From: a virus
Length of the DNA stretch: 32,872 nucleotides
Virus record (IMG/VR): IMGVR_UViG_3300030328_001841
Coordinates: 1 to 32,872 of that record
Reading direction: 5' to 3' (one strand)
Shown: in pieces, positions 1 through 32,872 of the stretch
Layout of the letters: every line of letters begins with the position of its first letter
How positions within the stretch are numbered: the stretch's first letter is position 1
The notes under the pieces: generated by a model
What the model was told of the DNA's origin: nothing
Databases searched by the model: none
What the model saw: the letters and a program-made list of their open reading frames with translations, nothing else
Translations under genes and position numbers: made by a program

Positions 1-131
1 AAGAGGTTAAACATAGATAATAATCCTACAAAAGAACATTTAGAAAATTTAAAAACAATAGCTGATAAAGTGTTTCAACCAATAAGAGACCATTTCAGTT
101 GTCCTATACATATTTCTTCTGGTTATAGAGG
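1..131. repeat. Terminal direct repeat, left copy
   Basis: Matches bases 32742-32872 over 131 positions with one difference (A at 78, G at 32819). The change is CAA to CAG, both Gln, in the endolysin frame. The reading frame runs through the junction, so the repeat is assembly overlap of a circular or permuted genome (unit length 32,741 bp) rather than a functional repeat. Confidence 0.95.
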
Positions 132-495
132 TGAGGCATTAAACAGAGCAATTAAAGGTTCTAGTTCTACAAGTTTGCATATGTCTGGACAAGCATTAGA
201 TATTGATATGGACTATACTAATGTTTCTAATAAAGAAATCTTTGAGTTTATAAAAGACAATTTAGAGTTTGATACACTAATATGGGAGTATGGTGATGAA
301 TCACCAAATTGGGTTCATGTTAGTTACAGAGAAGGTAAGAATAGAAATCAAATACTGGAGGCATATAAAGATCCTGTAACCAGTATTACAAAATATAAAA
401 TGTATGAGCCAAGAAAAGAAAAAGAAGAAGTTAAAGGATACAAAAGTAGGAAAGTTCCTTCTAGGAAAGACAGGACTACTAAACAATCTAGTTAA
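1..495 (+). CDS. Peptidase M15-family endolysin (3' part; gene begins at 32688)
   Basis: Joined across the circular junction, the gene is 32688-32741 plus 1-495, giving 182 residues. The body carries the M15_3 (D,D- or L,D-carboxypeptidase/endopeptidase) pattern: ISSGYRG, then SLHMSGQALDID with the zinc-binding His and Asp, then WVHVSY with the third ligand His. Such enzymes cut peptide stems of peptidoglycan. No signal peptide is visible, so export would depend on holin-type pores. A GTG at base 70 is an internal codon, not the start. The lysine-rich C-terminus overlaps the holin gene by 92 bp in another frame. Family assignment is firm; the exact bond cut is not known. Confidence 0.88.
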   Translation, partial: KRLNIDNNPTKEHLENLKTIADKVFQPIRDHFSCPIHISSGYRGEALNRAIKGSSSTSLHMSGQALDIDMDYTNVSNKEIFEFIKDNLEFDTLIWEYGDESPNWVHVSYREGKNRNQILEAYKDPVTSITKYKMYEPRKEKEEVKGYKSRKVPSRKDRTTKQSS

Positions 496-823
496 TATAG
501 CACCTGATACAGGTGTTTTTGGGCTTGTAAAGGACTTAATTAATAAAGATGATAGTTTACCTCCATTAGATAAAGAAGAAGCCTTAAAACTGCTAGAATT
601 AGATATGGCAGAAATGGAGGCTGTAACTAGAAGGTGGGAGGCTGATGCTAAGAGTGGAAGTTGGCTAAGTCAGAATGTAAGACCAATGTCTCTGATCTTT
701 ATGTTATTGGTATATGCAATAGGCTTTTTCTTCAAGTATGAGTTAGATGTAGTTAACCAGCTCCTAATGTTAATGGTTGGTGCTTACTTTGGAGGTAGGT
801 CATTTGAAAAAACCAGATCCTGA
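404..823 (+). CDS. Holin, GTA-type three-TM family
   Basis: The 139-residue protein has a lysine-rich N-terminus (MSQEKKKKKL), a middle acidic helix (LDMAEMEAVTRRWEADA), the conserved stretch SWLSQNVRPMSL, and two clear hydrophobic segments (SLIFMLLVYAIGFFF and LLMLMVGAYFGG). This is the layout of the GTA_holin_3TM family, which forms inner-membrane lesions that release endolysin. It starts inside the endolysin gene (92-bp overlap, different frame), which couples expression of the two lysis proteins. The stop overlaps the next start as TGATG. The family call rests on the WxxD..SWLSQNVRP pattern and membrane topology. Confidence 0.8.
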   Translation: MSQEKKKKKLKDTKVGKFLLGKTGLLNNLVNIAPDTGVFGLVKDLINKDDSLPPLDKEEALKLLELDMAEMEAVTRRWEADAKSGSWLSQNVRPMSLIFMLLVYAIGFFFKYELDVVNQLLMLMVGAYFGGRSFEKTRS

Positions 824-951
824 TGACAGAAAAACTTAAATCTAAGTGTCAATGTGGTAGGTCCAGGAGTAGAGATGGTTATTGTGATGGAAGTCATAAG
901 ACTACTAAACATCTATTTGACTTTAATGACTTACCATTTCCTTATCTATAA
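823..951 (+). CDS. Small CDGSH-type iron-sulfur protein
   Basis: A 42-residue ORF beginning on the holin stop (TGATG). It contains CQCGRSRSRDGYCDGSH (residues 9-25), matching the CDGSH 2Fe-2S ligand set Cys-x-Cys ... Cys-Asp-Gly-Ser-His. The spacing between the second and third Cys is nine residues instead of the usual eight, and the proline normally before the third Cys is absent. The C-terminus (LFDFNDLPFPYL) is hydrophobic and aromatic. Known CDGSH proteins bind a labile 2Fe-2S cluster for electron or cluster transfer; what one does beside a phage holin is unknown. Short length and complete motif make it likely real. Confidence 0.72.
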   Translation: MTEKLKSKCQCGRSRSRDGYCDGSHKTTKHLFDFNDLPFPYL

Positions 952-1112
952 TATACTTATAATTATTATGGAGTTATATATATAACTATAGTATTACACT
1001 ATTATATTTATAATAAAGTATTATAGTATATTATAATAATTTTGTTAAAAAGTTTGCTATTTATGTAAATAAATTGTATTATAGCAGTCTAAACACTTAA
1101 AATTATAAAATT
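952..1112. promoter_or_regulatory. AT-rich palindromic intergenic region; candidate origin/early promoter
   Basis: This 161-bp gap between the lysis and early genes is almost pure A/T. It holds a perfect 16-bp palindrome, AGTTATATATATAACT (972-987), and a hairpin TATAATA-aag-TATTATA (about 1010-1026), with repeats of TATAGTAT. TTATA stands exactly ten bases before the ATG at 1113. I infer an early promoter, an unwinding element, or both. No repeated initiator boxes could be identified by eye. Confidence 0.45.
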
Positions 1113-1724
1113 ATGAAAACACTTTTTCCAAATTTAGTACCAAAAAACAGGATCACTAAAAGGATATTTATGAACAACATTACTTTAAAGAAATATAAAG
1201 AATGTAACAGTAGAGAAGGTATGGCTTTTTCTGCTGACTTTTATTATAAAGGAGTTAAACTAGGAGAAATCCAAGATAATGGTATGGGTGGTGAATTACA
1301 AATAGAGACCTATTCAAAAGTTTCTAAAGATGAGTATGAATGGGATGATACTATTCATAAAATATTTGATAGAATAAGTAAAGGAGAATTACATAGAGTA
1401 ACTACTATAAAAAATGATGATGGGTCATTCTTTGAAACTGAGGATGATTTAGCATCATTATTCTATCACATTGTTGACAGACATATAAATACTAAAGAGA
1501 TAAATAAAATCTACAGAAAGGGAATCATTCTAGAATCAAAAGAAGGTAGCTGGGAAGTAGATGGTGCATATAGATGTATTGCTTGGAAACAAACAATACC
1601 AGCCTTCTTAAAAAGAGGTACTACTGCAAAATTGTCTGTAGAGAGAGAATTAAAGAGGTTAATAGATAAAGGTGAAAGAATTATTAATGAAGATTACCTC
1701 AAATCTTTAGGGTTAGTATTCTAA
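1113..1724 (+). CDS. Hypothetical early protein, 203 aa
   Basis: First gene after the AT-rich gap and the only one in its unit, since a strong terminator follows. The protein is mixed alpha/beta, soluble, with no signal peptide or membrane segment. It has many charged residues, an acidic middle, and a Lys/Arg-rich C-terminal helix (ELKRLIDKGERIINEDYLKSL). I recognise no catalytic motif. Start chosen at the first ATG because TTATA lies at -10 relative to it; an internal ATG at 1171 would remove 19 residues. Its position as a stand-alone first gene suggests early host takeover or regulation, which is inference only. Confidence 0.7.
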   Translation: MKTLFPNLVPKNRITKRIFMNNITLKKYKECNSREGMAFSADFYYKGVKLGEIQDNGMGGELQIETYSKVSKDEYEWDDTIHKIFDRISKGELHRVTTIKNDDGSFFETEDDLASLFYHIVDRHINTKEINKIYRKGIILESKEGSWEVDGAYRCIAWKQTIPAFLKRGTTAKLSVERELKRLIDKGERIINEDYLKSLGLVF

Positions 1725-1748
1725 CTATTTTTTCATATGTTAATTAGG

Positions 1749-1779
1749 AAAGCCTCAGCATTTAGCTGGGGTTTTTTTT
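1749..1779 (+). terminator. Rho-independent terminator
   Basis: Stem AAAGCCTCAGC / GCTGGGGTTTT with a five-base loop (ATTTA), two G-T wobbles, and a run of eight T after the stem. It closes the 1113-1724 unit just before the NinG-like gene. Confidence 0.85.
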
Positions 1780-1792
1780 ATACCTTTATTTA

Positions 1793-2185
1793 ATGGCTAA
1801 GAAACCAACTAGAAAGACTTTGATTAGAAAGCTAGATAAACTGTTTAGTGAGTACATTAGAAAGAGGGATACAGATGCTAATGGTTATGGTTTATGTTGT
1901 ACTTGTAGTAAAAAGATTCATTACAAAGAAGGACATTGTGGGCATTTTATGAGTAGAAGACACTACAAAACTAGATGGGATGAGGAGAATGTAAACTTAC
2001 AATGTGCTGGATGTAATACATTCAGAGGAGGAGAGCAATACAAGTTTGCATTATTTTTAAACAATAAGTATAAAACAGATAAAGCTAGTGAATTGCTTGT
2101 TAAATCAAGAGAAACAGCTAAATTCAGTTTGTCTGATCTAGAAGAAAAAATAGATTTCTTCAAAAGTTTATTGCAGGATCTATAA
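1793..2185 (+). CDS. NinG-like recombination nuclease
   Basis: The 130-residue protein matches the lambda NinG/Rap family. A basic N-terminal helix is followed by a Cys/His cluster: CCTC near 35-38, HCGHFMSRR at 48-56, RWDEENVNLQCAGCNTFRGGE at 61-81. The paired CxxC motifs should bind zinc, and the HCGH..R..RWDE..N part resembles an HNH-type nuclease core. NinG/Rap is a structure-specific nuclease used in phage recombination. It opens the replication/recombination block and is preceded by the 1749-1779 terminator. The C-terminal third is a plain charged helix. Confidence 0.85.
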   Translation: MAKKPTRKTLIRKLDKLFSEYIRKRDTDANGYGLCCTCSKKIHYKEGHCGHFMSRRHYKTRWDEENVNLQCAGCNTFRGGEQYKFALFLNNKYKTDKASELLVKSRETAKFSLSDLEEKIDFFKSLLQDL

Positions 2186-2207
2186 TATATTATATAATTT
2201 TTATAAC

Positions 2208-2231
2208 TTTATTGTTGAAAAACACAATAAA
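2208..2231 (+). promoter_or_regulatory. Stem-loop abutting the start codon at 2232
   Basis: Perfect 8-bp inverted repeat TTTATTGT / ACAATAAA with loop TGAAAAAC; the last stem base touches the ATG of the next gene. There is no T-run, so it is not a classic terminator. It could control initiation or stabilise the mRNA end. Confidence 0.45.
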
Positions 2232-2516
2232 ATGTCAATATTCTTTCAAAACAAGGGTGAAGAACCCACAGCAAAAGACAGTCTGATTCAAGATTACAAA
2301 AATAGATTTGATCAGATGAATGAACTCTACAAAGATATGTATTCAGAATGTAGAGAATTATTAAGAGAAAATACAAGTTTAAAGATGGAAGTTAGCCAAC
2401 TTAAAAGCAAAGTAGATGCTCTAGATAATGTTTTCCAAGAATGGAAAAACCAAAGTGAAGATATAAATAAAGATTTAAACATAAATAAACTATATGATGG
2501 AATCCAAAAATATTAA
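2232..2516 (+). CDS. Hypothetical coiled-coil protein, 94 aa
   Basis: Residues about 17-80 form a continuous charged heptad-like helix (YKNRFDQMNELYKDMYSECR, then LRENTSLKMEVSQLKSKVDAL), so the protein is probably a coiled-coil oligomer. No enzyme motif or membrane segment is seen. Its start abuts a perfect stem-loop, and its end overlaps the next gene by 23 bp. Its place upstream of the SSB-like and helicase genes suggests a replication accessory, but nothing in the sequence proves it. Confidence 0.6.
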   Translation: MSIFFQNKGEEPTAKDSLIQDYKNRFDQMNELYKDMYSECRELLRENTSLKMEVSQLKSKVDALDNVFQEWKNQSEDINKDLNINKLYDGIQKY

Positions 2517-2910
2517 AACTAGCACAGTCAAATCTATTACACCAAAAGGTACTTGGAGTAATGGTAAGCAAACTTATAATAAGTATGCTGTAGAAATGAC
2601 TAATGGTGATGTACCAGATTTCTCTGCTATTGGAGAATTTAAAAAGAAGAAAGGTGAAACAATCTTCTATACTTTAGATGAGAAAAATTATGGTAGAATG
2701 CAGCCAACTCCTCAAGACTATAAAGAAAAAGATAACAGTATGACACAACAAGAATCTATAGCTAGGTCTGTTGGTATCAATAATGCTTGTTCTTTAGTTG
2801 CAACTGAGGTTTGGAATAAAGCTACCAAAGAAGAAAAGAGAGAGATGCTTCAAGAAATTCAAGATGTATCAATCTATTTATATAAAAGTGTATTAACTAA
2901 ACCACAATAA
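2494..2910 (+). CDS. Hypothetical replication-block protein, 138 aa
   Basis: The N-terminal half (residues 8-65) is beta-rich: STVKSITPKGTW, then TYNKYAVEMTNGD and GETIFYTLDEKNYG. It could be a small OB-type nucleic-acid-binding fold. The C-terminal half is helical (QQESIARSVGINNACSLVA, EEKREMLQEIQDVSIYLYKS). That beta-then-helical layout resembles DNA-binding proteins often found in phage replication modules, but no family motif is certain. Two consecutive ATGs (2494 and 2497) are possible starts. It lies two bases upstream of the SSB-like gene. Confidence 0.6.
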   Translation: MMESKNIKTSTVKSITPKGTWSNGKQTYNKYAVEMTNGDVPDFSAIGEFKKKKGETIFYTLDEKNYGRMQPTPQDYKEKDNSMTQQESIARSVGINNACSLVATEVWNKATKEEKREMLQEIQDVSIYLYKSVLTKPQ

Positions 2911-2912
2911 TT

Positions 2913-3191
2913 ATGAGTAAACCAGATTTTGTAGGAGGTATCTATTTAGATGAATCTCCAAAAGAGTTTGTAGTTGTAAAGATGAGACTTAATGTTGATA
3001 GGTTTCAGCAATTCTTAGAGAATCCATATGTAAAGGAATTTGCTAAGAAGAACAATGGGTATATTAATATGGATATACTCAAAAGTAAGAATGGTAAATT
3101 ATATATTCCATTTAGTGAATTTATACCAGAGAAAAAAGTAACAACAACTGAACACAATCCAGACAGAGAACTTGATGAAGTTCCATTCTAA
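2913..3191 (+). CDS. Putative single-stranded DNA-binding protein
   Basis: The 92-residue protein has a beta-rich body (GGIYLDESPKEFVVVKMRLN, GYINMDILKSKNGKLYIPFS). It ends in an acidic tail closing with ELDEVPF, close to the DDDIPF tip by which bacterial SSBs recruit partners. It is shorter than E. coli SSB (178 aa) but within the range of phage SSBs. It is followed after three bases by the helicase gene, the usual neighbourhood. The tail motif is the main evidence; the OB fold itself is inferred. Confidence 0.6.
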   Translation: MSKPDFVGGIYLDESPKEFVVVKMRLNVDRFQQFLENPYVKEFAKKNNGYINMDILKSKNGKLYIPFSEFIPEKKVTTTEHNPDRELDEVPF

Positions 3192-3194
3192 AAT

Positions 3195-4118
3195 ATGATT
3201 CTAGAGATTAAAGACCAACTTGAGAAAATCCACAAAATCAGAAGGGGTGAAATCAAGGAAGGTCTGGCTCTAGGTGTTAAGTCTTTTGATACTTATTTCA
3301 GATTTAAAAAAGGAACTTTTAATATTTTTTTAGGGCATAGTAATGTAGGTAAAACTCATACTGTGCTTTTTTTTATGTTCCTATATGCCAGAAAACATGA
3401 TCTAAAATTTTTAGTTTATACTGGTGAGAATGAACCATATTCAATTCTTAAAAAATTAATAGAATATAAAGAGGGTTTACCCATTAACAAAATTGATGAA
3501 GGAAAGTTGAAAGAAGGAAGTCAATGGGTAGATTCTCATTTTAAATTTATATCTATAGATGAACAATATTCATATAAAAGTTTGCTAGACTTAGGTAGGG
3601 AAATAAAGAAAGGTTGGGATTATGATGCTTTTTTTATTGACCCATATAATTCTTTAGAGAAAGATAGAGATATGGCTAGGTCTTTAGGAATGCATGAATA
3701 TGATTATAAAGCAGCATCAGATATGAGAATGTTCTGCCATAAAACTGGAGTAGCATTATGGTTAACTGCTCATGCTGTTACAGAAAGTTTAAGGAAATTA
3801 CACAATTCAAATCATGAATATTCTGGGCATCCAATAGCACCAATGATGAGTGATTGTGAAGGAGGAGGAAAGTGGAGTAATAGATGTGATAATTTTATAG
3901 TAGTGCATAGGTATGTGCAACATCCTACAGATTGGATGGTTACAAATGTACATGTTAGAAAAGTTAAAGATACTGATACTGGAATGATGCCCACAAGTCT
4001 TGACTCACCAGTAAGAATCAGAAGTTTAATAAACAATGTAGGGTTTAGTATAGAAGGAGATAATGTGATTGATTTAATTGATGATGAACATACTGGAGAA
4101 GGCTTACAAGAAACATAA
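3195..4118 (+). CDS. DnaB-type (SF4) replicative helicase core
   Basis: A RecA-like ATPase of 307 residues. Walker A is GHSNVGKT (47-54). Walker B is in YDAFFIDPYNSL (about 143-154). A later strand, VALWLTAHAVTE, fits motif H3. It lacks the DnaB N-terminal domain (a full DnaB is about 450 aa), so it is a minimal helicase or a RepA/KaiC-like ring ATPase. It would unwind DNA at the phage fork, next to the SSB-like and DnaA-like proteins. The 3' end overlaps the sigma-like gene by 38 bp, suggesting coupled translation. Confidence 0.8.
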   Translation: MILEIKDQLEKIHKIRRGEIKEGLALGVKSFDTYFRFKKGTFNIFLGHSNVGKTHTVLFFMFLYARKHDLKFLVYTGENEPYSILKKLIEYKEGLPINKIDEGKLKEGSQWVDSHFKFISIDEQYSYKSLLDLGREIKKGWDYDAFFIDPYNSLEKDRDMARSLGMHEYDYKAASDMRMFCHKTGVALWLTAHAVTESLRKLHNSNHEYSGHPIAPMMSDCEGGGKWSNRCDNFIVVHRYVQHPTDWMVTNVHVRKVKDTDTGMMPTSLDSPVRIRSLINNVGFSIEGDNVIDLIDDEHTGEGLQET

Positions 4119-4566
4119 GATTTGGGTAAACATATGTAAAAGTTTTGGGTTGGATAGACACACAGCAGAAGACTTAGTACAAGAGATGTATATTAAAATT
4201 CATTATGTTACAGAAAAAGGAACTGATATAAGTTATGGTGATGATGATATTAATTATTATTACATTTTTAAAACATTATATACAATGTTCTTACAACTGA
4301 AAAAAAAGAAAAACAGGATCACATTTGTAAGTGAAGAAATACTTAAAAATATTGAAGATGCAGAAGTGGTTGAATTTCAAAAGGTAGAGAAAAGGTTTAA
4401 TGAAGAATTTGCAAAGCTACATTGGTATGATCAGAAGGTCTTTGAAATTGTTGCCTCTGGTACAAAGATTTCAGAACTGTCCAGGAAGACTACAATAACA
4501 TATATTAGTCTTTACAATACATATAGAAATGTAAAGAAACTTTTGAAAAAAAATATAGGATTATGA
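4081..4566 (+). CDS. Sigma-70-like RNA polymerase factor
   Basis: About 161 residues with a sigma region-2-like stretch (FGLDRHTAEDLVQEMYIKIH, near the N-terminus) and a C-terminal segment that fits a region-4 helix-turn-helix (LHWYDQKVFEIVASGTKISE followed by a second helix). Size and arrangement match ECF-type sigma factors. Start chosen at ATG 4081, with ATG 4084 and TTG 4078 as alternatives; all lie inside the helicase gene. A phage sigma would redirect host RNA polymerase to phage promoters; the TTATA boxes upstream of several units are candidate targets. The linker between the regions is short and divergent. Confidence 0.65.
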   Translation: MMNILEKAYKKHKIWVNICKSFGLDRHTAEDLVQEMYIKIHYVTEKGTDISYGDDDINYYYIFKTLYTMFLQLKKKKNRITFVSEEILKNIEDAEVVEFQKVEKRFNEEFAKLHWYDQKVFEIVASGTKISELSRKTTITYISLYNTYRNVKKLLKKNIGL

Positions 4567-4814
4567 AGATAGAGAAAGGTATTAAAAGATATTTTTTAAA
4601 TGGATATAGAATGGCAAGAGGACAAAAAAGAAAGAAAGAAATGAAGATAGGAGATTTAACAGAAAAGATAATAAGAATAATAACATTTGGTTATGGAAAG
4701 AGAATAGCAAAATTTATATCAAGATTACTTGGGTACAAAGATTGTGGATGTGATAAAAGAAAAGAGAAGTTAAATAAATATATATTTACAAAAGATGGGA
4801 TTAAGAAGTTATAA
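4563..4814 (+). CDS. Hypothetical basic protein with CGC motif, 83 aa
   Basis: Very lysine/arginine-rich, with a basic N-terminus (RMARGQKRKKEMK), a central helix (DLTEKIIRIITFGYGKRIAK) and a C-terminal DCGCDKRKEKLNKY motif. It overlaps the sigma-like gene as ATGA and the next gene by 20 bp. Charge suggests nucleic-acid binding. No family is certain. The next gene also has a Cys-Gly-Cys motif (PCGCGG), so the two may be related or work together. Confidence 0.6.
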   Translation: MKIEKGIKRYFLNGYRMARGQKRKKEMKIGDLTEKIIRIITFGYGKRIAKFISRLLGYKDCGCDKRKEKLNKYIFTKDGIKKL

Positions 4815-5052
4815 GGCTTTGTTGAGACAACAAATGAATGAAGAAGACTACATAGAGTTTGCTGAATTTCAAACAGCTATGGAGAAGGGATTTACAGATG
4901 AGGATTTAAAGGTTGTATATAAATTACATTCAAAGTATTTTGTACATCCATTTCAAATACCTTGTGGATGTGGAGGAGTTAAGAAGATGGATACAATAAC
5001 TAGATGGATTCAGGATCTGGAAAAAATATATAACAATGGTATTCAAACCTAG
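4795..5052 (+). CDS. Hypothetical protein with CGCGG motif, 85 aa
   Basis: Mostly helical (YKALLRQQMNEEDYIEFAEF) with a central PCGCGGVKKMDTITRWI segment. No membrane segment or signal peptide. It overlaps the previous gene by 20 bp and the nuclease gene by 17 bp, so the three are translated together. The Cys pair could hold a metal, but two cysteines alone would need a partner or dimer. Function not recognised. Confidence 0.6.
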   Translation: MGLRSYKALLRQQMNEEDYIEFAEFQTAMEKGFTDEDLKVVYKLHSKYFVHPFQIPCGCGGVKKMDTITRWIQDLEKIYNNGIQT

Positions 5053-5515
5053 AAGTTATCAGAATAGAGGGAATTGGAAAAAAGGTGAATTATCTGAAAA
5101 AAGATTTAAAAAGTATATGGACAAAATAGGAGTAGGAGCTGTAAAAACATCAACTTATGTGGATAAGAATTATCACATTGATTTCATTATTGGTGAGGTT
5201 ACTCCAATAGACCTTAAAGGAGATAAAAATACTGAGGCAGTATGGTTAGAAAAAAGAAATGTATGGGGAGGTAAAGGTTCATTGTATGGATTTGCAAAGT
5301 ATATGGTAATAGAGTATCTGGACATAAACAGTTATGTTTTTTATGACAGATTAGGATTAGTTAGATACATTAAAAGATTTCAAGAAGTCTGTATCAATAA
5401 ATCTGATTACCATTGTTTATATACCAGAGATGGTAACAAAGATGTAATAATTAAAGTAAGAGAATCAGATATAAGAGATTATGAAAGATTTAGATTTCAA
5501 TACAGAAGTTCCTAG
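5036..5515 (+). CDS. PD-(D/E)XK-type nuclease, resolvase-like
   Basis: The 159-residue protein has the order of PD-(D/E)XK nucleases: an N-terminal helix with Glu (GELSEKRFKKYM, 17-28), then HIDFII with Asp49, then PIDLKGDK giving Asp59-Leu-Lys61, followed by aromatic strands (GSLYGFAKYMVIEYLD). Small phage enzymes of this type are Holliday-junction resolvases or endonucleases. Its location among SSB, helicase and NinG-like genes supports a recombination or repair job. Exact substrate is unknown. Confidence 0.6.
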   Translation: MVFKPRSYQNRGNWKKGELSEKRFKKYMDKIGVGAVKTSTYVDKNYHIDFIIGEVTPIDLKGDKNTEAVWLEKRNVWGGKGSLYGFAKYMVIEYLDINSYVFYDRLGLVRYIKRFQEVCINKSDYHCLYTRDGNKDVIIKVRESDIRDYERFRFQYRSS

Positions 5516-5813
5516 CAAAGATATTGATAGAGAACTTGTAAGCAAAAAGCTAGACAATCTTAAAGATTTGCAGTATTTAACAAATGCTGAGATAGCTAAT
5601 AAAGTATTATTAGATTGGCAGAAGAATCATCCAACTAATGATAGATTAGAGACATTAATAAATGCTGTAGTTCAAATACATTTTTATGTACAAGAATTGC
5701 AGAATGACAGACATCTTTTGATGTTAAGTATAGATGAGTATAGATCAGATAAATTAAGAGCAATTGAAAGAGCTAGAAAGGCTGAATCCAAATTACAAGC
5801 CAAAAAAGATTGA
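5481..5813 (+). CDS. Hypothetical helical protein, 110 aa
   Basis: Entirely helical by composition, with acidic and Leu-rich segments and a C-terminal charged helix (SDKLRAIERARKAESKLQAK) that looks like a coiled coil. It overlaps the nuclease gene by 35 bp and the next ORF by about 50 bp, an unusually large overlap even for this phage. No motif recognised. Confidence 0.55.
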   Translation: MKDLDFNTEVPSKDIDRELVSKKLDNLKDLQYLTNAEIANKVLLDWQKNHPTNDRLETLINAVVQIHFYVQELQNDRHLLMLSIDEYRSDKLRAIERARKAESKLQAKKD

Positions 5814-6057
5814 GTTAGGAGTAGAATTAGAATTTGAAACTAATACAATTTATAGAGGTGCAGAGATAGATATAGAGAATCTATTTATAGACCAACTGAA
5901 TTTAATCTGGATGGATTTTGAAGCAATACCAAATATGTATGAAGAAGTCCTTGTTACATTTCAGAATATGGAATTACTAGGAAGGATTATAGGAAAATTC
6001 TATCATGTACATAGAGACACATTATTAATAACAGTAACACTAAAACTACAAGAATGA
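5764..6057 (+). CDS. Hypothetical protein, 97 aa (TTG start)
   Basis: The only long start option is TTG 5764, inside the previous gene; the next in-frame ATG lies deep in the conserved-looking body. The protein is beta-rich with alternating acidic and hydrophobic residues (GVELEFETNTIYRGAEIDIE; LIWMDFEAIPNMYEEVLVTF) and ends in HVHRDTLLITVTLKLQE. It overlaps the RecE-like gene by 4 bp (ATGA). Function not recognised; the start is uncertain. Confidence 0.5.
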   Translation: MKELERLNPNYKPKKIELGVELEFETNTIYRGAEIDIENLFIDQLNLIWMDFEAIPNMYEEVLVTFQNMELLGRIIGKFYHVHRDTLLITVTLKLQE

Positions 6058-6830
6058 AAATCACACTATTAGATGGCAAGGTTTGGGATAGAGATGAGAT
6101 CCTGGACAAGTCTGGAGATGATGAATTTTACTATGGATATTTAGGTAAGTATGCCTTCAGCTCCACAGCAATAAAACATTTATTGTCTTCACCAAAAACA
6201 TACAGACATATTTTAGAATATGGTCAATCAGAGGCACAAGCATTAAGAGATGGATGGCTATTCCATACTTGTGTACTAGAACCAGAAGTGTTCAATAGTC
6301 AAATCTTTGTAAATGTCCAGAGTAAGAATACAAAGAAATATAAAGATGCAGTTAAACAATATGGCAAAGTGTTTACTCTTAAAGAGAAACATGATGCAGA
6401 GAGGTTGGCTGATGCTCTACTTAGGAATGAATTGGTGCTTGAGAAGTTGAATGATGCTGAGTTTGAACAAGCAGAAATTGGAGAAGTGTTTGGATTCCCA
6501 TTTAGAGCAAAGGCTGATGTCTTAACAAATAATTCAGAGATGTATGATTTAAAAAGTACAGCATCTCTACAAGGATGGAAATATAGTGCAGACAAATATG
6601 GATATGATGTTCAAGCATTTCTATACTGTACTTTATTTGATATACTGCCTAGCAAGATGGGATTTATTGTAATAGATAAAGGTTCACTTGACATAGGATA
6701 TGCACAAGTAACAGATGAGTTTTATGAAAGAGGTATGATGAAGGTGAAAAAGGCTTTAGCTACTTATGAGGAATGGTTTATGAGAGAGGGTGCAGATTTA
6801 GACCAATATTATATAAACATAGAACTATGA
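6054..6830 (+). CDS. RecE-like exonuclease, PDDEXK_12 (DUF3799) type
   Basis: The 258-residue protein fits the YqaJ/RecE-like group seen in phages. An N-terminal part (AFSSTAIKHLLSSPKTYRHI; GWLFHTCVLEP) is followed by the nuclease core: FRAKADVL (Asp155), MYDLKSTAS (Asp165-Leu-Lys167) and YGYDVQAFLYC (Gln187). These enzymes resect double-stranded ends for single-strand annealing. With the NinG-like, SSB-like and resolvase-like genes it forms a recombination set. No RecT/Erf annealase was recognised, so the partner may be one of the unknown early genes. Confidence 0.78.
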   Translation: MKITLLDGKVWDRDEILDKSGDDEFYYGYLGKYAFSSTAIKHLLSSPKTYRHILEYGQSEAQALRDGWLFHTCVLEPEVFNSQIFVNVQSKNTKKYKDAVKQYGKVFTLKEKHDAERLADALLRNELVLEKLNDAEFEQAEIGEVFGFPFRAKADVLTNNSEMYDLKSTASLQGWKYSADKYGYDVQAFLYCTLFDILPSKMGFIVIDKGSLDIGYAQVTDEFYERGMMKVKKALATYEEWFMREGADLDQYYINIEL

Positions 6831-7003
6831 AACATTACATACCAAAAGAAGATTTAAGATACAATTACAGAACAACTAAAGCTGATATAGCTTTTCAAAA
6901 AAGACTATTGAAATATATAGTTTGGGGATTACCAATATTTACATTTTGGTCTATTATGGGAATTAACTTTTTGTTCTGGATATTTACTGGCAAAGTAGGA
7001 TAG
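6827..7003 (+). CDS. Small membrane protein, 58 aa
   Basis: Starts at ATG 6827, overlapping the RecE-like stop as ATGA; a longer upstream frame lacks support. A charged N-terminal half (KEDLRYNYRTTKADIAFQKR) precedes a long hydrophobic stretch (YIVWGLPIFTFWSIMGINF and beyond) that could span the membrane once or twice. Function unknown. Confidence 0.6.
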   Translation: MKHYIPKEDLRYNYRTTKADIAFQKRLLKYIVWGLPIFTFWSIMGINFLFWIFTGKVG

Positions 7004-7004
7004 G

Positions 7005-7766
7005 ATGGAAAGCAACATAATATACAATGAGGATTGTTTAGAAACTATGATTAGATTTCCAGACAATTCAATAGACCTTGTATTAACATCTCCACCATAT
7101 AACATTATAAGACCTAAAGGTAATGATGTTTATTATGATGTGTATGTTGATAATAAATCAAATAAAGAATATATAGATTGGACTATTGATATATTTAACA
7201 GTTATGATAGAATCTTAAAACCAGATGTGCCAGTAATTTATAATCTAAGTTATGGGCAAGAAAATTCTGAGATCATGAATCTTACATTAGCTGAAATATT
7301 GAAACAGACTAATTTTACATTAGCAGATATTATTGTCTGGAAGAAAGGAAATGCAATACCTAATTCCACATCACATAATAAACTAACTAGAATAGTAGAA
7401 TTTATATATATATTTTGTAGGACTGATGAGTTTCAAACTTTTAAAACTAATAAAGAAATAACAAAGAAGAACTCAGCTGGGCAAACTTACTATGCTAATA
7501 TATTTAATTTTGTTGAAGCAGTTAATCAAGATGAGTATTCTGGCATTAATACAGCTACATTTAGTTCTGAATTAGTGAGAAAACTCTTAGATATATATGC
7601 AAAACCAGACAGTCTGATCTATGATTCTTTTATGGGGACTGGCACAACAGCAGTAGGTGCTTTAAGAAATAACCATAGATATGTAGGGAGTGAGATTAGC
7701 AAACAACAATGTGAATATGCTAATAAAAGATTAAAGCCTTATCTTACACAAACTAAATTATTTTAA
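7005..7766 (+). CDS. DNA amino-methyltransferase, beta-class N6A/N4C
   Basis: The 253-residue protein has catalytic motif IV TSPPYN at 28-33 ahead of the AdoMet-binding motif DSFMGTGTT (about 207-215), the order of beta-class enzymes (N6_N4_Mtase family). It transfers methyl to an exocyclic amino group of A or C in duplex DNA. TSPPYN occurs in both N6A and N4C enzymes, so the base cannot be told. No restriction partner is adjacent, so it is an orphan. It joins the next methyltransferase by TAATG. The genome's context-restricted GATC sites make it a good candidate for protection against host restriction. Confidence 0.88.
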   Translation: MESNIIYNEDCLETMIRFPDNSIDLVLTSPPYNIIRPKGNDVYYDVYVDNKSNKEYIDWTIDIFNSYDRILKPDVPVIYNLSYGQENSEIMNLTLAEILKQTNFTLADIIVWKKGNAIPNSTSHNKLTRIVEFIYIFCRTDEFQTFKTNKEITKKNSAGQTYYANIFNFVEAVNQDEYSGINTATFSSELVRKLLDIYAKPDSLIYDSFMGTGTTAVGALRNNHRYVGSEISKQQCEYANKRLKPYLTQTKLF

Positions 7767-8419
7767 TGAAAGTATTAGAGTTATTTGCTGGGTCTTGTAC
7801 ATTTAGTAATGAAGCTAAAAAACTAGGCTATGAAACTTTTACAACTGACTATAAAGATTTTGATAATGTTGATTATGTTACTGACATTATTAGTTTTGAT
7901 ATTAAACAAGTTCCATTTAAGCCAGACTTGATATGGGCATCTCCTCCTTGTACAGCATTTACTGTTATGAGAATTGCTGATAATTGGCATTTTGATAATA
8001 CACCTAAATCATCTAAGGCTTGTTTAGGATTAGCATATGTCTATAAAACTATAGAGATTATAAAAAAGCTAGAGCCTAAATTTTGGTACATAGAGAATCC
8101 TAGAGGTAAACTTAGGAAGATGAAGATTATGGAGAATCTAGACAGAACAACAATATGGTATTGTCAATATGGTGAGACTAGAGCAAAGCCAACTGATATA
8201 TGGTCAAATAATATTAGGTCATTAGAAAATCCAGATGGTTGGAATCCTAAACCAGAGTGTTTTAATAACAATCCTAATTGTCATCATGAGAGAGCAAGTA
8301 GGGGTGTGTGGAATACTGGAACTCAGAGACTAACTAATAAGAAGTTAGGTAATAATTATGAGAGGAGTATTCTGCCAGTAGAATTATGTGTAGAAATTTT
8401 AAAAAGTAGTAAATTATGA
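7766..8419 (+). CDS. C5-cytosine-methyltransferase-like protein, compact
   Basis: Motif I is ELFAGSCTF (5-13), motif IV ASPPCT with the candidate catalytic Cys62, motif VI YIENPRG (108-114), and a motif-VIII-like segment QYGETRAKPTDIWSN. At 217 residues it is far shorter than typical C5 enzymes (over 300 aa) and leaves little room for a target-recognition domain between motifs VIII and X. It may have a short target, need a partner, or act on an unusual substrate. It directly follows the amino-MTase gene. The complete lack of CpG in this genome makes its target of interest. Confidence 0.8.
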   Translation: MKVLELFAGSCTFSNEAKKLGYETFTTDYKDFDNVDYVTDIISFDIKQVPFKPDLIWASPPCTAFTVMRIADNWHFDNTPKSSKACLGLAYVYKTIEIIKKLEPKFWYIENPRGKLRKMKIMENLDRTTIWYCQYGETRAKPTDIWSNNIRSLENPDGWNPKPECFNNNPNCHHERASRGVWNTGTQRLTNKKLGNNYERSILPVELCVEILKSSKL

Positions 8420-8700
8420 TTAGAAAAGATTACCCAGTTTGGACTGGTGTTTTAAAGTATTTCCCAGATGCTCTTATGGAAGTGTCCAGAGTGAGCAAGA
8501 TTGGAAATGAACAACACAATAAAGGTCTTCCTATACATTGGGATAAAACAAAAAGTACAGATAACCTAGATGCTTTAACTAGACACCTCTTACAAGCAGA
8601 GGAAATAGATGATGATGGAGTATCACACTTAGCAAAGGTAGCTTGGAGAGCCTTAGCTGCATTACAAATTAAATTAGAAAACAATGAGAAACAGAAGTAG
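8416..8700 (+). CDS. dATP/dGTP diphosphohydrolase-like protein
   Basis: The 94 residues match the phage family often annotated as dATP/dGTP diphosphohydrolase N-terminal domain: VLKYFPDALMEVSRVSKIGN, EQHNKG, HWDKTKSTDNLDALTRHLL, HLAKVAWRALAALQ. It is all-helical. Related MazG/MazZ-type proteins hydrolyse dNTPs to dNMPs and may shift the nucleotide pool. It overlaps the C5-MTase-like gene by ATGA, so pool control and DNA modification are co-expressed. No PurZ-like gene is present, so there is no sign of the 2-aminoadenine pathway. Activity is inferred from family only. Confidence 0.65.
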   Translation: MIRKDYPVWTGVLKYFPDALMEVSRVSKIGNEQHNKGLPIHWDKTKSTDNLDALTRHLLQAEEIDDDGVSHLAKVAWRALAALQIKLENNEKQK

Positions 8701-9124
8701 AATAAGAAACTTGATAAATGAAATTGAAGCATTATCAGGAATTGAGATATTTAACCCAAGTAGAAGAAGGGAAAATGTAGAAGTAAGGTCTTTATTATAT
8801 ACAGTATTAAAGAAATTCTATAGATTTAATCTAAGAGAAATTCAGGATCTGGCTGAGGAGTATGGTTATTTTATAACTCATGCTAGTGTAATCCATAGCT
8901 TAAATTCATTTGATATATATTCAAAATACAATACAAACTTATTAGATTGGTATAATGCTATCATTATAGATTTAGAAGAAGATGTGGCTGCTGCTAGAAT
9001 AGATTTTATTAGACCTAAATTGAAATATCTTTCAGAGGAGGACTTGTTAAAGTTATCAACAATTGTAAAAGAAATGTATGAAGATGCTGTTATACAAATG
9101 AGTGAAGAAAACTTACAAACTTGA
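8684..9124 (+). CDS. DnaA domain-IV-like DNA-binding protein
   Basis: The 146-residue protein includes a stretch resembling the C-terminal DNA-binding domain of DnaA: RRRENVEVRSLLYTVLKKFY, NLREIQDLAEEYGYFITHAS and VIHSL (compare the DnaA signature with His-Ser/Thr-Thr-Val-Leu/Ile-His). There is no ATPase domain. Such phage proteins may bind the replication origin or compete for DnaA boxes. It overlaps the upstream gene by 17 bp. The AT-rich 952-1112 region is one possible target, but no boxes were identified. Confidence 0.5.
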   Translation: MRNRSRIRNLINEIEALSGIEIFNPSRRRENVEVRSLLYTVLKKFYRFNLREIQDLAEEYGYFITHASVIHSLNSFDIYSKYNTNLLDWYNAIIIDLEEDVAAARIDFIRPKLKYLSEEDLLKLSTIVKEMYEDAVIQMSEENLQT

Positions 9125-9314
9125 CATAAAAAAGACAAAAAAGGGATTTCTCTTTATTTTCTTATTATTATTTTCTTCTTGTTATACAATTAAGAGTTCA
9201 ATAATACATAAGTTAGATGAGACATTACCCAGGTCAAAATATACAAAAGAGAGGATAGAAAAGATAAAAGATTCACTAAGTAAAAGATGGCAAAAGATAG
9301 AGATAAATTTTTAG
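9102..9314 (+). CDS. Small lipoprotein, 70 aa
   Basis: Starts with GTG 9102 (MKKTYKLDIKKTKKG), followed by a hydrophobic core (FLFIFLLLF) and a lipobox-like FSSC, then a short charged mature part (DETLPRSKYTKERIEKIKDS). This is a probable lipoprotein anchored after signal peptidase II cleavage. Position between replication and packaging genes does not reveal the role; surface exclusion or a spanin-like role are both possible. It overlaps its neighbours on both sides. Confidence 0.55.
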   Translation: MKKTYKLDIKKTKKGFLFIFLLLFSSCYTIKSSIIHKLDETLPRSKYTKERIEKIKDSLSKRWQKIEINF

Positions 9315-9625
9315 AAGTATTTGCAAGTAAGATGGGAAATGTAAGTAAGGCTTGTAAAGCAGCTAACATTTCTAGACAGACTTTTTATGATTGGATGAAG
9401 GATCAGAGTTTTTCTGAAAAGGTTGAAGAAGTAAAAGAAGGCTTGTTAGATTTTGCAGAACACCAATTACTATCAAATATTAAAAGTGGTAAAACTGCTG
9501 AGATCCTGTTTTATTTAAAAACCAAAGGTAAGAAAAGAGGTTACATAGAAAGACAAGAAGTAGATACAGTAGGAGATAAGATGTTTGAGGTAAAGATTCT
9601 AAAGAATGAAACAGATACAGACTAA
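9287..9625 (+). CDS. Terminase small subunit-like HTH protein
   Basis: The 112-residue protein has an N-terminal helix-turn-helix (GNVSKACKAANISRQTFYDW) typical of phage small terminase DNA-binding domains, followed by a helical oligomerisation part (GLLDFAEHQLLSNIKSGKTA, EILFYLKTKGKKRGY). It overlaps the large-terminase gene by 20 bp, the expected arrangement. It would recognise the packaging site and load the large subunit. Confidence 0.8.
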   Translation: MAKDRDKFLEVFASKMGNVSKACKAANISRQTFYDWMKDQSFSEKVEEVKEGLLDFAEHQLLSNIKSGKTAEILFYLKTKGKKRGYIERQEVDTVGDKMFEVKILKNETDTD

Positions 9626-10760
9626 TGTTGTATTTGAACTATTAGAAAAGAACACATCTAAAATAACTTGCCTACAAGGAGGTTCTAGGTCTGGTAAAAC
9701 TTACAATACACTATTATGGATTATATTCTCATACTGTCATAAGAATACTGGTAAAGTTATTAGCTGCTGTAGAAAGACTATGCCCAGTCTCAAAAGTTCA
9801 ACTATTAGGGATTTTTTAGAGATACTCAGAAACAATGAGCTGTACTCAGAAATCTATCACAACAAAACATCTAATGAATATTGGCTTAATGGAAACCTTA
9901 TAGAGTTCTTTAGTTTAGATATGGGGTCCAGAGTAAGAGGAAGAAAGAGAGACCTTCTATTTATCAATGAAGCAAATGAGATAGATTATGAGGCTTGGAA
10001 TCAGCTCCTATTTAGAACAGATGGTAGAATCATATTAGACTATAACCCACATGATCAATTCCATTGGATATATGATAAGGTTCTAGATAGACCAGATGCT
10101 CAACTACACATCTCTACATATCTAGATAATCCATTTATATCAGACACACTTAAAACAGAGATAGAAAGATTAAAAGATACAGACCCACAATATTGGTTAG
10201 TATATGGACTTGGACAAAGAGGTCAGAATAGGTCATTAGTATTTAAGTTCCATATAATAGATGAAATACCATCTACTGCTAAGTTTATAGGTTATGGATT
10301 AGACTTTGGCTATGCATCTGATCCTTCAAGTTTATGTGCTACCTGGACAGAAGGTGATAATATGTACACTAAGGAATTACTCTATGAAAGAGGACTTACA
10401 AATCAAGACTTAGCAAACAAGTTCTCTGAACTAGGATTAGATAAAAGAGATGAGATATTTGGAGATTCCTCAGAGCCTAAATCTATAGAGGAGATATATA
10501 GGATGGGATGGAATATAAAAGGTAAGAAGAAGTTTGAAATAAACTATGGTATAGACCTTATTAGAAGATATAAGCTACATATAACTAGAGATAGTTTAAA
10601 TGGTATTAGAGAACTAGAAAGCTACAAATACATAGAAGACAGAAATAACAATCCAACAAATAAACCACAGGATCTCAACAACCATTTTTGTGATGCCTTA
10701 AGATATAGTATAGTGCATAGATTATCTAGAGTTAATTTTGGGAGGTATGCTATTAAATAA
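9606..10760 (+). CDS. terL: Terminase large subunit
   Basis: A 384-residue packaging motor. Walker A is GGSRSGKT (25-32) and Walker B LLFINEAN (117-124). The C-terminal RNaseH-like nuclease has acidic residues in GLDFGYASD (Asp233), FGDSSEPKSI (Asp287) and HFCDALRYS (Asp363). Length is slightly short compared with 420-500 aa but all motifs are present. It cuts and pumps DNA into proheads with the portal (25116-26924). Directly after the stop comes a candidate structured RNA, then an opposing gene cluster. Confidence 0.92.
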   Translation: MKQIQTNVVFELLEKNTSKITCLQGGSRSGKTYNTLLWIIFSYCHKNTGKVISCCRKTMPSLKSSTIRDFLEILRNNELYSEIYHNKTSNEYWLNGNLIEFFSLDMGSRVRGRKRDLLFINEANEIDYEAWNQLLFRTDGRIILDYNPHDQFHWIYDKVLDRPDAQLHISTYLDNPFISDTLKTEIERLKDTDPQYWLVYGLGQRGQNRSLVFKFHIIDEIPSTAKFIGYGLDFGYASDPSSLCATWTEGDNMYTKELLYERGLTNQDLANKFSELGLDKRDEIFGDSSEPKSIEEIYRMGWNIKGKKKFEINYGIDLIRRYKLHITRDSLNGIRELESYKYIEDRNNNPTNKPQDLNNHFCDALRYSIVHRLSRVNFGRYAIK

Positions 10761-10763
10761 AAA

Positions 10764-10833
10764 AGGATGGAGAACTAAATGCCCAGAAAGTAATTTCTAC
10801 AATCTATAGGTCTAACATTAGTACATCCATCCT
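10764..10833 (+). ncRNA. Candidate structured RNA element downstream of terL
   Basis: Outer stem AGGATGGA (10764-10771) pairs with TCCATCCT (10826-10833). Inside, CTAaATG (about 10775-10781) pairs with CATTAG (about 10816-10821) with one bulge, and AGAAA-gtaa-TTTCT forms an apical hairpin. Nested pairs in the same register suggest a folded RNA, packaging-site structure or 3' stabiliser. It has no T-run. No known ribozyme or riboswitch consensus was recognised. Confidence 0.4.
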
Positions 10834-10864
10834 CAAACTTACAAAATAATTAATATGAAATAAA

Positions 10865-10993
10865 TTACATTGAATCAACCAATGCCATTAAGATAACAAA
10901 TCCTAAAGCACCAATCCAAAGTAATAAGGTTACTAACCATAAAGGCAGTTTTAAGTGTTCTGTTAATTCTTTTAAGTCTTTCATATTATTCAT
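10865..10993 (-). CDS. Small membrane protein, 42 aa
   Basis: Reading on the minus strand from ATG at 10993, with a second ATG at 10984. A charged N-terminus (MNNMKDLKELTEHLK) leads into one hydrophobic helix (PLWLVTLLLWIGALGFVIL). Last gene of the minus-strand trio; its start overlaps the upstream stop. No lysis motif recognised. It may be a membrane moron or inhibitor. Confidence 0.5.
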   Translation of the reverse strand: MNNMKDLKELTEHLKLPLWLVTLLLWIGALGFVILMALVDSM

Positions 10994-11300
10994 ATTTAGC
11001 AGCTAATTTATTTAATTTAGGAACAATATGATTGAAGTAACCATATAGTTTCTTTTTAGGTTTATTGAGAATCAGTTTAAATACATCAACTGATATACTG
11101 CCTACCTTAACCTTTTTTCTGTCAAAGTACCAGTCTAATTCTGTATCAGAAATTACAGACCAATTTTTGTGGTCAATTGAACCATCCTTATTAACTGGAG
11201 CAACCCAGCAGTCTAAAAAGAGATTATACATTGTATCTCTTTCCTCTATATAAACAGAAGAACCATTTATTGAGAGTATGTCTAATTTAGTTTGGCTCAT
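10986..11300 (-). CDS. Hypothetical minus-strand protein, 104 aa
   Basis: Middle gene of the minus-strand trio. Soluble alpha/beta composition: LDILSINGSSVYIEERDTMY, then a tryptophan-containing strand pair (CWVAPVNKDGS, WSVISDTELDWYF) and a basic C-terminus (LNKPKKKLYGYFNHIVPKLN). No family recognised. It overlaps both neighbours by short distances, so the three form one transcript. Codon use is like the rest of the phage, including no CpG, so it is not a recent insertion from a compositionally different source. Confidence 0.65.
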   Translation of the reverse strand: MSQTKLDILSINGSSVYIEERDTMYNLFLDCWVAPVNKDGSIDHKNWSVISDTELDWYFDRKKVKVGSISVDVFKLILNKPKKKLYGYFNHIVPKLNKLAAKYE

Positions 11301-11589
11301 AATAGCTGTTTTTATTGAAACCTTCTTCTAAGGATTTATCACTTGGAAAAGTGATGTCATCAAGAGCATTATAGTCATAATAAAAGTCTTGTAAATTTCC
11401 AGTAGATCCTGCAAATACAATTGTGAAATCTGGAGGGAACATTTCCTCATTTTTTGTAAAGCCAACAATTTCTAATTTAAAATCATTGATTGCTATCTCT
11501 GAGGATTGAAGCATAGTACTACTAGTACTAAAGTTCATTTCTAATCTGTTTTTTTTAGTTATTGTCATATTAAATGTTTTTCTGATCAT
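11287..11589 (-). CDS. Hypothetical minus-strand protein, 100 aa
   Basis: First gene of the minus-strand trio, starting in the divergent promoter region 11590-11670. An internal Met at residue 8 is an alternative start. Beta-rich, acidic C-terminal half (FPPDFTIVFAGSTGNLQDFY, YDYNALDDITFPSDKSLEEG). No signal peptide or membrane segment. Function not recognised; position suggests independently regulated accessory genes. Confidence 0.6.
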   Translation of the reverse strand: MIRKTFNMTITKKNRLEMNFSTSSTMLQSSEIAINDFKLEIVGFTKNEEMFPPDFTIVFAGSTGNLQDFYYDYNALDDITFPSDKSLEEGFNKNSYYEPN

Positions 11590-11660
11590 AAAGATAATAC
11601 ATTATAATAACAAAATGGCTCTTTTTAATAAGTTTTTTTTAAAACTTTTCTGTTTTGGTA

Positions 11661-11670
11661 TTATATAGAT
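11661..11670 (+). promoter_or_regulatory. TTATA promoter-like box upstream of tail chaperone
   Basis: TTATATAGAT directly precedes the ATG at 11671. The same box, in the same register, precedes the starts at 1113, 21229, 22365 (diverged) and 24613, all at heads of units. A start site at or next to the ATG, hence leaderless or near-leaderless mRNA, is inferred. An A-rich tract lies about 30 bases upstream. Confidence 0.5.
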
Positions 11671-12342
11671 ATGGAACTAACATTAAAGATACCAGAGAAC
11701 CTAAGAGAAATCACATTAGGTCAGTATCAGAAGTATTTAAAGATGGAGAAGGAGAATGAAGATGAAACCTTTATTGCTCAAAAGATGGTAGAGATATTTT
11801 GCAGCTCTAGGCTAGATTATATAATGAAGATGAGATGGACTGATGTCCAGGATATTGTAATAGACTTATCTAATATGTTTGAACAGGATCCAAAATTAAA
11901 AAAACAATTCACAATGAATGGAACTATATATGGATTCATACCAAACTTAGATGAAATAAGTTTTGGAGAGTTTGTAGACCTGGACACCTACATAGTAGAT
12001 TGGCAAGAAATGCATAAAGCTATGCAAGTTCTATATAGACCTGTAAAGATAAATGTAAGAGGTAGATATAATATAGAAGAATACAAAGCCATAACAGATG
12101 ACACAATGAAAGATATGCCATTAGAATATGCACTAGGAGCTGTTTTTTTTTTATTGAATTTAGGGAAAGAGTTATCAGCAGTTATGATGGGTTATTTGAA
12201 GGAGGGAACTCTGAAGGAGGAGTCAGCTCTGAAGGAGGGTTTAATAAAAAGTGGGGTTGGTATACATCATTTTACCAAGCAGCTCAAGGAGATGTTACTA
12301 GATATGAGCATATATCAGAACAAAGATTACACAAAATCTTAA
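11671..12342 (+). CDS. Tail assembly chaperone, zero-frame product
   Basis: A 223-residue protein beginning MELTLKIPENLREITLGQYQ and ending with a helix (GVGIHHFTKQLKEMLLDMSI). It corresponds to the short tail chaperone (lambda gpG-like) made without frameshift. A second conserved-looking segment lies in the -1 frame (see 11671-12416). The region between, residues about 176-190, is a repeat (LKEGTLKEESALKEGL) produced by three GAAGGAGG copies. It is at the head of the virion gene block, with a TTATA box upstream. The function is inferred from the frameshift architecture and position. Confidence 0.65.
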   Translation: MELTLKIPENLREITLGQYQKYLKMEKENEDETFIAQKMVEIFCSSRLDYIMKMRWTDVQDIVIDLSNMFEQDPKLKKQFTMNGTIYGFIPNLDEISFGEFVDLDTYIVDWQEMHKAMQVLYRPVKINVRGRYNIEEYKAITDDTMKDMPLEYALGAVFFLLNLGKELSAVMMGYLKEGTLKEESALKEGLIKSGVGIHHFTKQLKEMLLDMSIYQNKDYTKS

Positions 12343-12416
12343 TGTATTTAGAATTTGTAAATGAAAAACAAACATTAGAGAATCAAAGATTAAAAAGAAA
12401 ATATGGCAACAGATAA
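11671..12416 (+). CDS. Tail assembly chaperone, predicted -1 frameshift product (about 248 aa)
   Basis: The -1 frame is open from 12102 to 12416 but has no ATG, GTG or TTG until ATG 12342, yet it encodes an ordered segment: NKKWGWYTSFYQAAQGDVTR, then HISEQRLHKILMYLEFVNEK. It can only be made by frameshift from the 11671 frame. Two slip sites are possible: U UUU UUA at 12147-12153 (in a run of ten T), or AAAAAG at 12246-12251 preceded at six bases by GAAGGAGGG. Either gives about 248 residues. The fused protein would be the gpGT-like form that links the tail tube and tape measure during assembly. Confidence 0.65.
12147..12153 (+). promoter_or_regulatory. Candidate -1 slippery heptamer U UUU UUA
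   Basis: In the 11671 frame the codons read TTT TTT TTA, so T TTT TTA fits X XXY YYZ. It lies in a ten-T run (12143-12152). A shift here would enter the -1 frame at 12153. Confidence 0.45.
12198..12251 (+). promoter_or_regulatory. Triple Shine-Dalgarno-like repeat ahead of AAAAAG slip site
   Basis: GAAGGAGG occurs three times (12198, 12213, 12231). The last ends six bases before A AAA AG (12246-12251, zero-frame ATA AAA AGT). This resembles the dnaX arrangement, where an internal SD stimulates -1 slippage. Such strong SD-like words are otherwise scarce in this genome. Confidence 0.45.
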
Positions 12417-12876
12417 GGCACAAAGAGGATTTTATTTAGTAACAAATGCAATTAAAGATGAGTTGATAAATAATGCAAGTATTAAGACAGTTACATTTGG
12501 TGATATTACAGAAATAGATTTAGAGAAAGCTACAATGTTTCCATTAGCACATGTTATAATAGAAAGTGTAACACATTCAGAAAAGACAATGCAGTTTAGT
12601 TACACAGTACTTACTATGGAGCAAATTGACAGCTCTAAAGAATATGTCAATGATTTGTTTTTAGGAAACACTAATACACATGATATTTTAAACACACAGC
12701 TATCTGTATCAAATAAACTAATCACAAGATTAAGGAAAGGACAATTATATGAAGATGGTTATCACTTAGTAGGTGATTCAACTTGTGAACCATTCTTTGA
12801 TAGATTTGAGAATGTGTTAGCAGGATGGGCAACATCATTTACAGTAGAAATATTTAATGATTTAGATTATTGCTAA
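12403..12876 (+). CDS. Putative tail completion/terminator protein
   Basis: The 157-residue protein begins MATDKAQRGFYLVTNAIKDE and contains ordered beta strands (TVTFGDITEIDLEKATMFPL, HSEKTMQFSYTVLTMEQIDS) and a C-terminal CEPFFDRFENVLAGWATSFT. Proteins of this size and pattern occur beside chaperone and connector genes in marine phages and fit tail-terminator folds. It overlaps the end of the frameshifted chaperone by 14 bp and the next gene by a single base (TAATG). Structural role is inferred. Confidence 0.5.
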   Translation: MATDKAQRGFYLVTNAIKDELINNASIKTVTFGDITEIDLEKATMFPLAHVIIESVTHSEKTMQFSYTVLTMEQIDSSKEYVNDLFLGNTNTHDILNTQLSVSNKLITRLRKGQLYEDGYHLVGDSTCEPFFDRFENVLAGWATSFTVEIFNDLDYC

Positions 12877-13424
12877 TGAAGTTTGATCAGACAAAAAAGG
12901 TGTTAGAGGATTTTGCTAGAGATGTAGTAAGAGAGGCTAAGAAGAATCTAAAAAAGAAAGTTAGAAGAAAAGGTGGTAAATCATATAAGATAGATGCATC
13001 TGGTAAATTGTCTAGGTCTTTAAAAAGTAATGTAAATGTAGAAGATAGATTGTTTCAATTAAACTTTGAAATGGAAGGGTATGGTCAGTTTCAAGATGCT
13101 GGTGTTGATGGAAAGAAAACAAAGTATGGTAAAAGATTATTTGGTTTACCAACATTTAGTTACAAATCTAAAATGCCTCCTCCTAAATCATTAGATAAAT
13201 GGGTAGTAAGAAAAGGATTAAAAGGCACTAGAGATGCTAAGGGTAGATTTACTAAAAGACAATCTTTAACATTCTTAATAGCTAGAAGTATATTCAAAAC
13301 TGGGATCATGCCAACATACTTTTTCACTAATGCTTTTGAAGCAGCATATAGAAAATTACCAAATGAATTTATAGACAAATATGAATTAGATATAGACAAC
13401 TTTTTAAAACACACAACAACATAA
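12876..13424 (+). CDS. Putative head-tail connector (HK97 gp10-like)
   Basis: Starts at ATG 12876 in a TAATG overlap; an upstream TTG is less likely. The 182-residue protein is basic, with an N-terminal helix (FDQTKKVLEDFARDVVREAK), a middle YGQFQDAGVDGKKTKYG, a segment MPPPKSLDKWVVRKGLKGTR, and IARSIFKTGIMPTYFFTNAF near the end. A surface pattern with paired R/K loops and the final IxPTxFFT motif fits neck proteins of the gp10 group. Family certainty is moderate. Confidence 0.5.
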   Translation: MKFDQTKKVLEDFARDVVREAKKNLKKKVRRKGGKSYKIDASGKLSRSLKSNVNVEDRLFQLNFEMEGYGQFQDAGVDGKKTKYGKRLFGLPTFSYKSKMPPPKSLDKWVVRKGLKGTRDAKGRFTKRQSLTFLIARSIFKTGIMPTYFFTNAFEAAYRKLPNEFIDKYELDIDNFLKHTTT

Positions 13425-14404
13425 TGGCAACATATTTAGCAAGACTTAGGTCTCCATTTTTTATAGACTACACATCATCTACAACAGCAGCATCTGCTGA
13501 TATAACAATTAAAATATCAACTGTAGATGAATATATAATATCAAAAGATACAAATAGTAATAGAATAACATTTGAAGTATCAGAATTAATAAGAGACTTT
13601 TTAGATCCTGTATGGGATGGTGTGTTTCCATATTCAGCAACAACTCTAGCAAGTTTAACTGTAGAGGCAGAAGTAAAAATAGAATTTTACACAAACAACA
13701 AAGCTACAAGAGCTGCAAATACAGCTGCTGGTACTCCAGATTCTCCTATAGGTTCAGAAACTATAACAGATACATTATATGGATTTGATGGTTATACAGA
13801 TTTCTTGGAAGGTGCTAATCATCAATTATCTTCTGGTCAATTATTGCAATCTGCAACTACAATGTATATACCAGAAAATCAATCAGCTTATATACCAGTT
13901 GAATCATCTAATGGTGTTACATATTCTACTGTTTCAACATCAGATACAAGTAAACTTGTAGGAGGTATAACAGTCAACATTGAAAGGATATGTGAACCAG
14001 TTTATGATATAGTCCAGGTTATCTTTATGAATAAGTTTGGTGCATTACAAGAATTTCACTTTAATAAAAAGCATTCTATATCTTTTAATTCTACACAAGA
14101 AAGTTATGAATCAATGTTATTACAAACAAATACATACTCAACAACTAAACATCAGAAGTATGATTATAATAAACAAGGTGCAGAAAGATTACAAGTCAAT
14201 ACAGGATATATAGATGTTAACCAATATGAGACAATAAAACAGCTAATGTTATCTGAGTTAGTGTGGGCAAAAATAGACACACAAGTATACCCAGTTAATA
14301 TTAAAACTAATTCACTTACAAAGAAAACTAAGGTTAATGATAAACTTGTTAATTACACATTAGATATGGAGTTGGCATATGATGTAGTAAATAGTGTTAG
14401 ATAA
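13424..14404 (+). CDS. Putative baseplate/distal tail structural protein
   Basis: The 326-residue protein is beta-rich and Ser/Thr-rich: RSPFFIDYTSSTTAASADIT, EVSELIRDFLDPVWDGVFP, then a C-terminal half with KYDYNKQGAERLQVNTGYID and SLTKKTKVNDKLVNYTLDME. It is joined by TAATG to both neighbours, directly before the large baseplate gene. This fits a distal tail or baseplate protein, but no defined fold is certain. Confidence 0.5.
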   Translation: MATYLARLRSPFFIDYTSSTTAASADITIKISTVDEYIISKDTNSNRITFEVSELIRDFLDPVWDGVFPYSATTLASLTVEAEVKIEFYTNNKATRAANTAAGTPDSPIGSETITDTLYGFDGYTDFLEGANHQLSSGQLLQSATTMYIPENQSAYIPVESSNGVTYSTVSTSDTSKLVGGITVNIERICEPVYDIVQVIFMNKFGALQEFHFNKKHSISFNSTQESYESMLLQTNTYSTTKHQKYDYNKQGAERLQVNTGYIDVNQYETIKQLMLSELVWAKIDTQVYPVNIKTNSLTKKTKVNDKLVNYTLDMELAYDVVNSVR

Positions 14405-17400
14405 TGAGCAAATTTCAATTATACATAGGTGCTGAAAAAGTAGATTTATACACAGATGAATCTGTTAGTTTAACAGAGACAATTCAAAACATTAGAGATG
14501 TGTCTAAAGTATTTACAGATTTTACAAAACCATTTAATCTTCCAGCATCAGATGTTAATAATAAGATATTCAAACATTACTATAGATTCAATTTAGTATC
14601 TGGTTACAACTTTGATGCAAGAAGAAAGGTAGATGCAAGAATTGAATTAAATACAATTCCATATAGAGAAGGAAAAATAGCATTAGAAGGTGTAGATTTA
14701 AAGAAAGGAAAACCAGAATCTTATAGAGTTACCTTTTTTGGAAATACAGTAAACTTAAAAGACATTTTAGATAAAGATGAATTATCTGGATTGTCTTGGT
14801 TAAACAACTTTAATACAATATATAGTGCAGCAGATATAGAAGCTACACTAATAAACCCATTAGGATTTCAAAAAACAGTAGATAGTGTACAGTATGATGC
14901 AGCATTAATAGTTCCTCTGATCTCTAATACTATGAGATTATACTATGATTCAGGATCAACAATACCATATACTAATACAGATGGAACAGATAACACAGCA
15001 TTAGGGGGTAATCTTTATTCAACTAATGTTGGCTCTTTAGGAACTGATGATGTACATGGGGTTCTGTTTGAAGATTTAACATATTCAATAAAAGTTCATC
15101 TTATTATAAAAGCTATACAAGAACAATATGAACAGATTGTATTTAGTGATGACTTTTTTGATTTGACAAATGGTCCAGATACTTATAAGAATCTCTATAT
15201 GTTGTGTCAAAAGAAAGAGGGGAGAATATTTGAAGACTTAACAGTAGCAGAAAAACAAATAAAAGGATTTCCATTATTAACATCTAATAGTATAATGCAA
15301 ATGAATAATGATGCATTATTAGTCTTTCAACAAATGCAAAGTGAAACAATATTAGCTAGATATGAGATGGTGTTCTCTAATGGTCATCCAGAGTTTACAG
15401 CAATCATAAAAGAGGGATCAGAGGTAGTCCTTAGAAAGACTTTTGGTGCAGGATCTGGTAATAATATAACAGCAGTTATATCTCAGCAATTAGGACATTC
15501 TACAGAAGGGTATACATTACACATAGAAACATCAACAGCATTTGTAATAGATAGTTTGCAATTTGTTGGTCAAGGAACAACTGGAAATCAATATACATCA
15601 CAAATTAATGCAGCTGTATCTATACCATTAGAAAAGGAGTTTATCATTACTGATAATTTACCTCCTATAAAAGTGATTGAATTTCTAACTGGATTATTTA
15701 AAATGTTTAACCTTACTGCTTATCAAAAAGATGGTATAATACATATTAAGACACTTGAGAGTTTTTACAATTCTGGAACATTAAGAGATATTACTAAGTA
15801 TGTAGACCCACAATCTATAACCATAGATAAAGCATTACCTTATAAAGAGATAGAATTTAAGTATGAAGATACAAATGCTATATTAGCAAAGCAGCATAAT
15901 GAGGTGCAAGGAGTTGAATGGGGAGCTGCAAATTATGTTGAGACTGGAGATTTAAATAGTAGTAATGAAAAGTTTGAAGTTATTGCACCATTTTCTCATT
16001 TAAAATATGAAAGAATTAATGGAACTAACACAGATATACAATGGGGGTTTATGGCAGATGAAAAACAAGAGCCATATTTTGAAAAACCAGTCTTATTTAT
16101 AGGTGAGTTTGTAAACTTATCTTCTTCTCTTAGATTTTTAACTGGTAAAACTGGAACATCAAGCATATCAGATATAACAGATTATTGGATGCCTTCTAAT
16201 TATGTAAGTAGAGATGCAACAGTAAACAAAGAAGGAATACATTTTGATTTAGAATTATCAGAATGGGATTCAACATCAGCATTTACAGAGACATTATTTA
16301 ATAAGTATTACCAGTTTTATATAGCTGGTATATTTAACTCATCTAAAAGACTTACTAAGATAAAGGCAAGACTACCTAAAAAGTTTGTTGTAAACTTTAC
16401 ACTTGCAGATACTGTAATAATAAACAATGATAGATACAAAATAAACAGTATTACAACAGAGTTGCTTTCAGGATCTAGTTTATTAGAGCTGTTAAATGAA
16501 ACAGTAAATGATGCAACAGCTACTCAAGTAGATACTGGAGGTGGAAATGTACAGACACCAGGATCACCAGACACAAATGTTTTAACATTATATGAATGTG
16601 ATTCACCTAATGCAACTTTTGAATCCACACAAACATTAGCAACTTTAAATGTAGCAAACAATACTAGAGTAGAAGATTCATCTGGTAACACATATAAAGT
16701 AACTGGTAATGCTGCTGCTGGAGCATATACAACTAAATCTATAACATCTACTGGTTTAACTGATTGTCCAACAACTCAAACACCTCCTCCAACATATTAT
16801 TATGGATTAGAAAAATGTAGTGATAATACTACAAACTATAGAACATCAACTGCTATAGGAAGTCCAACATATGCAATTACACAACAAGTGTTTGATGGTT
16901 CAACAAAATATGTGATCAGAAATGCAACAGAATTAAGTAGTGTACCTAGTGTAACAATATCATCAACTCCAAGTCCAGCACAGTTATCTTGTGGTGGTAA
17001 TGTTACTACAAATTATTATAGGTTAACACCTTGTTGTAGTGGTACTGTGTTAATAGGTTATCATTCAAGTAGTTCACATAGTGGTACAGTTGTATATCAA
17101 GGTCAGACATATGTAATTAGTGCAGCTGGAGCAAATGAAACTGGTACAATTGATATAGCAAGTCTGAGTACTGGAACTTGTACTACATATTATTATTCAT
17201 TAAATAGCTGTACAGATGGGTCTATTCAACATTATGGAACTAGCAACTGTAGTAATTTAAACAATACACAGCTGACTTATTCTGGAACTTGTTACTCAAT
17301 ACAAAACACAACTAACCAGTCAGGATCTATTAACTTAGATTCTCTTAGTTCTTGTAGTTGCTCAAACCCAAATCCTACATATTACTTATTAAGAAATTGT

Positions 17401-18777
17401 CAAACAGCAGCAACTACTAGGACAGTAACTACAACTACAGATTTGACATTAACTGTAAACTCAACTCCAGCTAGTGCCTCAAGAGTTCAAGACACAGCTA
17501 CTGGTATATGTTATACAGTTACTGGAACTACACAAGACACTACAACATATGCAACTGCAATAGGTCAAGTAACAGATTTAGGAGTATTAGACTGTCCAGG
17601 AACTCCTTGTACTACAACTTTGTATTATCAACTACAACAATGTTCAACTGGTAGTACAAGTTATATAAGTGGTCAAACAACAACTCAAATATCACTTAGT
17701 ACAAATGATATGGTTGCAAGTGGAAGTACATCTGGACCTAGATATAAAGTTGTAGGAACAACTGCTAGTGGTACAACAGTAGGTACTGTGTTTACAGTAT
17801 CTGATAGTGATTGTCCAACATATTATGAGCTGCAACAATGTTATACATTACAAGGAAGTTATAGGACTAATCAAACTATAACTGATATAACATTAAGTGT
17901 AGGAGATAGGGTTAAAGATTCTTGTGGTATGCCTTATACTGTTCAGACAGTTGGAGTGTCTGGAGGAGGTTATGCAAATGTAGGAGATGTTACAGACTTA
18001 GGAGCAAGTGGATGTCCTTCTTATTCTTCACCTACTAGATATGAAATGCAAAAATGTGATGACAGTACAACTGGGCATATTTCATTACAGCAAACATCAG
18101 ATGTAACACTTAGTGTAAATGATACAGTAACAGTAAATTCTATTAGATACCAAATATCTGGAACAAGCACATCTACAAGTGGAGCTGTAGGAGTTATATG
18201 TTCAGATGGAGGTAATAATTGTATTACTCCAGTTACTCCACCACCACAGCCTCCAGCATCTACTTATTATGCTAGATTTATAACTTGTGATGACCCAGCT
18301 GGTGCAATAATATCTGTGTATAGTTCAAGTACAATATCAAGTTGGTGGGTAATTAGTGAGGTAGGTTTATATGAATGCTATAGGTGGTTAGATAATATTC
18401 AAGGTGTGAATCCCACAGAGCTGAATAGTTCTAACTTTAATTTTTTTGCAACAAACAATACTGCTGGTGCTAACTGTATAGATTGTCAAAACCAGTCTCC
18501 ACCTCCTCCACCTCCTCCTCCACCTCCAGCACAAACTTGTTTTCAAGTTGTACTTTATAAAGAGCCAACAAATCCAATTAATTTATGTGGTAATCCAGTA
18601 CAAAGGACTACTAACTTAGATGCATCAACTTTAGCAGCTGCAACTGTTACATATACAGACACAGATTGTACAACTATAAATACAACTCCACAATATTTTA
18701 GTGTTACAGTTGGAGGGAATTACTATTATTGGAATGGTAGTTCTTTCTCTGGACCTTATACACAAAACTGTCCATAA
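14404..18777 (+). CDS. Large baseplate protein with Cys-rich repeat fibre region
   Basis: 1457 residues, the longest gene. Residues 1 to about 720 form a globular part (MSKFQLYIGAEKVDLYTDES; a central part with NLPPIKVIEFLTGLFKMFNL) as in tail-associated baseplate hub proteins. Residues about 728-1285 are about eight imperfect modules of 60-80 residues, each starting with YYxLxxC and ending near DCP, rich in Thr, Ser, Tyr and Cys. A poly-proline hinge (about 1365-1376) precedes a terminal domain (TCFQVVLYKEP). The repeats look like a modular receptor-binding arm. Repeat number can vary by recombination. Confidence 0.65.
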   Translation: MSKFQLYIGAEKVDLYTDESVSLTETIQNIRDVSKVFTDFTKPFNLPASDVNNKIFKHYYRFNLVSGYNFDARRKVDARIELNTIPYREGKIALEGVDLKKGKPESYRVTFFGNTVNLKDILDKDELSGLSWLNNFNTIYSAADIEATLINPLGFQKTVDSVQYDAALIVPLISNTMRLYYDSGSTIPYTNTDGTDNTALGGNLYSTNVGSLGTDDVHGVLFEDLTYSIKVHLIIKAIQEQYEQIVFSDDFFDLTNGPDTYKNLYMLCQKKEGRIFEDLTVAEKQIKGFPLLTSNSIMQMNNDALLVFQQMQSETILARYEMVFSNGHPEFTAIIKEGSEVVLRKTFGAGSGNNITAVISQQLGHSTEGYTLHIETSTAFVIDSLQFVGQGTTGNQYTSQINAAVSIPLEKEFIITDNLPPIKVIEFLTGLFKMFNLTAYQKDGIIHIKTLESFYNSGTLRDITKYVDPQSITIDKALPYKEIEFKYEDTNAILAKQHNEVQGVEWGAANYVETGDLNSSNEKFEVIAPFSHLKYERINGTNTDIQWGFMADEKQEPYFEKPVLFIGEFVNLSSSLRFLTGKTGTSSISDITDYWMPSNYVSRDATVNKEGIHFDLELSEWDSTSAFTETLFNKYYQFYIAGIFNSSKRLTKIKARLPKKFVVNFTLADTVIINNDRYKINSITTELLSGSSLLELLNETVNDATATQVDTGGGNVQTPGSPDTNVLTLYECDSPNATFESTQTLATLNVANNTRVEDSSGNTYKVTGNAAAGAYTTKSITSTGLTDCPTTQTPPPTYYYGLEKCSDNTTNYRTSTAIGSPTYAITQQVFDGSTKYVIRNATELSSVPSVTISSTPSPAQLSCGGNVTTNYYRLTPCCSGTVLIGYHSSSSHSGTVVYQGQTYVISAAGANETGTIDIASLSTGTCTTYYYSLNSCTDGSIQHYGTSNCSNLNNTQLTYSGTCYSIQNTTNQSGSINLDSLSSCSCSNPNPTYYLLRNCQTAATTRTVTTTTDLTLTVNSTPASASRVQDTATGICYTVTGTTQDTTTYATAIGQVTDLGVLDCPGTPCTTTLYYQLQQCSTGSTSYISGQTTTQISLSTNDMVASGSTSGPRYKVVGTTASGTTVGTVFTVSDSDCPTYYELQQCYTLQGSYRTNQTITDITLSVGDRVKDSCGMPYTVQTVGVSGGGYANVGDVTDLGASGCPSYSSPTRYEMQKCDDSTTGHISLQQTSDVTLSVNDTVTVNSIRYQISGTSTSTSGAVGVICSDGGNNCITPVTPPPQPPASTYYARFITCDDPAGAIISVYSSSTISSWWVISEVGLYECYRWLDNIQGVNPTELNSSNFNFFATNNTAGANCIDCQNQSPPPPPPPPPPAQTCFQVVLYKEPTNPINLCGNPVQRTTNLDASTLAAATVTYTDTDCTTINTTPQYFSVTVGGNYYYWNGSSFSGPYTQNCP
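16585..18260 (+). repeat. Coding tandem modules of the baseplate fibre
   Basis: About eight diverged protein modules: YYGLEKC, YYRLTPC, YYSLNSC, YYLLRNC, YYQLQQC, YYELQQC, RYEMQKC and a last variant. DNA copies are diverged, so the repeat is old rather than a recent tandem duplication. Confidence 0.7.
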
Positions 18778-19391
18778 TGAAAGAAATAGAAGGGTTTATA
18801 TCACCAGAAGAAGCTAGGTATTTAATGAGAATGATAGATAATTATGCTAACAAATCTATGGTTGTAGGATCAGGTGATCAGATGAACTCATATAGTGAGA
18901 GTAGAACATCATATACAGCCAATTTAATAGCTAATGACCCAACTGTAGAGTCATTACATAAAAAGATAGCTAAATATTTAGGTTACCCATTACATAAAGG
19001 TGAATCATTACAAGGTCAAAGGTATCAAGAAGGTCAGTATTTTGCATCTCATACAGATTATTTTAAAGGAGACTGTTATGAAAAGAATTGTTTATCAAGT
19101 GGTAACAGAACACATACTTTTATGTTGTATTTGAATGATGATTTTGAAGGAGGCACTACTAACTTTCCACATTTAAAGAGAGAATTTAAACCTAAAAGTT
19201 GTAAAGGAGTAATTTGGAACAATTTACAGCAAGGTGTACCAAATGAATATATGACACATTCTGGAGAACCTGTTACAAAAGGTACTAAATACATAATCAC
19301 AAGTTGGTGGAGAGAAAATAGATGGAATGGAGGAGCTGATGGAAAACTATATGAGGAAAAATTAAAAAGTAGTCAATTAAGTATTATATAA
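18777..19391 (+). CDS. Prolyl-4-hydroxylase-like 2OG-Fe(II) dioxygenase
   Basis: The 204-residue protein shows the double-stranded beta-helix core: SHTDYF gives iron ligands His92 and Asp94, YMTHSGEPVTKGTKYIITSW gives His161 and the 2-oxoglutarate-binding Lys171, and YLNDDFEGGTTNFPH is the typical middle strand. Members hydroxylate proline or other residues using 2-oxoglutarate and O2. It lies directly after the baseplate fibre with its proline-rich hinge (TAATG junction), so a virion protein is a possible substrate. That link is inference. Confidence 0.85.
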   Translation: MKEIEGFISPEEARYLMRMIDNYANKSMVVGSGDQMNSYSESRTSYTANLIANDPTVESLHKKIAKYLGYPLHKGESLQGQRYQEGQYFASHTDYFKGDCYEKNCLSSGNRTHTFMLYLNDDFEGGTTNFPHLKREFKPKSCKGVIWNNLQQGVPNEYMTHSGEPVTKGTKYIITSWWRENRWNGGADGKLYEEKLKSSQLSII

Positions 19392-19396
19392 ATAGT

Positions 19397-19549
19397 ATGC
19401 TAAAGAACATTATAGAACTTTTACAAGTAGTAAATGGTGAAACTGATAGGATCAGAACAGCACAAGGCAGTCATTTTCTTCCAGATAATTGGAAAGATGG
19501 GTTGAAAGTAGCTAAAAAGATAGCAAAATTTGATAAACATGATCAATGA
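19397..19549 (+). CDS. Hypothetical small protein, 50 aa
   Basis: A short ORF filling the gap before the tape measure gene, with ATG 19397 and an ATGA overlap into 19546. The sequence is helical with a basic end (GLKVAKKIAKFDKHDQ). TTATATAAAT stands upstream (TTATA at -13). Precise overlap with the next gene supports that it is translated. Function unknown. Confidence 0.5.
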   Translation: MLKNIIELLQVVNGETDRIRTAQGSHFLPDNWKDGLKVAKKIAKFDKHDQ

Positions 19550-21198
19550 AAATAGGTAAGTATAAAATAAGTATAGAGGTTGATAACCAAAAAGCTAATC
19601 AAGAGTTAGGAGAGACTAATGAGGAGTTAAGTGTTATGCAAACTAATATGGATGATGTTAGTGAGACTGGAGATGCATTATCAGGAGGGATGGTTTCAAG
19701 TTTTAAAGCTATCAAGGCAAGTGTTTTAACAGCAGTTAAAAGCCTTAGAACATTGAAAGGTGCATTAATAGCTACTGGTATAGGTGCATTTGTAGTAGCA
19801 GTTGGTGCTGTTACAGCAGCATTTACAAGTTCAGAAGAAGGTCAGAATAAATTTATAAAAATAACAAAACAGATTGGTGTAGTTGTAGGAAATGTTACAG
19901 ATATAATGGCTAGTTTTGGAACTGCACTATTAAATGTTGGTAAATACTTAGGAGCAAAGTTTAGAGGTGATGCTGATGCAGCTGCTGAGGCTGTTGATGG
20001 AATTAAAGGTAGTTTTAAAGAGGCAACAGATGGTATTAAGAATTTCAGAGAAGAAACAGAAAAGGAATTAGCTATAGTTTCAAAACTTGCAGATGAAACA
20101 GCAAGAGGAGACAAGATACAAAGACAATTACTTGTTGATAGAGCAAAAGCAGATAGAGATAGAGCAGACCTTTTAGAGAAAGCAGTTGATAGAGAGAAAT
20201 TTACTACACAAGAAAGAATAGGTTTCTTAAAAGAGGCTAGTGCATTAGATGAAGAAATTACAAACAAAGAAATAGCATTAGCTAGAATTAGATTAAATGT
20301 AATACAAGAAGAAAACAAATTATCAGGATCTACTAAAGAGGATTTAGAATTAGAGGCACAATTAAAAGCAGACCTTATTACTCTTGAAACTGCAAGGCTT
20401 ACAAAACAAAAAGAGGTAACTGGTCAGATTATAGCATTAGGAAATGAAGAAAAAGCAGCACAAAAAGCTATAGATGATAAGGCTGCTGCTGATAAACAAA
20501 AAGAACTAGATGATGAGGCAGCATTCTTATTAGCACAGAGAGAGGCATTAGCTACAAATGAAGATGCAAAGACTGAATTATTAGTTACTAAGGCAACAGA
20601 AAGATATGATGCTCTTATTGAACAAGCAGATAAGTATGGAGGTGATGTTATAGCATTAGAAAAAGCTAAAGCAGAAGCTATTGCAGAAATAACCAAAAAG
20701 AGTGAGGAAGATACTGGTGAAATAGTAGAGCAAGGTGAGAAATTTAAAACAGAGACAATAGCAAAATTCTTAGCATTAGGAATAGGTATTGCAGCAGAAG
20801 GTTCAAATGCAGCTAAAGCCTTAGCAATAGCAAATGCATTAATAGCCACATATGCTGGAGCAACACAAGCATTAAATAATCCTCTAAATGTAACTCCTTT
20901 TCAAAAAGCAGCTGATGTAGCATTAGTATTAGCAACTGGATTTAAACAAATACAAGCTATAAGACAAACACAGATTCCTGTACTTAGTGTGGGTGGTGTA
21001 ACTGGAGCTGCAGGATCTTCACCAGCTCCTCAGATACAACCTCCATCTTTTAATGTTGTAGGTGGTTCACCTATTAATCAATTAACAGAGGCAATAGCTG
21101 GACAGCAAGATAAACCAGTACAAGCATTTGTAGTTTCAGAAGATGTAACAACAGCACAAGAATTAGCTAGAAAAAGAATTATAATGTCTGGATTTTAA
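19546..21198 (+). CDS. Tail tape measure protein
   Basis: The 550-residue protein has the usual layout: an N-terminal charged helix (QKANQELGETNEELSVMQTN), a hydrophobic Gly/Ala segment (LKGALIATGIGAFVVAVGAV), long Glu/Lys-rich coiled coil (EKELAIVSKLADETA onward), a second Ala/Gly hydrophobic part (FLALGIGIAAEGSNAAKALA), and a C-terminal globular tail. Such proteins set the tail length, about 0.15 nm per residue, so roughly 80 nm here. It is short for a siphovirus. It is separated from the chaperone genes by about 7 kb. Confidence 0.75.
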   Translation: MKIGKYKISIEVDNQKANQELGETNEELSVMQTNMDDVSETGDALSGGMVSSFKAIKASVLTAVKSLRTLKGALIATGIGAFVVAVGAVTAAFTSSEEGQNKFIKITKQIGVVVGNVTDIMASFGTALLNVGKYLGAKFRGDADAAAEAVDGIKGSFKEATDGIKNFREETEKELAIVSKLADETARGDKIQRQLLVDRAKADRDRADLLEKAVDREKFTTQERIGFLKEASALDEEITNKEIALARIRLNVIQEENKLSGSTKEDLELEAQLKADLITLETARLTKQKEVTGQIIALGNEEKAAQKAIDDKAAADKQKELDDEAAFLLAQREALATNEDAKTELLVTKATERYDALIEQADKYGGDVIALEKAKAEAIAEITKKSEEDTGEIVEQGEKFKTETIAKFLALGIGIAAEGSNAAKALAIANALIATYAGATQALNNPLNVTPFQKAADVALVLATGFKQIQAIRQTQIPVLSVGGVTGAAGSSPAPQIQPPSFNVVGGSPINQLTEAIAGQQDKPVQAFVVSEDVTTAQELARKRIIMSGF

Positions 21199-21218
21199 AA
21201 AAAAATACAATTATAATG

Positions 21219-21228
21219 TTATATAAAT
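21219..21228 (+). promoter_or_regulatory. TTATA promoter-like box upstream of protease
   Basis: TTATATAAAT immediately precedes the ATG at 21229, in the same register as the other boxes. An A-rich tract lies about 30 bases upstream. Confidence 0.5.
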
Positions 21229-21837
21229 ATGAGAATAGTAGAATTAATATTAGATGAAGAAACTGAATACAATGGAGTTGATGCTATATCTATAGTAGAA
21301 AACCCAGCAATACAAAGCAATTTTGTGGCTCTAAAGGATCAGACAATCAGACTTGCAGAGGTTTCTAAAGAAAAAAGGTTATTACTAGGTGCTATTTTAA
21401 TACCTAACAAACCCATTCTAAGAAATGGAGAGGAAGAAGATTATTACATCTATTTCTCTAAAGATACAATAGAAAAAGCTAGTCAAATGTATTTAAAAGA
21501 AGGCAATCAAAAGAATACATCATTAGAACATCAGTATGCACTAAAAGGTTTAACATTAGTTGAAAGTTGGATTGTCCAGGATGATGTACATGACAAAAGT
21601 AGATTGTATGAAAATACAAAGAATGTTCCAGTAGGAACTTGGATGGGTTCTATAAGAGTTGATTCAGATGAAGTCTGGAAAGATTATGTTAAAGAGGGAG
21701 TAGTTCAAGGGTTTTCAATAGAAGGCTACTTTGCAGATAAGTCAGAAAGACCAAAAGAGGCTATACCAGAATCAATGGAAGATGATTTAATGCTCAAAGC
21801 AATAAGAGACATTATAAAAACAGATGAAAAGGCTTAA
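21229..21837 (+). CDS. Prohead serine protease, XkdF-like
   Basis: The 202-residue protein contains DAISIVENPAIQSNF near the N-terminus, SLEHQYALKGLTLVESWIV with a likely catalytic His, and EGVVQGFSIEGYFADK with a likely Ser, matching the XkdF-type phage protease. These process scaffold and capsid proteins during head maturation. It heads the capsid unit (protease, small genes, scaffold, major capsid) behind a promoter-like box. The catalytic assignment is by family pattern. Confidence 0.75.
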   Translation: MRIVELILDEETEYNGVDAISIVENPAIQSNFVALKDQTIRLAEVSKEKRLLLGAILIPNKPILRNGEEEDYYIYFSKDTIEKASQMYLKEGNQKNTSLEHQYALKGLTLVESWIVQDDVHDKSRLYENTKNVPVGTWMGSIRVDSDEVWKDYVKEGVVQGFSIEGYFADKSERPKEAIPESMEDDLMLKAIRDIIKTDEKA

Positions 21838-22021
21838 TAATTCAGAGGCTTGTGCTAATATATCTTACTTATTGTGGGGTGGGTTAGCAGCATTAAGATG
21901 GAGTAGAAACAAACTAAGGAAATTAGCAAAGTTACAACTTAAGATTATTGTAGTTGATGATGACTTTACTATAAATTATGATGGATTAGCATACTCCTCT
22001 GTTAAAAAGAAGAAATCTTAA
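21824..22021 (+). CDS. Hypothetical small basic protein, 65 aa
   Basis: Starts 14 bp inside the protease end. Hydrophobic N-terminal part (ISYLLWGGLAALRWS), then Lys/Arg-rich (RNKLRKLAKLQLKIIVV) and acidic (DDDFTINYDG), ending KKKKS. Possible amphipathic or membrane-peripheral virion component. No family recognised. Confidence 0.5.
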   Translation: MKRLNNSEACANISYLLWGGLAALRWSRNKLRKLAKLQLKIIVVDDDFTINYDGLAYSSVKKKKS

Positions 22022-22042
22022 GTAAGATCCTGATAAAAAATA

Positions 22043-22177
22043 ATGGCAAGAAGGATAATTCATGTTAGAATTGAAAAACCTAAAGTTAAAAGGAAGGGTG
22101 TACATGCAAAAAGCAAAACATCAAAAAACAAAGGATCAGATAACTACAAAAAGCCATATAATAGACAAGGAAAATGA
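22043..22177 (+). CDS. Small basic protein, 44 aa
   Basis: MARRIIHVRIEKPKVKRKGV is followed by HAKSKTSKNKGSDNYKKPYN. Very basic, no hydrophobic core. The first half alternates as a short beta pair, the rest is flexible. It overlaps the next small gene by ATGA, so both are translated. Similar short basic proteins occur by capsid genes of marine flavophages as I remember them, which should be checked. May bind DNA or the prohead. Confidence 0.6.
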   Translation: MARRIIHVRIEKPKVKRKGVHAKSKTSKNKGSDNYKKPYNRQGK

Positions 22178-22323
22178 GTAAGAAAAGAAGAAAAAACCCA
22201 GCACCATCTTATACAAGTCCTATAAGGGCAACTAAAGGATGCCTTTGTGATGATAATACATATCATCCAGACTGTTGTGATGGAACTCTATGGGGTCAAG
22301 GAGTTGGGCAAACAGAAAGTTAG
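22174..22323 (+). CDS. Small Cys-rich protein, 49 aa
   Basis: MSKKRRKNPAPSYTSPIRAT leads to a Cys cluster: GCLCDDNTYHPDCCDGTLWG, ending QGVGQTES. Four Cys and one His can form a metal site or two disulfides. It begins on the last codon of the previous gene (ATGA). Placed between protease and scaffold. Function unknown. Confidence 0.6.
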   Translation: MSKKRRKNPAPSYTSPIRATKGCLCDDNTYHPDCCDGTLWGQGVGQTES

Positions 22324-22354
22324 ACCAAAAATATAAATATTTAACATAATATAA

Positions 22355-22364
22355 TTATACCTAT
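22355..22364 (+). promoter_or_regulatory. TTATA promoter-like box upstream of scaffold (diverged)
   Basis: TTATACCTAT immediately precedes the ATG at 22365, with TTATA at -10 as in the other boxes but a different second half. Confidence 0.4.
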
Positions 22365-22967
22365 ATGAAAGCAACTGATACATTAAGTAAAATCAAAAAC
22401 ATTCTAGGAATGGAATTATCAAAAGATGAAGTTAAGGATGTAGAAGTCAAAGCAGAAGAAATTACTTTGGCAACTATGAACTTAGAAAATGGAACAGTCA
22501 TTGAAGCTGAGGAGTTCTCTGCTGGAAAAGAAGTCTTTATTGTTACAGAAGATGATAGAGTACCTATGCCAGTTGGAGAGTACACTTTAGAAGATGGTAG
22601 ATCAGTTGTAGTTGAAGAAGAAGGTGTTATTGCTAGTATTGCTGAAGCTACTGAAGAACCAGTTGCTGAGGAAGAAGAAGTTGAAGCAAACAAGGAAGAA
22701 ACATCTGAAGAATTAACTACAGAGTATGCTACCAAAGAACAGTTTGATGAGCTGAAGACTATGGTTGAAGATATTAAAGTAAACCTAAGTGAAATGCTGA
22801 AAAGCAAAGAAGTGGAGTTAAGTGAAGTAAAAGAAGAACTATCTGCTAAACCAGATGCAGCTCCTTTGAAACATTCTCCAGAAACCAAATCAAATGATGA
22901 CTTTTATCATATTGCATCTCAAAGAACTGAGACAAGACTTGATAGGATCATGAGAAAATTAAGTTAA
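22365..22967 (+). CDS. Putative scaffold protein
   Basis: A 200-residue, highly acidic, Glu-rich protein (many EEE and EE runs in the middle) with a long C-terminal coiled coil (EQFDELKTMVEDIKVNLSEM, LKSKEVELSEVKEELSAK) ending in an Arg/Lys helix (ETRLDRIMRKLS). It sits between protease and major capsid, the standard scaffold position, and has the standard properties: acidic, helical, and with a basic C-terminus that can bind capsid. No sequence family is claimed. Confidence 0.65.
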   Translation: MKATDTLSKIKNILGMELSKDEVKDVEVKAEEITLATMNLENGTVIEAEEFSAGKEVFIVTEDDRVPMPVGEYTLEDGRSVVVEEEGVIASIAEATEEPVAEEEEVEANKEETSEELTTEYATKEQFDELKTMVEDIKVNLSEMLKSKEVELSEVKEELSAKPDAAPLKHSPETKSNDDFYHIASQRTETRLDRIMRKLS

Positions 22968-22990
22968 CAAACAATTAAAATTAAGATAAA

Positions 22991-23899
22991 ATGAGTAAAC
23001 CAACTATAACAACAACCTATGCAGGAGAATCAGCTAAGAAATTTATTGCTGCTCAACTGCTTGAGGGTTCTACACTTGCTAATGGTGGAATGACTATTAT
23101 GCCAAATGTAAAACACAAAAGTGTTATTCAAAAAGTTGATGTTTCTGGCTTAATTGCTAATGCCACATGTGATTTCTCAGATGCTGGAACAGTAGCCATA
23201 AGTGAAAGAATCATTACACTTGAGGAATTTCAAGTAAATATAAAATTTTGTACAAAGCAATTTGTTGATTCTTGGGAATCAGCAGCTCTAGGTGCATCAA
23301 CATTCAAAAATATGCCAAGTTCATTTGGTGATTTTATTATTGGAAACTTTGCAGACCAAGTTTCTGCATCAGTAGAAAATTCAATTTGGCAAGGAGCAAA
23401 TGCTACAGCTGGACAGATTGATGGATTTGAAGTATTGTGGGCAGCAGATGCTGATGTAGTAGATGTTACAGCAACTACAGTAACAGCTGCAAATGTAATT
23501 ACAGAATTAGGTAAAATTTTAGATGCATCACCAAACACAGTATATGGTAAGGAAGACCTTACTTTATATGTGTCCAGAAATATGATGAAAGCATATGTTA
23601 GAGCATTAGCTGCACAAGGTGGTGGATATGAGAATAAAGTGAATATGTGGTATTCAATGGATACTCCATTAACATTTGATGGTGTACCTTTATTCCTTGC
23701 AAATGGCTTATCTGATAATACTGCTGCATTAGCACAAAAATCTAACTTATACTTTGGTACTAATCTAGTATCTGATATGAATGAAGTTAGAGTGATTGAT
23801 ACATCAGAAACTCTGGGTGATCAGAATGCAAGATTTGTATCTAGATTCAGTTATGGTATTCAGTATGGATATGGTACTGAGATAGTTTTCTATTCATAA
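22991..23899 (+). CDS. Major capsid protein
   Basis: A 302-residue protein with HK97-like composition: a short N-arm (SKPTITTTYAGESAKKFIAA), beta strands (KSVIQKVDVSGLIANATCDF; ERIITLEEFQVNIKFCTKQF), a spine-like helix, and a C-terminal SRFSYGIQYGYGTEIVFYS. It directly follows the scaffold gene. No long delta domain is seen, fitting a separate scaffold. It would assemble the icosahedral head and is expected to be the most abundant virion protein. Confidence 0.75.
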   Translation: MSKPTITTTYAGESAKKFIAAQLLEGSTLANGGMTIMPNVKHKSVIQKVDVSGLIANATCDFSDAGTVAISERIITLEEFQVNIKFCTKQFVDSWESAALGASTFKNMPSSFGDFIIGNFADQVSASVENSIWQGANATAGQIDGFEVLWAADADVVDVTATTVTAANVITELGKILDASPNTVYGKEDLTLYVSRNMMKAYVRALAAQGGGYENKVNMWYSMDTPLTFDGVPLFLANGLSDNTAALAQKSNLYFGTNLVSDMNEVRVIDTSETLGDQNARFVSRFSYGIQYGYGTEIVFYS

Positions 23900-23932
23900 T
23901 AGAGTAGTAATAAGTTTAATAATCAAGTATAT

Positions 23933-23950
23933 GGGAGGCTTTATGCCTCC
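23933..23950 (+). terminator. Hairpin between capsid and tail tube genes
   Basis: GGAGGC (23934-23939) pairs with GCCTCC (23945-23950), loop TTTAT. It is followed by A-rich sequence rather than a T-run, so it is more likely an mRNA stabiliser or processing signal than a strong terminator. Confidence 0.5.
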
Positions 23951-23974
23951 TAATACTAAAAAAATAAAAATAAT

Positions 23975-24508
23975 ATGAGTTGTAATTTAACATCTGGAAG
24001 AACAGTACCTTGTAAAAATAAATCAGGATCAATAAAAACTGTATATTTTGCAGATTATGGTACTCTTGGTACAGTTACTGAATCAGCTGGTTTAGTTTCT
24101 GCATTTAGTGGTACACCTTCTTTCTTTGAATTTGATGTGAGAGGAACAAGTAACTTAGATACTACTGTTACATCATCTAGAGAAAATGGTACTACATTTT
24201 ACACACAAAGTTTAACACTACAACTACAGTATTATGATAGAGCAACAAGTGAACAAATTAAATTATTAGCTGTTGGTAGACCACACATTGTAGTGGTTGA
24301 TGCAGATGATAATTACTTATTAGTTGGTAGAGTGAATGGTGGAGAGTTAACTACTGGTAATTTTACAGTAGGAGCAAATATGGGTGATTTTAATGGATTT
24401 AATCTTACCTTTGAGGCACAAGAAACTGCACCTCCTGACTTTGTAACAAGTACAGTTGTAACTGCATTAGCAAGTTCAACACAAATTAATACTTTTCCTA
24501 CATCATAA
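23975..24508 (+). CDS. Major tail tube protein
   Basis: The 177-residue protein is beta-rich with alternating Thr/Ser strands (VYFADYGTLGTVTESAGLVS, TTFYTQSLTLQLQYYDRATS), a middle IVVVDADDNYLLVGRVNGGE, and FNGFNLTFEAQETAPPDFV near the end. This pattern of a sandwich with a G-rich turn and C-terminal LTFEAQE strand fits siphovirus tail tube proteins. It follows the capsid gene and is closed by a strong terminator. Confidence 0.65.
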   Translation: MSCNLTSGRTVPCKNKSGSIKTVYFADYGTLGTVTESAGLVSAFSGTPSFFEFDVRGTSNLDTTVTSSRENGTTFYTQSLTLQLQYYDRATSEQIKLLAVGRPHIVVVDADDNYLLVGRVNGGELTTGNFTVGANMGDFNGFNLTFEAQETAPPDFVTSTVVTALASSTQINTFPTS

Positions 24509-24529
24509 TAGTTAAGTGTTTTTCTAATT

Positions 24530-24560
24530 AAAGGAGGTCTATATGGTCTCCTTTTTTTTT
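24530..24560 (+). terminator. Rho-independent terminator after tail tube
   Basis: Stem AAAGGAG / CTCCTTT, extended by pairs in the loop-proximal bases (GTC/GGT), followed by a nine-base T-run (24552-24560). It separates the capsid/tube unit from the portal unit. Confidence 0.85.
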
Positions 24561-24602
24561 ACAAAAAAACTTTACACTTTATAAAAAACTACAAAAAGAG
24601 CA

Positions 24603-24612
24603 TTATATAAGT
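24603..24612 (+). promoter_or_regulatory. TTATA promoter-like box upstream of 24613
   Basis: TTATATAAGT immediately precedes the ATG at 24613. It comes right after a strong terminator, so a new transcript must start here. An A-rich tract at about -30 is present. Confidence 0.6.
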
Positions 24613-25116
24613 ATGATATATTTGAGTACAGCATCATCTGCTCAGACTTTTACTTTTATTCCAGAATCATTTGTAATAAATGCAAGGCTAGAAGTGAAAG
24701 ATGAAGAAACTGGATTAGTACAAACAAATCTAGTTCCTATAACTAGACTGAGTGGCTATGCAGCTATAAATGTTGCTCTTACTTTAGAAGAAAGCAAGTT
24801 CTATGAAATAAAGATAGTATCAATTGGCTCTAACTGGGATGATGTTACTCAGAGCTGGAACTTACTAAGTGTTAATTGGGAAGATGGAATAACAAGGTCA
24901 GGATCTGCTTGGAACTTTGCTACTAATTCTTGGAATGAAACAACTGGGGATTGGGATTCAGTAAGAGAGCCTAAAGATTTAATAATATATAGAGACAGAC
25001 TTTTCTGTACTAATCAAACAATATCACAAGGAGCAAATGAATATTATGATGTGTATAAGGATGTGTATAATCCTAGTACAGCTGGAGATAATAAATACAA
25101 AGTATATAATGCATAA
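24613..25116 (+). CDS. Hypothetical virion protein with Trp repeats, 167 aa
   Basis: Starts directly after the TTATA box. Beta-rich N-terminus (SAQTFTFIPESFVINARLEV), then a Trp-spaced repeat with W at 6-11 residue spacing (SNWDDVTQSWNLLSVNWEDG; SAWNFATNSWNETTGDWDSV), then NEYYDVYKDVYNPSTAGDNK. The pattern resembles structural beta-prism or beta-sandwich parts. It precedes the portal by TAATG, so it is probably a head or connector component. Family not recognised. Confidence 0.55.
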   Translation: MIYLSTASSAQTFTFIPESFVINARLEVKDEETGLVQTNLVPITRLSGYAAINVALTLEESKFYEIKIVSIGSNWDDVTQSWNLLSVNWEDGITRSGSAWNFATNSWNETTGDWDSVREPKDLIIYRDRLFCTNQTISQGANEYYDVYKDVYNPSTAGDNKYKVYNA

Positions 25117-26924
25117 TGAGTAGACAACATAGGAAACCAAAATTTGAAGGAGATATTAGAGTGGTAGAGTTAGCAACCTATACATCTCCAAAGATTGTAG
25201 AAGACCCAAGAAAAGATTTTGTAATGTATGGAGAAGATAATAACTATTATCAATACCTAATAGACATTTACAATTCTTCACCAACAAATCATGCTTGTAT
25301 TAATGGTATTAGTGAAATGATATTTGGTAAAGGTCTAGATGCAACTGATTCTAGCAATAAGCCAGATGAGTATGCACAAATGATAGGACTTTTAAAGAAA
25401 GATGTGATCAGAAAAGTTATTTATGACTACTACCTTATGGGTGGTGCTGCTATACAAGTCATTTATGGTAAGGGCAGAAAGAAGATTGCACAGCTAGAAC
25501 ATATACCAGTAGAAACATTAAGATGTGAAAAGGCTGGTGAAAGTGGAGAGATAGAAGGGTATTACTATTTTCATGATTGGACACAGTATAAAAGTTCATC
25601 TGAGACTACCAGAATTCCTGCATTTGGAACATCCAAAGAACCAATAGAAATATTATTTATTAAACCATATAAATCTGGTTATTATTATTACAGTCCTCCA
25701 GCATATACTGGTGGATTACAGTATGCTGAACTAGAGGGGGAGATAAGTAACTTTCATATGAACAATATTAAGAATGGATTGTCTCCTAGCATGATCATAA
25801 ATATGAATAATGGTATACCTAATGAAGAAGAAAGGTCAATAATAGAAAGAAAAATATCAGATAAGTTTAGTGGTTCTAGTAATGCTGGTAAATTTATACT
25901 ATCATTCAATGATAATACAGATAGTCAAGCTACTATTGAACCAATACAGTTATCAGATGCACACCAACAGTATCAATTTCTATCAACTGAATCTCAAGAG
26001 AAGATACTGGTTGCACATAGAATTGTATCACCAATGTTATTAGGTGTAAAAAACAATACTGGTTTAGGTAATAATGCAGATGAGTTAGAAAAAGCATCTA
26101 TACTTATGGATAATATGGTGATCAGACCATTTCAGAATCTTATGATAGATGCCTTCAATAAGTTATTAGCTTATAACAATATTACATTAAAGCTATACTT
26201 TAAAACACTACAACCTTTAGAGTTTACAGATTTAACTAATGTAGCTGATAAAGAAACAAGAGAAGAAGAAACTGGTCAAAAATTAAGCCTTAAAAAGAAC
26301 AATGTAGAAATACATAGAGTAAATGAAATGCTTACTAAGGATTTAGCTAAACAACTTATAGCATTAGGAGAAGATGAAGACTTAGAAACTTGGGATGTTA
26401 TATCAGAGCAAGATGTGGATTATGAGAATGATGACAAACTAAATGAAATGCTAGAACTTGCTAGTGCTAAAGATGTGAAATCTACTAAATCAAAAAAGAG
26501 TGAAGATGATAAAGCATTATTTAAAGTAAGATATAGATATACTGGAGGTACAAGAAAGAATACAAGGATTTTCTGTAGAACATTATTTAATGCAAAGAAG
26601 ATTTATAGAAAAGAAGACATAGAGGCTATGGATAAAATTCCAGTTAATGCTGGATTTGGTGAAGGAGGCTCAGACACATACAGTATATGGTTATACAAAG
26701 GTGGACCTAACTGTTATCACAAATGGACTAGAGTGGTTTACTTTAGAAAAAGAAATCCAGATGGTACATTTATGCCAAATCAGGGTCTACAAAATGAGAA
26801 AAGAGTATCAGAAAGTCAAGCTAAAAGTCAAGGGTTTGAACCAGCTGAGATTGGAGATGCAGGAGTAGCACCTAGAGATATGGAAAATCAAGGATATGCA
26901 ACATCAAAAAAGAATAGGAAGTAA
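25116..26924 (+). CDS. Portal protein with C-terminal extension
   Basis: 602 residues. The first about 430 fit a portal: early NNYYQYLIDIYNSSPTNHAC, clip- and stem-like ISDKFSGSSNAGKFILSFND, and EKILVAHRIVSPMLLGVKNN followed by a long helix. The last about 130 residues are an extra domain (FGEGGSDTYSIWLYKGGPNC, YHKWTRVVYFRKRNPDGTFM) of unknown fold. The portal dodecamer holds the terminase and the connector. The order, portal after capsid and tube, is unusual. It is joined by TAATG to the connector gene. Confidence 0.75.
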   Translation: MSRQHRKPKFEGDIRVVELATYTSPKIVEDPRKDFVMYGEDNNYYQYLIDIYNSSPTNHACINGISEMIFGKGLDATDSSNKPDEYAQMIGLLKKDVIRKVIYDYYLMGGAAIQVIYGKGRKKIAQLEHIPVETLRCEKAGESGEIEGYYYFHDWTQYKSSSETTRIPAFGTSKEPIEILFIKPYKSGYYYYSPPAYTGGLQYAELEGEISNFHMNNIKNGLSPSMIINMNNGIPNEEERSIIERKISDKFSGSSNAGKFILSFNDNTDSQATIEPIQLSDAHQQYQFLSTESQEKILVAHRIVSPMLLGVKNNTGLGNNADELEKASILMDNMVIRPFQNLMIDAFNKLLAYNNITLKLYFKTLQPLEFTDLTNVADKETREEETGQKLSLKKNNVEIHRVNEMLTKDLAKQLIALGEDEDLETWDVISEQDVDYENDDKLNEMLELASAKDVKSTKSKKSEDDKALFKVRYRYTGGTRKNTRIFCRTLFNAKKIYRKEDIEAMDKIPVNAGFGEGGSDTYSIWLYKGGPNCYHKWTRVVYFRKRNPDGTFMPNQGLQNEKRVSESQAKSQGFEPAEIGDAGVAPRDMENQGYATSKKNRK

Positions 26925-27430
26925 TGGCAAAAGTATTATTTATAAATAGAGATGATTTAGTAAAGAATACCATAATAGATGGTAATGTCCAGGCAGATAA
27001 GTTGATGCATTTTATAGAGATTGCACAAACCATCCATATACAGAACTATCTAGGTACAGATTTATACAACAAAATTAAAACACTAATAGACACAGATGCT
27101 ATATCAGGTACAGTATATGAAACACTATTAGTTAATTATGTTCAACCTATGCTCATTCATTATGCTATGGTTGATTTTCTTCCATTTCATTCTTATCAGA
27201 TTAAGAATGGTGGAATATTTAAACATGTTTCTGAGAATGCAGAGACTGTAGAAAAGGCAGAAGTAGATTATTTAGTAGAAAAAGAAAGAAGTATTGCTGA
27301 ATATTATACTAGAAGGTTTATACAATTTATGGATTTTAATCAAAGTAGTTACCCAGAATATACATCTAATACAGATGATGATATTTACCCAGATAGAGAT
27401 GAGCCTACATTTCAAGGGTGGGTTTTATAA
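26924..27430 (+). CDS. Putative head-tail connector/adaptor (DUF6712-like)
   Basis: The 168-residue protein is helical: FINRDDLVKNTIIDGNVQAD, KLMHFIEIAQTIHIQNYLGT, ETLLVNYVQPMLIHYAMVDF, then a C-terminal EKERSIAEYYTRRFIQFMDF. This matches the helical adaptor type found next to portals in Bacteroidota phages. TAATG junction to the portal gene. Family call from pattern memory; structural role probable. Confidence 0.6.
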   Translation: MAKVLFINRDDLVKNTIIDGNVQADKLMHFIEIAQTIHIQNYLGTDLYNKIKTLIDTDAISGTVYETLLVNYVQPMLIHYAMVDFLPFHSYQIKNGGIFKHVSENAETVEKAEVDYLVEKERSIAEYYTRRFIQFMDFNQSSYPEYTSNTDDDIYPDRDEPTFQGWVL

Positions 27431-27520
27431 TTATCTGATCAATGAAAATATATAAACCTAAAGAAAAAAACATTATAAAGTTAATGAGATATATAAATAA
27501 CAAAATTAAAACAATTAAAA

Positions 27521-30286
27521 ATGGCAAGTAGTTTAACAGGAATATCTATTGCATCAAGTTATGATTCACTACTAAAAGTTGGAGATAATGATGGGTTGTC
27601 AGCAAGTTTACAAGTTATTTCAGATGGTCTAGGGACTGAAACTGGAGTAAGTCTAAACAATGCAGGAGATTTAACAGCAACAGGAACAATTACAGCAAAT
27701 AGCTTTGTAGGAGACCTTAGTGGTAATATCTCAGGAAACTCAACAGTATCTGGTACTTTAACTTTTGGTTCATTATCAGATGGTACAATAACAATAACAG
27801 ATTTTAAAGATGAGGATAATATGTCCTCTGATAGTGCAACAGCACTAGCAACTCAACAATCAATTAAAGCATATGTAGATGCACAAGTAACAGCATCTGA
27901 TTTAGACTTTCAAGGTGATTCAGGAGGTGTACAAAGTATAGACCTAGATAGTGAAACATTTACTATTGCAGGTACAAGTAATGAAATATCAACAACATCA
28001 GCTGGTAATGCTTTAACTATTGGATTAAACCCAAATATAAGTGGTTTAACATCAGTAGCAGCTACAACTTTTACTGGAGCATTGACTGGAAATTCTAGTA
28101 CAACAACAGCATTAGCTACAGCTAGAAATATTGCAGGAGTTAGTTTTGATGGAACTGGAGATATTTCACTTTCAACAAGTAATATTACAGAAGGCACAAA
28201 CTTATATTACACAACTGCTAGATTTGATACTGCTTTAGGAACAAAATCTACAACAGACCTTTCAGAAGGTACAAATTTATATTACACAGATGCTAGGGCA
28301 GATGCAAGAGTAAATCTACAAACAGGATCTAACTTGGATTTATCTAGTAAATCTACATCAAATTTAAGTGAAGGCAGCAATCTGTACTTTACTGATGAGA
28401 GAGTGGATGACAGAGTTAGCAATTTAGTAGTAGCTGGTACATCAATTAGTGCAACATATGATGATGCAGCAAATTCATTAACTATTGCTAATACAGCACC
28501 TGACCAAACAGTAGCTGTAGTGGGTTCTAATGGAGTTACAAATGGTGGGAGTTACCCATCCTTGACAGTTTCTGGAGTTGATGCTACTACAAGCAGCAAA
28601 GGGGTTGCCTCTTTCTCATCATCACATTTTAGTGTTAGTAGTGGAGCTGTAAGTATTGCAGCAGATTCTATTGATGACACACTAATAGACTTTGGAACTG
28701 GAACAAATCAAGTTGATACAGATGTTCTTCCAGAGGGTAGCACAAACCAATACTATACATCAACTAGAGCTAATTCAGATTTTGATACTAGGTTGGCTAC
28801 AAAAGACACAGATAACTTGTCTGAGGGGTCTTCTAATCTTTACTATACAGATGCTAGGTCTAATTCAGCATTTGATACTAGGCTAGGAACAAAGACTACA
28901 GACAATCTAACAGAAGGAAGTACCAACAAATATTGGACTGCTGAAAGAACAGATGATCAGGTGAATACTTTAATGACAGCTGGTAGTGGAATATCACTTA
29001 CTTATGATGATGCTGGAGGTACTTTAACTGTAGCTTCAACTGTTAGTGGGTTAGCATTAACTGATTTATCTGCAACAGATGCAGGAGGAGATGGTAGCTT
29101 TGCTTATAACAACTCAACTGGTGTATTTACTTATACTGGACCTAGTGCAGCAGAAGTAAAAGCACACATTGATAAGACATATGTAGATAGTTTAGGAATA
29201 GCAGCTACAACAGCAGCTAACCTAACTGGTACACCAAACATATCTGTAGGTACTATTGGAGCATCTGGAACTATTACTGGTAACTTAACTGGTGATGTTA
29301 CTGGAGATGTAACTGGAGATGTTACAGGTAATGTAACTGGTAACTTAACTGGAAATGTAACAGGAAACACAAGTGGTTCATCAGGATCTACAACTGGAAA
29401 TGCAGCAACAGCTACAGCATTACAAACTGCAAGAACTATAAATGGTGCTTCATTTGATGGAACAGCTAATATTTCAGTTGATACAGATGCAGTATCAGAA
29501 GGTTCAAGTAATCTTTATTACACAACTGCAAGATGGGATACAAGATTAGGTACTAAAGATACAGATGACCTTACAGAAGGTACTACTAATAAATATAATG
29601 TAACACATACTGGTGAGGTTACTGGGGGGACTGCATTGACTATTGCAAATGATGCAGTAGTAACAGCAAAAATATTAGATGATAATGTTACATATGCAAA
29701 AATACAAGACACTACAACTGATAATAGAGTATTAGGTGCAGTAACAGCTGGTGTTATTAGTGAAGTTCAAGTAGCTACAGATATGATTGCAGATGATGCA
29801 GTTACATCAGCAAAAGTAGCATCAGATTTAAGAGCTGTAGAGTATATTGGTTTAGATTCTACAGATTATATGCAATTTACTGACAACACACAAATTGATT
29901 TATTTATAAACAACAGTAATGAGTTTAGATTTGAAGCAGATGGTGATTTTCATGCTGATGGAGATGTTATAGCATACTCTACAACTACACCTTCTGATGA
30001 AAGATTAAAAGAAAATATTGAAGTAATACATGATCCATTAGAAAAACTTGATCAGTTAAAGGGTGTAACATTTGATTGGAAGGATAGAGAAGACAAACAG
30101 TCTGGTGGTATAATTGCACAAGAGCTGCAAAAGGTATTACCAGAACTTGTAAGAGAGGTTGATAGCCTTAAAGGTGAAAATAGCTTTTTAGCAGTTGATT
30201 ATAATGGTGTAATTGCACTACTTGTTGAGGCTGTAAAAGAGTTAAGTGAAAAATGTAATAAGTGTAATGAAAATTGTAATAAATAA
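27521..30286 (+). CDS. Tail fibre with C-terminal S74 self-cleaving chaperone
   Basis: 921 residues. The shaft is Ser/Thr/Gly-rich with repeats of the form LSEGxNLYYTDARxDxRV (about residues 220-480) and a GDVTGDVTGNVTGNLTG series (about 585-615). Residues 822-921 form a Peptidase_S74/intramolecular chaperone domain: PSDERLKENI with Ser825 before the predicted cut, then GGIIAQELQKVLPELV and FLAVDYNGVIALLVEAVKEL. The domain trimerises the fibre and then releases itself. The last residues (CNKCNENCNK) are Cys-rich. The fibre likely recognises the host surface. Confidence 0.82.
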   Translation: MASSLTGISIASSYDSLLKVGDNDGLSASLQVISDGLGTETGVSLNNAGDLTATGTITANSFVGDLSGNISGNSTVSGTLTFGSLSDGTITITDFKDEDNMSSDSATALATQQSIKAYVDAQVTASDLDFQGDSGGVQSIDLDSETFTIAGTSNEISTTSAGNALTIGLNPNISGLTSVAATTFTGALTGNSSTTTALATARNIAGVSFDGTGDISLSTSNITEGTNLYYTTARFDTALGTKSTTDLSEGTNLYYTDARADARVNLQTGSNLDLSSKSTSNLSEGSNLYFTDERVDDRVSNLVVAGTSISATYDDAANSLTIANTAPDQTVAVVGSNGVTNGGSYPSLTVSGVDATTSSKGVASFSSSHFSVSSGAVSIAADSIDDTLIDFGTGTNQVDTDVLPEGSTNQYYTSTRANSDFDTRLATKDTDNLSEGSSNLYYTDARSNSAFDTRLGTKTTDNLTEGSTNKYWTAERTDDQVNTLMTAGSGISLTYDDAGGTLTVASTVSGLALTDLSATDAGGDGSFAYNNSTGVFTYTGPSAAEVKAHIDKTYVDSLGIAATTAANLTGTPNISVGTIGASGTITGNLTGDVTGDVTGDVTGNVTGNLTGNVTGNTSGSSGSTTGNAATATALQTARTINGASFDGTANISVDTDAVSEGSSNLYYTTARWDTRLGTKDTDDLTEGTTNKYNVTHTGEVTGGTALTIANDAVVTAKILDDNVTYAKIQDTTTDNRVLGAVTAGVISEVQVATDMIADDAVTSAKVASDLRAVEYIGLDSTDYMQFTDNTQIDLFINNSNEFRFEADGDFHADGDVIAYSTTTPSDERLKENIEVIHDPLEKLDQLKGVTFDWKDREDKQSGGIIAQELQKVLPELVREVDSLKGENSFLAVDYNGVIALLVEAVKELSEKCNKCNENCNK
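29275..29365 (+). repeat. Short tandem coding repeats in fibre shaft
   Basis: About seven imperfect copies of a 12-base unit encoding Gly-Asp/Asn-Val/Leu-Thr (for example GGTGATGTTACT). Such repeats can expand or contract by slippage and alter shaft length. Confidence 0.75.
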
Positions 30287-30292
30287 ATAGAT

Positions 30293-30769
30293 ATGGCTTT
30301 AATAGGGAAAATTACTTTATATGAATTGGTCAGAGATACAGATAATCCTGTTGAAATTAAAACTGTAAGACCTGATGGGACTGAAGAAACAATTGAACAA
30401 TACCCATACATTCAAAAAGAGGGTGAGGTTATTGAGGATGCTTATGTGTTAATTAAAATGGCAGCTATTCATTTAGATGATTATGATAGAATTGTTGAAG
30501 AAGTTGATGATGAAACTGGTCAAATAATTGGTGAAATTGAAACTACAGAAAGAGGTAATACAAAAAATGGATATAAGTTAAATATTAGATATTGTATTTA
30601 TGATTCTAAAGATTTAAGACAAGATAAATTCCATAAACCAATACATGAAATTGATGAAATGGAATGGATAATCATAGATGACTTATATCTAGGTGGTAAA
30701 AACCTAATTGAGTATTGTTATGATTGGATTAAAACTAAAAAAGGATTTGAAGAATTAATAAATGATTAA
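30293..30769 (+). CDS. Hypothetical tail-associated protein, 158 aa
   Basis: An acidic, beta-rich protein: MALIGKITLYELVRDTDNPV, then VIEDAYVLIKMAAIHLDDYD, ERGNTKNGYKLNIRYCIYDS and a C-terminal WIIIDDLYLGGKNLIEYCYD. It lies between two fibre genes, so a baseplate, hinge or fibre attachment role is plausible. No family is certain. Confidence 0.5.
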   Translation: MALIGKITLYELVRDTDNPVEIKTVRPDGTEETIEQYPYIQKEGEVIEDAYVLIKMAAIHLDDYDRIVEEVDDETGQIIGEIETTERGNTKNGYKLNIRYCIYDSKDLRQDKFHKPIHEIDEMEWIIIDDLYLGGKNLIEYCYDWIKTKKGFEELIND

Positions 30770-30772
30770 GAT

Positions 30773-31780
30773 ATGGCAGTACCAAGTTCAGGACAATTAA
30801 GATTAAGAGCAGATATAAACCAAGAAGTAAATGGTAATGATACAGATGATAATGTTTCTCTAGGAACTTTAGCAGATGATGCAGGATTTGATACTCCTCC
30901 AGATACAATGCAAGAGTTTTATGGCTATGTAAGTTATGAGCAGCCTACAATAAGTGGAACACCATCAACTCATGATGTGTATGATACTAATATGGATTGT
31001 GTATCACCTACATTTAGTAACCCAAGTGCAGGAAATGTAGAAAGAGGTTTTTATATTGGTACATCAACTACTGCAACAAGTAACACTTTTTATAGTGTTG
31101 GTAACACAACAGCTACATCTGGAACTTTTGAGTATGGTATTTCTGGTTTAAGTGGTGGTACAACATATAGAATTTTTGCTGTAATTAGAGATACACAATC
31201 ACCTGCAAGATTTACAGAGGCAGTAAGCTCTATGAAATCACAAGCAACATTAGCAGCAGTAAGTTATTCAACAGGATGGGGAGGTGCACAAAATTTATGG
31301 GGTTCTGAAGCAGCAGGGGCAGGAGATTTAAGTTGTAATGCAACTCTTTCATCATATTGTGGTTCATCTTATAATCATGTTTATTATGGTTGGAGTGGTT
31401 TAAGTGGAGGAGTTTCTAGGTCAATGACACATACTGGTGCAGCAGCTTGGGAAGGATATGCATCAAGTCCAAATGTTACTAGATATTGGGGTTGGAGAAC
31501 AGATGGTGTTACTACTGAACAAAGGTCAAACATGGGTGGTAGTATAGGTGGTTGTACAACTGGCTATGGTATTACATCAGAATCTAGTCATAACTGGTAT
31601 AGTTTACCAGCAGGTGATTCTACAACTAGAAGAACATTAACTGGAAAAAGTGGTAGTGGATGGGATACTGAAGGTTTCTGTTCTGTAGGGACTCAATATT
31701 GTGGTAGTGGTTATGCTAAAAGAGAACTCTCAGGAAGTGGTACAGGTTCTTGGTATTTCTATGCTTTTAACTACATATAA
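30773..31780 (+). CDS. Second tail fibre or adhesin
   Basis: 335 residues. The N-terminus (PSSGQLRLRADINQEVNGND, then DTPPDTMQEFYGY) is of the kind that attaches adhesins to phage tails. A fibronectin-III-like beta segment follows (PTISGTPSTHDVYDTNMDCV; GISGLSGGTTYRIFAVIRDT). The C-terminal half is Gly/Ser/Trp/Tyr-rich with scattered Cys (LSSYCGSSYNHVYYGWSGLS; GFCSVGTQYCGSGYAKRELS), typical for receptor-binding tips. No enzymatic motif is seen. Confidence 0.6.
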   Translation: MAVPSSGQLRLRADINQEVNGNDTDDNVSLGTLADDAGFDTPPDTMQEFYGYVSYEQPTISGTPSTHDVYDTNMDCVSPTFSNPSAGNVERGFYIGTSTTATSNTFYSVGNTTATSGTFEYGISGLSGGTTYRIFAVIRDTQSPARFTEAVSSMKSQATLAAVSYSTGWGGAQNLWGSEAAGAGDLSCNATLSSYCGSSYNHVYYGWSGLSGGVSRSMTHTGAAAWEGYASSPNVTRYWGWRTDGVTTEQRSNMGGSIGGCTTGYGITSESSHNWYSLPAGDSTTRRTLTGKSGSGWDTEGFCSVGTQYCGSGYAKRELSGSGTGSWYFYAFNYI

Positions 31781-31805
31781 TAATAAATTAAAAAAATAAT
31801 ATAAA

Positions 31806-32096
31806 ATGGCAGATTTAGATATAGATGAAATAAAGAAAAAGAAGGTTAATATCTCAGTAGAGAATTTGATCATGATAGGAGTAGGAATATTCTCACTTGT
31901 AGGTATGTGGTTTGCATTACAAGGTGAGATAGATGAGGCTAAAGAATTACCAGAGCCTCCTATAAGCAGAACAGAATTTGACTTAAAAGATTCTGCTATT
32001 AGAAATTCTATATTACAGACAGAGAAGAAGGTAGAAGAAAACTCAGATAAACTTGATAAGATAGATGAGAAACTTTATGAAATAATTAAAAAATGA
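31806..32096 (+). CDS. Membrane-anchored coiled-coil protein, 96 aa
   Basis: One transmembrane helix (ENLIMIGVGIFSLVGMWFAL, about 19-39), then a Pro-containing hinge (KELPEPPISRTEFDLKDSAI) and a C-terminal charged coiled coil (TEKKVEENSDKLDKIDEKLY). It starts the small lysis-region genes. It could be a spanin-type or holin-accessory protein; the coil after a TM fits an i-spanin, but no o-spanin partner is proven. Overlaps the next start (ATGA). Confidence 0.55.
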   Translation: MADLDIDEIKKKKVNISVENLIMIGVGIFSLVGMWFALQGEIDEAKELPEPPISRTEFDLKDSAIRNSILQTEKKVEENSDKLDKIDEKLYEIIKK

Positions 32097-32416
32097 GAAA
32101 TCTAATAATTATATTATCATTACTAATAAGTAGTGTTGCATACAGCCAAGACATAACTATATTACAAGTTAATGCAAAATGGAATAGCCATAATGATATA
32201 GAGATAAGAAACATAAAAGGAGCAAAGATACAATATGCAGTCTTAGAGGATCAGAGTGATAACTTTAAGCAAAGTATTAAATCAGTTCCAGCAATTTTAA
32301 TCTATAAAAATCAATCATTGGTGTGGAAACAAGAGGCAGGTTTATCTTTCACATTATCTATAAGTAGAGATGAGTTGATAGAACTTGTAAAGAAGTATTC
32401 AGACAATGGCAATTAA
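32093..32416 (+). CDS. Exported thioredoxin-fold protein without CxxC
   Basis: A signal peptide (MRNLIIILSLLISSVAYSQ) leads into a thioredoxin-like domain: DITILQVNAKWNSHNDIEIR, IQYAVLEDQSDNFKQSIKSV, then PAILIYKNQ with the typical cis-Pro position after SV. The active-site CxxC is missing (WNSHN in its place), and the mature protein has no Cys. It probably acts in protein interaction rather than disulfide exchange, in the periplasm. It lies in the lysis region. Fold is judged from pattern only. Confidence 0.6.
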   Translation: MRNLIIILSLLISSVAYSQDITILQVNAKWNSHNDIEIRNIKGAKIQYAVLEDQSDNFKQSIKSVPAILIYKNQSLVWKQEAGLSFTLSISRDELIELVKKYSDNGN

Positions 32417-32573
32417 TGATTTTGAACCCACTATTGTTGGCATAGTAGTATTTGTATTAAGCCTTCATCAATTAAATGAAGTTTTACAAGCAGTATTACT
32501 AATAATGACAATTATATATACTTTGTTCAGAATTATAGAAATGATAGATACTAGAAAAAACAATAACAAATAA
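32406..32573 (+). CDS. Small membrane protein, holin-like, 55 aa
   Basis: Two hydrophobic segments (TIVGIVVFVLSL and AVLLIMTIIYTLFRII) separated by a short polar loop, then a basic end (RKNNNK). Starts 11 bp inside the previous gene. Size and topology fit a second holin or antiholin alongside 404-823. No family is certain. Confidence 0.6.
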   Translation: MAINDFEPTIVGIVVFVLSLHQLNEVLQAVLLIMTIIYTLFRIIEMIDTRKNNNK

Positions 32574-32584
32574 AATTAATCAAG

Positions 32585-32683
32585 ATGGTAAGAATTTTAA
32601 AATGGTTAACAGATAAAATAAAAGCATTCAATAATAAAGTTGCAACTGCTTGGAATAAGTGGTTGAAAAAAATTAAAATGTAA
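32585..32683 (+). CDS. Cationic amphipathic peptide, 32 aa, in lysis region
   Basis: MVRILKWLTDKIKAFNNKVA is followed by TAWNKWLKKIKM. One Arg and eight Lys against one Asp give a net charge near +8. Hydrophobic residues I4, L8, I12, F15, V19, W23, W26 and I30 fall at 3-4 spacing, making one face of a helix, with Lys on the other. This is the form of membrane-active antimicrobial peptides and of the phage disruptin class. It lies between a holin-like gene and the endolysin (stop at 32683, endolysin ATG at 32688). ORF is short, so translation must be shown. Confidence 0.55.
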   Translation: MVRILKWLTDKIKAFNNKVATAWNKWLKKIKM

Positions 32684-32687
32684 ATAG

Positions 32688-32872
32688 ATGAAACTAAGTA
32701 AGAATTTATCTTTAGCAGAGGTAGTAAGAAGTGAGACAGCAAAGAGGTTAAACATAGATAATAATCCTACAAAAGAACATTTAGAAAATTTAAAAACAAT
32801 AGCTGATAAAGTGTTTCAGCCAATAAGAGACCATTTCAGTTGTCCTATACATATTTCTTCTGGTTATAGAGG
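32688..32872 (+). CDS. Peptidase M15-family endolysin (5' part, continues at base 1)
   Basis: The real start is ATG 32688, giving MKLSKNLSLAEVVRSETAKR and then a helix NIDNNPTKEHLENLKTIADK before VFQPIRDHF and the M15 SGYRG motif. At base 32742 the frame matches window base 1 exactly. The continuation is described in the entry for 1-495; the total is 182 residues. No signal peptide at this N-terminus. Confidence 0.88.
   Translation, partial: MKLSKNLSLAEVVRSETAKRLNIDNNPTKEHLENLKTIADKVFQPIRDHFSCPIHISSGYR
32742..32872. repeat. Terminal direct repeat, right copy
   Basis: Second copy of bases 1-131. It carries the 5' part of the endolysin gene. The single mismatch to the left copy is synonymous and may be a population variant or a read error. 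Confidence 0.95.

Follow-up and report, generated by a model that had tools for sequence, protein, structure and literature searches.

Absence of the dinucleotide CG from a complete phage genome and its probable link to a phage-encoded endonuclease

Why does the dinucleotide CG not occur even once in a complete phage genome? The window (the whole stretch of 32,872 nt analysed here, taken from an IMG/VR record) has ends that overlap by 131 bp with 99% identity, and thus represents a circularly closed, complete genome:

1-32872, no strand: complete circular phage genome with zero CpG (end overlap, CG count)

A script count over the 32,872 nt gave 0 CG on either strand, compared with approximately 795 expected from base composition and with a mean of 791 (minimum 710) in base-shuffled versions of the window. 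Arginine is encoded by AGA (304 codons) and AGG (64) and never by CGN. When each protein and its codon usage were held fixed, the shuffled sequences still contained a mean of 193 CpGs at codon junctions (minimum 154), so the zero cannot be due to codon choice alone. These counts bear out the first-pass annotation, which had noticed from the letters the complete lack of CG, the restriction of Arg codons to AGA and AGG, and an avoidance of NNC-GNN junctions beyond codon bias. In the literature searched, neither a phage devoid of CpG nor any dinucleotide completely missing from a complete dsDNA genome or a phage clade appears to have been described.

The phylogenetic extent of the loss was assessed from the terminase:

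9606-10760, plus strand: terminase large subunit (basis of the phylogeny)

Retrieval by terminase from IMG/VR gave relatives that, apart from a few, are CpG-free, and the same holds for retrieval by gene 5036-5515 (described below). After removal of regions at least 90% identical, the clade comprises 497,454 bp of non-redundant DNA with 10 CpGs, compared with 12,056 expected (observed/expected 0.0008). Since CpG is close to zero in nearly all of these relatives, its absence does not stem from an error in a single assembly. Five of the 10 stray CpGs lie within the initial 560 bp of a single contig, and four of the remaining five are in GCGC context (p=1.6e-6), which accounts for only 2.4% of the CpGs of the sister lineage. 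One lineage of the CpG-free type, G016, nevertheless tolerates four CpGs, which are present in several assemblies. A terminase tree with at least 60 relatives places the CpG-free phages in a single clade (support 98/93), to which a CpG-normal lineage (L039/L047) is sister. The CpG observed/expected ratio is ~0.5-0.6 in this sister and mostly 0.3-1.6 in relatives further out. The window terminase shares 36% identity with the terminase of Flavobacterium psychrophilum phages. Among cellular contigs that carry a related terminase, the closest belong to marine Flavobacteriaceae and Winogradskyella MAGs; the hosts are thus likely to be marine Flavobacteriaceae. In 20-kb samples of Flavobacteriaceae genomes the CpG ratio is 0.40-0.92, and CG, CATG and GATC are all normal in the sampled hosts. 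No CpG-free relative was found among cellular genome contigs. The first-pass annotation had named two outcomes that would refute it, namely many CG in a script count, or equal depletion in the host genome and in unrelated phages of the same composition as the sign of a mutational or general bias; neither outcome was observed. CpG loss is a clade trait, inherited with the phage.

Two methyltransferase genes of the window bear on the question of mutation or selection:

7005-7766, plus strand: N4/N6 DNA methyltransferase (accessory, not conserved in the clade)
7766-8419, plus strand: C5-methyltransferase-like protein (accessory, not conserved in the clade)

It is very improbable that mutation, either by CpG methylation and deamination or by a CpG-directed deaminase, erased all CpGs. 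The presence of the C5-methyltransferase-like gene would agree with such a process, as would the CA/TG value, which is 1.21 in the CpG-free clade compared with 1.05 in the sister; however, a raised CA/TG is also given by transitions under selection, and each of the two methyltransferase genes is missing from most CpG-free genomes, so that no conserved CpG methylase exists in the clade. Nor are deamination products in excess at constrained codons. At positions with CGN codons in the sister, the clade keeps Arg in 80% and has Cys, His, Gln, Trp or stop in 0.4%; NCA is not in excess at NCG sites, which change to NCA and NCT in the same proportion as is seen for NCA sites. Synonymous sites are saturated in this codon comparison, which is therefore supportive and not conclusive. 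An observed/expected ratio of 0.0008 would, furthermore, require approximately thousand-fold hypermutability. Deamination and the C5-methyltransferase were accordingly rejected as causes, the former because its signature is absent at CGN and NCG codons and the latter because its gene is not conserved; the role that the first-pass annotation had hinted at for 7766-8419 is not supported. Its preference for strong selection over deamination is upheld: the clade-wide counts, the codon comparison with the sister and the codon-preserving shuffles support strong selection, and not codon bias or deamination, as the basis of CpG avoidance.

Which agent exerts this selection? Only two genes are common to all nine near-complete CpG-free genomes and nearly absent from CpG-normal relatives, namely 5036-5515 and 5764-6057. 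They are situated with the following neighbours:

4795-5052, plus strand: small conserved gene upstream of the nuclease locus (marks the locus in distant relatives, together with 5481-5813)
5036-5515, plus strand: candidate CG-specific PD-(D/E)XK endonuclease of family A, 159 aa (conservation, residues, model, word association)
5481-5813, plus strand: conserved gene downstream of the nuclease locus (marks the locus together with 4795-5052)
5764-6057, plus strand: 97-aa acidic protein (found only in the CpG-free clade and the sister; alternative or accessory component)
6054-6830, plus strand: RecE/exonuclease VIII-like exonuclease (DUF3799)

Gene 5036-5515 is present in each of the 16 tested CpG-free records in which the locus is covered and in 9/9 near-complete genomes, and the 54 loci retrieved with it are essentially CpG-free. 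Its product shows an E...D...DxK pattern, in which H47, D49, D59, K61 and E72 are invariant in 30 sequences and E21 is nearly so. The AlphaFold model (pLDDT 92) has a restriction/homing-endonuclease/resolvase fold, with NhoI, Eco15I and I-Ssp6803I as best matches (Z 8-9) and resemblance also to PvuII and resolvases, in a second-look match list that does not exclude the families it leaves unlisted. The predicted alpha-beta core and the conserved E...D...(D/E)xK motif are those of the PD-(D/E)XK superfamily. A search of 299 host-family genomes returned no homologue of family A. Another nuclease gene of the window is also found in CpG-normal relatives:

1793-2185, plus strand: NinG/Rap-like junction endonuclease

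Distant family A-like homologues (31-36% identity) occur in CpG-keeping phages, several of which lack CATG instead. CG specificity thus does not extend to the entire family, and a change of specificity must be assumed; we rejected the idea that the entire 5036 superfamily recognizes CG, since these homologues sit in CpG-rich phages.

The sister lineage provides a further comparison. Its early region carries homologues of both 5036-5515 (57% identical) and 5764-6057 (52% identical), and its CpG content is ordinary. The presence of 5036-5515 was therefore discarded as a simple marker of CpG-free genomes and survives only when considered jointly with a modification cassette, which is found in 4/4 sister contigs that cover the next block and in none of the CpG-free loci. 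One enzyme of this cassette has T4 dCMP hydroxymethylase as its best match (T4 gp42-like) and keeps Asp at the T4 active-site position where a listed T4 variant has Asn instead; this residue sets the dCMP preference of the T4 enzyme. Judging from these sequences, the sister probably protects its DNA by cytosine modification, and each lineage with this nuclease (the CpG-free clade and the sister) is either without CpG or probably able to modify C. No dCMP hydroxymethylase or base-modification cassette was found in the window clade, which thus has no counterpart of the T4-type modified base.

Family A and CG loss belong to one clade and constitute a single evolutionary event for the CG link alone. 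Further out, the interval flanked by homologues of 4795-5052 and 5481-5813 is occupied by PD-(D/E)XK families that look unrelated. Phages with family B are without CATG, whereas those with family C have CATG and are without GATC (tetramer expectations were maximal-order Markov estimates within each locus). In dereplicated sets, CG is lost in 7/7 family A phages versus 0/58 others (p=1.4e-9) and GATC in 10/10 family C phages versus 13/54 non-C phages (p=7.6e-6); CATG is lost in 47/48 family B phages versus 2/17 others (p=1e-11), although family B is largely one phage group, whose 48 dereplicated members cannot be counted as that many independent events. The exception among family B phages, L157, keeps CATG and carries a methylase. 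Predictions made beforehand were then compared with scans of IMG/VR. Among 80 family C loci, the majority of which have quite dissimilar terminases, GATC was eliminated in 76 and CATG in nine; CATG was eliminated in 80/80 family B loci. In all four loci that carry both B and C, CATG and GATC are both absent.

Independent family switches are stronger evidence than the family B counts. On the terminase tree, family C was gained at least three times independently (L128, L167 and L334). These three have no GATC, and their CATG counts (observed/expected) are 23/37, 40/54 and 3/61, respectively; in their B-carrying neighbours (L132, L133 and L179) CATG is absent and GATC normal. The three counts suggest that CATG gradually returns after a switch from B to C. 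The isolate phage pT24 (in three pieces) has 0 GATC versus 365 expected. We do not count it as a clean confirmation for family C, because Tenacibaculum phage PTm1, from the same host genus, lacks GATC with no detectable family C gene. Agents other than family C also remove words, as PTm1 and the 13/54 non-C phages without GATC demonstrate. The structural model obtained for family C is weak, with pLDDT 78 and no significant match in the fold search. Pfam, PHROGs, NCBIfam and PADLOC gave no name for families A, B and C, apart from one weak PADLOC match to a family C protein (E=0.003), and a PDB sequence search gave no match for any of the three.

Our preferred explanation, to which we assign a probability of roughly 0.7, is that the product of 5036-5515 is the phage's own CG-specific endonuclease and that absence of the target from the genome makes the phage immune. 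The enzyme, expressed from the early gene block, would recognize the dinucleotide CG and most likely cut host DNA, for nucleotide recycling or shut-off; the DNA of competing phages may be cut as well, and the 6054-6830 exonuclease could finish degradation of the cut DNA. With no conserved cognate methylase, immunity would come from a genome purged of CG, and any CG newly arising by mutation would be a cut site, so that selection would hold the CpG count near zero. Relatives would follow the same logic at the same locus, family B being tied to CATG loss and family C to GATC loss, and the sister, which keeps the same nuclease and ordinary CpG, would probably be protected by cytosine modification. 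A specificity of two bases is unusual.

A host enzyme must be weighed against this. All hosts of the clade might carry a CpG-directed nuclease, as part of a restriction-modification or other defence system, from which the phages escape by eliminating CG and the sister by base modification. Host restriction of some kind would account for the words that have been eliminated lineage by lineage (CASTG, GTSAC, GGCC and GATATC, all at 0 in the window, and GATC at 0/89 in G016), for the lack of any strongly avoided word in the cassette-bearing sister (per-genome scan) and for PTm1, which is without GATC despite having no family C. Unlike these lineage-specific words, however, CG is lost clade-wide and the loss is inherited with the phage, a difference that favours a phage-borne agent. 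Moreover, CpG-normal relatives infect the same host family, and which word is missing depends on the nuclease family carried by the phage itself, also across independent switches of family. To our knowledge, no two-base restriction-modification system has been described. We regard a host nuclease as an unlikely source of the CpG loss. The first-pass annotation had proposed a host restriction or sensing system acting on CpG: a CpG-specific nuclease does remain the best fit, but the comparisons point to an enzyme encoded by the phage and not by its host.

Two further agents seem less likely still. CG might be recognized by another phage protein, for instance by the 97-aa product of 5764-6057 or by a complex that contains it; its confinement to the CpG-free clade and the sister is in keeping with this, but the protein has no feature that marks it as a nuclease, and among relatives a different nuclease family at the 5036 locus goes with a different missing word, which makes this improbable. 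Host sensing of CpG at the RNA or DNA level, with no direct cleavage, would likewise select against every CpG, yet it leaves unexplained the parallel losses of CATG and GATC that follow phage nuclease genes. We know of no bacterial CpG-sensing system of that kind, and consider this reading very improbable.

The proposed CG-specific phage nuclease may be an instance of something more general. It seems fairly probable that 'restriction without modification' is widespread, with a swappable early-gene endonuclease locus and self-immunity by deletion of the target word; the enzyme of the window clade, with CG as target, would then have the shortest specificity among such nucleases and would have brought about the first known CpG-free genomes. 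Our literature search returned no report of self-immunity by target-word removal in this form. Should the preferred explanation be right, a phage can wield a frequent-cutter nuclease with no methylase, and the word missing from a genome reveals the specificity of its uncharacterised nuclease. Many phage nucleases now listed as 'hypothetical' could then be tested directly and cheaply, and new enzymes might be obtained from them. A two-base CG cutter would be useful in methylation analysis. Missing words in phage genomes would thus not always be a mark of host restriction.

The proposed system shares features with several known ones. As in phage restriction-site avoidance, recognition words are eliminated, which also happens lineage by lineage in this clade; unlike the usual avoidance, the loss of CG extends over the whole clade, and the words lost in the family go with the nuclease that the phage itself carries. 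The product of 5036-5515 resembles type II PD-(D/E)XK enzymes (PvuII, NhoI/Eco15I and HinP1I) in predicted fold and active-site pattern, but has no significant sequence match to them and no paired methyltransferase, and CG would be a shorter recognition sequence. It does not form part of a restriction-modification system with a cognate methyltransferase, for neither methyltransferase of the window is conserved and, with the target word absent, there is nothing to methylate. T4-type degradation of host DNA combines nucleases specific for unmodified dC DNA with hydroxymethylcytosine in the phage. The likeness lies in a phage nuclease coupled to self-protection, and the CpG-normal sister even has a gp42-like dCMP hydroxymethylase; the window clade differs in having no modification cassette and would be protected by absence of the word. 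The chlorovirus PBCV-1 encodes the CviAI (GATC) and CviAII (CATG) restriction-modification systems and keeps and methylates its own sites, GATC occurring about once per 388 bp and CATG about once per 364 bp (PMC7248222). Chlorovirus endonucleases have been proposed to help in degradation of host DNA, which a related marseillevirus system does not do (PMC7253447). CviAI and CviAII include site-specific endonucleases of a DNA virus directed against very short words, as is proposed for the candidates described here, and their two words, GATC and CATG, are also those missing from phage relatives. In contrast to the chlorovirus, the phages studied here eliminate their sites, have no conserved cognate methylase, would target only two bases, and infect bacterial hosts.

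CTAG has been eliminated in 21 of 77 loci that carry family B, the nuclease family linked to CATG loss, and GGCC in 11 of the 15 that are testable (all among L410-L489); these losses may reflect further nuclease families or host systems. CATG itself is kept by a single family B phage, L157 (21 observed, 37 expected), which may be protected by methylation, and which encodes the following gene:

L157:7006-8022, N4/N6 methylase-like gene, adjoining a helicase

The Tenacibaculum phage PTm1 lacks GATC (0/24 and 0/47, observed/expected, in L491 and L492) and has no detectable nuclease of family C, the family linked to GATC loss. PTm1 encodes a pyrimidine hydroxymethylase.

The CpG-normal sister of the CpG-free clade carries a base-modification cassette, which in two of its loci lies at these positions:

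L057:892-4815, base-modification cassette
L316:6316-10142, base-modification cassette

It comprises a dCMP hydroxymethylase-like enzyme, a PALP-type PLP enzyme, two unknown proteins, MazG and DUF6378, and probably represents a new cytosine hypermodification pathway.

Strong and uniform CpG depletion was also recognized in two phages outside the CpG-free clade, L124 (1-17995) and L421, with observed/expected ratios of 0.10 and 0.15, respectively. Five CpGs lie within the first 560 bp (1-560) of the CpG-free contig L112/L003; either this stretch is a lysis gene that was imported recently, or the contig is chimeric at this end.

In CpG-free phages, the absence of words other than CG differs by lineage. 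CASTG (0 observed, ~36 expected), GTSAC, GGCC and GATATC are all absent from the window (1-32872), and GATC is absent from the CpG-free lineage G016 (L067/L068; 0/89). These absences look like host restriction-site avoidance, with CASTG and GTSAC corresponding to TspRI-type and Tsp45I-type sites, respectively.

What the first reader, a model, noticed from the sequence alone, without database searches (positions are those of the whole stretch)
7005..8700. Modification cassette: amino-MTase, compact C5-MTase-like and dNTP diphosphohydrolase-like genes
Three genes are joined by overlapping starts and stops. The C5-type protein has motifs I, IV and VI but almost no room for a recognition domain. 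The third protein may adjust dATP/dGTP pools. Together with the genome-wide CpG, GATC and GGCC patterns, this cassette may produce a new pattern of DNA modification.
Basis: partly seen in the sequence, partly recalled or inferred. Interest (0 to 1): 0.7.

Follow-up and report, generated by a model that had tools for sequence, protein, structure and literature searches.

The report
Anti-restriction methyltransferases in a CpG-free phage
Two DNA-methylating genes of a marine bacterial virus look like swappable shields against bacterial DNA-cutting enzymes, the smaller probably guarding the sequence CCWGG, and the virus and its close relatives turn out to have removed almost every CG pair from their genomes.

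Summary
The three overlapping genes are real: an N6/N4 amino-methyltransferase (7005-7766), a compact C5-type methyltransferase (7766-8419) and a PF18909/DUF5664 dNTP hydrolase-like gene (8416-8700). They are not one modification pathway. In relatives the hydrolase gene is core, while the space before it is a variable slot holding amino-MTases, the compact C5 gene, HNH genes or nothing. The C5 protein keeps its catalytic residues and folds like M.HhaI with almost no recognition domain. Within its clade, 9 of 9 contigs with the C5 gene keep CCWGG sites (57 observed/84 expected), whereas 19 without it avoid them (12/245). I infer that it methylates CCWGG to block host restriction. Only 2-4 evolutionary changes support this, it did not replicate cleanly outside the clade, and L106/L107 contradict it there. 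The CpG pattern has nothing to do with the cassette: the window has no CpG (about 795 expected), and 51 clade contigs have 11 CpG against 17,514 expected, with or without any MTase. That near-absolute CpG loss, probably purged by an unknown CG-directed host defence, is the most surprising result.

The parts
7005..7766 (+). N6/N4 amino-methyltransferase gene, 253 aa, order SPPY then FMGTG; specificity unknown
   Evidence: PF01555 112.5 bits, phrog_67 168.5 bits
7766..8419 (+). compact C5-cytosine methyltransferase gene, 217 aa; predicted CCWGG protection
   Evidence: PF00145 30.2 bits, phrog_757 92.8 bits; fold; motif association
8416..8700 (+). PF18909/DUF5664 dATP/dGTP hydrolase-like gene, 94 aa; core gene of the clade, not tied to the MTases
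   Evidence: PF18909 52.6 bits; presence in relatives
6054..6830 (+). DUF3799/exonuclease VIII-like gene, left border of the variable slot
   Evidence: PF12684 59.7 bits, phrog_412 102.9 bits; synteny
6831..8415 (+). variable slot between exonuclease and hydrolase genes; in relatives filled with HNH genes, other amino-MTases, C5 or nothing
8684..9124 (+). conserved 146-aa gene right of the hydrolase; a Mom or HNH gene may sit before it in relatives
9606..10760 (+). terminase large subunit, used to find the clade
   Evidence: PF04466 68.8 bits
1..32872 (.). whole window: no CpG dinucleotide

Best explanation
The two MTase genes are swappable counter-restriction genes in a hot spot of a marine phage lineage, probably of Flavobacteriaceae. 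The compact C5 enzyme methylates a cytosine in CCWGG, so that a host CCWGG restriction enzyme cannot cut; relatives without it escape by having almost no CCWGG sites. The amino-MTase protects another site that I could not identify. The third gene is an ordinary dNTP-pool hydrolase that only happens to sit at the border of the slot. The steps from association to methylation and from methylation to protection are inferred; motif counts, gene content and fold are shown by computation.
For: Unbiased scan of 1,898 words of 4-6 bases: CCTGGA and CCAGG (the CCWGG site, contained in the first) rank first for difference between 9 C5+ and 19 C5- contigs (p 7.9e-6 and 1.6e-5, Mann-Whitney, not corrected for kinship or number of words); CCAGG O/E 57/84 against 12/245 with no overlap (min 0.48, max 0.38). 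It holds against a protein- and codon-preserving shuffle (46 observed vs 21 expected in C5+, 10 vs 38.5 in C5-). Contigs fetched later: C5+ 5/6.4 (2 contigs), C5- 4/39.2 (12 contigs; 2/25.2 after dropping 4 near-duplicates). Both C5 subtypes of the clade (window-like, and L023/L056 at 63%) show it, while CCAGA/CCAGC tolerance does not follow C5. L025, which tolerates most other motifs, has no C5 and has CCAGG 1/27. Catalytic SPPC and ENP are invariant in 45 of 45 homologues. The slot swaps contents while exonuclease and hydrolase genes stay. A Polaribacter (marine Flavobacteriaceae) MAG had methylated CCWGG and a GGCC methyltransferase (PMC12570018, passages seen).
Against: On the tree C5 changes 4 times and only 2 changes lie on well-supported branches, so the kinship-aware sign test cannot reach significance. 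Outside the clade: L106, L107 and L332 carry C5 (L106 about 64% identical to the window's) yet avoid CCWGG (1/18, 0/7, 1/6). In the L122 group C5+ is 46/47 against 127/335 for C5-, but the nearest C5- relatives (L181, L184, L185, L187, L188, L251) also have near-normal CCWGG, the C5+ locus L223 is low (2/7.8), and CCAGG ranks only 247th of 2,000 by p. In the L137 group CCWGG is avoided by neither set. C5- contig L435 has 2/3.4. L032, L045 and L051 keep some CCWGG but their slot is off the contig, so they were not counted. No host or activity is known.
Confidence: 0.6

Rival explanations
1. The C5 protein is a real methyltransferase, but its target is wider than or different from CCWGG; the CCWGG pattern reflects which hosts C5-carrying phages infect.
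For: Only 2-4 independent changes; L106-type homologues do not go with CCWGG; close C5- relatives in the L122 group keep CCWGG.
Against: CCWGG is the top word of 1,898 and separates the clade without overlap; two C5 subtypes agree.
Confidence: 0.27
2. The three genes are one pathway that makes a new modified base, with the hydrolase shaping the dNTP pool.
For: Overlapping genes; DUF5664 proteins work in Z-DNA phages (PMC12884076, passages seen).
Against: The hydrolase gene is present without either MTase in most relatives; no PurZ-type gene in 9 of 9 genomes; MTases act on polymerised DNA and need no pool change (established knowledge).
Confidence: 0.05
3. The cassette causes the CpG absence, for example by CpG methylation followed by deamination to TpG.
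For: CA/TG are enriched (1.20).
Against: Clade members without these MTases are equally CpG-free; other phages with this C5 family have CpG o/e 0.1-1.3; an MTase whose target is absent would be odd.
Confidence: 0.02
4. The MTase genes are degenerate passengers of a homing or recombination hot spot, with no protective role.
For: HNH genes share the slot.
Against: Open frames, catalytic residues kept in 45 of 45, motif tolerance.
Confidence: 0.06

Closest known systems
C5 DNA methyltransferases (M.HhaI, M.HaeIII; PF00145)
   Same: fold over the whole protein (M.HhaI 1fjx Z 15.7, rmsd 3.9, 201 aligned; M.HaeIII 1dct Z 14.7), SPPC and EN- motifs
   Different: 217 aa against 324-327 aa; the recognition domain is cut to a loop of roughly 45 residues with conserved C and H; ENP instead of ENV (usual motif recalled)
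phrog_757 phage DNA methyltransferases (e.g. Bacillus phage BM15 gp128, Haloferax tailed virus 1 gp60)
   Same: window protein matches phrog_757 at 92.8 bits; 35-40% identity to these phage proteins
   Different: CpG o/e is 0.95 and 1.39 around the gene in those phages; their specificity is not known to me
Dcm / M.EcoRII CCWGG methyltransferases
   Same: predicted target CCWGG
   Different: those enzymes are about twice as long (recalled); no direct comparison was run here
DUF5664 dATP/dGTP hydrolases (Arthrobacter phage Wayne; fused in Acinetobacter phage SH-Ab 15497)
   Same: PF18909 domain (that PF18909 equals DUF5664 is recalled); Wayne's protein hydrolyses dATP, dGTP and dUTP (PMC12884076, passages)
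   Different: no PurZ-type gene here
Restriction-site avoidance in phages (PMC6286503, abstract start and passages)
   Same: short sites removed from the genome
   Different: here a dinucleotide is depleted about 1,600-fold

Membership tests
C5 cytosine DNA methyltransferase | catalytic cysteine in PC motif (IV) and EN motif (VI) | tested here: met
   SPPC and ENP invariant in 45 of 45 aligned sequences
C5 cytosine DNA methyltransferase | Rossmann-type fold with C-terminal motif X helix | tested here: met
   pLDDT 89; model 1-217 aligns to M.HhaI 12-322, Z 15.7
C5 cytosine DNA methyltransferase | target-recognition domain of usual size (about 100 residues or more, recalled) | tested here: not met
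   217 aa in all; about 45 residues between motifs VIII and X; low pLDDT 56-72 at residues 171-200. A small domain does not exclude activity
C5 cytosine DNA methyltransferase | methyl transfer to C5 | not testable with these tools
   needs biochemistry
CCWGG methyltransferase | modifies CCWGG | tested here: inconclusive
   indirect genomic association only, strong in the clade, not replicated outside
N6_N4 amino-methyltransferase (PF01555) | profile match with PPY and FxGxG motifs | tested here: met
   112.5 bits over 1-221 of 221; TSPPY and FMGTG in the translation
DUF5664 dNTP hydrolase (PF18909) | profile match | tested here: met
   52.6 bits, cut-off 27
Z-DNA (2-aminoadenine) system | PurZ adenylosuccinate synthetase homologue | tested here: not met
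   PF00709 in 0 of 9 genomes incl. the window; the control rings in 14 of 14
Restriction-modification system | cognate endonuclease next to the MTase | tested here: inconclusive
   no restriction nuclease among the neighbouring proteins scanned; the DUF3799 neighbour looks like a recombination exonuclease

The most novel reading that the evidence does not exclude
This clade of marine phages lives under a host defence that recognises the bare dinucleotide CG in phage DNA (or in its RNA), so strong that essentially every CpG is purged: a bacterial counterpart of CpG sensing. MTase genes in the swap slot handle longer restriction sites, but none handles CG, so the phages evolved CpG-free genomes instead.
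Probability: 0.35. Interest if true: 0.88.

Novelty: new variant of a known kind. Interest (0 to 1): 0.62.

Why it matters
The clade offers a natural experiment: motifs that are nearly zero in most members reappear where a matching MTase gene is present. That could read the specificity of uncharacterised phage MTases from metagenomes without biochemistry, and it gives one concrete prediction (a 217-aa C5 enzyme for CCWGG, with almost no recognition domain). The same genomes lack CpG about 1,600-fold; no restriction system that I know of cuts at a bare CG, so the cause is an open, testable question.

Tried and rejected
Nearest isolate phages by portal protein are Nonlabens phages P12024S/L at 40%, and P12024S has normal CpG, 1047 against 1110 expected. 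tRNA genes: none. PDB by sequence with the 9-row C5 alignment: none; with the hydrolase only a chance match at E 0.22.

Rejected: the CpG absence as a product of the C5 gene; as an amino-acid or codon-usage effect (a codon-preserving shuffle expects 202 CpG at codon joints, range 176-228, observed 0); as an assembly artefact (clade contigs come from many samples, and sample 3300030376 also yields contigs with CpG o/e 0.42 and 0.345: L049 with none against L245 and L461). Z-DNA. CCAGA/CCAGC tolerance as the C5 footprint. The amino-MTase specificity stayed open: only window and L008 carry it.

Rows dropped: near-duplicates L015, L022, L039 and L041 and contigs without the slot were left out; L046, L048 and L054 (CpG o/e 0.48-0.63) were kept out of the CpG-null count and are told in the report; L059 and L050 fell out of the tree because of short core proteins (26 of 28 rows used). 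In some searches records were searched, 29 of the 80 L122-group loci. In one search only loci of 6 kb or more were used. In one search, 45 sequences were aligned out of the 80 loci plus window and L003.

Literature: ten searches of the open PMC library. I saw no paper describing CpG-free phage genomes in their listings, and that library lacks most subscription journals. Papers seen only by passages: PMC12707154, PMC12570018, PMC12884076, PMC6286503.

Full report
OBSERVATION. Three ORFs at 7005-7766, 7766-8419 and 8416-8700 overlap by 1 and 4 bases, and the third overlaps the next ORF. Pfam calls them N6_N4_Mtase (112.5 bits), DNA_methylase (30.2 bits, cut-off 22) and dGTP_diPhyd_N (52.6 bits); PHROGs agrees for the two MTases (phrog_67, phrog_757). 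The trio is conserved at 93-95% protein identity in L002/L008.

SURROUNDINGS. The window is a 32,872-base virus record with terminase, portal, protease, tape-measure-like, holin, NinG and helicase-like genes. Its terminase found 53 related loci in IMG/VR. The closest isolate phages by portal are Nonlabens phages from seawater (40%), so a marine flavobacterial host is likely but not shown.

THE CASSETTE IS A SLOT. In oriented contigs of the relatives the order exonuclease - [slot] - PF18909 gene - [second slot] - 146-aa gene - terminases is kept. The first slot holds HNH-like genes, small amino-MTases with near-identical ends and different middles, the large amino-MTase (window and L008 only), the compact C5 gene (9 contigs), combinations of these, or nothing but a small conserved ORF at most (L024, L034, L038, L039, L042, L044, L055). 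The second slot may hold an HNH gene or a Mom gene (PF25680, E 7.6e-66 in L021). The hydrolase gene is thus core and independent of the MTases. DUF5664 enzymes hydrolyse dATP, dGTP and dUTP, and occur in phages with canonical DNA too (PMC12884076, passages). No PurZ homologue was found in 9 genomes.

THE C5 PROTEIN. An alignment search gave 167 viral loci with this family (80 kept). SPPC and ENP are invariant in 45 of 45 aligned members. A first AlphaFold2 model from 9 sequences had pLDDT 76.8; a second from 45 sequences had 89.0, pTM 0.88. The model's 217 residues span M.HhaI 12-322 with 201 aligned, Z 15.7, rmsd 3.9; M.HaeIII Z 14.7; DNMT3B Z 15.0. So the catalytic core is complete and about 110 residues, mostly the recognition domain, are missing. 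A C5-carboxymethyltransferase (8yf3) is also among the rows (Z 13.5, no better than others); an unusual methyl donor is not excluded.

NATURAL EXPERIMENT. Genomes of the clade avoid many short motifs. I compared 9 contigs with C5 and 19 without it, all with the slot on the contig, over 1,898 words. CCTGGA and CCAGG come first: CCAGG 57/84 in C5+ against 12/245 in C5-, no overlap between groups. A protein- and codon-preserving shuffle gives 46 observed/21 expected against 10/38.5. Contigs fetched later agree: 5/6.4 (2 C5+ contigs) against 4/39.2 (12 C5- contigs), or 2/25.2 after dropping four near-duplicates; L435 (2/3.4) is an exception. C5 changes 4 times on the tree of core proteins, 2 of them on supported branches, and CCWGG tolerance follows in both tested pairs, which is too few for significance. 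Outside the clade the link is weak or absent: L122 group 46/47 against 127/335, but near C5- relatives are tolerant as well and L223 (C5+) is not; L137 group shows no avoidance; L106, L107 and L332 carry C5 and still avoid CCWGG. I therefore claim CCWGG protection only for the C5 genes of this clade. A Polaribacter MAG with methylated CCWGG (PMC12570018, passages) shows that such a system exists in related hosts.

CpG. The window has 0 CpG against 795 expected. In 51 contigs of the clade (751,510 bases, window included; L046, L048 and L054 excluded) there are 11 CpG against 17,514 expected; 47 of 51 have none; 5 of the 11 lie in the first 560 bases of L010 and 4 in L055. All other dinucleotides lie between 0.93 and 1.24. 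Shuffling synonymous codons in the window would put about 202 CpG at codon joints. Fourteen further clade contigs had 0 CpG except L443 (2) and L444 (1), both copies of L055. The nearest relatives outside, L046/L048/L054, have o/e 0.48-0.63, and the null clade is compatible with one origin, though support is modest (73/41). More distant relatives have 0.10-1.26. The absence does not depend on C5, N-MTase or Mom genes. A mutational cause would need CpG to be lost over a thousand times faster than made and would probably also erode the host; purging selection by a CG-directed defence is my favoured guess, without direct evidence.

VERDICT. An ordinary kind of anti-restriction module with one unusual enzyme and one specific prediction, inside a phage clade whose CpG-free genome is the truly surprising feature.

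Noticed in passing
window 1-32872; 50 relatives among L008-L060: Nearly complete absence of CpG across a clade of marine phages: 11 observed, 17,514 expected in 751,510 bases.
   Followed up: partly
null-clade contigs: GTCAC/GTGAC (25/643), CACTG/CAGTG (81/1002) and GACTC/GAGTC (60/668) are also strongly avoided, as are many six-base palindromes.
   Followed up: no
L025 (full contig L065-L066): Tolerates most avoided motifs (CCAGA, CCAGC, CACTG, GGCC) but not CCWGG or CpG; carries a Mom-family gene and an amino-MTase. L053 and L021 also have the Mom-family gene but stay intolerant.
   Followed up: partly
L024, L055: GATC is zero (69-89 expected in L055) although clade relatives have it at normal levels.
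   Followed up: no
window 1113-1724: 203-aa protein without Pfam or PHROG match; its family is seen in window, L037 and L019 only, of which window and L037 tolerate CCAGA and L019 partly.
   Followed up: no
L014, L019, L020, L025, L026, L049, L050 slot genes: Small amino-MTases share near-identical ends with different central parts, as if recognition parts were swapped.
   Followed up: no
L332/L388; L023, L056: C5-carrying contigs with normal or high GGCC (20/7; 12/11; 12/11) while L106 and most relatives lack it; specificities may differ among C5 subtypes.
   Followed up: partly
window and L008, whole sequence: Low CATG, AGATC and CCTG compared with the rest of the clade; cause unknown.
   Followed up: no

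Follow-up and report, generated by a model that had tools for sequence, protein, structure and literature searches.

Among the described lysis proteins, the one that most resembles the peptide considered here is gp28 of the Escherichia phage phiKT (Holt et al., J Bacteriol 2022), whose role is reportedly backed by the activity of the synthetic peptide and by complementation in lambda. Translated from NC_019520, gp28 is a protein of 56 aa with a net charge of +7, and its gene lies between those of the endolysin and the holin. Passages of PMC12819732 present it as the archetype disruptin, with effects like those of LL-37, and describe systematic prediction of disruptins as complicated by their diversity, which makes them hard to predict. 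In the 2018 spanin survey of Kongari et al. (PMC6139136), phiKT is listed as spanin-less, as are the Croceibacter phages P2559S and P2559Y, which are cultured Flavobacteriia phages. About 13% of the phage genomes in that survey have no identifiable spanin, and the spanin partners are separated by at most about 1 kb.

The window, that is, the whole stretch of DNA that was analysed, comprises the 32,872 nucleotides of IMG/VR virus record IMGVR_UViG_3300030328_001841. Like gp28, the peptide encoded near its end is small, cationic, and amphipathic, lacks a signal peptide and a lipobox, and is encoded among lysis genes. It differs from gp28 in being 32-36 aa long, aromatic-rich, predicted to form a single helix, and known from sequence alone; moreover, its host is probably a member of the Bacteroidota instead of Escherichia. 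Homology to gp28 was rejected, there being no detectable sequence similarity, and since the disruptin class is defined by function such homology is not required. Two-component spanins (Rz/Rz1; PMC6139136), which are also encoded in the lysis block, would perform the same lysis step if our preferred explanation is right; the peptide has neither a transmembrane (TM) segment nor a lipobox and is therefore not a spanin. We regard it as the candidate of a new family that may act like a disruptin, its membership in the class being unproven.

The virus and its lysis genes

Positions 1-131 of the window repeat positions 32742-32872 in direct orientation with at least one mismatch, and the record is probably circular or redundantly assembled and near complete. 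Because the ends of the window are repeated and cut, the endolysin gene is split across them. The nearest terminases include those of Flavobacterium phages, the nearest cultured major capsid protein is that of the Nonlabens phages P12024S/L (Inhavirus, 28.5% identity), and no obvious Shine-Dalgarno sequence was seen by eye at the start sites; given these nearest capsid and terminase proteins and the missing Shine-Dalgarno sequences, a Bacteroidota host is likely. Also present, among the tail genes (18777-19391), is a 204-aa ORF whose product looks, by eye, like a 2-oxoglutarate/Fe(II) oxygenase of the prolyl hydroxylase type.

At the junction, the genes follow one another in the order 96-aa TM/coiled-coil protein, 107-aa secreted protein, 55-aa two-helix protein, peptide, M15 endolysin, and phrog_3427 holin (Table 1), the membrane segments and signal peptides of the window having been called by eye from the sequence.

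Table 1. Features of the window that bear on lysis, with their coordinates.
Feature	Position	Strand	Remarks
Peptide gene, candidate disruptin-like	32585..32683	+	ATG to TAA, 32 aa
55-aa two-helix holin-like protein, two hydrophobic segments by eye	32406..32573	+	Directly upstream of the peptide
Endolysin, N-terminal part, Peptidase_M15_3	32688..32872	+	Runs on at 1-495
Endolysin, remainder	1..495	+	First 131 bases duplicate the window end
139-aa membrane protein, likely main holin	404..823	+	phrog_3427 'holin', E 6e-15
96-aa protein, N-terminal hydrophobic segment and charged coiled-coil-like C-terminus by eye	31806..32096	+	i-spanin-shaped
107-aa protein, signal peptide by eye	32093..32416	+	Thioredoxin-like pattern without Cys pair, unconfirmed
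70-aa lipoprotein-like ORF, possible remote o-spanin	9102..9314	+	GTG start, lipobox FSSC

The joined endolysin of 182 aa matches PF08291 (E 3e-16) and phrog_894 'endolysin' (E 5e-34). With the peptide lying between this enzyme and the two-helix holin-like gene, the location in a lysis block that the earlier note had claimed is confirmed. The two-helix protein, typically about 50 aa long across the relatives, weakly resembles phrog_920 'holin' (E 0.25 for the window copy and 0.054 for a 48-aa homologue). The 96-aa and 107-aa proteins (together 31806-32416) co-occur in 13 of 13 genomes; the AlphaFold2 model of the latter, which is free of cysteine, was unusable for a fold search (pLDDT 42). The endolysin itself has a cationic C-terminal tail (net +7 over the last 41 residues) that could be membrane-active, and membrane activity has been suggested for other endolysins (Kongari et al. 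2018, PMC6139136).

The peptide and its conservation

The ORF product is MVRILKWLTDKIKAFNNKVATAWNKWLKKIKM, a peptide with nine Lys/Arg residues and one Asp (net charge +8) and three Trp. The ORF is present as the earlier note had it; only the distance to the endolysin had to be corrected, as four bases (32684-32687) and not five separate the stop codon from the endolysin ATG at 32688. The regular hydrophobic face ascribed to the peptide is borne out by a hydrophobic moment of 0.53 (100 degrees per residue), which lies above shuffles of the peptide's own composition by z = 3.5 and is reached by 2.5 per 1000 of them. None of the 8231 32-residue stretches from the other window proteins matches both the charge and the moment. 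An amphipathic helix is predicted, the AlphaFold2 model consisting of one helix (residues 3-31, mean pLDDT 86). Since a helix is a common prediction for many such peptides, the model backs the shape and not the function. The mean Eisenberg hydrophobicity is -0.05, and no signal peptide, lipobox, or TM segment was found in the sequence. Searches of the PHROG and Pfam holin families, including phrog_920 and phrog_3427, which the cassette neighbours match (weakly in the case of phrog_920), gave no match. The peptide's PHROG matches (phrog_7652, phrog_11403, and phrog_6394, families of unknown function) are weak and differ between members, and were therefore left out of the argument; a sequence and fold search of the PDB yielded nothing useful.

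When the endolysin was used as an IMG/VR query, 80 relatives were obtained, many of which have a 32-aa ORF at the same position. A search of IMG/VR with the peptide alignment located homologues on at least 80 viral contigs (44 distinct sequences) and reached lineages whose adjoining M15 endolysin shares no more than about 45% identity. The 44 peptides are 32 or 36 aa long and without exception cationic (+3 to +9, with +3 or +4 in some homologues), and the moments of homologues exceed those of same-composition shuffles by z values of 1.7-4.1. Within the 32-aa lineages, homologues are 59-88% identical to the window peptide, and start, stop, and length are constant in 28 of 28 distinct sequences. 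Purifying selection was observed over 19 distinct nucleotide sequences (pN 0.109, pS 0.503, pN/pS 0.22), with an excess of synonymous changes between the window and L005, L008, and L026 (Fisher p = 3e-5, 2e-4, and 3e-4, respectively). The near-invariant residues V2, R3, I4, N16, W23, and N24 include uncharged polar ones.

A set of 20 near-complete genomes (19 records and the window) was compared. All of them encode the M15 endolysin (20) and the phrog_3427 holin (20); the two-helix protein is found in 17, the pair of 96-aa and 107-aa proteins in 13, and the lipoprotein in 4. The peptide occurs in 17 of the 20, each time together with M15 and phrog_3427. Averaged over 136 genome pairs, the peptide is 71% identical, the holin 65%, and M15 60%. 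In the 72 pairs whose M15 proteins share less than 60% identity, the peptide is the better conserved of the two 69 times, and where M15 has diverged to 45%, the peptide still retains a mean identity of 67%. Its conservation in the near-complete genomes at least equals that of the endolysin. The search of related genomes for a conserved ORF at this locus, which the earlier note had proposed, was thus successful, and the ORF is a real, conserved gene.

No homologue was found in a collection of 50,697 phage records or in the lysis regions of P12024S, P2559S, and P2559Y. In P12024S, a cultured Flavobacteriia phage, the endolysin is followed by the holin. The 395 sampled Bacteroidota genomes likewise contained no homologue, a weak result with no positive control among those genomes.

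Gene neighbours were counted for 78 peptide copies with usable flanks, 76 being readable on each side. The upstream neighbour is the two-helix protein in 61 cases, usually within a few bases of the peptide gene, the 107-aa secreted protein in 7, and a 91-aa TM/coiled-coil protein in 5. The downstream neighbour is the M15 endolysin in 47 cases, a tail protein in 16, the phrog_3427 holin in 7, and another gene in 6; on one contig with a tail-gene neighbour (L145), about 4 kb separate the peptide from the endolysin and holin, which are located upstream of it. The endolysin is ruled out as an obligate partner by peptide copies more than 1 kb away from it (L010, L014, and L145). An obligate partnership with the two-helix protein is weakened by G003, which has an exact 123-base end repeat, and G005, in both of which the peptide is present and a profile search found no two-helix protein.

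Some relatives encode other small proteins in this region. In the sister lineage of G018 and G019 (L062 and L074), the place of the peptide directly before M15 is taken by an unrelated protein of 50 aa, whose N-terminus is cationic and amphipathic and precedes a membrane segment. G006 (L009 and L018) has neither the peptide nor the two-helix gene, and upstream of its M15 gene an 87-aa Cys-rich, zinc-ribbon-like protein is encoded whose N-terminus looks helical. Near the holin genes of L133, L147, L150, L158, and L081 lies a very basic peptide of 43-45 aa with an RPGVHSK/RPGVHAK motif.

The outer-membrane step and competing readings

The best explanation of the peptide, which we hold with moderate confidence, is a disruptin-type outer-membrane breaker that serves as a third lysis effector; the cassette context, the absence of a signal or TM segment, and a complete relative without lipoprotein make this reading the best one. 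The peptide would be synthesized late, together with the holin(s) and the M15 endolysin, and for want of a signal or TM segment it would remain inside the cell, either in the cytoplasm or at the cytoplasmic side of the inner membrane, until triggering. Once the holin opens the inner membrane, the peptide would exit with the endolysin, and after cleavage of the peptidoglycan it would bind to the periplasmic side of the outer membrane and break it. The disruptin-like character that the earlier note had proposed is partly supported, namely as regards the conserved gene, the lysis cassette, the cationic amphipathic helix without signal or TM segment, and the relatives without a spanin-type lipoprotein. 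It fits less well with the commonest neighbour, which is the two-helix protein and not the endolysin, and with a conservation tighter than a generic membrane-breaker requires; the near-invariant residues suggest a specific partner over generic lipid disruption. The 16 contigs with a tail-gene neighbour, the distant endolysin of L145, the homologues of low charge, the missing sequence similarity to gp28, and the possible spanin pair of the window also speak against the disruptin-type reading.

With regard to spanins, the earlier note had considered the case that no classic pair exists, which applies to relatives such as G007 and is less clear for the window. The exact 123-base end repeat of G007 marks its genome as complete. 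It carries the peptide, M15, and holins, two lipobox scans of the coding strand brought up no lipoprotein ORF, and it also lacks the 96-aa protein, which is absent from four peptide carriers among the 20 near-complete genomes. Without a lipoprotein, this complete relative has no o- or u-spanin, and carriers of its type, having neither protein, need some other outer-membrane route, for which, within the lysis block, the peptide readily suggests itself as a candidate. For the window's phage, a split spanin pair made up of the 96-aa protein and the 70-aa lipoprotein is conceivable in principle. That they do act as a two-component spanin, with the peptide as an accessory or regulatory factor, appears quite unlikely to us. 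By eye, their topologies fit i- and o-spanins; the 4 of the 20 near-complete genomes in which the lipoprotein was found all belong to the 13 that encode the 96-aa protein; and for a 91-aa analogue encoded by relatives, PHROG gives a very weak Rz-like hit (E 0.12). However, about 10 kb separate the two genes on the circle, compared with the limit of about 1 kb in Kongari et al. 2018, no lipoprotein was detected in 9 of these 13 genomes, and the constant companion of the 96-aa protein is the secreted 107-aa protein (13/13). The lipoprotein ORF, the single good one of the window, moreover begins with GTG and has no spanin family match. It overlaps the beginning of the gene that immediately precedes that of the terminase large subunit, and homologues with 65-83% identity were found in one fragment and three further near-complete genomes.

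The main rival to the disruptin-type reading makes the peptide a holin partner, which would bind the two-helix protein or the inner membrane and, as a co-holin, antiholin, or pinholin-like factor, help trigger or restrain the inner-membrane lesion. We consider this possible and on the whole unlikely: the two-helix gene directly upstream in 61 of 76 copies, the residue-specific conservation (R3, I4, N16, W23, and N24), and the amphipathic protein with membrane segment that fills the slot in G018 and G019 speak for such a partner, whereas G003 and G005 keep the peptide without the two-helix protein and the peptide has no TM segment. Some other specific job without membrane disruption, for example the binding of the endolysin or of a host envelope protein, would accord with a conservation at or above that of endolysin and holin and with the invariant polar residues. 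It is nevertheless very unlikely, as the peptide adjoins M15 enzymes as divergent as 45% identity, is distant from the endolysin in some genomes, and is strongly amphipathic in a way that is typical of membrane binders. The ORF is very short and packed tightly between genes, as a leader ORF acting as a mere translational coupler for the endolysin might be, but its pN/pS of 0.22, its fixed length, the 59-88% identical homologues, and the copies away from the endolysin make that barely credible; a chance ORF is ruled out by purifying selection and the homologues.

Significance for spanin-less phages

If the disruptin-type reading is carried further, it can be proposed tentatively that the family constitutes a second, shorter disruptin class that evolved independently, is unrelated to gp28, and is widespread in uncultured spanin-less Bacteroidota phages. 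Possibly, the two-helix holin-like protein specifically recruits such disruptin-class peptides.

The 44 natural variants, nearly constant in length, the recurring cassette, and the existence of at least one complete carrier without spanins make the family a cheap direct test set. It offers a route to learn how spanin-less phages open the outer membrane and is also a source of natural short amphipathic peptides. If the proposed function is true, a previously unnamed family of 32-36 residues would account for the outer-membrane step in many spanin-less Bacteroidota phages.
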